Of a stretch of DNA of 64,000 nucleotides, positions 1 to 64,000 are shown piece by piece. The notes under the pieces are model-generated. The model saw nothing but the letters and a program-made list of their open reading frames with translations. It did no database searches and was not told the origin of the DNA. A program made the translations under genes and the position numbers. The DNA lies in the NCBI GenBank assembly GCA_023078555.1, contig CM041196.1, positions 12,480,985 to 12,544,984 on the forward strand, in the 5' to 3' direction. The stretch is from Ulva prolifera (Eukaryota > Chlorophyta > Ulvophyceae > Ulvales > Ulvaceae). Each line of letters starts with the position of its first letter. Position 1 is the stretch's first letter.

Positions 1-1197
1 GCGACACGACGGCCGCAGTGACGTGCGCGTGGAAGTTCACGGTGTCGCCGTACTCGTCCGGGAACGTGAGCTCGTGCGCGGGGGTGTCCACGGCGCCGGC
101 GCTCGCCCGCAGGGCCTGCACCCCCGACTCGCGGCTGAGCAACTCTGCCGTAATTGGAGTTTAGTTCTTTGTATGCAATGAACGTATGCATGTCACACAT
201 GCATTGCTGCAGAAGCACGTGGTTTGGGGCACACGCGCCCGGTGCAGGTTGCGGTGTGGCTGGTCACGGGCCTCTGAAGTTGTCCCGCGGGATTGCGCGG
301 CAATGTCGAGGACGACGCGGCGCGGCCGGTCATGCGCCCCGATGACTGCAACATCTCTGCCGACCCACACGGCCGACGGCCACGTGCGGCACTGCGGCAC
401 TGCGCATATCCTACGCAAGACCAACATTTGCTGCAGAAGCCTGGCCCGAGGGTGCACAATGGGTTAGGGTTCACAAGGGGTATATCTCATCACAAGCACT
501 CGGGCCGTGGCATGGCAAAGCACCGGACCATACAACCAAGAACGGTATGTGGTCAAGAACGGTATGTGGTCAAGAACGGTATGTGGTCAAGAACGGTATG
601 TGGTCAAGAACGGTATGTGGTCCCGCTCATTCAGAGTTTGGAATGTCATCTGCAGGATACGCGGCTCAGCATATCCGGATTCCTCTGCTTTACTCTGCAA
701 GGGTGCATAGGGTGCGTCAGGGCTCCGGAGGGCCACACCTGCACTACCGGGCACGTCTCCGGCGGCCCGTTGGCCGCCAGGAACCCCCGCAGGATCTGGG
801 TCGCCTCGCACAGGAGGAGGTCGCATGCCGTCCGCACGGCGTGCGCCGGCAGGCGGCCGACGAACGACACGACGATCTGCCGCAGCACAGCACGCACAGC
901 AGCGCCCTCCTCGCACACCTCGTTCACCCCGCACCGCACATGCTGTGCCGGCCCCCCGGCTCCGGACTCCTCCCCGGCCGAGCTGGTGCCGCACGCGGCA
1001 TCGGCATCGTGCGAGGGGGTGGCGAGCAGGGCGGGGGTGCGGGGGGGTGGAGGAGGGTGGCTGGAGGTGGCGTCGCGGCGCGTGCGTTTGTGTCCGGAGG
1101 GGGTGCCCGGGGTGGTGGGGGCGGTCGGTTCTTCGTCCACTCGATGCGCGGGGTCTGCATCAGTGTTGGGTCGTCGGGGCCGGTCATATGTCACCAT
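1..1197 (-). CDS. Family X protein, paralog A (partial; 3' part outside window)
   Basis: Unrecognised protein read on the minus strand. Exon 1 is 739-1197, starting at the ATG ending at 1197 (153 codons). Exon 2 is 1-142 and runs off the window. The intron 143-738 has donor CAG|GTGTGG and an AG acceptor, both phase 0. The first ~90 residues are Pro/Ser/Thr-rich with a small basic patch (GHKRTRR). They are followed by a helical block with the pattern CGVN-x2-C, then VLRQIVVSF and a further Cys and Leu series. This block aligns with the first exon of the gene at 18318-26442 (CGIN-x2-C, VLRDIVATF), so the two are paralogs. No catalytic motif is visible and I do not assign a function. The intron holds a 5x17-bp repeat. 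That it is a gene is likely; the start is less sure, because an upstream exon is possible. Confidence 0.6.
538..622. repeat. Minisatellite, 5 x 17 bp, in intron of family X paralog A
   Basis: Five perfect tandem copies of a 17-bp unit, AAGAACGGTATGTGGTC. Each unit contains GGTATGTG, which looks like a GT splice donor on the plus strand. The host gene is on the minus strand, so this is probably without effect. Confidence 0.95.
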
Positions 1198-1902
1198 TCT
1201 GAATATTCAGGTATAATTTCTGGGCGGCAGCCCTGGAAATGCTGCAAAGCGACCCAATAGTGTATGCAGACACACGAGTCATAGTGTTGCAGCGGCCTTG
1301 TGCGTAGACCTCTGTAGTGAGTAGCATGTTCCCAGGTGTGTGGATGGCATGGAATTCATACCGGGAACCGGCAGGGTCACGACACCAGGGTGATTCAGAG
1401 GAGGGTGATGTACTTTGCGGTGATCGGCCACATATGATACAGTGTCGTGCGATCAGCAGTGATGCATGTGGCACACGCATGTACACACGCATGTGATCAG
1501 CGAGACCCGGTCACTCCGCCCGCCCACTGGCTCAAGCAGAGTCGGCGGCCGGCTGATCGCCGTGCGGCCGTGTCACCGCAAACAGGAGAGAGACGGAGAT
1601 GGCTGCGGTGCATGCATGGTCGCGAAATACTGCAGAACACGGACCGCTGAACAGAATAGAACAGTAGCCACGCCCCCGAGGTCCCTCGCTGCAATGGCCC
1701 CCGGCAACAAAGGGCTAGCTCAGGCCAAACATCGAGGGAGGTGCAGGCGTTTCAGCGGGTGTGTTGCGTCGCCGGGCCGGATGACATAGAACATTCCCGA
1801 AGATTCAGGTCTGATGTCTAGATGGCCCACTGCTGCAATTTGACCCAAAGCTGGCCGGGACCGATGATGGACGAACGCTAACCAGTCGGGAGCCCTGGCA
1901 CA
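1198..1902. other. Intergenic, no gene seen
   Basis: It lies between the 5' end of family X paralog A and the 3' end of bZIP-1, both on the minus strand. Short open frames exist, but none has recognisable motifs or consistent composition. Confidence 0.5.
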
Positions 1903-3256
1903 TCAATCGGCTGACGTGGCACATTGACAGACGTGGCACATCGGCGGATGTGCGATGCAAGAGCTGAGACAGCAGCAGGGGGCGGCACCTTCGGCATCCA
2001 GCAGCTCACAGAAGAGGTGGTGGTGTAGTGTCGCCGCGAGGAACTCGAGCGTGAAGGAGGTGATACACTCCGCGGAACTGAGGGTCGTGCTGAAGGACAG
2101 CTGCTTCCCCGGCGCCACCTCGTGTCGCATCTGAGTGAACCAGCACACGTCCCCGGCGCCCAGGCCGAGCTGTGCCGCCACGGCCGACTTGTGGTCCCGG
2201 ACGAGGTCGATGACGGCAGGTTGCCATGTGGCAGCACCTGTGGCCACACCCATGGAGCGGAGGGACGTGCTGACGTCGACGGATGCTGATCGAGGCGACG
2301 GCAGGGCGGCTCCTGCTGCGCAGATGTGGTGGAGGAGGAGCGGCTGGCAGGCACGGAAGGAGGAGATGGGTGGTGGGATGACGGTGGGGAGGCCTTGTAA
2401 TTGCGCTGGGGGTGTGGCTTCGATGACTGCTCTGCTGGGGCACGGGGGTGATGGGAGAGTAGTGTCTAAGGGGTGAGTGGGCAGCTGCCGGGGGCTGGAA
2501 CAGTGTGATGGCTGTGGAGATGGATGTTGTGATGCGCTGTGGGGCTCCGGAGAGGCACAATTGTGGGCTTTTGTTGATTGATTACGGTCGTGGGCTGCTG
2601 TGAGGACAGTGTTGAGAGCAGCTGTGGCGCAGGTGCTGCGCTTGGAGATGACGGTGCGCTGTTCCTTAAGGCTATTGCAGCGATTTTTCGCCGCATCAAG
2701 ACGCTCTTGTGCAGCATTTACCTGTTGCTGGGCTTGCGCACGGAGGTCCTGCAGTCCACGCGCAATTGTGGCATGGGGGCGCGCGGTCGCGCTCGACACG
2801 GGTACTCTATACGCAAGCAGAAGGCGCAGACCAGCCCCCAGGACAGCTCCCGCGATCAGTGCGGTGTTCGTATGTATCTGGGGCGTGGACTCGAGATGAG
2901 GACATTGCCCACTGCTGCGGTGGCAGGAAGGCGCGCGCCTTCTGTTTCTGCCTGAAGCGGGCCTGCGCCACGCGATTCTTCTCTCGAATCCGCTGTATGC
3001 GGTCTTCCGCTGAGGATTTGCAAGGTGCACGTCGCTGTGTGGACGCGACGGGATGCACGGCACCACCTTCCGGAGTAGATGATTCGCCAAACGAGGTCTG
3101 TAAGCTACTTTCGGGGAGATCGATGTCCATCAAGTTCAGCTCTCCCACAAATTGAAAGAAGTCGTCATCAGTCTGAAGGACTGCGGCATGCCCTATCGAC
3201 GGAGTGAATTCCGTGATCAGCGGAGGAGGAATCAGCGCTGCCTGAGAGTCACACAT
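1903..3256 (-). CDS. bZIP transcription factor 1 with conserved C-terminal domain
   Basis: DNA-binding transcription factor, expected in the nucleus. Exon 1 is 2939-3256 (ATG ending at 3256) and exon 2 is 1903-2748 (TGA 1903-1905), about 387 aa. An acidic N-terminus is followed by the basic region EKNRVAQARFRQKQK (residues ~90-106) with the invariant N-x7-R. A coiled coil follows with d positions Ala, Ala, Ala, Leu, Ile and a positions Val, Leu, Cys. The intron donor is best placed at AAG|GCGCGC, a GC donor. This puts the zipper in register and matches the homologous donor of bZIP-2. After a Pro/Ser-rich linker comes a C-terminal domain with GDVCWFTQM and STTLSSAEC, shared with the gene at 15624-16949. 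The zipper is weaker than usual, with Ala at several core positions. An in-frame TTG upstream (3352) is not used as the start. A further small intron near the 3' end is possible. Confidence 0.75.
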
Positions 3257-4817
3257 GAGGTGAGCTGGTTGCTTGCTACACTGAACAGAGGCTACTACAG
3301 ATAGCGTGGTCGCAGATATCTCGGAGTTCCTGACATGTGAGAAGGCTCCCAAGCGAGGCAGAGAGCGCCAGCTTTCTCATCAGACAGTTCGCGCCTGAGA
3401 AGCGCAGTCAGGAATCACTTACACGGTGGATCAGTAAACGTGTGCGGGCGATCTGGAACGCTGGAACGATGACATCGGTCATGGCCGCGTGAGCCCGAGG
3501 CAGTAAGCCTTACGCACTTGACCTTCGGCGAGGTAATCCGCACAGCCCAACTGGCCCAAGCCCTGTTCACCACGGCCACAAGTGCACGTATGCGCACTGT
3601 CCATCCAATTTGACAAGATACAATGGCACCACGGCATATTGGCGACGCTCTCTGCCCGTTTGCAGCAATTCCTCAAGTCCTGGTTTCAATCGAGCACTGG
3701 CACCTCTCACGATTGGACGCTTGGACAATGGGACGCAAGCAAATGGCTGCCATACGTCATTATGCTTCAGACGAGTGAAGTAAAACGCCTTGGTCGTGAA
3801 GTAAATACATCCTGGGACAACTGTGTGCCCCGTCCTTCGACATTGACCTCTTTCAGTCGAGCATCGGTACCGCCTACGTCGGCCTCTTGCTGATGCTCTG
3901 CCGGCTCAATCTTCACCACGGCAGAGCAATACGGGCAGGAATGCATGAACGCGTATGATGTGGGAACGTCTGTAGCAAGGCCACTAGCCGACTGACACCT
4001 GTAATGCCCCGAGACGGCTCCGGCAAGCCAGTTGAGCCCAGTCAGCATGGGTAGTGCGCTCGAACGAAATGTACCCTAGCTAGGCCTAGCAGCAAAGAGC
4101 ATCATGAGCAGATGCACACTCCAGCAACTAGATGGCGCACGCTACCATGGCACCCTGTAGCAGAGCTGCAAAGATACAATCCAAAAGGAAATTTACATGG
4201 CACATAGACCACAATATGCTTTGCATGGATAGAAGGCAAGGTTGCTTACTGGACCAGCGTCTCGAGTACCGTATAGTACAGGTACTCATAGCCATGCTCA
4301 CATCATCTCAGCATGTTGCTCCACCTGCTATGTGCACCATCTCTTCTCGCCTGACGGCATTATTTCTACAACTTGTACCGGTGTTCCCCGAGGCAGTCCA
4401 TACACACACACACCATGCACCCGCATGTCCAGCAGAGGTGCATAGGAGCGCCAATGCACGCCACCGGCTCCACATGTTGGCAGGTGCCCCACCCACCCCT
4501 CACACCACCCTGCCCTGCGCGCGGCACACGGCCTGCTGTCCGCCACACCATCACAAAGCGGCCGGCCTCCATCCAGGTCAGGTGCCAGCAGCTCAACAAA
4601 GCCTCACAAAACATCTTGCATGGATCGGCATGATGCAGCCGGGCGCCGCTCCGCGGATCGGCCCCACCAACCGCACCATGCCGCATGCACACCTGATCGT
4701 ACGGCGAACGTGATACCTGAGCCGCACAGCATTGCCCCTCCCATCGCCTGTGCCCTCAAGCCACACAGCACGTGATCGCGAGGCGCCACCTGGAGCTCCA
4801 GCTGCCGCAGAAGAACG

Positions 4818-4848
<31 letters not shown>

Positions 4849-4857
4849 CCACACACA
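4818..4857. repeat. Poly-C tract, 40 nt
   Basis: An uninterrupted run of 40 cytosines, followed by an AT-rich stretch with TATAGTATATAG. Its exact length may be affected by sequencing or assembly. Confidence 0.9.
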
Positions 4858-5066
4858 TAACTATAGTATATAGTACGTAAAATATATGTACTACAGCGGC
4901 ACTGCTCTCACAGCCCAGGCACGTCTGGGGCGGCATTCACACTCCATAGCGAATCATCGGCGACGGCCCCGTAAATCATAAGCGGGTGGTCAAGTCTGGC
5001 GGAAGTGCGGCAGTCGCTCAGGCCGTCCTGGCCCTGTCAGCCACGGCCGACACAGCACTCCCAGGC

Positions 5067-5126
5067 AGCACCCAAAAAATCAGCACCCAAAAAATCAGCA
5101 CCCAAAAAATCAGCACCCAAAAAATC
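5067..5126. repeat. Tandem repeat, 4 x 15 bp
   Basis: Four perfect copies of AGCACCCAAAAAATC. The unit is a multiple of three, so one frame reads it as a repeating peptide, but nothing around it supports coding. Confidence 0.95.
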
Positions 5127-6138
5127 AGTCAATGTGCGACGCTCGCATGCAGCGTCGCCATATTTCAGTTCCCCAGCGAAACCGTGGTCAAAGGCACCAA
5201 AGAATGGAATGCAGTGGATTGCCCTGCCCCGCTCGACCTTCAGTGTAGGTTGGGATTGTAAATCGTGTCCCATGACAGTAAAGAGGCGTCTCAAATCGAA
5301 AAGTGGTCATCGTCTCAGTCAACAGTCACACCTGCAATGTTAACACCACCCCCCAACACCCCCAGGCGCAGCCATCATCGCCCTGCAGAACGCTCGCAGC
5401 AAAGGCGCAACGCAGACTGGAAAGCAAGTCATTTCGCCACCTGGCCCCTTCTGCCTGAGGCGGAGGCCCTGCCGGGATGTGGGCGCTGGCAGTAGCTGAT
5501 CGCCCGCAGCGTATGCTGGGCATGCTGTGGGTGCTCAGGATCTGCGGCCTCCGCAATGCCGAGGGGGCCCGGCCGCCTCGTGGCAACACCCGCGGCGGCA
5601 TTGCTGCAGCCGTCGACCGTGTGTACTCATGCATGGTGTTCATGCATGCTCCTTGGGTGACACCGACTCAGAAGCGTGACTTCTGGACGGCCGAACTGTG
5701 GCCACAGAAAACGAGGAGCCCTGCACCACAGAGTGCTGTGATGTGTGCGGCGTGTGCGTGGAGCAAAGGCAGACTGAGCGGCCCATGTAGACACAAAATG
5801 TCTCGTGGGGGGGAACACAGGCTGGTGCTGCAAGGTGACAGAAACGTGAGGTTTGTCAGCGGAAGGCGGACCGGACAACACAGGGCCACCACAGGTGGAT
5901 GCGGCATCCTGCGCAAGGACGACATGCATGCATGCATCAAAGCTGGCCAAGTGAAAGGAGGTGCAACGTCTGCAGCAATTGCCCCATGCATGCGGCGAGC
6001 GCGCCGGCAGTGCGCGTACCGTGAACAGCACAAAACGGCGTCGGGCATCACGAGGGGGGCAACGGCAGGTAGCAGGTAGGGTCACCCTAGGTGCACTCTA
6101 TCACACCAGCATGCATACAAACGCCAGGTACCATGCGT

Positions 6139-7562
6139 CTATGGGCTGAGAGCAGGGCTGTGAAGGGAGAGGGGGGCAGCGGGGCCTACCTTGGTGACGG
6201 GCCGAGCCTTTCCCCAGTCTGCAACCACGCGGTCTTGGAGCACGCGCATCGTGACGCCGAACAGCACGAGGAGCGGAGCTAGCAGCATCTCAACGATCGT
6301 CCATCGATGCCGCGGCGATGTGCCGGCAACCATGGAGAGGGCCAGCCGGTGCAAGAGGACGGGGGTGGGAAGGTGGTACTGGCCTCGCTTCAGGCCTCGG
6401 AAGAGGAACTCTGCCACGACAGTGGCACTGTGGACCTTTTCCCGCGTTTGCTGGAACAGCTGGTGGACGATGCTGGCCTTGTCTTCGTTTTCCTTCTGCA
6501 GCCCGGGCGTCTGGGTGTCTGGGGGGTACCCGACGGAGACCGTGACGCCTGTGCCCACGAGTTCACTCCTGAGGGCGTCGGCGAAGTGTCTGACGGCAGC
6601 CTTGGTGGGGCTATAACTGGTAAATCCTGCCATCGGACTTACGTATATCATGGACGAGACGAAGGAAATGTGTCCAGAGCCTCGTTCAAGCATTCGCGGT
6701 ACGAGTGCGTGAGTGATGTTGTAGCAGCCGAAGTAGTTGACCTGCATCACACTCAGCGTCGTGCCGAGGCTCCGCGAGAATCCTGCGCCAGAGGCCAGGC
6801 CATAACAGACACGTACGAGGCTGTAAACACGAGCATGCCGTTTGACTCGAGTGTTACAGATTTCACGTGATACGCACCTGCATCAATTCCTGCGCCTCTT
6901 CGAGCGTCTGATTTACAATCAGCTTTGCACAGCCCCGACCAGCATTGCAGACTGCAACGTCTATCGGCCCATAGGCGTCTTCTACATGATCTATAATTGC
7001 TCGGAGCCTGTGCCCATCGCACACATCCGCGGGCACAGCATGAACCACTCCGTCTGGATCCACTTCCTGCACTCACGGATCGTTGCGTGCAAGATGAAAG
7101 CAAACAGTACTGATTTCTTGTAGCTCAATCAACAGAGGAACAGTGCCCGCAGCGCAAGGTGTGCGGGACTGCAGCCTAGGCCCTTGCCGAGCAGTACACG
7201 GCACGAGTCCGCAAGCTAGCCCAGCTAGCTGATCTTCACAACAAAAACGACACACGGATATTAAGCAGCCATCAACTGCTTCCTCTTTTTCCTCGACTAT
7301 TCCAGGGACGGCATGTAATCTTACTGAAGGTTGCTGTCACACCTTCAACAGCTCCTGCGCGGCTCGAAGTTTTTGTGCGGACCTCGCAAGAAGCGTAACA
7401 ATTGCACCGTCAGTAATAAATAGCCGTGCTAATGCAAGGCCAATGCCTTCGGACCCCCCTGTGATAAGGACGTGCTCGCCCTTGAACGACTTGCGCATAA
7501 CTTCGATGTCAGCCAGGGGCGCTCCGTCTGGCAAATGGAAGTCTAAGAAGGCGCTGGATAGG
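6139..7562 (-). CDS. KDSR: 3-ketodihydrosphingosine reductase (short-chain dehydrogenase)
   Basis: NADPH-dependent reduction of 3-ketodihydrosphingosine to dihydrosphingosine, the second step of sphingolipid synthesis, on the cytosolic face of the ER. Exons: 7343-7562, 6878-7066, and 6741 down to the TAG at 6139-6141. Junctions are CAG/AAG|GT and CAG acceptors, phase 0. Visible motifs: nucleotide-binding TGGSEGIG, VCNAG, the catalytic pair SSM...YSPTK (Y-x3-K), and YPPDTQTPG, which is typical of this subfamily. A hydrophobic C-terminal segment (MLLAPLLVLFG) fits the family's membrane anchor. The first in-frame ATG ends at 7498, giving about 315 aa, close to the 320-332 aa of the yeast and human enzymes. 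A good acceptor at 7563-7565 means an upstream exon carrying an N-terminal anchor is possible. A strong donor (AAG|GTAGGC, at 6189) could also mean a short extra 3' exon. Confidence 0.85.
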
Positions 7563-9085
7563 CTGCAACAGAACGTGTCGTGGCTACCATATACGCGCCG
7601 GTGTGCACATGTGCATGCTGATCTGACGAGCAAGCGAAATTCAAGCAGCCATGGATGCGCATCGCAGGAGCTCTGTAGCAGAAACGCGCGGCATGATTCC
7701 TTGAGGACTGCTGGCGGATATCACGGCATGTACTGGGACATCACAGGCTCAATAGCGGGAGTGCATGTCATCACATCACTGGTTACGCCTGAGTGCATCA
7801 CACCACGGCGCATGCAGTCTACAGTGCAAAATACCATATATAACTAGTATGTCCGTTCTCCAGCTACACGATTAGTGCATGGATTGCTCACGGCGTTGGA
7901 TCTTGAAAGGACTATTTTATCGAGCGTCAAACGAGCACAGCCCGCGACAACTGACAATATGCGCTTGGCATTCTACACCAATGGCATAGTATATCGTCAA
8001 CAAATAGTGCAGTCCAAGAACTGCACAGCTGGCAGTGCCAGCGCGTCATCATGCAGCGACTGACAGCTCTGTTGTCCTGGGCCAGCAGCGAGTTCTGCCC
8101 GCAACTGTTTGATGGTCTGAGGATGGCGCGCGCCATGTTAGTATCGACGCCATAGGAACATGTGAGGCTGACCAGATATGCTCTATCTCCACACGCCCAA
8201 CAGCATTGCTGTCGAGCGCTGCCGCAAGTTGATGTGTGCAGCTGGCGCTGCTGTGGTGCGGTAGGTGGTGGAGCTATTGCTGCTCGCTGTCTGGCAGCAC
8301 TTGAGCAAATAAAAATGCGCTGACGAATGCTAGCTGCGTAAGCAGTGACCCCGCCGTGCGCCAAGAACATGCAAGCACCTACCGCAGTCCATACCACGGC
8401 TCGCACATCAGCCACTTGAATGACACGCAAACCTCCAGGCTGAAGGAATCTTGCAAGCGAAACAAGATCCAGGAAAGTGAGGATACGAGTAGAGCAAATG
8501 TGTGAGCAGGCGGTTATACGCGGCGCAGTGCACAATTGCTACGTGCACTGTCGCGTGTAGCGCTGCGTCGATGCTCTGGCTATCACCTAGACACGCAATG
8601 ACAGCATCAAAAGCAGCACAACAACGCGTTTCACATGTGCTGGAGGCTGTAGGATTGTGGCTGTGGTGGCCGGACTGGACGTGTCCAGCCTGCTCGCCAG
8701 GCATGCGCAGGGCTGGTTGCAATGAGCTGCAGTGTCGGTGAGATACCCGGGACCCGCCGTGCGACAAAAGAACATGTCTGCTTGGGCGCAGTTGCGCCTG
8801 TTGGCAGATCAGTGAAGGTCCCGCTGCTTGCACGACATCCTGGTATTGAAAATGAGTCAGCATCTAGAAGCGCCTGATTACGGGTGAGCGGTGCTTGTTT
8901 TTTTGGTTGTTGTCCGGCATATGCATGACCATTCATTAGAACGTGCACTACGGCACAGTTCGCGTATACATCATGCTTGCATACATAGTCACTGCATACA
9001 AAGAACTTCATACATAGTTGGGCGTGCACGGAAATGGTGAATGGGTAGGCTAGTATAGACGCTCGCGGTGGTGTCTTCGATCATG

Positions 9086-9113
9086 CCCGGCCTTTGTCCT
9101 TTGTAACTACATA
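9086..9113 (+). mobile_element. LINE 3'-end fragment, plus orientation
   Basis: It carries the terminal block GCCCGGCCTTTGTCCTTTG then TAACTACATA. The same block ends the longer LINE copies at 33322 and 60606. Only the extreme 3' end is present, as expected of severe 5' truncation. Confidence 0.55.
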
Positions 9114-9321
9114 GTTGGGCCGTAGACAGATCGGCATTGCGACACTGTAGTGTACTGGCTCAGTGATACTGGGTTTGTCCAATGTCGCTAGGCAAGCGTG
9201 GTCCACTCTGCCTGTTCTGCGTGCTGACGCGTCCATGCATAGCTCCGCCTGGAGTTTCCAAGAGATACAGCACTGCGCGAGATGCATGCACGTGCCCCGT
9301 CTCTGGCTGGCCATCGTGTTT

Positions 9322-9392
9322 GTTACAAAGGACAGAGGCCGGGCAGCGAGCCGTTGCCAGGAATACACACGCAAATCCACTCACGCAATCGT
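9322..9392 (-). mobile_element. LINE 3'-end fragment, minus orientation
   Basis: Reverse complement of the last ~70 bp of the LINE copies at 33.3 and 60.6 kb: the tail of the coding region, GGCTCGCTGCCCGGCCTCTG and TCCTTTGTAAC. It lies about 0.2 kb from the opposite-facing tail at 9086-9113. Confidence 0.7.
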
Positions 9393-12300
9393 GTTTGTTT
9401 GCACACGTGTGTAAAATATGTTCACACCAGCGCATGCGTTCAACATGCGTCAAGTATGAGCAGGTCTCCGGTGGTATGTGATCTGCTGAACGACGGCGGC
9501 CCGCGGGTGAGTGTTGCGATGGCGTGTCCGTAGCTGGCTGGTTCACAGCACGTACGACACCCGCAGCGCTGCGCCGCACTGTGCACAGCTGTGCCACAAC
9601 AGCCAGGACTTCACTAGAGTCGTGACGGAAATGGGGCACAAGTTTGACACCACGGTGCACCGCCCATATGCCACGTGCCGAGTAGCACTTCGGACATGCT
9701 CGTACATGGCCACTGGCCACGCGTCTGCTCAAGGATGCCCGTCGTTGCAATAATCAGAGCGTAATCACATGCTGCGACCGGTGCAGCCCATGTCACAACA
9801 GCCCCGGCACACAGTACATGCAGACTGTTCATAGCTGTGACATGTGTAAAAAAATATGTCACGTTGTCGTGCGAGAAGCTGACCATGCAGGCGTGGGTGA
9901 TGGGCGTGTTCCCTCATCATGCATCACCGATCACGCGCGCTCACCGATCCATCAACAAGATACAGACAGCCCGTGCATTCCATGCACAAGTGCAGAATAC
10001 ATATACTATATGCGTAAAATAGCGGCTGCCGAACGTGTACCCTTCGCCGCTGGCAGACGATACCCGATGTTGGTCACACTGCCGAATCGGCACTGCCGAT
10101 TGCTCCGCACAGAGGCGTTCCGCCACCAGCTGTGAACAATAGACTACTCCTTGTGGGAAACCGTGTTTCAGCACTGTGCAGATCTGTAGTCGGTGAATTG
10201 TGCAAGTGGTCCGGGCCCGTTTATGCGGTGGGTCCAACACTCCATGTCCAGGCGCAACGCCTTCGCGACGACAACAAAGTCGGGAAACCAGTGTGCGCTA
10301 GTGTGGTATTAGGTACTTCAAGCACGGATGCAGGCTGCTTCGCTGGCAAATATAGCCACGGCGGGACAAGTGCATTGGTGCCTGGCTAAACCAGCCAGTA
10401 AGCATCTGAGATATCTAGGGTGAACTCCTCCGGATCTGTACTGAATCCTATCGTTCCGTGTAAACGCACTCAGAAGAGCCTCGCAGCGCACGGTAGTGTT
10501 GCTTTGGGACTTCCATATGTGTTGTCATGGCTACCTGTAAGATGCCAGCCATGACGTCACGTGTCCAGGTCCGTCCAGCACATTGCGGCGTTTAGCATGT
10601 AATTAGCACCAGTGAGACATTGATTCACCCGATAGCTGTGCTGTCAGTTGAATCTGCGAAATGCATCTTGGTGCTCTGCCATGCAATGGCCGGAGCCCTT
10701 TGATTTCCGGTTGAATCTGTTTCAACAAATGACAAGATGGTGAGCCGGAGGTTTACAGCAAGCTCATGGCCAACAAATGCGAGACTCAGACGCAGAAGAT
10801 CAGATGGCTTTGACAAAGCTCAGAGCACTGTGTTGTCCTTGGTCGCAGTCAAGTGACGCTTCTCGCGTGATCAGTCTGCTATGGCGAGCTGCACGATCTT
10901 GGATAGACTGGGGGGGGGGGGGTGGGGTTCATGGATCGACGCCAGGTAGAACTGACTTGGTCGCCCCAGTCTCCCAGGTAAACAAGTCTGGGCACAAGAC
11001 TGATACAAACGCAATGACGATACACGGCTACATCATTGTACACACCGATAGACAAGCATTGGCAAGAAGCAGAAAATCCTGCATTGCAGAGACGGCAGAG
11101 TGATATCACACTGCATATCCACTGCGTAACGGCGTGGTAGGCTGTGTCTATACTTCGATACCGTTGCACTGCCAGCTACAGTGGACTGTGGGTCTAATTG
11201 TAGCCTGCTTGGTGCACATGCCCAGATGCACATCTGAAACGGGAGAAACTATAGCCGGCCCTGGTTTTACCAAGTGGTACAACAAAATGTGTGCAAAGTA
11301 TCCGTGGTCTCATCGAAGCAGACATGCACTGTTGCTATGAAAATTCCAGCAAGCTTCATCAGCATTGGACCACACTTGGAGGTCCAGCTGCATTTCGGTC
11401 CCTTGGAGAGCCAGCGGCGGACGCACTGCGCCAATGATAGAAGATTTCTGATGAGTCTGGCTGCGATGTAGATGTCCTGTCGTGGGCTCGGGTGGTGTTC
11501 AATGTTTCGGACGATGCAGTAGCTCGACGAGGACCGGCAACACCCATTAATGATATGATCAACCTATCCATGGACCCAACAGGATAAACAACCTGTGATC
11601 CGAGAGGATTACGAGTCTCACACTACTTGCACAGGAGCTTGCTGCCAGCAAAAGCAACCCAAACCACGATCGAGAGGAGGCATGTACATAAAGCGGAGGA
11701 TCAGATGTGCTAATAGAGATTGCTTCATGCCAAATTCTGAAATTTACGATCGTGTTGCAGGAACAGTAACCGTCCAGAAAGGAGCGCATCTCTGGCGCAG
11801 GACATGGCAGTCCACGCTGAACTGTCATTGTCGCCACCCATATTGAACTGTCCGAGATGCAAAATATTTTCCGGTTGGCTTCATCTGCATCCTCTGCACA
11901 TCTGCGCGCGGCAGCGCGCAGGGCCAAGGCCTTGAATCTCCTGCAGCACTGGTGGCCAAGGGGTCTCTGCTGACAGCCCCAAATCGCTAGCACTGGCCAA
12001 TGATAAGCACTGCAGCGTAGTGCACTTCAGCTCACATGTCCCATGTTGAACGAACCTGAGGGGAGTAAGGATGAATCAACTTCCCGTGCATATTTATCCA
12101 GGTTGGATTGAGTTCCTGACATGTCGGAAACCATGCAGAGCGACCTCAACGGGCTTTCGCGGCGGTCCACAATGCTAGTTGTAAATGTTTTTCATGTTTT
12201 ATGCAGTGTAAATGTTTTCTGTGTTCTACGCAGTATTGCTGTGTATGTTGTATGTGGTAGTTGCGGGCCTGTACAAAGAGTCAAAGAGGCTACGTCGGTA

Positions 12301-13450
12301 GATGTTGAAGGCATTGACCGCGCCGAGTAGAAGCTGCCCCATGTCAACGATAAAGCAATTACGTTAGCTGGTAGGTACTCTGTGGATCAGCGTTCCCGAA
12401 GAACTGTATTTTCCTGTGTCAAGACAGATGCATCATATGCGCCACGGTGCATATCGTATGCGATCACATCGCGTCATGGGTCATCTGTGCTCCGTAGCCC
12501 TCTCAGTTCGTTCTGACAGGGAAGCGTCGACGTCCTGCGTCTCCATGAAAAGGCCGAAGTCGTCATGCAGCTCCAGCGCTGTCGTGTCCAATTGACCGTG
12601 AAACATCGTCAGTGCTTCGAGTGCTAGCAGCTTCTGTAGACTAGAACACTTGCACTTCGGCAATGACAAAAACTTCAGCAACTTGTAGGATCACTGGACC
12701 ATCTCGACGCCCAGTAAGCGAGCATGAACGGACGTACCGCAGTGGAGCTTGCCACGAAAAAACACATCCCCTGCCTCGCCCACATACCTGCGTCACGGGC
12801 GCACAGGCTGCACCGCAGGCAGCACATTTCGAAGCACCACCGCCACACAAGCTGCAAAGTGTTCAAAGGTGCCACAGCACCACATCGGCTGTACAACCGA
12901 CTGCACAGACACACTGCCTCTGGCCATGCACCCAAGAAGACGCGGTCATGCGGAGATACATCTTGCTCAGGAAATTACGTGCTGTTTGGGCCGCCTGGGC
13001 ACTGCAGACAGGTGCCTCCAATGCTGCACACATCCGGCGGGTGGCCACTGGGCCGCAGCTGCACACACACTTGCACAGAGCCACGGGCGAGCTTGCAAGC
13101 GGTGGGCACAGTGGCCCCGCCGGAGGAACAGTAGGTGCTGCGCTGTGGCATGTGAGGAGCTCGTTCGGCGTGTGCGTGTCAGGACACCATATGTAGAATC
13201 TGTCACAAGGACAGAGTCGTGATCGGAGAGGCCGGTGGCACCGCCGGAGAAACTCTCAAGCACAGCAGTGCCACCGGATATCCATATGTTTTCGCACGTC
13301 AACCCCGGGCGTCCACGGCCCTCGTGAACAGCGGCTCGGTCATGTAGACCTTGTACGCACTCGTAATTACCATTAGTTATTAGTTAACATGACTGGGAAG
13401 AGGCTGCCCGCATGCATGCGCAGTGCCACGTGTACAGCCTGGAACCGTAG

Positions 13451-13484
13451 CACTGTCCGACACTGTCCGACACTGTCCGACACT
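13451..13484. repeat. Tandem repeat, 3 x 10 bp plus part copy
   Basis: Three perfect copies of CACTGTCCGA and a partial fourth. Confidence 0.9.
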
Positions 13485-15623
13485 GAGTCAGGGCGCGCAC
13501 GAGCGAGAACACCCGCCTAGCTAGCTGGGCGCAACATCCTGCCAAGCATGCATGCGCTCTCTCTCGGAGCCTGTAAAGTTTTGGGCATGCGCAGTAGCCC
13601 TCTGCAGTTTTTGTCTGGCGGGGCGCGCTTCGCTCGCCGTTGGTGTAATTGATAATTCCCCCCATACATAGCCGTTGGACAATTGATCACTTTGAGGGGG
13701 GGAGGCAATGGCAAGAAAACCAATGGCTCACTCGGTTGTTTCGCTATTCTTTCCCATACAGAGACAGGAAACTAACAAGGTTGTACAGTGCTGATGCACA
13801 CTCCGTTGTGGGCCGGCCCGGACGTCGCCTTTAAAGGCTCGAGCCTTTAATGACTGGATCAAGTCATGCGAACAGATATCTGTGATATACACAAGACCTT
13901 AAGAAGAATTCTGTATACATCTGTTACAATGGCTGCAACTCCAAATTCATCGACAATTGCCCAAGCCATGTTGGCTGGATGCAATTTGATCTTTAAGGTG
14001 ATTAAGGAGCAGCTGCGGAACCAATTGCAGTATGCATGGCATGGCCGTGCATCAAGGTGTGGACGATACCGTCGTGCCGAGCCTTCCCGAGTTCGCTGGC
14101 CCGGCAGCGGCCAACATCTGGCTAACGTGGCGTATGTGCGTTACATGGATAAACGGGCAGCACCGCGAAACCAGCATCTTGAAACACCGCACCAACACAA
14201 CAACCAACACAGACCGCCCACCAACGCGTCCTACCAACATGCCGTGTTTGCGTCTGCGGGAAGCGGCCGTGCGCCCCTCTGCATGGGTCGCGTGATACGG
14301 TCGACGCCATCAACGGCCGTCCTACAGTGCTGGTGTCATGTGTATGCACCGACCTTGCTCCGACTTTGCGGGGCGGCCCGCGAGCACATGCAATAACGCG
14401 CTGCGTTGTGATTACTTGGTGCGAGGTCCTGCTGGGCTGAGGCTTTGCGGGTGATGCGGCAGCGGGCCGTGCGCACTTCGCTTGGCCCGCACAACGGCAC
14501 TGAGTGTGCACAGTGACATTGCTGTAGTCAACATTGCGTCATCGATCTCGACAGATACGAGATCGATATCCGGATCCGCCTAGCTCCCTCGATATGTCGG
14601 TGTGCAGTCCGATGCGTTATGGCGCCTGCGCAGGTTGTTGGGGGCGCCTGTATCCCTGAACCCATCGCGGTCCCGTAATCTTCGACTCTGGCAGACTGTC
14701 ACAAGACGCGTTCGTTATCCGAGACGTCTGGATTCTTCCGTACGGAAGGATAGAATTGTATAGGCCGACTCACGGGCGAAGCCATCAAACGCCTACGCTG
14801 ACGTGGCTCGTTGCGCCCGGAGTTTCCGCGGCCTGTATATGCACAGGCGCTGTGCAGTGTGAACTGCCCGTTTGATCGTATGCATGAGCCCACATCGCAC
14901 GGCGGCTGCCAAGAGGGGCTTCTGGTTTGGATTGGACGTGCGCCCGGCGGAGTGGGGCCGGGGATATAGGTGACTGCACGCGCTGTGAGATGTACGTGAG
15001 CGCAGGACAGGAGGAGCAGTGACCGTCGGGAATTGGGGAACTTTGCCCGCGTAGCTGGCCTGCTGATGCCCGATCCCGGGCAAGTTCGCGGCCGCGGCGA
15101 AAGTTTGTTCAGTTGGGACGAGAATCTGCGCATATGCGTGTATACGTTCACACAGCCCGAAGCTCGCCTGGAGGGGCGTGCGGCAAGATATGTTTTCCCT
15201 GTTGGTGGCAGTCTTGGATGTGCATTTGTGAGTGCGCGGATATGTGCGTGCGGAGATGTTGGAGGGTCGTACGCGAGGCAGACGGCTTGAGCAATTTGCT
15301 TTGACACAGGGAACTTGCGGGGCGGCGTGATGCGGCGGCTGGAGACTAACTGCCACCATGCACCGCGAACATGATCAGACGAAATTACACATAATGCGGC
15401 ATCGAACCGCCAGGGGACTAAGAGTGCAGCGCGCAACCTGCCCGAAACGCTGTGTCCGCAACAAAACACACGGCAGTAGAGCATTGCATGTACCATTGGC
15501 AGGTCAGCGACGTGGTGCACTGCTGTTTCGGTTGTGGCATCTGTGGAGCGCACCTGTCGAGATACGCTGCGACTGCTGGTGGCCTGCCTTCTTGCTTGCC
15601 GATGCAATACTTGTGTATGTGTT

Positions 15624-16949
15624 ATGCAGCAGTTAGAGATGTTATTGCGCAGCGACGGTCCAATGCATAGCGATCACCAACAGGGAATGTTCAGCATGTA
15701 CACCCCAGTCCAGAGCTCCCGGCTGCCACCGGCGCTGGGGACCTTTGAGGAGTTCATAGATGCCATCGTAGCGAATGACGAGTATGTAGAAGACGGCGAT
15801 CAACGGGCCAACCAAGGCAACGGTAATGCTGCAGCTACAGGACAGGTCGGACCGACAAACCAACCATCGTCTGGCCGATCCAGCGGTGACTCGGCTGGCC
15901 CTGGAGGCAACCATGGCAGAAGCTCAGTGCCAGACGCTACAACTGATGCCCGAGAAGCAGACGCTGACCGGATGCAGCGCCTGCGACAGCGGAATCGAGA
16001 TGCTCAAGCCAGGCATCGGAAGCGACAAAGGGCACGCATTCAGGCAAAATTTTATACCTTGTTGTGCTTCGTAGTTCCGCAGATGTCGCATGCTGCCGCT
16101 ATGCGTAGTGAAAATCGGCTGTGCTGGTGCAGGCACAGCAGGCTGGGCTCGCTGCCGAAGTGCAGGGCGTGCGAGATAGGCTCGCTCAGGCCGAATCTCA
16201 GCGGAAGAACCTCGAGGAGCATAGATCTGGGCTCCAGCAGCGAGTCAGTGTTGCGCTTGCCACGTTGAATGTGGTCAGAGACGTAATTCGGACGCAGCCC
16301 GTGAATTTGGCCCCACCACCAAAGCCGGTGCAGGCTCTAGTGGCGACCCCCGCGTCATCTCCGCGCCTTCACACAGTACCAGCGACTATTGTGCCTCGTC
16401 CGCTCAATACATTCCGGCATTGTGCCGCACTGGCGATTGAGCACATACAGGAGATGTCCGGCTTGGGCACGTACTCGCTGGATCTCAGTAAACGCTCTTC
16501 TCGCATCTTCACGGACCAGTATAAATCTCAAGAGGCATCTCGCACTGGTTGCTCTCCTGGCGACATCTGCTGGTTTTACCAGATGCATTTCGAGGTCGCC
16601 ACTGGCGTCAGGCTGTCGCTCAGCACAACGCTGTGCACCAAAGAGTGCCTCGCCTCGCTCGCCCTGAACTTCCTTGCCTCCGGCCTTCAGATGGGCCTTT
16701 CCGCTGCACTAGACTGCAACGTCACAGGTGAGACTCTGGCTCTGGCTCCCCTTGATGTCTCGCTCTCATGCCTGCTGAGACCCCACCTGCATGCGTGCTG
16801 CAGCCCCAGAGGCGCTACCGCTGATCAGCAGTTCGTCCGTGCCTTTCTCATGTCCACAAGCAGTGCTGGTCGTCATTGCCCATGCCAAACCCGTCAGGTG
16901 TACCCTGGAAACTGTGCCCGCAGCATCTGTGGAAGTGAGTACAGTTTGA
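15624..16949 (+). CDS. bZIP transcription factor 2 with conserved C-terminal domain
   Basis: Paralog of bZIP-1. Exons: 15624-16031, 16133-16727, 16804-16949 (TGA 16947-16949), about 382 aa. The N-terminus is acidic (TFEEFIDAIVANDEYVED). The basic region QRNRDAQARHRKRQR (~122-136) has N-x7-R. With the GC donor AGG|GCACGC the zipper falls into canonical register: Leu at N+18, then Val, Ala, Leu, Leu every seventh residue. The second exon carries the shared C-terminal domain, GDICWFYQM and STTLCTKEC, then ALNFLASGL. The second intron has donor ACAG|GTGAGA and an acceptor preceded by TGCATG. The last exon adds about 48 residues, not clearly conserved in bZIP-1. Length and layout match bZIP-1 (387 aa). 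An acceptor-like ATGCAG at the start leaves an upstream exon possible. Confidence 0.78.
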
Positions 16950-18317
16950 GAACAGCTGTGGCAGCACGCGAGTCTCAAACCTTGCCCACTTCCACAGAGA
17001 CAGGCATTCCCGCCAGTCCCTGCAGCGCATGGTCTCTGCGCACAGCAGCAGCAGAGCGTCCAGGCTTCTCACATTCATCCACTGGACCATGGCAGCCGTC
17101 CTGCTATGTTCTTATCCTTGCATCGCGCAATGAGTGCCACGACAGAGCCCCAACGACAGAGCCCCAACGACAGTGCCCCAACGCCAGTGCCCCAACGCCA
17201 CCTGGCTATGTGTTCATGCATACATACAAGTCAATCTATACCGCATTCGCTGCACACTGACCCCCCCCGCTGTGACGTTACGACGCCCCCCCTTCACCAA
17301 ATCCTGGGCCATGCGTGCTGCTTTGTCTGAGTGCTGCAGCAGACTGGCCAACAGTCAGCCCCACCGTCGGGGCACACGCCCACGGTGTCGGAGTTGTCAA
17401 CGTCCACATCAATGCAGCTGTGTATTTATGCATGCATGCAAGCGCACACACCACGCCACCTGCGAGGGGTCTCTCGATTCCCAGAGGCTCTCACGACGTG
17501 TCTACGCGCCAACACGTCGGCATCCCCTGAGCACGATCCCCTGGTAGCTGCGCGCAGCAGCCAGTCCATCACTGCGCCACATCAGCGTCGCCACGTCAGC
17601 GATGCCCCACCCCCACTTGTGGCCGCTCTTTCAGGAAATGCGCCACCGAAAGCACCCCCCCGACTCGCAGTTCGGCCACACGCACCTGCCTGTATGCTAT
17701 GGGAGCTGTGGCAGACGGCATGCTGCCATGGCAGCCACCACAGTCGCCCCCAGCCATGCCTCTGAGTCCCATTCCTTTGCCGTGACGACGTCCGCTGTCC
17801 ACGTCGTGGAGGTCCCTGCGCGCCCAGCAGCAGCGGCAAAGCGTGGCAGCCCCGTGACTGGACCGCTAGCCCATCAAAGCCCCGCACGCCGCTACGGGCA
17901 CAGCGGTCATGCCGTCACAGGGCTATCCCATGCATGGCCGCCAGGCATAGGGACCGTCGCACAGCCTGTGCCTCTCGAGGGGCGGGCCCGTGAGCGCGGC
18001 CGCCCCTGCTGCCGCCTTACCACTGCGACGTGGTGAAACTCTGTGCTCGACACCACCGACGTGCAACTTCATAGCAGCAGTGCCGCAGCAGTAGAGCCCC
18101 CCCCCCTCGTCGCCCGTGCCTCCCCGTCTCTCGCACACGCTTGCGTCTCGTTGCTGCAAATACCAGCATCTGGTAGTCAAACACGTCAGTTTCTTGTGTC
18201 GTATGTTTCGGTTCTTCCGTTGTTGCCTTGATGTCTCCTTGTTCGGATACCTGGCAACCCTCCCCGCCGCTTCACCGGGGGCACATGCATGCTGACGCTG
18301 GCCCCCGTGCCGTGCAG
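16950..18317. other. Spacer between bZIP-2 and family X paralog B
   Basis: Several proline/alanine-rich frames exist on both strands but no recognisable domain. The first exon or exons of the next gene may be here, because its first recognised exon begins at a splice acceptor. Confidence 0.4.
17141..17196. repeat. Minisatellite, 4 x 14 bp
   Basis: Four near-identical 14-bp units of the type GACAGAGCCCCAAC, with G/T and A/C variants, downstream of bZIP-2. Confidence 0.9.
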
Positions 18318-19935
18318 AGGAGGCGTCGCAGCTGTTCAGCGTGCTCAACGTCGCCGAGAACCTGTCGGGGCGCAAGCGCGTGCTGGACTCGGTGCCGCCG
18401 TGCACGCTCCCTGACGGCTTCCCCGGCGGCCACACGGCCTCCATGGCCGCGGCCGCCGCCGTCGCGGAGCGCGAGGGCTCCCCCGCCTTCCTCCGCAGCC
18501 ACAAACAGCTCACCTGCGGCATCAACCGCCGCTGCGCGGTCGACGTCGCCGCGCACAAGGTCCTCCGCGACATCGTCGCGACGTTCTGTTCCGTGCTGAG
18601 TCAGATGGTCATCCGCCGAGTGTGCACCGCGACGCTCGAGCAGATCAACGCGATGCTCGGCATGTTCCACCGGGACGTGACGGCCGCGCAGCCGCCGCCG
18701 CAGGTGCTCGCCAACGAGGCCGGCGGCCGCTTCGGTGGCGCCGTCGGTAGCGCGATCCACGAGGGGCTCACCTCGGAGGGCGACCAGGAGTACCTGCAGG
18801 GCATGAATGAGGGCTCCGTCGCGGTGCTCAATGCATGCCGCGACGCGCTCGAGTCCATCCTCCACAACCTCGCGGCCATGGTGCGCCTCCCCCCTCTCGG
18901 TACGCTGGCGTGCGTGTTCAGGGCAGCGTGTTCGAGTGTCGTGTCGTTAAGCGTTCTGGCAGCTTTGCTTTTGAGGTCCACAGATACTCTACGTGTGTCT
19001 CAGGCGTGTGGGTGGTGCGTGGTGCGTGGCTCTTTTGTGTCCCTGCAGCTGCCTGTTTCCCTGCCAACAGCACCCTCTGGCCAGCGATTCAAGTGTTTCA
19101 ATTGACAAGTGAAACGGCCAGCCCCAGCATGCATGCTGGCGGGGGTGGTGGGGGGGTAGCTCTGGCCATGGCATCGAATGGCTGGGCTGCATCTTCATGT
19201 CAGAGGGCTGGGTCGGCGTGTAGGTCTAGGTGGGAGCTGACTCATCAGTTCCTGGCCGCTGCATTATGGTGCTTACAGTTTTTTATACTATAACTATGAT
19301 TGTATCGAAGATCACCATAGTAAGGCATCATAATGCAGTGCCCCAGGCCTGCCTTTCTAATGCAGCAGTTCTCAGGCCCTAGGGGCACCCTGAGGGCTGC
19401 TCGTGCTGGGAAGACAGGGAAGACGAAGAGGCAGGGTGATTATTTATAGTTTTATTATTATCATGACAACACACCTACTACACCTGAAAACCTACACACC
19501 AGAAAACCTTGCCAGCTATGCAGCTCACATTGTGTACAGCCAAGGGCAGGACATGTTGTAAAGTAAAGTAAAAGTGCATCCGAATCCTTGTAGCTGGGGT
19601 TAATGATGCTGGTACAGGGTGCAGTTTGTGGTGATGACGTCGCCAGGGGGTGCATCAAGGGCCTATGCAGTGGTACCCTATGCAGTGGTGCCCTATGCAC
19701 TGCCCACCCCTTGTCTGTCAGACTGGTCCACCTCATCTGCTCCAGAGCAGGCGCAGCCACAATGTGCTGATGTCCCACCTGGAAATTCTACCCACGCGGG
19801 AGTGTCTTGGAACATTCTACCTGCACACTCCTAGACACCCGTGTGGCATCGCAGCAGCATCGCAGCACAGTGATGCGCTGAAAGTTACATATATATATAT
19901 ATATATATACATACTCCCGGCCTCTGTCCTTTGTA

Positions 19936-19988
<53 letters not shown>

Positions 19989-22900
19989 TGCTCAAGTGCT
20001 ATAACGTGGAGGATTGTGGAGGATTGTAGCCGCCTGCATGAAGTCCCACCATGTGCTCCCCGGACCTGTGTTCTGTTGCCTCCGCTTTTTGTGAACATTC
20101 ACCGAGACTGCCGTCTCGCCACAAGAATCGGCCAGATGTTCGCCGGTGCTACGCGATGAGTTGCAGAGGTGGTTGTAGCAGGGAGGATGTGTGTTGCGAA
20201 GTCACGCGCAGCATGGCAGGATTCCCTCTCCATTGCGTGAGCGGCCCTTGCATTAGGGGCCCACACGCAGCAACACACACCCCCACACACCCCCACGCTC
20301 GCACACGCTCGCACATCGTTGCTTTCGTGGTGCTGCCCGCCTCACCGCCTGGGGCCCTGTAACACCGTCACACGCACCCCAACGCGAAAGAACACGCCAC
20401 CATGCGCCACACTGGGCACGGACGATTTGCCCACATCTCCGCCCACGCACCTGCGCAGCTGTTGTGCTGGTGCTTCTCCCGGGTGGTGCTACCGGCCTCC
20501 GCAGCAGGGTGTGTGCGAAAGGTTCGTGTGCGCAAGGTCCCATCTGGATGCCTACCTGGGCGCCCGACAGCCAGCCCTCAGCCAGCCCTGCCCTCTGGCG
20601 GCCGCCAGTGGCTGTGTCCTGCACCAGTCCTGCATGTGTCCTGCACCAGAACCAGTGACGACGTGAACCAGGTCCACAGCCCACCGAACCACAGCTGGAA
20701 CCACAGCCGTGGCGGGCGGGCTGTGCATGCACTGAATACGTTGATGACTCAATGTGCTGGAATCCACAGTCCAGCGATTACTCGGTGATCCAGTAATTCA
20801 GTCATGTGACTATATGTGACAGAACATCTTCATTGCTTGATCCATCGCATGTCCATGCATCTTGCACCTGTCTTTTTGTGCCCTGCTCTCCTCCACTTGA
20901 TCACTCTGCGTCCAAACAGCACAGCACGCGTCCTCCGCACCCCCACCTCTGTCAACAACTCATTCAACACACAACACACGGCACAGTGATGGGTGAGATG
21001 TTCGTGGGTGTCTTGGTGTTTGCTTCGTCTGCTTGCTCCTTTCGCGGTGCTGCCCGACTTGCTGCCTTTGTCCTTGTAACACAACACACGGCACAGGAAT
21101 TTCAGTGGATGTCGATGCGGTGCTGTGTTGTGGTGCTCACCGGGGGGTCTCAAAATCAGGCAGGGTGGCTTCAGTAATGTTGTCAGGTACTAGTGCACCA
21201 TGGACCCTGCCATGACGAGGTGCATGCCGGGGCGGGGCGTTGTGCACGTCGAAGCGCTGGAGCTCCGCATGCGGCCGCAGAGCTGCGTGCCAGCGCCCTT
21301 GCGACAGGGCACACAGCTGGGCACGAGGCGCTAGCTGGCTGTTTCTCCCTGCGCTGCTGCCTGCTGCGTCGCTGTCGCGAGATGTCGCTGCGTTGCTGTT
21401 TGACAGCGACAGGGGGGACCCCGGCGATCGCACACACAGGCACACACGCGCTGCCGTCATGATATATACATTCGCTTCGCATGTCAACCGTACAAATGGA
21501 TTGATCTGGTGCCTCGTCGAGTGCTTCTGGCGCCAAGTGGTCTGTTCACCTGATGCCCGAGTTGAGGCTCACCCACGCCTCTCTAGTATGTCCCGGTACC
21601 TCGATCGGAGCCTGTGGGAAATCAGTGATATGACCGCTATGAAGCTGATGTTCTGCGCATCGAGGCGTGTGGTGGGATCCGGATGGCGGTCATGCAAGCA
21701 ATGAGCTGTTTGCAATTGAATCAAGATGGCCCAGCGGGCAGTGCCCGCCCTGGCCCGGGAGGCAATTTGCAGCACCGTCGACCGATCTGCGGAGGCTTGA
21801 GTGTTGAACAGCTAGTCAATGTTGCGAGGCCTCATGCAGATGGACCTGCGCGGCGTGGGCACTGCCCATTGGTTCCGATCGACCATGTTTCGATCGACCT
21901 GAGTTCGCCCAGCCGTGGGAACTGGCATCATATGCATGGCGCACGCTGGGTCTGCCCGGCCGCACCTGGGCGATCTGTGGCTGTGTTTTTAAGTATTTGT
22001 GGCTGTGGTGTGCGCGAGAGATTGCAGTTGACTTGTCAGGGCCCTGCAGGGATGCTTGGAGTTGTGGTCGACTGGTCCTCTGCGGCGTTCAGAATTCTGT
22101 TATATACGTTGGAGGCATCGGTAGGCGTCTGCTCGCGCTTGCGAGAGACGCCTCGTGTTGGCGCTACATGTCCCCGTCGACACGCAGCCTCTCTCCTCGT
22201 GCACCGCGCGCATAGCTGCTGAATGCAATTTGTGCCGTCAGAAATTGGTCATCACTCAGCTGAGAGTCAGTAGATCGGTTGGCCTTCGAGCATGCTTCCA
22301 AGCTGACCGCTCCTAAGCTTGCGCCGGTCGCGTCACGTCATGCGCATTGGCGTCGAACTTGCGGCGGCCGGGTCAGCATGGCCATGCATTGCATCGCACA
22401 TTCACAGCACCTTCGGATGACAACGAACCAAGTTTGCATACGAGGCGCACCATCCGCCTGGGAGCTCCATCGCGCCCTCGCCCAGGCCTGCACGTGGCCA
22501 TGGACCGCTGCAGAGTTCACCTGTGCACGCTACACCATTCTGTCAAGGCCTGTGAGATGATAGCCGCAGGCGCACTTACCAGGTCTGGCAGATCGCTCAC
22601 ACCATGCCTTGCATGTGGCGATGTACACGTGTACGTAATGACGTCACCCCGGGCCTCACGATCGCATCTGCCAGCTGGCGCACCATGCTCCGGCTGACAA
22701 ACTTGACCGGTCAAGTTCCATGGCACGCCATTTCGTGTTATTTCTACGTAAGCATGCACACACCGTCCCTCGAGAGTGACTGCAGCTGCGGGGATCTGCC
22801 GCAGAGCAGTGACTGGGTAGCACACAGTAGCTGCCTGGATCATGTATGCCTCAGCGCAGCCCTGTGATAGATCGCTTGGCGTGCCTTCAGGAACCTTCAG

Positions 22901-25900
22901 CCAGACTGGGCTTGGCAGTTCCAGCTGACTAGTGTTGAGGTGTTTGTGGGCATGCCCGGCCTGTGGCAGACCTGACAGGCCAGCCTGACGCATCCAGTGC
23001 CCATTCCCCTGCCCTGTGCACATATCTCCCACAGACTTTCGCACCAGTTCCTTCCATCCTCCACAAGCTACACAATGCAAGGCCCTGCATCCTCAAGTTG
23101 CTGCGAATGGCCTGCCAGTTTCCTGCTCACACCTGTTCTTTGTTTCTGCAGCTGCCCAGGGTCCGGGTGGAGTGCAGTGCGAGGTACACAGGTCTACACA
23201 GGTCCTGTTGATCACCTCACCCGCGCGTGTGCGGCATGGCATTACGTACGTGCATGGGGGGGGGGGGGGGGGGGGGTGGTTATCTGGCCTGTCACCCACA
23301 CAGTCCATCTCCGGCATGATGAGTGGCTTCACTGACCACATGGGCCGGCCTGAAATCCTGAAACGGTAACCGACCTGGCTGTATTGCCCAGCAGTGCATG
23401 GTACAGGAAAATGACAGACAGCAGACACACAGGTCCTCCTGGTGTGACCAGCAACAATGTTGCCACAGGCAGCACCACGTTGTGGGAGCAAACGCAGCAG
23501 CAGCAGGTTGCTCCCAACGCAGCAGCGAGCTCTCTACAGCATAGGCAGGCGGCCAGGGGATCAGTGGCCTCCTGCCCAAGCATGTCTTGTCTTGCGTCTC
23601 CCACCTCACCCACCTCACCCCACGTGGGACGCTTGTCAGTGTCAGTGAACTGTTGTGCGAGCATGCCACAGTCGCACCACACACACACCACACACACACG
23701 TCAGCCGTGCTGCTGACACTAGTCACATGTTACACTTTGAAGTGGAACAAATATAGGCGGCTGTTTGCAGTGAATTACTGGAAGTAGAACGACACTGGAG
23801 CTGCTTCAGGTACAGCTTTACAGACACCCTTCTGCCTCGCAGCCTGCCAGCCAGCCGTGTCCCCCACCTTGGACCAATGGGTTGAGGACGGATCTAAAAG
23901 GTACCCCCTCCGTTTCGGTCGTGGGTTGGGTTCGATTCTGCGTGCGACACGGCCGTACGTGACCACCTCGCTTAGCACAGGAGGAGGCCCCGTGAGTTGC
24001 GTCCGGTCGTCTGAGGGGGGTTTCCTGGTGGTTTACCCCTTCGGCATAACTCGGAGTTGTCAATGTCCAATAGGATACGGCTTAGTAAACTCAGATTTAC
24101 TTTACTTTACCTTTGGCCACCTGCGAGCCACCTTCACCACATGTGGCCCCGTTCATACTGCTTGACAGGGGAACTTGGCAATTGAACAGTAGCTGTGCTA
24201 TCTGCAACCATGACTGTCAGCCTCAGTCCAGTGACTGCATGCATGCATGCTCAGCCACAGCTGATGAGTCCACAGGAGGCCTCAGCAGGGTCTGTTCGCT
24301 CAGAGCCATGACAGAGCTACACGGAGCTGTATGTATGGCTCAATTTGTACAGGGGCGCTGTGTGCCCCAGTACCGGGGTGTACATGGGCCAGTACGTGTC
24401 GCTTATGAGTGCTGGGCTGCACTGCAGTGTCAGGCCCCCTGTGCCAGTAGCCACAATCATCGGTAATCCAGCGGCGCCAGGTCGTCACCCTCCTCTGCCA
24501 CATGTGTGCATGCATGATCCAGCTGCACTCATATGCATGCAACACCTGACAGCGGTTCCTCGTGCTGGCGGGCACACACTGGCACACACTGGCACACACT
24601 GGGAGGCGTTGGGTATGAGCGTGTGTTGCAAGGACAGAGGCAGGCAGGCCGGTCTTCCCTTGTAACAGAGGCAGGCAGGCTGGTAGCACGGCCAGGTCTC
24701 AGAACTCAAATCCAAATGATTCATTTGGTTATCTGCTGACTTTCGTGGGCTTTAAAAGTTGATTACTTACGCACAAGCTCGCCGATGTGCGAGTGGGTGT
24801 GGGGGAGCGTGCAGTTGGGGGCGTGTGTGTGTGTGTGTGTGTGGGTGGGGGGGGGGGGGGGGGGGGGGGGGGGGGTCGATGTTTGTGTACGTGTACGGCG
24901 TTATGGGTGCTCTGGCTCGCACTGGCTGCGGTTGTGGCATGGGGGCGTTGGGGTGGAGACCGTCTTCTTGCACTGCCGTTTGTCACTTTTTTTTTTCTGC
25001 TTTGTTTCTTTGTTTCGTGTTTCACGGTGTTGCCCGCCTCGCCGCCTTGGTCCTTGTACACCACTACATGCTGGAGCGCCACGAGCTAATATGATTCATA
25101 TTATATGAACATCACGGAGGCCTGCAGGGGTGCACTGTGCCACACAAGCGCTCACGGGTGCCATGATGAGCCGGGCCTCCTGCGCCATGCTTCGGCCGGC
25201 CGAACCTGCATGCCAGCACACAGACCGCCCCCCGCCCGCTGTCATGATGTTTTGATGATGAAAGTGGCAGACAAGCGGCCCGTGCATGCAGACGGCGGCA
25301 GCACAGGAGTGCACATCGCGGCTGGACCGTGAGGAGCACGGCATCAACGAGGGCGCCCGTACGCTCGCCGTCCTCGACGCCAAGATGCGGCACTCCTCGC
25401 TCACCATGAGCATGCTCGACGCATGCATGTTCTCCGAGGCCGGGCCGATCATCTGCCGCATGTCGATGATGGCCATCCAGCCACTGCTCTCCTTCCACAA
25501 CGTGCGCTCCCCTGCAACGTGTTGCCACCCCCGGCCATGTTGTGCTGCCGGCGACCGCACGCGCGGGCCGAGGTGCTCGTGGACGCTGTGGATCGATCGT
25601 CTGAACGTTTCATCCAGCGCCCTTGTTACGTCAGTTTACAACATCACGGGCCATTGTATGGCAGCTTCCAGGCAGCGCCCGTGTAGCCTCATCTGGTGCT
25701 CGGCGAAGCAGCGGCAGGAGCTGCTGCAGCGTGTCCATGTACTGTTTCCTTCAGCCAAGCGGCGCCCAGGTGGCGCCCTCACTCTGCCCTAGCTTTGTCC
25801 AGACTGTGCTCATGAGTGGCATACGGGAGTGAGCTGCCCGGACTCCGGCACCAGTATCCGGCCGAGTCACCCGCGCGCGTGGCTGTGGTGCAGATGGAGT

Positions 25901-26442
25901 CAATGAACGTCAAGATCTACAAGCAGCTGCAGCTGTCCCGAGACCAGAAGGAGCACCTGCGGGACTTCTGGGATGCGTGGGAGCACCGCAAGCGCTCGAT
26001 CGACAGCACGATGCAGACCGCGCGCGCAAAGCTCCGCAACCTCCCCTATGGCGTCTCCCTGCCCCTCCCGTTCCTCAACCTCCTCTCCTCCCTTGCCGGA
26101 GCGGGCACCGCGCACCCTATGCGTGGCTGGGAGCTCGACGTCGACGCCTGTGAGTTTGAGAAGGTGTGCCTGCTCGGCATCTCGCCAGTGCAGACAGAGC
26201 TCGCGGCTGCGTGTCTTCGGGAACTTCGCGCCGTGCACGCGGCCGACATCGCCGCATTTGTGGACTTCAAGGAGGTGCAGCTGCTGCCGGTGTCGACGCT
26301 GCAGACGCGACAGATGGTGTGCATGTGGTCCGCGCACGTGCTGCACAAGGCCGCCCCGCACGACTTTTTTGGCCTCGCGCGCCTCGCGTCGATGCAGCTG
26401 CAACGCGAGTCCCTCTACCGCCTACAGACGTACGCGTCATGA
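18318..26442 (+). CDS. Family X protein, paralog B (5' end not located)
   Basis: Uncharacterised protein from three in-phase exons: 18318-18880, 25292-25501 and 25894-26442 (TGA). Donors ATG|GTGCGC and AAC|GTGCGC, with CAG acceptors, give a continuous ~440-residue product. Exon A has CGIN-x2-C, VLRDIVATF and a helical block homologous to the gene at 1-1197. Exon B reads LDREEHGINEGARTLAVLD and a Met-rich helix. Exon C has LSRDQKEHLRDFWDAWEHRK, a basic helical segment, then SLPLPFLNLLSSL and a helical C-terminus ending near TYAS. The layout resembles algal regulatory proteins with a basic helix and helical bundle, but I see no DNA-binding signature and assign no function. Intron 1 is 6.4 kb and holds at least five retroposon tails. 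The start is unknown. Confidence 0.6.
19887..19988 (+). mobile_element. LINE 3'-end fragment with (TA)n tail
   Basis: A (TA)n stretch, then CCCGGCCTCTGTCCTTTGTA and ACTACA, then about 25 TA dinucleotides to ~19988. It is the same 3' end as the copies at 33.3 and 60.6 kb. It sits in the large intron of family X paralog B. Confidence 0.65.
20317..20363 (+). mobile_element. Second LINE 3'-end family, copy 1
   Basis: The block GGTGCTGCCCGCCTCACCGC then CCCTGTAACAC is shared, with substitutions, with 21040-21083 and 25030-25064. All three are in the same orientation and in the same intron. It resembles the tail of the LINE at 60.6 kb (GCTGCCCG ... GTCCTTTGTAAC). Confidence 0.4.
21040..21083 (+). 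mobile_element. Second LINE 3'-end family, copy 2
   Basis: TTTCGCGGTGCTGCCCGACT followed by TGCTGCCTTTGTCCTTGTAA and CACAACAC. See copy 1. Confidence 0.4.
23256..23276. repeat. Poly-G tract, 21 nt
   Basis: A run of 21 guanines following TGCAT, in the large intron of family X paralog B. Confidence 0.9.
23860..24112 (+). mobile_element. Possible tRNA-derived SINE with (TTTAC)n tail
   Basis: An A-box-like TGGACCAATGGG (23870-23881) and a B-box-like GGTTCGATTCT (23929-23939) lie 58 bp apart, as in pol III promoters. The stretch ends in about three TTTAC units (24096-24110). The last 54 bp before the tail recur at 38832-38885 with about 8 differences. No cloverleaf fold is evident, so it is not a tRNA gene. 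The SINE reading is an inference. Confidence 0.35.
24603..24670 (-). mobile_element. LINE-tail-like fragment, minus orientation
   Basis: The complement reads CTGCCTCTGTCCTTGCAACA, close to the CCTCTGTCCTTTGTAAC tail of the LINE copies. Short and diverged. Confidence 0.3.
24822..24875. repeat. (GT)n followed by poly-G
   Basis: About 12 GT units followed by a run of about 29 guanines (24847-24875), in the large intron of family X paralog B. Confidence 0.9.
25030..25064 (+). mobile_element. Second LINE 3'-end family, copy 3
   Basis: GTTGCCCGCCTCGCCGCCTT then GGTCCTTGTACACC. See copy 1 at 20317. It is preceded by a T-rich stretch. Confidence 0.4.
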
Positions 26443-27579
26443 CTCCCGCGCCGTGCGAAATCGATCTCGGCCTGTGGAGCTGTTTGCGAGACGGGCCGGT
26501 CGAGTCTGTGGCCACAAGTGCTCGCGAGCGCGCGCGCCGGCGGCGCGCGGTGCTCATCCAAAAGCACGCGCATGTGTGGAGTGCTGCGAGCGCATGCATG
26601 TGATGTGCTGGATCACACGGGCGCGTGGCGGCAAACCTAGCGCGCCGGGCAGAATGGCCTCGAGGCGCTGTACACTGAAACGGGGGAGCGGGCGGGGGCG
26701 TGTGGCATCGCATCACAGGGGCCGGGTCCCACGGGACAGTCACCTCAGAGTGGCAAGCCAGGTCGAGCTCCGCAACGGTCTGGGGGATGGAAGCAGTACG
26801 AGGGGGGCGAATGAAAGCGGGTCGCCCGGAATGGGGCGACCGAGAATGTGTGGCTTGAGGGTGCCGCCCGGTGGCTGCGATTGTGAACCGGCGGCGACTA
26901 TGGTGCCGCACCCGGCAACATCGTCAAGAAAGGGATGTGTTTGAATCTGTGCTTGCGTGGGGTGGCTGTGTCTGTGTCTAACGAGCGGAAGAGTTGCATT
27001 GGTGGAACATGCATCTGCATGGAGCTTGTCATCAGCTCGGGCCGTAGGCTTCTTCTGGTGCCCGTTGGCGTCGTTGGTTTTATAACTATCACTATTATTC
27101 GTATTGATATTCTTTCGTTGATTCAGCTTTGATCGAGCGATGAGCCGTGCACGTGTGGCCTGGGCTGGGTCCTGGTGGTGCTAACAACCCGTCGTGGCGC
27201 GCCGACGGCGCGCTGCGGCCTGTGTGTGCTGAGCTGGCCGGCGCTTCTCAGCCGCATGTGGGTAGGGCCGAAGTGACGTTCATCGCTGGCGCTGCGCCAT
27301 CGTTTTCTTTCTACTATTTCTGCGGTCTATGCATAGGACATATATATGAATCAGGGCGAGTTGAGAGTACTCAGCGTTGTTGCGTCTAGAGGTAATGATG
27401 CCCACATTGTATCCAGGCAGACCGGGGCCCTGCAAATGTGTGCAAAGACTGCATCTGATGCGACAGGTGCCGCGGGCGGCCAGCAGCCCCATGCAAGAAC
27501 CCAGTTCCATTACAGCCATGTGGCAGCTCACTGCTGCACACCAGCGGCATGAACAGACACAATCTGGCGGAACCCGCTT
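26443..27579. other. Intergenic, no gene seen
   Basis: Downstream of family X paralog B. It begins GC-rich, then becomes AT-richer (e.g. TATAACTATCACTATTATTC near 27080). No domain or repeat was recognised. Confidence 0.5.
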
Positions 27580-27930
27580 TTAACACCCGCATGTCAGAAC
27601 GGACCAGTGCAGGTCCAAAAGCCACCCATGGTGTTCGAAACAAACAAAAATTGTCAACGCTGCACTCTGACCAACATTTTCATGAAACATCTCATTCATC
27701 AAGTATTGGAACGTGCTAGGCGCTACACATAGACCCACTGGCATCACAAACTCGTAGTTTCCATGTGAACGCAGATTCGGATACATATCCACACGGCCTA
27801 TTCTGATACCAAAATCGTTCATAACACACCGGTACAGTCGCATGGTCCCACACAAACATCAGCAAGCATCTGGCTCCAGGCTCTTCGGCACTGTGGCCTG
27901 GCCATCCAGTTGCAGGCCGGCGCATCAGCG
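27580..27930 (-). mobile_element. Ty3/Gypsy-like retroelement fossil (reverse transcriptase fragment)
   Basis: A minus-strand fragment resembling the middle of a Ty3/Gypsy reverse transcriptase (YEFVMPVGL...APSTFQYLMNEMF, the counterpart of the usual YEFLVMPFGL...APATFQ block). It is short and clearly broken, with no LTRs or complete polyprotein seen. It lies 3' of the kinase gene on the same strand. The degree of decay suggests an old insertion. Confidence 0.55.
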
Positions 27931-28369
27931 TCAAACAGGGACAGCCTCCTGCGATATCACAGGTGTGCATGTCAGCGATGGCACGGTTCTGTGCTGTGCC
28001 TGAGCCTCCGCCAGTGGCTGTCCTGCTGTGCCAGGGTCCTCTTCTGGTTTGTCACAAACTTGTGACGTCTCAGCTGTGACCTGGGGCGTCCCCCCGCCCG
28101 GCATCGGGACCACTGTGTTGGCGTTTCGGTGCTTGCTCTTGTCATGGCTCCAGTCCACTTCCACTTCGTGCGATACTCCAGAGGATCGACGCTGCAAATA
28201 TACTCCCCTTGCTTTCGTAAAGTATTAAAACAGAAGCAACGCAACCAGGCGGCCCGTTTGCGAGGCCCAAGGCCTAACTGCTTTCTCCACTCAGCCCGTG
28301 TTCTGGTGGCGTGTATGCAAACACGATTATACCAATAGGTTCTGAGATCCAGTGGCAACAAGAGCAAAC

Positions 28370-31008
28370 CTGTGAGAGGGCCCCAAATCGATTCAGTGCA
28401 ATCACAGCATGAGCCATCTTCTTGAACTTGCGCTCCCGTGCAAGGACTCCAGCGACCCGGGCCGCAGCGCCTAGGTCCACAGGTTTAGCCCCACCCATCG
28501 TCACGATCCACTCAGACTCCAGCGCCTATGACACGATGCGTACACTCGATCAGCAAAGCAGCGGTGTGGTGCAGCGCACTGGGGCCGTCAACAGGTCCAC
28601 AGGCCGCATGTGATGTGACCAAACCATAGGGATTCCACTTCCAAGGCGCAACCAAGTCTCCACGTCACATCCAAACCATTGCCTGAGATGAGAATGTGCC
28701 ACAGTATTGCAATCAAATGGGGACACGTCCACAATGTTGAAGGAATGAGGCTTGCATCACATGTAAACTGTCGATGCAACCATGCTGACAACAACGACAA
28801 CACCGGGCATGGGTGACCACAAGCATATTATCTTCAGCCCGATGTCCATTATCTGCACCTCCAAGTGGAAGCACCGTCCAGTGGCAGTAGGATCATGGAG
28901 GGTTTGCCCGCAGTCAGACCACCAGCCTGTATCTAGGATCCATCAGCAAACCCCACAGACTTGCCAACACCATGAGCACAAAGAAAGGCTGCGGTTTCGG
29001 GCCTATGTATAACTGAGCAGAGGGCCCAGATACATAGCAGACTGCACACATCAACCTTTCAGCTAACAGGTTAAAAAAAGGAGATGGAGATAAATGCAGG
29101 CTAGACGCAACGGTCTCAACGCCTGTGCCAAAAGAATCATGAGCACTCACACAGAGAACCATGTGGCCGCCGACACAGCAGTTCGTGCGTTGCGGGACTG
29201 TCTTCCTGCTTTCCACAGATTCGCATGAGCGTACAAGAGTGGACAGGATTGACGGAAGATAACTGACACTGTGCAAGTACATTCTGAAGTCATGCACTTG
29301 CACAGTCACAGAGGAAACCATGAGCACAGGGCAAGCAATGCTACAGCGGTTGTAGTGGCAACGATGAGAACATGCCTGGGCAGCAGTGATCCGAATGGCA
29401 GGGTCACGCTCCATCAATTGCAGAACCAGTGTCTTTGCAGGCTGTGAGAGCTGCTTCCAACCCCAATTCTGCATTTTGGGATACTCAGATGCCTCAAGTT
29501 TCGAGTAGGATAGCTTGCGGGCCTGTTCACTCTTCATGGGCTTGCTACCAGTCAACATCACAAAGAGCAGGACTCCCAATGAGAACATGTCCATCGCTGG
29601 GGCATGTCGCTCGAATTCGATTGTCTGCACATGAGATGTTCCACCTGAAAGGCGTCCTGACATGATTGTTGAGATTGGTTGGACTGCCATTCAAATCAAT
29701 ACCTTGCAGCCGCATATGACAGCATCAAATTCGGTCAAACGAAGCTGCCCAGATGGCCCCTGTGAATCCAGGAAAATCCTCGCATGCCAGCCACTTCTGC
29801 GGTGGTTAACCCTGCTGGCCCAAAACCGTGCTACCAAGTCACTGATGTGTACAAAGACCCGATGTAGATGACTGAAACGGAGAGAGCAACATCATTTACG
29901 ACACCTTGAAGCTGTCCAACACAGCAATGCGTTGCACAGGCTTGCAGCAGTCCACAAATCGCAGGCATATTCCAAATGCAATAAGCTCAACACAAGTGGG
30001 CACATCAAATGTGGCAACTGAGGCACAGGTGCTGACACTAGTGTCTGGACCTATGATACAGCAGGTGTTGATGCTGTCATGATGAAACAGGTGTTTTCAG
30101 CCACAAAGCATGGATAAGTCTGGCCAGCCTAAGGCTGCCGCTTCATTAGTCTGGCCAGCTTGGAGCGCAAGGAAAAACCATGCTCGGGCTGATCATGTCT
30201 GCCTGTTTGCTGCACTGAGATGGCGGAACTCACCTCTGGCGCCATAAATCCGGGAGAGCCCAGCCTGGCTTTCACAGACCGGGAGTCGCTGTATGTGCGA
30301 GCCAGGCCAAAGTCAACAAGCCTGACAACCGGACGTTCATTTTTTCCTCGAGCCGCTGAGACAGGGTTCTCAAATACGACATTCTCTGGTTTGATGTCCC
30401 GGTGGATTATCATCTTAGAGTGCATGTACTCCACAGCATGGAGCAGCTGCTGGAACAAGTAAGCTGCCTGAGCTTCAGTGTAGTGCTCAACTTCAAACAA
30501 ATGCTCAAGCAGGCCACCGCCTTTGAGGTACTCAATGACAATGACCAGGTTTTCTCCGTCATCGTGTTCATCTGTCATTTTTACAATGTTTGGATGGTCT
30601 AAAATCCGTAAAACTTCCACTTCTTTTCTGAGAATCTTCTTATGATGCTCTTTGATTGATGGGTTGCCCCAAAAGACGACTTTCAACGCCACCATCTCCT
30701 TGGTGTCCAGCTTGGTAGCCCTCCAGACCTGCTTTCACACGAGGCGAGTTCGACAATCGCACAGCTACTACTACCACTGAACAAGAATCAACTTCTACTT
30801 TGCATCCCATTTCAGTTGGCGACTCGGTGAATATGAAGAACGAGGACCCATGTGAAAAGGACTTGGCGAGGACATGCACTGCAGTGGGAGAACATACTTC
30901 CGAGAATGCACCAGCACCGAGCTTCTTGTGAACTCTGTATTTGGCAAGTAGAGGGTGTGTCCGAAAGTCTTTCCATGGCTGCTTTGTGCATGACGCTGCG
31001 CACCCCAT
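28370..31008 (-). CDS. CDPK/CaMK-like serine-threonine protein kinase (3' end not located)
   Basis: Exons: 30898-31008, 30234-30728, 29376-29624, 28370-28525, all phase 0, about 337 aa so far. The N-terminus MGCAASC is a myristoylation/palmitoylation signal, suggesting membrane attachment. Kinase motifs in order: glycine loop LGAGAFSE, ALK (VALKVV), αC Glu (EVEVLRIL), IIHRDIKPENV, VDFG, GSPGFMAPE, MDMFSLGVLLFVMLTG, and RITAAQ|ALESEWI. The last exon ends in ARERKFKKMAHAVIALNRF, typical of the junction helix after the kinase domain in CDPKs and CDPK-related kinases. No EF-hand exon was found downstream, and the last donor (CAG|GTTTGC) points to at least one more exon. The third intron uses a GC donor (CAG|GCATGT). 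Likely role: calcium- or calmodulin-linked signalling. Confidence 0.8.
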
Positions 31009-31910
31009 ACTTTAGCCTCCAGACTTCGTGACGCGTCTTTGATTTTTTAGCACATCCTTGCACTATACTTTGGTCGTCGCTGTGTCGCAAGATGCAAGCG
31101 TGAGCATTTCATCCAAGGCTTCGCAACCGTAAGGAAAAGTCCATCAAAACGAAATTGGTCACGATAACGTACAGGATGCTGATTGACATACGATACGAAA
31201 CCGGGTCCGATCTGTGCGTGCAGCGTGCAGGTTGCGCGCCTGTGAATCACCGATACTTTAACGTTCAAAGCTGTTCGCGATATTGTCTCGTTATCACGCG
31301 CTGTCCTCAATGCAGCCGGAGAGGGCGCGACATGTTCTTGATGTGCCGCTCAATGGCTGAGTTCAAACGTTACGAGACATGCGGAGAGGCAACAGTGTAT
31401 TCGATCATAGTTACGGCCAATTCCGGGGTGGCAGGGGGAAACGCATTTACGATGCTGTCGCTGCGTTCGGTCAGACATCGCATTGATCACGACAACCCAC
31501 GATGCACGCTCCCAAAACCGTTAGCGGATGACTCCAATTGGAAGCACACTTGCAGGTGTATTCGCCTGCATGCTCACCATGTGCAGCATGGCTCGGCACT
31601 GCCTCGAGGGACGCCCTGGGCGCACTCCAGACAGTTCACATGACACGTACGGCTGCGGGCACGTTCTAAACACAGCTAACAAAAGTTTCCATCGATTGCA
31701 TATAAAAACATATCTCCACCTTGTGCCACATTAGAAATTATATCGAGAGACCGTCGTAAATGAAGCCGCAAGAGGTATTCGGCGCTGAATGTATGATCAT
31801 ACAGCCTTGAAGGCAGCTGGCCCGACTGGCATGGCGTAGAGACTTCGTACAATTGCCGGTGCCGTGCCCGGCGGTGTTGGCTGAGTTTAGCGGGGGCCTA
31901 CTTGCTCGAT
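31009..31910. promoter_or_regulatory. Shared upstream region of the kinase and BET genes
   Basis: About 0.9 kb between two divergent start codons, so it probably contains both promoters. No specific element was identified. A 162-codon plus-strand frame (31155-31643) has no recognisable features. Confidence 0.35.
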
Positions 31911-34900
31911 ATGGGCACTGCAAACCTGAAAGTAGTCGATCATCAGACATATGAGGCTTGGGGGGAAGAAAGAATGAAACTGCTTGATTGGGAGACGTTC
32001 ATCGTCGACTTTGTATCCGGTGCACGCCGGTTGCAGGACAAAAGGGCACATGCTCCTCAGCCTGTGTATGTAGATGACATACCATCAAAGTTTGCTTCCA
32101 TTGAGTCAGCTCAGCGCGAGGACTTGACCACATTCTGGCGAGACGTGCGCAAGGAAGTCTCAAAGCTCACGAAATTGTCCTTAGTAAATCAGTGGTTCGG
32201 CACCCCGGTCAGAGAGTCCGCCTGGGGAATGGATCCTAACAATTGGGCGCGGTACAGTGCCAAAGTGCCAAATCCGATGGATCTGCGGACAGTCTCAGAA
32301 AAGCTGAGTGAGTCGGGCATGCCCACAGCATACTCCTCGCCGGACCAAGTGACAGATGATATCAGACGGATTGTGCTAAATTGTGAAACTTTCAATGAAG
32401 GAGATGCTGGCGATCAGGTCTGCAAAGTAGCACGCCAGCTGCAGAACACCTGGGAGAGGAAGTGGCAGCCTGATGATGGCACAGGCTTACAGCAGAGATG
32501 GCATGACCTGACCGTCCGCCACCGAGCAGAAAATAAGGTAACGCCACTGCATTGTCCTTGACATGACGATGTGCTCATAGGCTCTGTCTGCAGTCTTTTG
32601 TTTGGACGACCACAGCAATGTACACCACTCAATGGCAGCAACACTAGCAAACGCACGACATGTTATAGGCTGACACTTGTTCTGCCAGCAAGCACTCGGA
32701 ATGATGTATTTGGGTGTGGGCGGATTTTCGTGTTACAAATGCCTCGTAACGTGTGCCGTGTCACTGGAGGTGCTTGACTATGCAAAGCAGTTGTCACCAC
32801 ACAATCCTGTTGACAGCTTTCTGTATTATCTTCTGCCCATGACACAAAGGAAGGAAGATATCACCAGTTGTTAACATCTCATGCTCAGCCATGGAGTCCA
32901 TGTCAGCACGAGCTCGCACACGTGCACCCACGGCCACTGACACTCCCAGACGCCCCCGTCCCAATGACTACACACAGTCATGCATACAGAGACACACATT
33001 GTGCCGTTATCGCATGAGACGCATGGTCGCTTGGGACAGTCTGCCATGAATCACTTGAATCGGCTGGCGGAGGTGGCGTCTCGGTGTGGTAAGGTGAACC
33101 GTGCTTTGTTTATGACGAATGCACTGCGCCGGTTGAGTGTGGCGTTGTGCAAGGGGAATGCTCTTGTGCTCCGTGCGGGGCTTCAATCTTTGGCTGGCAT
33201 CACCGGCCGAGCTGTGGTACGTGCTCGAACCCCGGCCTAGTGCCATGACTGCGTGAGTGGATTTGCGTGTGTATTCCTGGCAACGGCTCGCTGCCCGGCC
33301 TCTGTCCTTTGTAACTACATACACACACGGCTCGCCCTCGATACCTCTGTATTGCAGTAACACCCGCACGTCACAACCACAAGAGGTTCCACCGCATATA
33401 TTTTGACCGCATTCGCAGCATGCCACCCATCAGTCCCTGGACGTCAGTCCATGCACTTCCGCACCACCACACAACATCAGGTGATGCCCCCTCCGGACTG
33501 AGAAAACACGCACAGCAACCCACACACGTCTCCCCACCGCATCTGCTGCACCTGTGTGCTGGCAAAAAAATGTGTCACCAACCACACCCAACACCTCCGA
33601 ATGGCCTGAACAAACATCAGAGCCCAAAGAACGCACCGCGGGCCGCAGCTGTTCATACGATGTGGCGTGGGTGCAGGCACTGAAGTGGCTACAGGCGGCT
33701 TCAGGTGCGCAAGCTCAGGCGCGCCTGCAGGCGTATGACGCAAAGGTGCAGAAGCTTCTCCAGGAGGACCCACCGCCGGTGATCGCCGCGATCCCGTGGG
33801 AGATGCGGCGCAAGGCCGCGGTGCGGATCTCGCAGCTCAACGACCGCAACGTGGCGCACGTCATGCAGATCCTGGAGCACCTGCAGCCACAGGCAGTGCA
33901 GCACCCGGCGCGGCCCGACGCCGACGCGGTGCTCGACATAGACAAGCTGTCTCTGGAGACCCTGGAGAAGCTGCAGGTGCGGCGCCGCCGGTCACCATCC
34001 CCCCTTACTCCTCTCGCCGCGCTGGCTCTCTACGTAGCCCCTCGCTAAGCAATACCACAATTTGGTTCCTCCCGCCGCGCCCAGCCCCTTGTCGCACCTC
34101 TGGCCTGACCCTCTCCCCTGACCCCGCTGCCTCTTACTACGTACCCTGCAGAGTCACATGCCCCCCCTCCCGCTGAGCCCAACCCCTTGCCGGACCCCTG
34201 CCCTGCCTCGCCCCTCCCGCCACGCGGCCTGCCCCTCACCTGCAAGCCACGGCTTGGACAAGGCACAGACTCCGGCTGACACGCCCTAGGTCTTCACACC
34301 CCCCGGCGTACTGCCGGCGCCGCTGCTTGATCATCGCACTCACAGTGCGATCGCATCATCGCCAGGGGTGAACCCCGCCTCACCGAGCTGCCAACGGCAG
34401 TCAGTGTGTGCGCGTGCACGTTCACATTCCACATTTGCACACCACGGAATGTTGGCAAGTGTGTACGTCCAACACGCAAGTAAGTATTTGCCAATGTCCG
34501 TCAGCTAGCCCTCTGACAATTCATAATGCCGGTCAGGTGAAAATTCGAACACTGCACTTGACCCTTGCACGTCACGGAGGTCATGGATTCAGTGGTGTAG
34601 AGGTCGTATCACTGGGTTGTCGCACCTACGCTGGTGTAATCTGTTGCGACGAATTCGGTGCAAAGACTCGGCGCTGCCCAGGTAGACTCCCCCTCGGCAA
34701 CCCACAGATGCCACGTAGCAATGGTCAGAGACTGGGCGTGTGAGATGGCACATCATGCATGCAGGTGTTCTTGGATCATCTACCGGTGCGGAAGGGCAAG
34801 GAGGATAAGAAGAAGAAGTCGGTTGTGAAAGGGAAGGATGGAAAGTTCCGGTCGGCATCAGCCGCCGCGTCTGTCGCGGCCACCACCTCCAGCCCACACC

Positions 34901-35145
34901 TCGCACCCGCATCCGCACCGGCCTCTGCGGCCGCCTCTGGACACAACTCCGGAGCGACGACGCCCGCCCCCGCGACCCCTAACACCCCCGACTTTGGGCT
35001 GACCCAGTCATGCCTTGGGCTTGGGGAGGATGTCGGACCAGACCACAGCGCAAGCGATGGGCCGGACATGCTCATGCATGACATGTCTATGCACGATCGG
35101 CATGCATTCGATGATCCCATGCATGATGCTATCGATGTGACGTGA
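31911..35145 (+). CDS. BET-family protein: one bromodomain plus NET domain
   Basis: Reads acetylated histones and recruits transcription factors; nuclear. Exons: 31911-32537 (donor AAG|GTAACG), 33677-33976 (donor CAG|GTGCGG), 34765-35145 (TGA), all phase 0, about 435 aa. The bromodomain (residues ~90-190) shows WFGTPV, NPMDLRTVSEKL and LNCETFN, the last Asn being the acetyl-lysine contact. The second exon holds the NET (extra-terminal) domain, MRRKAAVRISQLNDRNVAH ... VLDIDKLSLETLEKLQ. The last exon begins VFLDHLP, then a Lys-rich patch (GKEDKKKKSVVKGKDGK), an Ala/Ser/Pro linker and an acidic Met/His/Asp tail (MLMHDMSMHDRH). One bromodomain plus NET is the plant/protist arrangement (GTE type), unlike the two of animals and fungi. 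Extra exons between the first two are possible. Intron 1 contains a truncated LINE. Confidence 0.82.
32998..33325 (+). mobile_element. 5'-truncated LINE in intron 1 of BET gene
   Basis: It encodes the C-terminal tail of a non-LTR retrotransposon ORF ([37 protein letters not shown]), stops at 33238-33240, then ends in CCTCTGTCCTTTGTAACTAC and a short (AC)n. The ~320 bp match 60288-60606 with very few differences, so both copies are recent or derive from one young source. It has the same orientation as the host gene. Confidence 0.75.
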
Positions 35146-36348
35146 TGATGGTGTTGCGGGGTGGGGGTCTTGAGGTAGCGGCGCTCAGGTCAGAAGGCCA
35201 AGAATTCAATTGTTCCAGCAGAGTCAGTCTGCTACATGTGCGTGAGGTGCATGTTGCAGCCACGTGGCGTCGGTGGGAGTATCACGGCATAGCAGGTAAA
35301 CACCAATTTTGAAATGCAGTATGGTCAGCTAGTACCCGAGTAACACGCTGCACCCACCCTCTGAAGGCGCCATCATCGAGACAACCAGCCTCAGTCAGGA
35401 CATTGCTACACTTGTTGAATGCTACATGGAAGAAGGAGCGCCACGAATATATGTTCGAACAAACCCTCGAGATCGAGCATTACAAGCCAAACCTGGCATA
35501 TTCAACTTGTCACAGCAACTAGTCATGTACGTGGCGTCATGCAAACAAGTGTCCTCCAAAGCCGACTCTTGTCTAGTGCGTGCACACATCCTGAACCACA
35601 TACCACATTGGGGCTGTAGCAATTAAAAATGATTGCAGCTCCTGCGACTCGATTTTGGAATCAGTGTTTACAAGACTTCCATGACCCATTACCTTACACA
35701 TGGCATCGATGTCAAACTGCATACAGAGATCTGACTGTCCAAATCAAAGTCTACATAACCATCGCACATGCATGCACACCATTTCGTTCTTCCACATCAC
35801 GCCACAACCCTGCAGACATCTCGCAAGCTATGCAAACAGAATGAATGTTGCAAGCCAACCCTGCTGCGTTCATTAACAGAAGCATGCTGACTGCGATCTG
35901 TCCTGCTTGGACGTGCACTCCTGATCACATCGCGCCGGATAAAAATCACTGCTGATCAGCAGCACACGACAAGGCAAGCAGCCAAAGCCGGGCTGCCAGG
36001 GGCTGCCAGGTGGTTTTCGGAAATCCCAGCACATCCGGCACGGACATCCGGCTTGTCATACATGAGGTAGATCGGACAATGGTAAAACACACGCCGTCAT
36101 GGCCCGCTCCCCACACGTGTTGCATTGTGCCACACCAGGCACACCAGCTGGGTTCTTACACAGGAGAGGCCATGAGAAGCCTGGGATGATGACACCAGAT
36201 GTCACATCATGCCAGACTACACGAGCGGGTTCCAGGGCCTTGGCGAATGTTTGAAAGTCCCACCAGAGCCATGGCCAGGGAGCTACAGTGCGCACGGTGC
36301 TGCCCACCGCAGTTGTGCATCAGCACAGCATCAGCTAGACCTTGGGCC
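35146..36348. other. Intergenic between BET gene and ABCB-1 (convergent)
   Basis: Lower GC than the flanking exons. Weak resemblance to a retroelement around 35.4-35.8 kb was not convincing (see rejected list). No gene called. Confidence 0.4.
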
Positions 36349-39300
36349 TCACATGCCGGCCTGGGCACGGGCGAGCTGCACGTAGGCGCCGGCGGCGCCG
36401 CGCGCCATGAGGGCGTCGTGCGTGCCTTCCTCCAGCACCACCCCCCGCTGCACCACGGCAATCTTGTGCGCCTGCCGCACCGTGGTCAGCCTGTGCGCGA
36501 TAACGATGGACGTACGGCCCGCCATGAGGCGGTCCAGCGCCGCCTGCACCACGCGCTCGCTCTCCGCGTCCAGCGCGCTCGTCGCCTCGTCCAGCAGCAG
36601 CACGCGCGGGTCTTTCAGCACGGCACGCGCGATCGCGATGCGCTGCTTTTGTCCGCCGCTGAGGGAGATACCGCCGCCCTCACCCAGGAGTGTGCCATAC
36701 TTGTCCGGCTGCCGCTCGATGAACTCGCACGCATTGGCCACCTCGCACGCCGCCATGACCTCCTCCAGCGTCGCGTCGGGCTTGCCGAGCTGCACGTTGT
36801 CCAGGATGGTGCCGTTGAACAGCGCCGGCTCCTGGCTCACCAGGCCCACCTGAACGAGCAAGCCACCCCATTTACATCAGTGCTGAACATGATGCATGGC
36901 TCAGTGGGCTGCGCTGACTGAGACAAAGCTGCAGAGGCCGTCTTCAGGTCATCCCTAGTACCACAGGATGTGTGCACACAGCCGATGAAAGAGCCATAGC
37001 TCGAAAGCATGGTGCACAGCCGATGGAACAAAAACAGGTCTCAAGCATGGTGCACACCTGTGCTCGTAGCCAGGTGACGTCGAGGCTCTTCAGGTTGGCC
37101 CCGTCCAGCATCACAGCCCCCCCGTCGACGTCGTAGAAGCGCTCCACGAGGTTCACGATCGTGCTCTTGCCGCTGCCGGACTCGCCGACCAGCGCCGTCA
37201 TCTGGCCGGCCGGCGCGACGAGCGAGAAGCTGCGGAACACGGGCACGTCCGGCCGCGTGGGGTATGCAAAGTCGACGTTCTGCAGCGCCACCTCGCCATG
37301 CGCTGTGCCCGCCGGCTTGTCGCCGGTGGGTTTGCTGGCGTCAATCAGAGACGCGCGGTCGACGACTGCATGGCGCCCGACACTGATATTCTCTGACAGT
37401 AATGTGGCACTGGCGCGGGTGCAACCGTGATGCAAGGCATCTGTGGCAGTGCCGTGACAACGAGCCAAGCGTGACGGGATTGCGAGAGTGTGGGCAGTCG
37501 CCATATAATTTTTACCCAGTTTGCAGCAGCACTACTATCCACGCATGATTTTGTAAATAATATTGCTCTGAGTGACGGACAGATTGACGCATGGGCCTGC
37601 TCTTCGAGCTAGTCTGGATGATGCAAACACATGCCACTCGTGGGCAGGCACGGATCAACTTAGTTTCGCTACACGAGGCAATCAGGAGAGATGGCACCGC
37701 CAAGCTGATGGTACTCACAACTACATCTTGCAGATGTTCCTTGAGGCCACGATGCACAGAGACAGCGGGGAGGGGGCACCTCTGAAGATGCGCGCGACGG
37801 CCTTCTTGCCCTTGGCGGCGTCCGGGAACGCAATCTGTGCCTGACTGATGCCCATCGTCGCGAGCAGGATCGCGAAAAACACCTTGAGCATCTCGTCAAA
37901 GTCCATCTCCCCGTCGCTGACGAGCCTGCCGCCGTACCAGAAGCCCAGCGCATACACCGCAAACATCATCGCCTGCATGTTCACATGCACACGGTCATGC
38001 GGCTGCCACGATTGTGTCTGGGAAACATTGCCGCCACTGCTGAAACAAAGAAACACGCAAGTAGGGGGGGATGAGTCAAGCCTGTCTGTAGCAACATGGC
38101 ATGGCAAGGTCGATACAAGGAAAGTCGCCCAGATGCAGCTGCATGGAGCACACCGTACATGGACATGTCACCAGGGACGGAACAACCATGCATTGACGGA
38201 ATAGCAGCAATTTACGCCAGGCTTACACACCGCAGCAACCTCATCGGCGTCTGTGTGCGAGGGATCCGCACCTGGGACACTCCGAAGGCTGCGCCGGAGA
38301 AGATGGCATTGCTGACGGACTTCTTGTTGGGGATGGCGAGCAGCGAGCGGTAGAGGGCGGTGATGCGCTCCTGCAGGTTGTAGGAGTGCACGGTGCGCAG
38401 CGCGAGGATGGCCTCGTTGGCAGTCTGGTTGGCCTGCCCGAAGAGCTTGCCGCCCTTGTTGTCCAGGCCTGCAGCCACCGCACACACCGCTGTCAAACAG
38501 CGCCTTCGTTTGAGCGCACGTTTCAGTGGTGACAGAGTGGCCACTCTGCCACCACTGGGGGGCGCCGCAGCAGTGTGCACCCTGCTGTTAAGAGTGCAGG
38601 AGGATTTGGGGTGCGATCCATGAGGGGGCAGGTTCATGTGATAGCCGCTCGTGTGAGTCACTTGACAGCAGAGCCCACAGGAAGGGAAACAGTCCGAAAT
38701 ACACAGGAAAGAATCTATGACAAACCCTCTATGACAGCAGGTTGAGTCTGAGCGCTTCAGTGGCACTGCCCCATGACATTGTGAGGCAGGGGTCAGTGGT
38801 TCGCTGGGCACAACAGCACATGTGGTCCCGTTAACTTGGAGTTGTCAATGACCAATAGAATATGGCTCAGTCAATTCAGGTTTACTTGCGGCTGCGACCA
38901 AAAGGGGTGATCGCCAGCGCTGCCTACAGCACGCAGACACACATATGTAGCCACTTCATGATGCATGTGGGGCATGCATGAAGTCATCACCAGTGACGAG
39001 GCCACACCGGTGAAAAACTTCATCTGCATATACGACGAGAAGCCGAGCAGCGGCAGCACGGCCGTGATCACGAGCGTCATCTTCCAGCCGCTGACAAACG
39101 CGATGATGTAGCCCGTGACGAGCGTCACGACGTTCTGCACGACGATGCCCATCGCGTCGCCGACGGCGCCGCGAACGGTCGGCGCGTCGGCCGCGAGCCG
39201 CGACGTGAGGTTGCCGCTCCCGTTGACGTCCTTGTCGAACCACGCGCCCTCCATGTAGAGGACCGCGCGGAAGAAGAGGCGGCTGACGCGCTCGGCAAGA

Positions 39301-42300
39301 TTTGCGCCGACGAGGCCAAACATGCCGCCCTGCACGGCGCCACAGGCGGTGCAGTACAGACAAGTAAGTCAGGATGTACTCAGCCAGATCCTTGCCAAAC
39401 ATTGACAGTCAAGTCATGTAAAGTAAATTTGGTGGCCACAGTGGTGCAGGTGGAGTGGTGCAGCTTATCTGCTGGTGGTGCGAGCGTCTGTTGTGCACGA
39501 GTGGCCAGCGTGAGGGCAGCAGACATGGGCGAACAGGGTGTGTCTGTGCCTCCCTGTCGCACAGTCCACACCGCGTGGAGAGGAAGATTCAGTGCCACGC
39601 GTTACGAAAAGAGCCGATGCAGGATGAGGTGCTGTTTGCGCGCCACAACAGGCCACGCACCACCTCACGTGCAGCTGATCATCACGTGTGCACGAAAACA
39701 GCCAGGGTGCACAGGCAGATGCGCTTTGGGCATGCCGGAAACGCGGACAATTGGCGGTGCGCTGAAGAGATGCGAAAAGATGTCTACGCTGCGACGCATT
39801 CCTGTGCGCACAGGCCAGGACCGTGCTGGCCCGTGCCGGTAAACAATCCCCCCATCAACATAAACAGGGCAGGAGCGAGCTAGGCGCGGCGGGAAGGCAC
39901 ACCTGGATGGTCATGCATACAAAGTTCCCGACTCCCAGGCCCCAGAAGAAGAAGGCATATCGCAGGATCTCGGAGGGGGGAGTGTTGATGTCTGTGAGGC
40001 CAGCGATGAGGTCCGACAGGAGGATCGCGAACAGCGGCATGACGGTGCCGACCGCCGCCGACGCAAGCACGCCGACCGCGAGGTACGGCCACTCGCGGCG
40101 GTTCATGTTGAGCAGCCGCCCAAAGCCGACCTTCACCGCCTTCTCCTCCTCTGTCTGCACGAGTGCCGGGGTCGGATCACTAGGGCAATCACACATAGCT
40201 GCTGAGTGAGAGATGCGGTTCATGGCGCCTTGACAGAAATGCGACCCACGCAAGCCCTCTTGTTGCACACATATTGCAGCCATGGCTCTACGGGGCATGT
40301 TCCAAGAATCAAGCGCTAGGATGCCATGTGGTGGGTGTCAGGGGCGTGTCCCCAACAGAATGCCGGGGTAGGCTTATGGCAATGAGCGTGACGGCGTGTC
40401 GCTGTAGACATGCACCAAGCAACGCAAACACGCCCATCAACACGCGCATAACCAGCATCAAGCCCGGGGCATCTGCAGCGACAATGGTAGGCAGAGAGGG
40501 GGGCACCGCACCAGCTCGTCCTCGTCAGCCTCAGCTGCCTGCTCCAGCAGTTCCTTCGCCGACACGATCTCCCCCTTGCTGCCGGCCTTGCCACCATGCT
40601 CAAGTGACAGGCGCGACGCAGCGAGGCCGGACTGGCGCCCGCTTGCGCGGCCGTCCACGCTCGGGCGCGCGGCCTCCGCCGCGGCCTCCGCCGCCGCGGC
40701 CTCGTCGGCGGCCGCAGCCGCCTCAAAGTCGAGGCCCTGCGCCATCTCGTCGTTCTTGTCGGTCGCCTGCTCTTGCAGGCGCACGAGGGAGTGGTACACC
40801 GAGGCCTCATCGCTGTAGAGGGCGCTGTGGGTGCCCTGCTCCACCACTGTGCCGGCCTGCAAGGGTGCGGCGCTGTCGTTAAGAAGCAACCATGTATATA
40901 CAGCATGCGTGGCAGCACTGAACTCGGAACTTGGAAGTACAGTCATAAATTTCAAGGGCCATGTGCTCAACGACGATGCGGGTAAGTTGCTTCTGAAAGC
41001 AGACCCATGATTGGGGGATACGTTGCAGAGGGTGTTTTGCACTCAGGAGAGCCAGATGGTGGAATGAAGCAGGCGTTCAGGCGCCGGATAGTTGTACGGG
41101 ATTATAAACCAACGGATGTAATTCAAATCACGAGGTTTGGTTGTGTGTGTCGCGGAGTGGTGCCAGGCCGGTTGTGAGACTCACGCGCGAAGCTAGGTGT
41201 GGACCACACTGATGCAGGTTCAATTCATAAGCAACAAGCAGGGCGACCATGTGTCCAGGCAGCAAAGAGATGGCGGCGCGCCTGCATGACGGCGATTTTG
41301 TCGGCGTTGCGGATGGTGGAGAGGCGGTGGGCGACGACGACGGAGGTGCGGCCCTTCGCGAGGCGCTCCAGCGCCGCCTGCACCAGGCGCTCGCTCACCG
41401 TGTCCAGCGCGCTCGTCGCCTCGTCCAGCAGCAGCAGGCGCGGGTTCTTGAGCAGCGCGCGCGCGATCGCGATGCGCTGCTTCTGCCCGCCGCTCAGCTG
41501 CACGCCGCGCTCGCCGACCTGGGTGTTGAGGCCCTGGGGCAGCCGCTGCACGAAGCGCAGCGCGTTGGCGGCCTCGGCGGCGGACTTGATCTCTTCATCG
41601 GTGGCGCCAGCGCGGCCCATCGCGATGTTCTCCTTGATGCTCGTCGCGAAGAGTGTTGGCTCCTGGCTAACGAGACCGACCTGCACCGCTGACGTAAGTG
41701 TGTATCTGCCTTCACACAGTACTGAACGGTGGAAGAGAAGACTCAAAACTGAATGAGAAAAGAAATGTGTGTGAAGCTCCACTACTGATCACTGTCCACC
41801 TAGGCACCTAGGTAAGATCTACAGTAATTGTGACGTACAGCAGCTGAGGCATGGGCAACGCGGCACACGACTTACAGCTGCACTTTGAATGCGGCGGGGT
41901 ACTGTGGGGCCTCATGTCTGGCACCTGCCACAGCTACAACAGCTGCTGAATCGGACGCAGACGGCCCAATGACTTTTAGACACGCCCAGCACTCGGGGCA
42001 CACACACAATCAAGAAAAGGGGAGGTGGGCAATTGCCGGACATGAACTGCGCCAGTACCAATCTCCATGCGGCAGCAGAATCTCAGCCTATGCCATGGCA
42101 ACAGGCACCATAACATCGCAGATTCATCCTCAACTGGTGTGATTGGTTGACTGTGCTTCAACACAATGTGTCATTATCCCCTGGAGGCGGCATCACATGT
42201 TGTGACAGACCATATGCATGGAGCCCCTCCCAGCCGCCTTGTGGCCGCTAGAGACCAACTGTGGGGGCGCACAGTGTTGCGGTACCACTCCAGCGCAAGC

Positions 42301-45300
42301 TCACGGATGTCAGTGCCGTCGACGCGGATGCGGCCTGTGGCGGGGTCGTAGAAGCGCTGCAGCAGCTGGATGACGGTGCTCTTGCCGCTGCCCGACGCCC
42401 CCACCAGCGCCACCGTCTGCCCGGCATCAATGCGGAGGTTCAGGTTCGTGAACACCGTCACGTCGGAGCGGGCGGGGTACGAAAATGAGACTCCCTCAAT
42501 ATCAATTGCACCCTGCATTCAAAGAAGAAAACTGTCAAATTCCATGATCTCGTGAATGCGCCCCTTCTCTCAAGATGACACTAGATTGAAAGGACTCCAT
42601 TGCCAGTCACATGCATATAGTTGTATCTCCGAAGGCATAAGATCCCGCGCGCTGTGAGCACAGGCAGAGCGCGGCCACCGTGCATTGGGACACGCCGCTC
42701 AGGTGAGAGCAACAGATCAATTACTGATTCATTTACGCATGTGCTGCTACCAATCTGCTTGGCCCTGCGGCGGAGCGTTGCGCAAGCATGATATCAGTAC
42801 GGCCCCGGACTACAGTGGCAGATATGGACTGCGTCTCATTTTGCCTGACTACGTGGAGTCACTGTGACAGTGCCAAGTGCATGATAGAGTACACTCTGCT
42901 GCCAGGGCTCTTGCACCTAACTTGTGCATCACACACAAAGGTGCGCGTTGATGCGCCAGGCCGGATCACATAGAACAATTCTGTATGTTAGGGCATATTC
43001 TCTGGACGGCAGCCCCAAAAAAGTGGTGCAAACCGAACCGACACTGGCATGCTATAGCATGCTCTGGCCGCCCGACTTGATGGCTGTCAGACACACACCT
43101 GCATGGGGTTGCTAGGCACAAGACCCTTGTCTGCGAGATCGATCGCTGGCTTCCTGTCGACGACTCTGAACACTCGGAAGCCTGCGGTGCGACCAGTGGC
43201 GAATGTCCCAAAGTTAGGGCCAGCCTGGCCAAGGGAGAAGCCGCCGATGATGGCTGCGAAGATGACGTTCATGACCTGTCCGGCGGAGTAGCCTTCCTCC
43301 CGGACAAGCTTTGCGCCATAGAGGAATGCGATCCCGTACCTGCACAGCACTGGAGTCATCGCACAGGCATCAACAAAGCAGCGAGCATGTGTAACGACAG
43401 ACAGCAAGAGGAAGTCACTTGGTCCATGCATGGCCGGCGGAAACTGCAGTGGCGACAAGATACCGATGCTCAGTGCTCTCATCCGCCTCCTGCCACTGTG
43501 GATAAGCGCGAACAAATCACCATTTCGGAAATTGCACAGAGAATGCAACAACTCTTGGGGCAGTATACATGCACCTACCTCAGTCCGTTGTGAACACAGG
43601 TTGGGTGGAAACAACACCATCGTGATCACCACAGGTGCCATCGAGGGTGCCGAAAAATTGAACAGGCCGAGTTGGACGGGGCATACCTCAGCACGACACA
43701 ACACGGCCGGACGACCACTGCCGTACAATCTGGCGCATGGGCAGCGCAAGAGGGGTGCCGTACCCACCTCAACACACCGACTCGCAAGTGTGTGTACGCA
43801 TGTGGTGCAAGCACACATGCAGGTAAGACCTGAGCGACCACATGCTCCACCACACAGCCTGAGTCTGATGCCTACACCTGTCGAAGGAACACCGGACATG
43901 CAGCAGATCAGGACCTCCGGGGGGGGTAAGGATCGCACGCCAGGAATACGGCCAAGTTGATGGAGCCCCCAGCCATGCCATTGTACAGCGCGAGTTTCGC
44001 TGAGATGCGGCGGGGGTAGTCCAGCATATCTGAGAACCGCTTGTAGATCGGTTCTTCCGCCTGGAAGGAAGCGACCGTCCGGATGTTGGAGATCGACTGC
44101 GATGCCACAACGTTGGCTTTTTCATACGCCTCGGCCCGGCGGGAGGTGCCCCACGTCAGGACCTTGGCGAGGATGCCGCCGGCCACTGCGATGAGGGGCA
44201 TCACCGCGAGCATCACGAGCGTCAGCTTCCATCCTCTCCAGAATGCGATCGCAATGGCGGCGACGAATGTGACGAGGTGATGCACTGTGTTGCCCACCTA
44301 CAGCAGAAGGTGCAGGCTTGTCAGCTGCTCTCGCATAGCATGGTGATAAGAAAGGAGTCCTCGAACAGTCGTGCAAGGCCTGCTGACTTGTAGACATATC
44401 TGTGGCGTAATATGTGAGATAGTGTGTATGCCGTGAAGAAGAACGGCCAGTCGGCCAGTCCATGCAGGTGCTGGGATTCTCAAGCATGTGACAAGTAATC
44501 AGAGCCTCCTGCCTGATCACATTCTGGCAGTGATGAATCAAACCTTTTCGGAGAGCGCGTTTTGAATGGCAGTGCAGTCTTCATTCAAGCCACCGAGAAC
44601 TGCGCCGGACGTGAGAGTCGTGTCATAATATGAGATCTCCTGATGGAGGGCCCGCTGCAGGTAGCGTTCTCGCAAACGCGCAGCCTGGCGAGCACCTGCA
44701 TGATTTCTGCTACTACCGGATTCGTCACAATGGGCTTCAGAGCTCCGTGAAACGCCTGTCACATGCCGCAAATTAACATCTGGGCAATGATAGTCATTGG
44801 CTCAAGCGATGACAGCCAGAGTGCGGCAAGCAGCGCCCAATACATGAGCTACAATTCGAAAACCAGCCATATGCACCAGGAATAGGCTCGCTAGCACGTT
44901 GCGCCTGGGTGCGAGTGAGGAGAAAGGGAGTCCTTGAGTTCATTGAACTCATCTGGCGCAACGATGGTGCGTCCCACACAACCAGGCATACCAGTACAGT
45001 GGCAAGCACAACGCTGATGGCCTTGTGCGGAGGTGTGAACTCACCAGTATACATAAACATGGCCACTTCGAAGAATGAGCAGATAAGAGTGATCAAGCCA
45101 ATGATGGCGAACCAGATGGAAACTCGTTCCACTTCCTCCACAATCTTGTCTGGGTCGTCGAAGGCATCAATCAGCTGTACGCAAAAGAATATGCAGGTTT
45201 GAACAGATTCGTTCCCGGTTGTTCCCCGATGCAACAACAACACATCGCGCAAGTGACGGGACACAGCGCATCAGTACGAGATGCTCCCGCGTACTACAGA

Positions 45301-45612
45301 AGGGGGCGCATACACACAAAATCTGCAACTAAGTGATAAACGTCACAGTTTTAGGCAAGGCGTGGAGCGCACTTCGGCGAAGATGAAAGAGAACGCGGGG
45401 AAGGTCAAGCCGTTCACAAACGATCCTAACAGGCCTAAGAATAATGCGAGGTAGTCTTTACCGTCAATCCCTCGGTATAATGAGAAATACGGGACTACGT
45501 TGTCTTGCACATCATCTTTGGATTTTTCTGCCTTGGCTGAGCTGGGGTCGACACCCGACTTGACTGGTTTCTCCGCAGCTGCCGTGCCATTCTCAGGCTT
45601 GTCCTTCGACAT
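36349..45612 (-). CDS. Full-length ABCB (P-glycoprotein/MDR-type) transporter 1
   Basis: ATP-driven membrane exporter of lipids or xenobiotics, TMD-NBD-TMD-NBD. Fourteen exons: 45373-45612, 45045-45174, 44544-44695, 43939-44297, 43099-43339, 42273-42512, 41282-41680, 40512-40856, 39903-40154, 39008-39329, 38272-38468, 37780-37972, 37058-37365, 36349-36849. All phases agree, giving 1292 aa. The N-terminus (MSKDKPENG) is hydrophilic. NBD1: [45 protein letters not shown] charged Ala/Glu-rich linker follows. NBD2: [40 protein letters not shown]. Both ATP sites look intact. The intron after NBD1 (...AVMQ|) starts with GC (CAG|GCGCGC). Compared with ABCB-2, it has an extra intron at 44298-44543 and a different position near GFWYGG. 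It is head to head with ABCB-2. Confidence 0.92.
38832..38885 (+). repeat. Dispersed repeat, 54 bp, matching 24047-24100
   Basis: It shares GGAGTTGTCAATG and CCAATAG and ends in TTTAC, with about 8 mismatches over 54 bp to the 3' part of the SINE-like element near 24.0 kb. It lies in the intron 38469-39007 of ABCB-1, antisense to the gene. Confidence 0.6.
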
Positions 45613-47836
45613 GGTCGGATGTCCTACAAGAAATCGTAACTTGAGCTGAATGACGTTCTCAGCGGCCGCAGAGCATTTGCCCACAAGCGGCAGAGCTGGA
45701 CAGAACGCATTTGACGTTCTAATGTGACCCAGCACAGAGGTCTCAAGGCGAAAGGTTCAGCGCGTGCCCAAAGAGCTGCAGCCTGGTATGTTGTTAAGTG
45801 ACCTGTATGGAGCATACCTCGGACAGATGGCGCCTGTGCTTCTCGAAACAGGCGTTGCGGTGCTGTTATGACGGTCTGAGGCTCTGAAGAGACACGAACT
45901 ATCGGCCAGGACTATCATGAAGCAATGCGTTGCCGACGCATGCGTATAACATCAGCCTATACGACATGATATATTGTCGATCCCCGTTCATTGGTTACAG
46001 GCTTCAATTGGCTTGACGCATCACCAGAATAAGCGCTTACCAGGCGGTCCCTGCGCCACGATGTCTGCACATGCATTGTCAACAAGTGTTCGAGATGTGC
46101 ATGTATGGAACTCGCAGGCCTCCGGCCGAGAATCCGCTGAGAATCCGCCCCACATTCAGCAGTTGCTTTCGAAAAGGGGTGTCGTGAGAGGTCGCGTTGT
46201 ATTCGTCAGTAATACGCAACCCCGCCTGTAGCACAAGCAAGGCCTACGCCACCGTGCCTCACTGCAGATAACGACTGCACAGCTTTTCATCTGCGTAAGT
46301 GAGGTCCAGTATAGGTGGGTCCCACCGCTGTTCTGCTTACGCACACAAGTGGCTTCAGCGGCTGCTGCACCTGCTTGTCCGCCGGGGCTCGCAAGTCTCT
46401 CGGGAGTGTCCAGCCCATATGGTCATATAGAACAACCTTGACAGATTAGACGTGTTTGTCTCTCCACGAAACATATGTCCCTGTTCTGCGGTAAGGGACA
46501 TAGACATCTGAACAGTCGCCCAGCATGGACGCATCGCAATCCAGGAATTCGTCACACGCTTCTCGCTTGCGAGGCATGAATTGGCCTTATGTTGTTTTTG
46601 AAGCTCGAAGGCCAGATGTCGTGCCTGAATTTTACTGGGTCGCAGCGGTGGCCACTGTGGTGCAGCTTTGGCGAACTCAGCAATTCACTTCCGTGTGCAG
46701 TGTAGTGCAGTCATATGGAGCATGATGACTAGTAATACATGCAGGCCAAGCACTGCGAACATGTCGCGTGCCCTTCGTGATATCAACGTCGGTATCGCCA
46801 TTATGTGTGGCGTGGCATCGGGGTACTACATATTTGACCCTGTTGTTCGCGCTGCTGGGGAAGAGCATAAACAGAAAAAAGCCGAGGAAATTGAAATTGC
46901 ACAAGTAGTACGTGAACCGTTGCACTACGTGCAAGCTCAGCTGGCTGGAGCTCAGGCAGGAAAGACATTTACCAGCAGCGGGGAAAATGGCAGGAATTCG
47001 AGCGCATGAAGATGTGGGCGGCAGTGCATGCTGATGTGTTTGCCGCAATTGGCATAGAATTCTTCTGAGCTTCATGATTGCGTGGTGCGATTCTGTGTGC
47101 TTGAGAATACTCTGTTCACAGTGTACAATCTTCCTACCTCCAGAGACCACGCAGATGTGTGTGGTAATTCTCTTGCGTGTGAAATGTTGATCATCTTTCG
47201 TTGCGAGAAGGGTCGGCGTGTTATTGGCTGGCAGCCGCAGGTGAACTAACGGTTCAATGTGTCCACTGGTGACTGGTGACTTTCTACCTCAGTACACTGG
47301 TGACATGGATGCTTGATGCGCTGTAGACTTTGATGCTGTGTATGACGACGTATGCTGTTGTACAATCTGACGCTGCCACAACGCCATAGCTAATTTATCA
47401 CTCATGAACAGGCGTTAAATGTGCTGCGATGACATTGCGGCGAGATTTGCGTCATGCAGTACGACCTGTGTCAGCGTGCTGAGTCAACGCGGCTGCACAA
47501 CAACCGTCGCAATCGACACCTGCCACATGCGTTCATGCGTAAACTATGCTAATGTTGATGATATTATTTTGCTGCAAATATGGCATCGACAAGCGCATTG
47601 CCGCACCTGTGAATGTCTCCGGATGTCACAGGTCGTGAGTGGCGATGTACAAGATCCGGACGACCGTCTAGCACACATTGGCAATTGACCCTGTGGAGGA
47701 TAGTCATGTATGAGGTTATAATAGCCAGATTCTGGCTTCGCATTGGGAAGGAACAGGATAGACCATCCGATTCGTTTGGGCCGTGTCCTTGCGACAGATA
47801 GAGCGGCTGCCGCTACGGAAGGCATGGTATAGAGCA
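45613..47836. promoter_or_regulatory. Divergent promoter region of ABCB-1 and ABCB-2
   Basis: About 2.2 kb between the two divergent start codons. It contains the small gene at 46761-47068. Apart from that, only short frames without features. No specific control element was recognised. Confidence 0.35.
46761..47068 (+). CDS. Small single-pass membrane protein (87 aa), unidentified
   Basis: Exon 1 is 46761-46911 and exon 2 is 46956-47068 (TGA), split by a very short 44-nt intron (TAC|GTGAAC ... CTCAG|GC). The product starts MSRALRDINVGIAIMCGVAS, one transmembrane helix with GYYIFDPVV after it. A charged helix follows (EEHKQKKAEEIEIAQ), then YQQRGKWQEFERMKMWAAV and a C-terminus ending in two Phe. 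The layout (short N-terminus, one helix, charged coil) resembles small mitochondrial inner-membrane assembly factors such as SMIM20, but similarity is only general. It lies between two divergent ABCB genes, 0.77 kb upstream of ABCB-2 and on its strand. The reading depends on the short intron. Confidence 0.5.
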
Positions 47837-50800
47837 ATGTTTAAAACATCAGAAGAAACAAAATGTTCGAACAAAGATGAACAAGCCACGGACTTAGATG
47901 GGCCTGATGCGGTATCGTATTTTTCACTATTCAAAGGTGCTGACGCCTGGGACGGTCTGGCGATCGCTTTCGGGGTTGTTGGCGCAGTCATCAATGGGGC
48001 CACGTTCCCGCTGTTTTCCTTTTATTTCGGAGAAGTGCGATCAATCGCCCCCCTGCCGTGTTTGCTGTCAAGATGTGTGCGCGACCTGCATCCTGGGTCT
48101 GCAAACTGGACAGAGCAATAATGCAGGTCATTGACGCGTTGTTCTCTAACAACATCTCGACAGAAATCAGAAGCGCCTCATTGGCATTCTTGGCTGTGGG
48201 CGGCCTTTCTCTGGTCATGTCAATCCTGGAAATGGGGCTGTTCATTTGGTCAGGTAAATGCATGCTGCTTCTGGTGTGTCTATACCAGATCAAACCAGAG
48301 TCTGTCACTTACTGCACCCGGGCCTGTGGTCTAAAGTGCTTTCGGTAGTGGTGCATGCTCCCCTCCGGCTGGCTGGAGTCCATCAGCGCAGCAGACACGA
48401 CCAAACAAACCTCTGCACCGCCTTGCTTGCCTCCTGCGTACATTCATACCTCCATCGAGCCTCTTCGCACGTCCGTGCCACATTCGATGCTTCTTCTTGC
48501 ACCCTTAAACCACCTCAATACAGCGCTGCGAAGTCGTACAGACCTCCCATGTAGCAGCCCTCTCTTGCTGTCCAGACTCCTGTCCCCTGCCAGCATCACA
48601 CACCATGCGTGTGCAGGTGTGCGCCAGACGGCGAGGCTACGCCAACGCTTCCTCCACGCCGCCCTCGCTCAAGACATCCCCTTTTACGACACAACGCTCA
48701 CATCCGGGGCCGTTATCGCCGGCCTCAATGTCGACTGCGCCGCCGTCCAGGCCGCGACCTCCGAGCGCGTCGGCCACGCGATCAACAACCTCACGCAGTT
48801 CACGCTCTCGTTCGCGCTCGCCTTTGCGCGCGGCTGGAAGCTCTCGCTCATGATGCTCGCGGTGTTCCCGCTGCTCGCGGTCGCCGGCGCGATCATGGCC
48901 AAGACGGCCACGTACGGCACGCAGCGCAACGCGGCCGCGTACGCGGCGGCCAACAGCACGGCCACGCAGGCGATCGCGCACATCCGCACCGTCGCGGCGT
49001 TCCAGGCGGAGGACACGATACTCGGCCGCTACGCCGCGATGCTTGTGCGCCCGACGCGCGTGGCGGTGCGGGTGTCGACGATGGTCGGCTCTGCAAACGG
49101 CTCCGTCAATGCGACCGTCGCGATCTCGTGCGTTGCTGCCTTTGCTGTGGCTAGCTGCCTAAGGAGCAGTGCACCTGCGTGCGTGTGGCCGCCAGCGTCT
49201 GTTACCCTCGCCGTTCCTCTCATGAGCTCAAATTAGCGACCTCTTCACTGCCATGCATGGGGGGAAAGCACACGCACACGGTGCTGCCACTACAGTTTCG
49301 ACCTGCATCATGAGCTCAAATTTGAGGTCGCCGACGTGCTCAGGCTTGCAGGTACGCAGTCGCATTTCTGTACGGTGCGAAGCTCGTTCGAGACGAGGAC
49401 TACAGTGCCGGGCGGGTGATCCTGGTGATGATGTCGATGCTCATCGGCGGCTTCGCTCTCGGCCAGGCCTCGCCCGACTTTGCCTATTTCGCCGCCGGCC
49501 GGGAGGCAGGGGCGCGGCTCATGAGCGTCATCAACCGGCAGCCAGAGATCGCGGTGCATGGCGGGAAGGTCCCTGATGAGCCCATGCATGTGCTGCTCCC
49601 ACCCGCTGCTGTGAGTGCTGAGCATGTGCTACCAAACCGCTGTGATTCAAAGCCTAAGGGAACCATGGTCTTCCTGAATCATAGTCTGGAGTTGTGTTCT
49701 CTTTGTTTACATACTGCAGTGAAGCTGTCAAACAGTGGAAGGATGGACCCGGCAATGCGGATACTCAGCCATGTGGGGACACGGTGACGCAGGCGCCTGT
49801 ACGCCGGCGTGCTTTTCCACATGCTGTCTAGGCTGTGCTGCAGCTCCTGTGGCGCGGCCCAGATGCAGCTCCCATTCTCAGCCTGGCTGCGGCTTTCGTG
49901 GTGAAGCACCTTTCCAGCTAGCTCAGCTGTGGTTGCTGTCGCCCAGCCCCGCCAAGGCTGATGTCGCCCCAGGCCCGCTGTGCCTCGCTCTGTCTTGCTC
50001 AAACCTCGCACCGTGATTCCCTACGAGCCGCCTAACACGAGGACATCTTCAAACATACATGCAGGGCGAGGTTGAGGTGGAGGATGTTTCGTTTGCGTAC
50101 CCCGCACGCCCCGACGTCCCCATCTTCTCCAGCCTCACCCTCCACGTCCCCGCCGGGCAGACGGTGGCGCTGGTGGGGGCGTCGGGCAGCGGCAAGAGCA
50201 CCGTCATCCAGCTGCTGCAGCGCTTCTACGACCCTGCCACCGGCCGCATCCGCGTCGACGGCACCGACATTCGGCAGCTGTCGCTGGAGTGGTACCGCAA
50301 CCACGTGCGCCTCCCCCATGCTGCTGTTGTGCAGAGTGGCCATCAGTGCCATACAACCTCAGCAGGTGTTAGTCTGGGAATGCACTGTGCGTGCCCCTCA
50401 CAACAGTCATCCGGGCACTGCTCTTGTTCCAGCATTGGAGATGATCCCTGGAGGTCTGTGTCCTTGCGTAGGCCGGCAATGCATGTGGGACGAAACATGC
50501 GGGTACATGTGCCCTGCTTCTGCGTTGTCGACCGTATCTGAGTGCTCTGGTGGATGGTTCCTTGGCATGAACCCCTTGCTGTAGTCGTCTTCCAACATAA
50601 TCCCGTCATAGTGATCTGAAAGTGCCCTGCCTGCGCGTGGCTGTTGCAATGAGCTATCACATCTTGGTGTAGGTGGGCCTTGTCAGTCAGGAGCCGACGC
50701 TATTTGCTACGAGCATCCGAGAGAACATTGGTATCGGCCGCGAAGGCGCCTCCGACGGAGACATCACTGCTGCCGCACAGGCCGCCAACGTCCACCGCTT

Positions 50801-53800
50801 CATCCAGAAGCTTCCCGAAGGCTACAGCACGCACGTCGGCGAACGGGGGACGCAGCTGAGCGGTGGGCAGAAGCAGCGCATCGCGATCGCGCGCGCGCTG
50901 CTTAAGAACCCGCGCCTGCTGCTGCTGGACGAGGCGACGAGCGCGCTGGACACGGTGAGCGAGCGCCTGGTGCAGGCGGCGCTGGAGCGCCTCGCGCAGG
51001 GCCGCACCTCCGTCGTCGTCGCCCACCGCCTCTCCACCATCCGCAACGCCGACAAAATCGCAGTGCTGCAGGCACGTTTACCCCTCATACTCCTTCTGTG
51101 TGCACGGCCGCAGCCGCTCTGAAACGGCATCGGGTAATCGACCCAGGGCCTCATGCATGTTGCCTTCACAACGCACCGTGCATTTGCGTTGGCGTGTCTG
51201 TTGGCAAGGGCTCCTGCGGCACATACATCGACACTCACCCGCGCCTTGGCCACAAATGGACCTGATCAGCATCCCGAAGTAGTAGCCCATGCAGGAGCCC
51301 TGCTCTCGCCGTGTCAGCCACATGCTATCCTGCTGTACGTCCGCCGCCCTGTTGACTCACTCCCGTGTGTGTATGCATGCTTACATAGCCATGACCATTT
51401 AAGTGTTGACAACGGCAAGTGTGTAGGGCGGCGCGGTGGTGGAGCAGGGCACGCATGAGGAGCTCTACGCGGTGCCGGGCTCGGTGTACCGCTCCCTCGT
51501 GCAGCTGCAGGAGCAGGCCACCGACCGCCGCGGCGCGCTGTCCGCCACCGCCACGGCCGACCTCGAGGCCGCGGAGGCAACTGACGACGACGACCTTCGT
51601 GTGGGCGCAACTGGCGATGCCGCCGCCGCAGGTGCCACGGCCCCCACCGAGCCGCGGGCGCCTCCTCGCGGAAGCGCCACACGGGCGCTCCTCCACAAGC
51701 TGCGGCGTGGTGGCAGCAGCAGCGTGGAGCGTCAGGGCAGCGGCAGGCCGGACGTGGCTAAGGGGGTGCCTGCAGACGACGCACAGGGCAAGGTGCTGCC
51801 TTCCAAAGTGAAGGGCGGAGCACAGGGGGGAAAGGAACAGCCGAGTAGCAAAAAAGATGCGCCCGGAGGTGGAGACGAGGATGAGGGTGACGAGGAGCTG
51901 GTGTGCCTTCATGTCGTATTCCGTGCCTGCACACTGTGGCTGCATCGTGTGCACATCCTGCTTTGAGGAATGGTGTGCGAAAGATGTCCCGGCTTGTATC
52001 GGCTCGGCATGTCAGAAAACACGTGTCTCTTGTGGTGCAATGCTGCGTTCGCAGGCACCTGTATGGTTGTTTTGTTCAAGCACAATCAGGCTAGGCATAT
52101 TTAGCTTTTTATCGCAGCTTGTGTACATGTATGGTGCTGCCCCCACCGCTGTGAATGCCATTGTGCCATGTCCACGCATCGCAGAGCTTCCGAGCCTCCT
52201 TGGGCATTGCAGACTAAATGCGTGAGCCCGCTGCGATGTGCAGGCGCCGGAGGAGAAGGAGGTCAGCATCGGCCTCTGGCGGCTGCTGCGCATGAACCGC
52301 CGCGAGTGGCCGTGGCTCGCGGCCGGCGCCCTCGCCTCGGCCTGCATCGGCACCGTGCAGCCCGTCTCCGCGGTGCTGCTGTCGGTGATGACGGACCTGC
52401 TCACGCCGGACGAGCCCGCCTCAAACGTTCTCCGCTTCGCGATCTACTTCTTCGCACTCGCGGCGGCGCAGCTCGTCTGCGGCGGCGTCCAGGTGCGGCA
52501 TGTGCCTGGGGTGCCTCAGTCATGAAGTCTGCATTGGAGCGGCAAATTGACCATGTGTGCCAAGAGGTGGGGGGTGTCGATGCCGTCATTTCGCGCCCGC
52601 CTTCCCGCAGCGTCCGGCTCCACAACGTCCGCGGGCCGGTCATTTGCGGAGCAGCCACAGCAGGAACAGGCGTCACAACCACAGCCCCCCCTTGCCATGA
52701 TAAGGCCCCGCATACACAGCCAAACCCGCAGATTCGCTTGACCACGGGATCGACCTCTGCATGCATGTGCAGGCGCTCATGTTTGGCCTCGTCGGCGCGA
52801 ACCTTGCGGAGCGCGTGCGCGTCCTCTTCCTCCGCGCCGCCCTCCACATGGAGGTCGCGTGGTTCGACGTCGACCTCAACAGCAGTGGCTACCTGGCCGC
52901 GCGGCTCGCGGCGGACGCGCCGGCCGTGCGGGGGGCCGTCGGCGACACCCTCGGCATCATCGTCCAGAACGCGGTCACCCTCGTGGTGGGCTTCACGATC
53001 GCGTTTGTGAACGGCTGGAAGATGACGCTCGTCGTGCTGGCCGTGCTGCCGCTGCTCGGCTTCGCATCGTACGTGCAGACTCTGGTGTACACAGGTGGCG
53101 CCCCCGGCAACGCTCGCCTCGTCACCCTCTGCTCTCCAGAATGTACAAATCAGTCTGATATACACAGGTGGAGCCATCGGCACATGTGCCACTCTCTGGT
53201 GTCCACAGGTGGCGCCTGTGTCGCAGCGGACGGTGCTGCTTCCTTTCGGTGGCTCGAGGTCTGACATTCATGTGAGTGAGGCCGCGTGCCATGGCACCCA
53301 CCGGGGGTGGGGTCAGGCTTACTTGGCATGAGGGCTGGCCCTCTGCCGAACATGGAGTGTCTCATGGAGATAGTGTGAGGATCCTGGGCCGGTCTGTTGT
53401 GCCAGGCCCCCGGTCCTTCAGCATCATTTCAGGCAGGGCCTGAGGCTGTCTTTCTCCGCTGCTGCAGGCACTGCAGGGCTGAACGAAGATTCGTTCGGCC
53501 GCGCCAACCAGGCTGCACACGAGTCAATCCAAGCCATCCGCACGGTCCATTCGTACAATCTGCAGCCGAGCATCGTCGCCGCCTACAACGCCCACCTGGC
53601 GCGCCCTGTTGCTCGCATGTGCCGCGCCGGGCTGACGGCGGGTCTGCTGTTTGGGATCAGTCAGTTTGTGCTGTTTGCCTTCATGGCGCTGGCGTTCTGG
53701 TGCGTGTTCCCAAAAGTCCTCGTTCCTCGGTGAATGTAGGGAACATCTAGAGTGCCAAAAGTATTCACAAGCCCCCATCACTTCACTGCAGTTTCGTTTG

Positions 53801-55782
53801 CTGTTGACAGCATGTCATTAGAGGCGTTCAGCTTGCTAGCTTGCTGTTGCTGGGACAAGGCCCTTCTGCTCAAACACGTTCACGCTGTGCAAATTTGAAT
53901 ATTTATTTTTTTATTTTGCAACGGGCGACAATCGTGTCTATGGCAATACCGGCTTGGAGTCGACAACGGAGCCTGCTCGCATACAAGAGCATGATGTTGA
54001 ACAAAGGCCCCGGTGTACAGGTACGGTGGCAAGCTGGTAGATGAAGGGGAGATGGACATCGAGGCGATGCTCACGGTGTTCTACTCTGTCTTGCTGTCCA
54101 CCATGGGTGTGTCAGAGGCTCAGATGGCCTTTCCTAACGTGGCCAAGGGGAAGAGGGCGGTTGCAAGAGTCTTCCGGGGTGCGCCTCGCCACATCCGCAC
54201 TACTCATAGTTAACGATTTGCACGGGTAATATTGCTCTCTCTCCACACCACCTGGCAATCACTCGTCAGATCTCCAGCGGCATCTCCAATTCTGGCAGTG
54301 GTCGTCTGCAGACGGCCCAGCGTTCAGTAGCCCGGTTCAGTAGCCCGATTCAGACAACAGTGCGCTGCCACTGTTGCAGCGTGCATAGCCAGGCCGTGCG
54401 TGGAGACATGATGTCTGCCAGCGCTCACCTCCAGCCCGTCGCACGCACAGCCCCTGTTACCAACAGCTGTGTCATCTGCTGCTTGCATGTATGTGGTCAC
54501 AACGGACAGAGGCCGGGCATCATGCTGATGCTCGGAATCCACTCGCAAATCCACGCCCTCGTTCATGGCACCAGGCCGGGCACGAGCGCGTACCACAGCC
54601 CTGCCGGTGATTCCAACCAAAGATTGAAGCCCCGCACGGAGCACAATGTGTGCATGCATGCATGATGTAGCCCATTCAAAGGGATGCTGCCATCTCCAAA
54701 GCTCGGGACCATGTGTGTATTGACCCATGTGTGCCTTGACAATGCATGCCTGGGCGGCTGAAACAGTCTGTGCTGTTGCTGCAGTCATCGACCGCCCATC
54801 GCTCATCGACTCCAGCAAACCGTCAGGACTCCGACCTGACGATCCTGTACACGGAGAGGTGGCCCTGAGGGACGTCGACTTTGCGTACCCCACGCGGCCG
54901 GACGTGCCCGTCTTCCGCGGCTTCTCGCTCGTCGCGCCGGCCGGCCAGATGACGGCGCTGGTCGGCGAGTCCGGCAGCGGCAAGAGCACGATCGTGAACC
55001 TCGTGGAGCGCTTCTACGACGTCGACGGGGGGGCCGTGCTGCTGGACGGGGCGGACGTCAAGAGCCTCGACGTCACCTGGCTACGGGCACAGGTGTGCTC
55101 CGTGTGCAATAGATTTAGCGTTTTCGTCTTACTGGCTGTGCACCTTACCCGTCCCGAGCCTTCCACATGTTTTGTTCTAATGTTACAAGGGAAGAATTGG
55201 CGGACGGCCTCTACTATTGGTACACTTCGGAACACAGCTGCTGGTCAGAGGCGCTGTGAGCGTGGTGGATTGAGCACGCAGGTGGGCCTCGTGAGCCAGG
55301 AGCCGGCGCTGTTCAACGGCACCGTCCTGGACAACGTGCAGCTCGGCAAGCCCGACGCGACGCTGGAGGAGGTCATGGCGGCGTGCGAGGTGGCCAATGC
55401 TTGCGAGTTCATCGAGCGGCAGCCCGACAAGTACGGCACGCTGCTGGGCGAGGGCGGGGGTATTTCACTCAGCGGCGGGCAGAAGCAGCGCATCGCGATC
55501 GCGCGTGCCGTGCTGAAAGACCCGCGCGTGCTGCTGCTGGACGAGGCGACGAGCGCGCTGGACGCGGAGAGCGAGCGCGTGGTGCAGGCGGCGCTGGACC
55601 GCCTCATGTCGGGCCGTACGTCCATCGTTATCGCGCACCGGCTGACCACGGTGCGGCAGGCGCACAAGATCGCCGTGGTGCAGCGGGGGGTGGTTCTGGA
55701 GGAGGGCACGCACGACGCCCTCATGGCGCGCGGCGCCGCCGGCGCCTACGTGCAGCTCGCCCGTGCCCAGGCCGGCATGTGA
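47837..55782 (+). CDS. Full-length ABCB (P-glycoprotein/MDR-type) transporter 2
   Basis: Paralog of ABCB-1. Thirteen exons: 47837-48034, 48127-48253, 48617-49127, 49352-49589, 50065-50304, 50673-51071, 51427-51900, 52244-52492, 52773-53094, 53477-53699, 54021-54178, 54785-55092, 55282-55782. All phases agree, giving 1315 aa. TMD1 is encoded by the first four exons. NBD1 shows [37 protein letters not shown] and AHRLSTI. The linker exon (51427-51900) is long and charged, ending [12 protein letters not shown]2 shows [25 protein letters not shown] and AHRLTTV, then the C-terminus ARAQAGM, identical to that of ABCB-1. The intron after NBD1 has a GC donor (CAG|GCACGT). Using the nearby GT instead would shift the frame. 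Both ATP sites look competent. Substrate unknown; plasma-membrane export is usual for the family. Confidence 0.92.
54488..54655 (-). mobile_element. LINE fragment in intron 11 of ABCB-2
   Basis: The complement encodes [20 protein letters not shown] and continues to the CGGCCTCTGTCC tail, matching the 3' end of the LINE copies at 33.2 and 60.5 kb but more diverged. It is antisense to the host gene. Confidence 0.65.
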
Positions 55783-55860
55783 GGCTGTCATGCCGAGGCA
55801 TTAGGAGACGCGCTGGGTCGCCTTGCAACAGTTTGAGGGCGCCCTTTTCATAAATAAGAC

Positions 55861-57475
55861 GTGAAAATTCGGATTTTTCCCATGTCCTCCAGGCCTACAT
55901 GTGACCGTGATGTCACCCGTGACAGCCAGGTAGAGTGTCGCCCGGCGGTGCGTGTCGGCTCATTGCCGCTTGGTGCACCTATCCTGTACCGGGATATTGC
56001 GAGCCATCGGTGGGTGTCTAGAGACGGCAATGATGATAAGCTCTCAGAGGCTCGCTTGTTTGTGTCTGGGTTTCATGCCGAAGGATGCAGTAGTTGGCAT
56101 GCACGTTGGTGATGCTTTTGCAGTGCATCACAGGCGTCCTCGTTGGTGCCGGAGTCTGCATCTAGTGCTCACCTCCGCAGCTCTGCATGTTTGGAGTCTG
56201 CAGGCGAGCTGGACTTGTCCCTGCCAGCATTTACGCTGTGGTCGTTCCGACAGCCTGGCACAGTTCCTGCTGGACCTCGATGACTGTGCTCTACAGTGGG
56301 TGGAGAATTTTAGAGACGGGTTGAATGTGCCGAGCCATCCTGATGTGCTTGCATTCATCCGCAGTTCGTCACTTGTTAGGCATGTTTTGTCACAAAGTCA
56401 TCCTGGTGAGTGGGTAGCCAGAGGTAGTAGAAGAGAGTACAGAGATCTATTTTCTATTAGTAGAGAATGTAGTATAAAATCGTAGTGCAGAATTACACGA
56501 GGGTGGGCCGTTTTGAGGTGGGCCGTTTTGTAGATTTTAAGGTGGGCCGTTTTGTAGATTTATTTGCTTCTTCTTGTGAATGCATGAATCTTGCACCTGC
56601 TCGAGGTACCAAATTGCTTTGGGCCAAGGTTGTTTTCCTGTTATGTGCTCTTGATGATCAGTGCCGACACACTTCGGGTTTGAGATCCACAGGAAAAGCC
56701 GTCATATGTAGGCATACGATATGACACTCAGTGCTTCAGGCCATCAGTGGTCACTTCTACAGATGCCTTGCGTGATGCCTGGGGTGCCACATATCTCTCC
56801 GATCAGTTCTTGTGACACCACGATCGGTCCAGGTGATCAACGAACACGCCGTAAACGTTTCACAGATCCCAACAGCAATGCAAATGCTATGGTAGGTGCT
56901 ACTACAGCATGTAAATTGTTTCTGTTTCCTCGCAGGCTCAGGGACACTAGCGAGCTACAGCAGCACACTACAATTGCAACATGAAAGTAGTCCAACACAA
57001 TGTGTAAAGCAGATGGTGCATCGTCATACAGTGTCTGTTCTGCGAGTGTTGATCAATGCGGGCTGGGTTGGTCCATTCCATTCATATTGATGCCATACGA
57101 CTGGTCTTCCGCTTGGCCTGAACACAGTCGATCAGCCCTGAATTCAATTAGATCTGCACGCCAGGGTGTGCAATGGTCCTGCAATTCACTGCCATGGGCG
57201 CATTCAAGTGTTCTTAGGCTGACATTCGATGGTCAGTGCTCCAACATGAGCTGCCTCAGCCTGTGGTGATTGCAATGCGCATGCAGTTTCTGGCGCTTCA
57301 TCGTTGTGCTACAGCAGAAGATGTACGCTGTGGAACAGCATATGCCACATTCGTGCTCAGCGTGTTTTGTAACGCCATTGCCAATGTTCCGTCCGGGAAC
57401 AGGATCCGGGCGGTAGAAGATGTTTTCGATTCCGGGTCATGCCAAGTCTTGTTTGAGGTCATCACGGACTACTAA
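55861..57475 (+). other. Possible unidentified gene or gene remnant
   Basis: Between ABCB-2 and ABCB-3. Successive open stretches in different frames look protein-like: 55861-56112 (AVRVGSLPLGAPILYRDIAS), about 56240-56485 (LAQFLLDLDDCALQWVENF, DVLAFIRSSSLVRHVL) and about 57222-57475 (LQHELPQPVVIAMRMQFLAL, ending FEVITDY). They could be exons of one spliced gene; a plausible acceptor TTCTTAG precedes the last. Base composition is AT-richer than the neighbouring ABCB exons, hinting at a different origin or relaxed constraint. No domain recognised. Confidence 0.3.
56512..56562. repeat. Tandem repeat of GGTGGGCCGTTTTG, 3 irregular copies
   Basis: Three copies of GGTGGGCCGTTTTG, the second and third separated by TAGATTTTAA, inside the possible gene at 55861-57475. 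Confidence 0.8.
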
Positions 57476-58397
57476 AGGGACGTTGCGGATGTGCGTGGTC
57501 ACACTGTGAAAGGTGGCATTGTCACATGTGGCACTGCTGCCTTGTGCAGATTGTTGAATGGCCCTCTGGGCTGCGCACATTAACCTCTGACTTCAATCTT
57601 GAACCGTATGCGCGATTCTCGACTGTAGATAATTCCTAAACTGGCACAATATGCGCGGAGGTCAGTGATCGTTTAGGAGTTAGGCACAGGAACCCGGTAA
57701 GATGCTAGGCTGTCCGTTCGTGTCAAATCTGACGTAGGTTTTGTTCAGAATCATCCACTGCACCGCACACACCTCCACTACAGCAGGGTGCTGTCCGCGT
57801 GCAACGATTATGGTGTGGCCACCGGGGTTTGTGCCATCGCAGTCATCGCTGCGCTAATCTGCAGGCACGCGATCACGACGACGACAGCTGTGCATAGGTA
57901 TCGTCAAGGCAATGACGGAAGAGGATGGTACCTCCGATGAAACGTATATACGATAAATAATGCTTCCCGTCACACCATTTCGCAATTGACTTCGACTTCC
58001 GGTCCCGACAAGGGCACAACATTGCGAGCACTGGATCCCACAGCTGTCGTCCCATTCGCGCAATTCAACCGAGAGTGCGCTACCGACTCATTCAGTGTGC
58101 ATACTACCTTTTGCTTGTTTTTTCTGGTACTTCTGAAGAGATCCATGTCCACTGAAGTAGGTGAAGCTGTATCTCTTGCGATACTGGCTTGCTGACGCTT
58201 GGCAGTACTACTGCCTGGTACCTTGTCGGTAGGCCTGCATGTAGCTGCCAGAACGAATGCACACGCAGGCACGGCTGTTGATATCACGTCCATCAGAGGC
58301 TCACTGTTGTTCATGTGCAGGCTCTGTCCACACGCCCACAGGAGGGACTCTTCACTGAAGCTGCTCCTGCGAGCACCACCGTCCACCCAGGTTTACA
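57476..58397. other. Spacer upstream of ABCB-3
   Basis: No gene recognised. Presumably holds the ABCB-3 promoter. Confidence 0.4.
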
Positions 58398-60604
58398 ATG
58401 GGCATCTCAAACGCAGTTGCAGACTCTGGTGATTCTGATGGCCAACATGAGGCTGAAGCTGGCGGGAAGCACGTGGATGGTCCCCCTCCTGTCCCATTCC
58501 TTTTCCTATTCTCTGGGGCAGATGCCTGGGACGTCTTGGCCGTCGTGTTCGGGATTGCTGGAGCCCTGGCCAATGGCGCAACATTCCCTGCCTTTGCGTT
58601 TGTCTTCGGTGAGGTGATGCCCACCTCTCCATCTTGATGCGGTGAATCGTCCAGAGCAGTCCGGCGCCATTGCAATCACCCTTGCCCTTTGTTGTGGATC
58701 CGGAGCTATGGAACCATGGAACTCCCACCTGCACGATGCTCTTGCTGCAGGTCATTGACGCCTTGAGCTCAGATAACATCAAGGACGACATCATGGAGGC
58801 CGTTGTCCTTTTCCTTGCCATCGGAGGCATATCGTTGGTCGTGTCTACACTTGAGATGGGTCTACTGATCTGGTCTGGTATGATTTGGAGTCCCCCGCAT
58901 GGCATCCCTCAGCCAAATCCGCCTGCTGCTGATATGATGGGCGATGAGCTTGAACAGTTGTGTTGCTGTGGTGCAAAATTCGTTCACGCATCTGCGCCCT
59001 GTTCTGCCTACTGCACAGCCAGCACCCGAGGAATCGTCCCCACACATGACGATGGATACAGTACCGTATGTAATTTAAAGAGTCGTCAGAGTCTGTCCCC
59101 CAAAAATTTTTTTTTACGACATTAATTGCGTTGTCTCGTCCTGTACCGAGCAGAATCGACGACTGTGAGGTATATTGTCTCGTGAAGTCCCGGCTTCTCG
59201 TCGCTGTTGTGACGACTCGCAAAACAATGAGGTTGTGCCGTTGTCCCGTCCAAACTATCGCCAGTAAAGCACATGTACCAGAAGTATGACTTTCACAATG
59301 GGGCAACTCAGTGTTTTGCACCATGCAAGCACTGTCGCATTACACATCCATAACAGTCGCCTTCTGTAACCTCAATTGAACTCGGTTCGCTCGTAGCATC
59401 TGCTTGCTTGCGCCGATTCGGACAGAATGAACAGGTAGTGCAGTATCGGTTTGACGAGCGTCCAAACAATAGAATGCGTTTGTCCCATCCTTTACAGCAT
59501 GTGGCCGACGAACCACGTAAATATTAAGCAGCCCGTCTGTCCCACTAGCCACGTCAACGACGGCGCAAAAATAAATTTTTTTCCCTTCCGCGTCCAGTCC
59601 CAGTGAAACCCACAACGACTCTTGAAATTACATACGGTATGTTGATGCATGCACATGTAGCAGAGAAATCACAACGGGTCAGAGCTGCCAGCAACCGTCG
59701 CTCGAGAAATCATCTCAGGATCCTAGCAGCCACCACTGCCCACAGTTGCCAGTGCTGCGCCTTCAATCGCAACAGTCGCACAATCGGGCACGTTTACAGT
59801 TTCTCACATTCTAGTGTGACACTCATATATAAATCCTACCACAGGAAGGAGCCCGTGTGAGCAGCATGCCGAGCCCCGGATGATTTGGCGCAACCTCCTG
59901 CTGTATATATCTATATGTACATGATATATATACACAGGCATATGTACATGATATATATGGGGCGCCACGCGCCAGACGCGGCGCAGGCTGCGGCCCTGGC
60001 GGCGGCAGCGGCGCCAGGTGGCCAGGGTCCGGCGGGGCCTGGGGAGCAGGCCGCTGCCGCGCAGGCAACGGCGCTGGCGCAGGTGTTGAGGGCAGTGGCC
60101 CAGGAGAAACTGGGGGACATCATGTTTATGCCGCCGGGTGACCCTTTGTGCATAGGGGATGTGTCGGTTGTGAACCCCTGTGCTGGTTCCTATTGCGGCC
60201 GTGCGGCCCGCGAGGACGGGGGTGCTGCGGAGACGCGGGACGTGCAGAAACGCACTGCTTATCGGTTGTACGACCCTGATGCGTATAGTTTCGTGCCGTT
60301 ATCGCATGAGACGCATGGTCGCTTGGGACGGCCTGCCATGAATCACTTGAATCGGCTGGCGGAGGTTGCGTCTCGGTGTGGTAAGGTGAACCGTGCTTTG
60401 TTTGTGACGAATGCTCTGCGCCGGTTGAGTGTGGCGTTGTGCAAGGGGAATGCTCTTGTGCTCCGTGCGGGGCTTCAATCTTTGGCTGGCATCACCGGCC
60501 GAGCTGTGGTACGTGCTCGTGCCCGGCCTAGTGCCATGACTGCGTGAGTGGATTTGCGTGTGTATTCCTGGCGACGGCTCGCTGCCCGGCCTCTGTCCTT
60601 TGTA

Positions 60605-60677
<73 letters not shown>

Positions 60678-63600
60678 GATATATATCATGATATATACAT
60701 GATATATATCATGATATATATCCCGGAATTGTGCTCTGCGGACGTGCAGACGATCTGGCGCTGGTGCACAGTCAGCAAGCATTCATTGCACTGCATGCCG
60801 CTGGTCAACGTTGTACAGCGCGGGTAGCAAGCGATAGGGATTGTACATGCATTCGGCACCGTGCCAACATTCACAGCTGACTGCCGGGCAAGCATGCACC
60901 TTCCCCGGCCGCTGCTTAATTGCACCGGGGCCCACATCCGGGCGCGAGTCGGGCCGTCAATGACGGCGCCTTCCATCAAACTGCAGAATTGAGTGGCTGC
61001 CACGGCACCCATGTGCCATTACAGGTGCATGCATGTGTAGGCGTCCGCCGCACGGCCCGGCTACGGCAGCGCTACCTCGCCGCAGCCCTCGCGCAGGACA
61101 TCGCCACCTACGACACAACCCTGACTGCCGGCGCCGTCATCACCGGACTCAACGCTGATTGCGCCGCCGTCCAGGCCGCGACGTCCGAGCGCGTCGGCCA
61201 CACGATCAACAACCTCACGCAGTTCTTCCTTGGCCTCGCGATCGGGTTTGTACGCGGCTGGAAGCTCTCGCTCGTGATGGTCGCGGTCTTCCCGGTCATC
61301 GCGTCCGCCGGCGCGATCGTGGCCAAGGTGGCGACGGCCGGGGACGCGCAGAATGCGGCCGCGTACGCGGCGGCGAACGGCGCGGCCGCGCAGGCGGTCG
61401 CGAACATCCGCACGGTCGCGGCGTTCCAGGCGGAGGGGGTGCTGCTAGCGCGCTACAAGGAGCTGCTGGCGCGCCCGCGGCGTGTGTCTGTGCGCATGTC
61501 GGTGCTGACGGGAACTGCGAACGGCTCGATCAACGCGTCTGTGTTCCTGACGTGCCCCCCCCCCCCCCCCCCCCCCCCCCCTCAGGAGGCTCTTGTGAAA
61601 TAGAATGCATGCTCGAGTTCCTAGGTTGTGCACGCCTTGAATCAGCAGGCAGCTGCACAGCACTTGCTCGGCATGTGGGTGTCTGCACGGCACCTTTGGG
61701 CAACTGCACGACAGCCGGCTCCAGCTGCACCCATGGCCAGCCTGGGGGCCCCCACGGCACAACGTATGGTACTGAATACATCGGGGCTGGCCTGATTTAA
61801 GCTGTGGGCCAGCCTTGAACCTACAGCTGCATTCCACCATGTTTTGGAAAGGTTGTGCATCTGTCCTACAGAGTGTGTCATGTTTGCCATGCATCTACTG
61901 CACCGTGGAGGAATTGCCATGGACTTACATCAATATTAAGCGCGGTGCCAGCGCCCTCTTGAACGCTAACAGCACAGCAAGTCTTCCCTGTACATGTGGC
62001 TGTGGGGACACAGCATGGGATGAACGAGACCGCTGCCGCACAGTGCGATGCAAGTTCGCGGCATTATATTTGATGGGACCATGCATGCATATCGTCACAG
62101 GGATCGCATCGTAATTGTCCACTGCGCCCTCGTCGGCTCAATGCCACAGCTCACAGCCCATTCACATGCATGCGCGCTGCTGCAGGTACGGCGTCGCGTT
62201 CCTTTACGGGGGCGCCCTCGTGCGTGACGGCGACTACACGGCCGGAGTGGTCGTGCAGGTGATGACGGCGATGCTCATCGGCGGGTTTGCGCTCGGCCAG
62301 GCCGCGCCGGACTTTTCGTACTATGTCTCCGGCCGCGCCGCGGCCGCCCGGCTCATGCATGTGATCAATCGGAAGCCGCGCGCCGACGGCGGCGTCGTGC
62401 CGGCGGCCGGTATGCAGGCGCGCTCACGCCAGCCAGTGTCTACCTGCTTTGGGATCTTGAAGAACTTGTTGTGAAATGACGTACTTGTGTCAGCTTAGAA
62501 CGTGATGGCTATGGTCCTCGGCGACGTGGTCAGGTGTCCGAAGGTGACTCGCAACTCATCGTATCAGCCGCCAGGACCCCATCAGCCACTACAACTCCAT
62601 GACCACAAGTAGCCTTCGCTGAACACTTAACAAGTGCATGCATGCAGGGCGAGGTGGAGGTGAAGGGGGTGTCCTTTGCGTACCCCGCGCGCCCCGACGT
62701 CCCCATCTTCTCCAGCCTCACCCTCCACGTCCCCGCCGGGCAGACGGTGGCGCTGGTCGGGGCGTCGGGCAGCGGCAAGAGCACCGTCATCCAGCTGCTG
62801 CAGCGCTTCTACGACCCCGCAGCCGGCTGCATCCGCGTCGACGGCACCGACATCCGGCAGCTGTCACTCGAGTGGTACCGCAACAATGTGCGCTGTCTAT
62901 ACTTGTGCTGTACGTATGGACTCCTGAGGTGCCTTGCCGCTGCCTGACTCCGTTTGGTCTGAAGTGTTTTGTAGCTGGGAACCAGTGCTTCGTGGCCTCT
63001 GGTGGCCTGTGTTAGGCTCTGGTGACCTCTGGTCGCCTGTGATGGCCTGTGGTGGCCGCTGGTGGCCGCTGATGGCCTCTGGTGGCCTCTGGTGGCGCAC
63101 CGGCCCCACGGCTCCGATGTTGCGGTAGCTCTAGTTCCAACGCTGTGCTGATGTAAACCATGGCCTAGTGACTGGTAGACAGTCCTGGCTCCCCAATGGT
63201 AAATTCGTGTACCTATTTGACTGTATATACAGTCAAGTATATGTCCCTGTCACCGCCAACTCGACGTCTCCAAAATTGAAAAGGCGACACTTTTCTCGCC
63301 CTGACATTCAAGTTGCGGGGCTCATAAAGGCTTTGTATGTTGACTACGGTTTAGGGGTTAGGGGTTGGGGTCCACAGGTGGGCATGTGCAGGTCGGGCTG
63401 GTTAGCCAGGAGCCTACGCTCTTTGCGACGAGCATCAAGGAGAACATCGCGATGGGCCGAGAGGGGGCCAGCGACGATGAGATCAAGTCCGCCGCCGAGG
63501 CCGCCAACGCGCTGCGCTTCGTGAAACGGCTGCCCCAGGGCCTCAACACCCAGGTCGGCGAGCGCGGCGTGCAGCTGAGCGGCGGGCAGAAGCAGCGCAT

Positions 63601-63790
63601 CGCGATCGCGCGCGCGCTGCTCAAGAACCCGCGCCTGCTGCTGCTGGACGAGGCGACGAGCGCGCTGGACACGGTGAGCGAGCGCCTGGTGCAGGCGGCG
63701 CTGGAGCGCCTCGCGCAGGGCCGCACCTCCGTCGTCGTCGCCCACCGCCTCTCCACCATCCGCAACGCCGACAAAATCGCCGTCATGCAG
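58398..63790 (+). CDS. ABCB (P-glycoprotein/MDR-type) transporter 3, N-terminal half
   Basis: Third ABCB paralog, cut by the window end. Exons: 58398-58613, 58751-58877, 61041-61551, 62186-62417, 62648-62887, 63392-63790, all in phase, 575 aa covering TMD1 and most of NBD1. The N-terminus is [19 protein letters not shown]1 shows [37 protein letters not shown] and AHRLSTI. Exon lengths 127, 511, 240 and 399 nt equal those of ABCB-2, so exon structure is conserved. Two GC donors are needed: after GMQ (CAG|GCGCGC, 62418) and after AVMQ (CAG|GCACGC, 63791). Intron 2 is 2.2 kb, with an inverted-repeat element and a LINE inserted. A 27-nt poly-C run begins 3 nt after the exon-3 donor GT. Nothing in the visible half suggests a pseudogene. 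Confidence 0.9.
59064..59637. mobile_element. 574-bp terminal-inverted-repeat DNA element (MITE-like), TA target site
   Basis: The ends are inverted repeats of about 23 bp: left CCGTATGTAATTTAAAGAGT, and the right end in complement CCGTATGTAATTTCAAGAGT, with one mismatch, both then CGT. Each end is flanked by TA, fitting a TA target duplication (Tc1/mariner- or Harbinger-type). Inside, on the minus strand, is a 91-codon frame (59340-59615) reading [20 protein letters not shown], not recognised. It is inserted in intron 2 of ABCB-3. Confidence 0.75.
59950..60606 (+). mobile_element. 5'-truncated LINE in intron 2 of ABCB-3
   Basis: A ~200-codon open end of a non-LTR retrotransposon ORF: a Gly/Ala/Gln-rich stretch, then [49 protein letters not shown] and a stop at 60545-60547. 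The 3' UTR is about 60 bp and ends CCTCTGTCCTTTGTA, directly followed by the (TA)n tract. The ORF lacks its polymerase part, so the copy is not autonomous. It matches the copy at 32998-33325 almost perfectly over the shared part. Confidence 0.75.
60607..60722. repeat. (TA)n tract plus ATGATATATATC palindromes
   Basis: About 33 TA units, then repeated CATGATATATATCATG-type palindromes up to TATCCC. It starts exactly where the LINE 3' end stops, so the TA run may have grown from the LINE tail. Confidence 0.85.
61555..61581. repeat. Poly-C tract, 27 nt, at exon-intron border of ABCB-3
   Basis: The run starts 3 nt downstream of the GT of the exon-3 donor (AC|GTGCCCC), so donor positions +4 to +30 are all C. 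Confidence 0.85.
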
Positions 63791-63946
63791 GCACGCCGCC
63801 ACCTCCGTGCATGCATGGACCCGCGCCGCCATCTCCGTGCATGCATGGACCCGCGCCGCCATCTCCGTGCATGCATGGACCCGCGCCGCCACCTCCGTGC
63901 ATGCATGGACCCGCGCCACCACCTCCGTGCATGCATGGACCCGCGC
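63791..63946. repeat. Tandem repeat, 5 x 30 bp, at start of ABCB-3 intron 6
   Basis: Five units of 30 bp, each with GTGCATGCATGGACCC preceded by GCGCCGCCATCTCC (C/T and G/A variants). The array starts directly at the GC splice donor after AVMQ and keeps the upstream frame open for about 50 codons. Confidence 0.95.
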
Positions 63947-64000
63947 CGTGCTTGAGTATCACCGCCGCGCTCTACTACTGGTGCGTCAAGACAGGGCACT

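Follow-up and report, generated by a model that had tools for sequence, protein, structure and literature searches.

A probable sizeable minority of GC 5' splice sites among U2-type introns in a 64-kb window of a moderately GC-rich nuclear genome

The window, meaning the whole 64-kb stretch of DNA that was analysed, has a G+C content of 57.6% (base counts) and carries genes on both strands. Splice sites were taken from models of three ABCB transporter genes, two bZIP genes, a protein kinase gene and a gene with the Pfam domain adh_short, which we take to be KDSR-like. The models with their introns are as follows:

36346..45486, minus strand: ABCB1, full-size ABCB transporter, 13 introns (12 GT, 1 GC)
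47924..55785, plus strand: ABCB2, 12 introns (11 GT, 1 GC)
58506..63790, plus strand: ABCB3, first half, 5 complete introns (4 GT, 1 GC)
26880..30954, minus strand: protein kinase, partial, 3 introns (2 GT, 1 candidate GC)
6120..7057, minus strand: short-chain dehydrogenase, partial, one GT intron

Final junctions were read in three frames by eye and the models were then fixed by script, with a protein-to-genome splice aligner used as a rough guide only, several of its junctions being artefacts of a rough query. The three ABCB loci were compared with one another by blastn. Both ABCB1 (13 introns) and ABCB2 (12 introns) have a frame that is open to the stop codon with no internal stop, and they share 832 identities over 1292 aligned columns; their models are without fixed 5' ends. 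ABCB3 is cut by the end of the window and contributes five complete introns plus one open donor, and the bZIP, kinase and dehydrogenase models are partial. When the ABCB NBD1 was compared with viral_contigs, 62 loci matched at 30–61% identity, and these were left out of the analysis. In the window no Rfam family reaches the gathering score and a tRNA scan gave no matches. The TGTAA poly(A) signal, a chlorophyte hint, lies no more than 600 nt from the stop or the end of the model in one of five genes, which is uninformative.

Seven donors in these models read GC instead of GT, and all seven donor strings of the initial annotation are present in the DNA at the positions it gave:

2749..2938, minus strand: bZIP1 GC-AG intron, 190 nt, phase 0, AAG|GCGCGC ... 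CTGCAG|GAC
16032..16132, plus strand: bZIP2 GC-AG intron, 101 nt, phase 0, AGG|GCACGC ... GTGCAG|GCAC
26947..29375, minus strand: kinase candidate GC-AG intron, 2429 nt, phase 0, CAG|GCATGT ... GCACAG|ATTC
40857..41281, minus strand: ABCB1 GC-AG intron after NBD1, 425 nt, phase 0, CAG|GCGCGC ... TTGCAG|GCC
51072..51426, plus strand: ABCB2 GC-AG intron after NBD1, 355 nt, phase 0, CAG|GCACGT ... GTGTAG|GGC
62418..62647, plus strand: ABCB3 GC-AG intron before NBD1, 230 nt, phase 0
63791..63796, plus strand: ABCB3 GC donor after NBD1, CAG|GCACGC, placed by homology only, with its acceptor outside the window

The curated set comprises 36 complete introns and the one donor without an acceptor (ABCB3, 63791), giving 37 donors, 30 GT and 7 GC. 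The seven GC sites of the initial annotation are therefore retained in the count, while its total of about 45 donors is replaced by 37, which leaves out two further sites in a bromodomain/BET gene that were read by eye and are likely GT donors (~32538 and ~33977). The GC share is 19% (95% interval 8–35%), with a probability of 8e-8 for 7 of 37 under a rate of 1%. These sites are not independent, the ABCB copies being paralogs and the bZIP pair one homologous intron; with paralogs collapsed into 19 hand-counted homologous positions (14 ABCB, 3 kinase, 1 dehydrogenase, 1 bZIP), GC is found at 4 of 19, the kinase site among the four (P = 3e-5 against 1%). Without the kinase site and the open ABCB3 donor, GC amounts to 5 of 35, and with only the kinase set aside, four of the six GC sites fall within one gene family. 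GT or GC accounted for all 37 junctions under a curation that sought GT or GC donors with AG acceptors, a procedure from which GA or other donors could have escaped.

GT and GC sites share one motif, mainly a G[T/C]RYG donor and a TGCAG|G acceptor. Among the 37 donors, G occupies –1 in 27 and +5 in 31, G or A is at +3 in 36, and +4 is a pyrimidine in 32 and A in four. Of the 36 acceptors, 33 have T at –5, 32 have G at –4, 32 have C at –3 and 30 have G at +1. All seven GC donors carry –1G, +5G and pyrimidines at +4 and +6, and the six complete GC introns all end in AG, the acceptor that the curation sought. The form AG|GCRYGY proposed earlier as common to the GC donors describes the other sites and departs from bZIP2 at –2 (GG|GCACGC). 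Phase 0 was found for 7/7 GC donors and for 26/37 donors overall, the phase of the open donor being that of its reading frame. The one sign of compensation would be an excess of +3A (4/7 GC against 3/30 GT donors, Fisher P 0.015, uncorrected and with paralogs counted separately). Donor strength in a matrix without +2 did not differ significantly between GC and GT sites (Mann-Whitney P 0.12), and GC sites allow 4 to 7 Watson-Crick pairs with canonical U1, GT sites 3 to 8. The donor consensus of U12-type introns is RTATCCTT; inspected by eye, it occurs in none of the 37 donors, and a minor-intron class was rejected for this set. We also shuffled exon codons and counted donor-like motifs. GG-C-R-Y-G occurred 30 times against 45.4 expected, with 2 of 200 shuffles as low, as one of ten patterns tried, and AGGCRYGY was not clearly depleted in exons (1 against 2.7 expected, 42/200 shuffles); exon depletion of GC-donor-like motifs was thus not relied on.

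The bZIP1 and bZIP2 introns lie at the same codon position, making them one homologous intron, and the donor is GC in both genes, as the initial annotation had it. The alignment of the two spliced proteins has no gap at the junction and scores 297, compared with 87 for unspliced bZIP1, a score that is low largely because the frame ends within the intron, 43 codons beyond the donor, and the whole C-terminus is lost. For bZIP2, the Pfam bZIP_1 score is 20.7 bits spliced and 12.8 unspliced, so that splicing adds 7.9 bits; using the next GC donor in frame gives 9.7. The bZIP1 score with the same model is lower spliced (11.0 bits) than unspliced (14.4 bits), and bZIP_Maf is found in bZIP1 only in the spliced form (14.9 bits); all of these scores are below the Pfam cut-off. 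The predicted bZIP1 GC splice is thus supported by homology to bZIP2 and not by its own bZIP_1 score. Both spliced zippers hold the hydrophobic a/d spacing, which we take to be that of the GCN4 register.

As claimed, the donor of the intron after NBD1 is GC in each of the three ABCB paralogs. NBD1 aligns across this junction with NBD2, which is without an intron at that place, and the spliced 16-residue stretches of ABCB1 and ABCB2 are equal in length to their NBD2 counterpart. The best match of ABCB1 among sequences of solved structures is 8woi, "ABC transporter B family member 19", presumably a plant protein, and the two sequences align with no gap across the same junction; this match gives no taxonomic placement of the DNA. 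A tract of 435 nt, 95% identical between ABCB1 and ABCB3, crosses the after-NBD1 donor and stops just inside the intron. In the preceding exon it is ABCB2 and ABCB3 that are alike (93%); the closest pair thus switches exon by exon, which suggests gene conversion among the copies, and the GC state after NBD1 in the three genes may represent a single event. The intron before NBD1 has GC in ABCB3 (62418) and GT in ABCB1 and ABCB2, a difference most simply read as a T to C change in ABCB3. The initial annotation did not include 62418, whose homologous counterparts in the other two genes are GT, among its conserved sites. It is true that several GC sites stand at conserved positions, as had been stated, but this adds weak evidence, since it mostly reflects shared ancestry, namely a near-identical tract in the ABCB genes and one homologous bZIP intron.

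To what extent the GC junctions could be re-read as GT was analysed for the six complete GC introns. Boundary shifts that leave the mRNA unchanged gave GT-AG in none of them. Alternatives were then ranked among in-frame GT/GC...AG combinations within 120 nt using donor and acceptor matrices, a mildly circular ranking in that the acceptor matrix was trained on 36 introns including the GC ones. The proposed GC junction ranks first in ABCB1, ABCB3 (62418), bZIP1 and bZIP2, in the last case tied with the same GC donor joined to an acceptor 33 nt further on. In ABCB2 it ranks third, behind two combinations in which that GC donor is joined to other acceptors, deleting 26 and 28 residues. The kinase site is the weakest of the seven: its acceptor is off-consensus and lies 2.4 kb from the donor, its proposed junction ranks fourth of 178 with GT combinations second and third, and its Pfam score of 212.0 bits exceeds that of no splice (209.5) by just 2.5 bits and compares with 207.3 for a GT alternative.

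Frequent GC donors have been described in several algae. In the haptophyte Emiliania huxleyi, the published account gives GC for 56% of 241 curated junctions and 61% of Cufflinks donors, assigns GC only where no other mapping is possible, and includes an RT-PCR and Sanger check of 13 junctions, nine of them GC (PMC4028052). That GC-rich alga resembles the present case in joining GC donors to AG acceptors, but GC is the majority there and 7 of 37 here (at a rate of 56%, the probability of seven or fewer is 4e-6). The figure of 25.6% GC donors reported for the prasinophyte Micromonas pusilla CCMP1545 (PMC4815162) falls inside our interval of 8–35%; as that source describes them, however, the GC donors are concentrated in repetitive introner elements, a kind of family of which none was found among the 36 introns here. 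According to the reports on dinoflagellates, Symbiodinium minutum uses GC about as often as GT, with GA also used and the acceptor AG often followed by G (PMC4083563), and 25–74% of donors in Symbiodiniaceae are GC or GA (PMC11453091). The frequent GC donors and the G after AG (30/36 here) are alike, whereas a GC share near that of GT is not matched (P of 7 or fewer of 37 at 50% = 1e-4), and the mostly unidirectional genes reported there contrast with genes on both strands here. A dinoflagellate identity was considered and set aside: the spliced leader had no match with up to three mismatches in the 64-kb window, where relics need not occur. In plants, GC-AG introns are reported to average 1.2% (PMC6310983). 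Frequent GC donors are known in algae already, with the 19% found here intermediate and within the published range. The initial annotation contrasted its sites with a rate of about 1% or less in most eukaryotes; 7 of 37 is indeed far above 1%, but the surprise that this implied is reduced because GC-donor-rich algae are documented.

We consider it likely that these are ordinary introns of the major (U2-type) spliceosome, and that the nuclear genome they belong to, probably a microalga's, is moderately rich in GC and carries GC at a sizeable minority of its 5' splice sites. The GC-AG reading mostly holds for the seven named sites, and four GC introns are well supported (those after NBD1 in ABCB1 and ABCB2, ABCB3 62418 and bZIP2); the earlier view of many real GC-AG introns thus stands for most sites and is weak for the kinase, with ABCB3 63791 placed on homology alone. 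That some of the calls are wrong, with GT donors and other exon ends bringing the share near the ordinary, seems to us quite unlikely. It could draw on 35 to 83 in-frame GT...AG combinations within 120 nt in each of the six complete introns, which contradicts the statement that nearby GTs break the frame or do not exist, and on the ranking of the kinase site. Against it, no GT combination ranks above the proposed GC junction in the other five introns, and the GT options among the eight combinations shown per intron remove 7 to 65 residues (none is shown for bZIP2). The GC sites probably arose by T-to-C change at +2, the clearest case being the ABCB intron before NBD1. A C at +2 is most likely tolerated in U2-type introns, with the flanks (–1G and +5G in 7/7, and +3A more often) presumably keeping enough pairing with U1 and U6.

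The GC introns might instead be mostly regulated or retained, their weak donors serving alternative splicing, which we hold to be unlikely. A study proposing a role for GC donors in mammals cites their enrichment in genes with alternative splicing in human, nematode and Arabidopsis (PMC2490688), intron retention is described as frequent in E. huxleyi (PMC4028052), and the open frame past the bZIP1 donor would fit. However, when the remaining positions are scored, the GC sites do not come out weaker than the GT sites, and unspliced products would lose the bZIP zipper and break the ABCB NBD1. Mobile introns of the introner type are a highly improbable source of the GC donors, even though in M. 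pusilla CCMP1545 the reported share of GC donors is 43.5% in introns that contain an introner and 9.7% in regular introns (PMC4815162). An all-against-all comparison of the 36 introns in the window gave one similar pair, both GT and sharing a dispersed repeat, and direct repeats at intron boundaries are only slightly in excess (mean 3.42 against 3.22, with 148 of 2000 shuffles as high); with no repeated family among these introns, an introner origin was rejected within the window. A dispersed repeat searched against viral_contigs and genome_contigs had no match in either. A further reading, to which we also give a low probability, is that the 5' splice-site code of the lineage has shifted, mainly to G[T/C]RYG, with +4 a pyrimidine. 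A U1 snRNA, a U6 snRNA or both, altered in the 5' or ACAGAG region, would read this code, and a C at +2 would then make almost no difference. On that view GC donors would follow from altered recognition and GC pressure would not be their cause. Pressure acting gene by gene has no clear support: GC donors are, if anything, commoner in the four non-ABCB genes (3/6, GC3 0.56–0.69) than in the ABCB genes (4/31, GC3 0.85–0.88; Fisher P 0.07). This lack of concentration in the genes of highest GC content is in keeping with the shifted code.

On the preferred reading of tolerated C at +2 in U2-type introns, the window adds a probable case to the few algal genomes in which GT is not near-obligatory. 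Gene finders restricted to GT will truncate or misframe genes here, affecting the bZIP zippers and the ABCB NBD1. Shares of intermediate size, like the 19% here, help to test genome GC content, introner spread and U1/U6 changes against one another. Most eukaryotes prefer A at +4, and a pyrimidine at this position is unusual; its presence in 32 of the 37 donors is less ordinary than the GC share and makes the most interesting loose end of the analysis.

The first-half gene model ABCB3 and its paralog ABCB1, both encoding ABCB transporters, share a 435-nt tract with 95% identity (63386-63820 in ABCB3, 41253-41686 in ABCB1), which spans the GC donor, and the adjoining exons show a different paralog pairing. 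Together, these sequence relationships indicate that the ABCB copies are mosaic paralogs, probably generated by gene conversion. A tandem array with a 30-bp unit (5.2 copies, 63794-63948) begins directly after the GC donor of ABCB3.

Among the curated introns, 32 of 37 donors have a pyrimidine at position +4, and TGCAG|G (the bar marks the intron/exon boundary) is the usual form of the 36 acceptors. This combination may reflect a lineage-specific U1 or U6.

The two partial bZIP genes have a conserved C-terminal block in common (GDVCWFTQMRHEVAPGKQLSFSTTL in bZIP1 and GDICWFYQMHFEVATGVRLSLSTTL in bZIP2), which in bZIP2, the copy scanned, was not covered by any Pfam match up to E 0.1. The window also contains a dispersed repeat of ~320 bp, whose two long copies are 96.6% alike; no sequence in viral_contigs or genome_contigs exactly matched a 35-mer taken from this repeat.

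Conserved blocks, repeat copies and the bromodomain/BET locus
about 2155-2078, minus: C-terminal block, bZIP1
about 16559-16635, plus: C-terminal block, bZIP2
9322-9393, minus: repeat copy
33001-33321: long repeat copy, between bromodomain and BET exons
54488-54646, minus: repeat copy, inside ABCB2 intron
60293-60612: long repeat copy, inside ABCB3 intron
31797-34048, plus: bromodomain ORF, then ORF with sub-threshold BET extra-terminal match

The bromodomain ORF scored 39.6 bits, and the BET extra-terminal match in the following ORF was sub-threshold (22.2 bits, cut-off 24.5). Perhaps these ORFs represent one gene with a single bromodomain.
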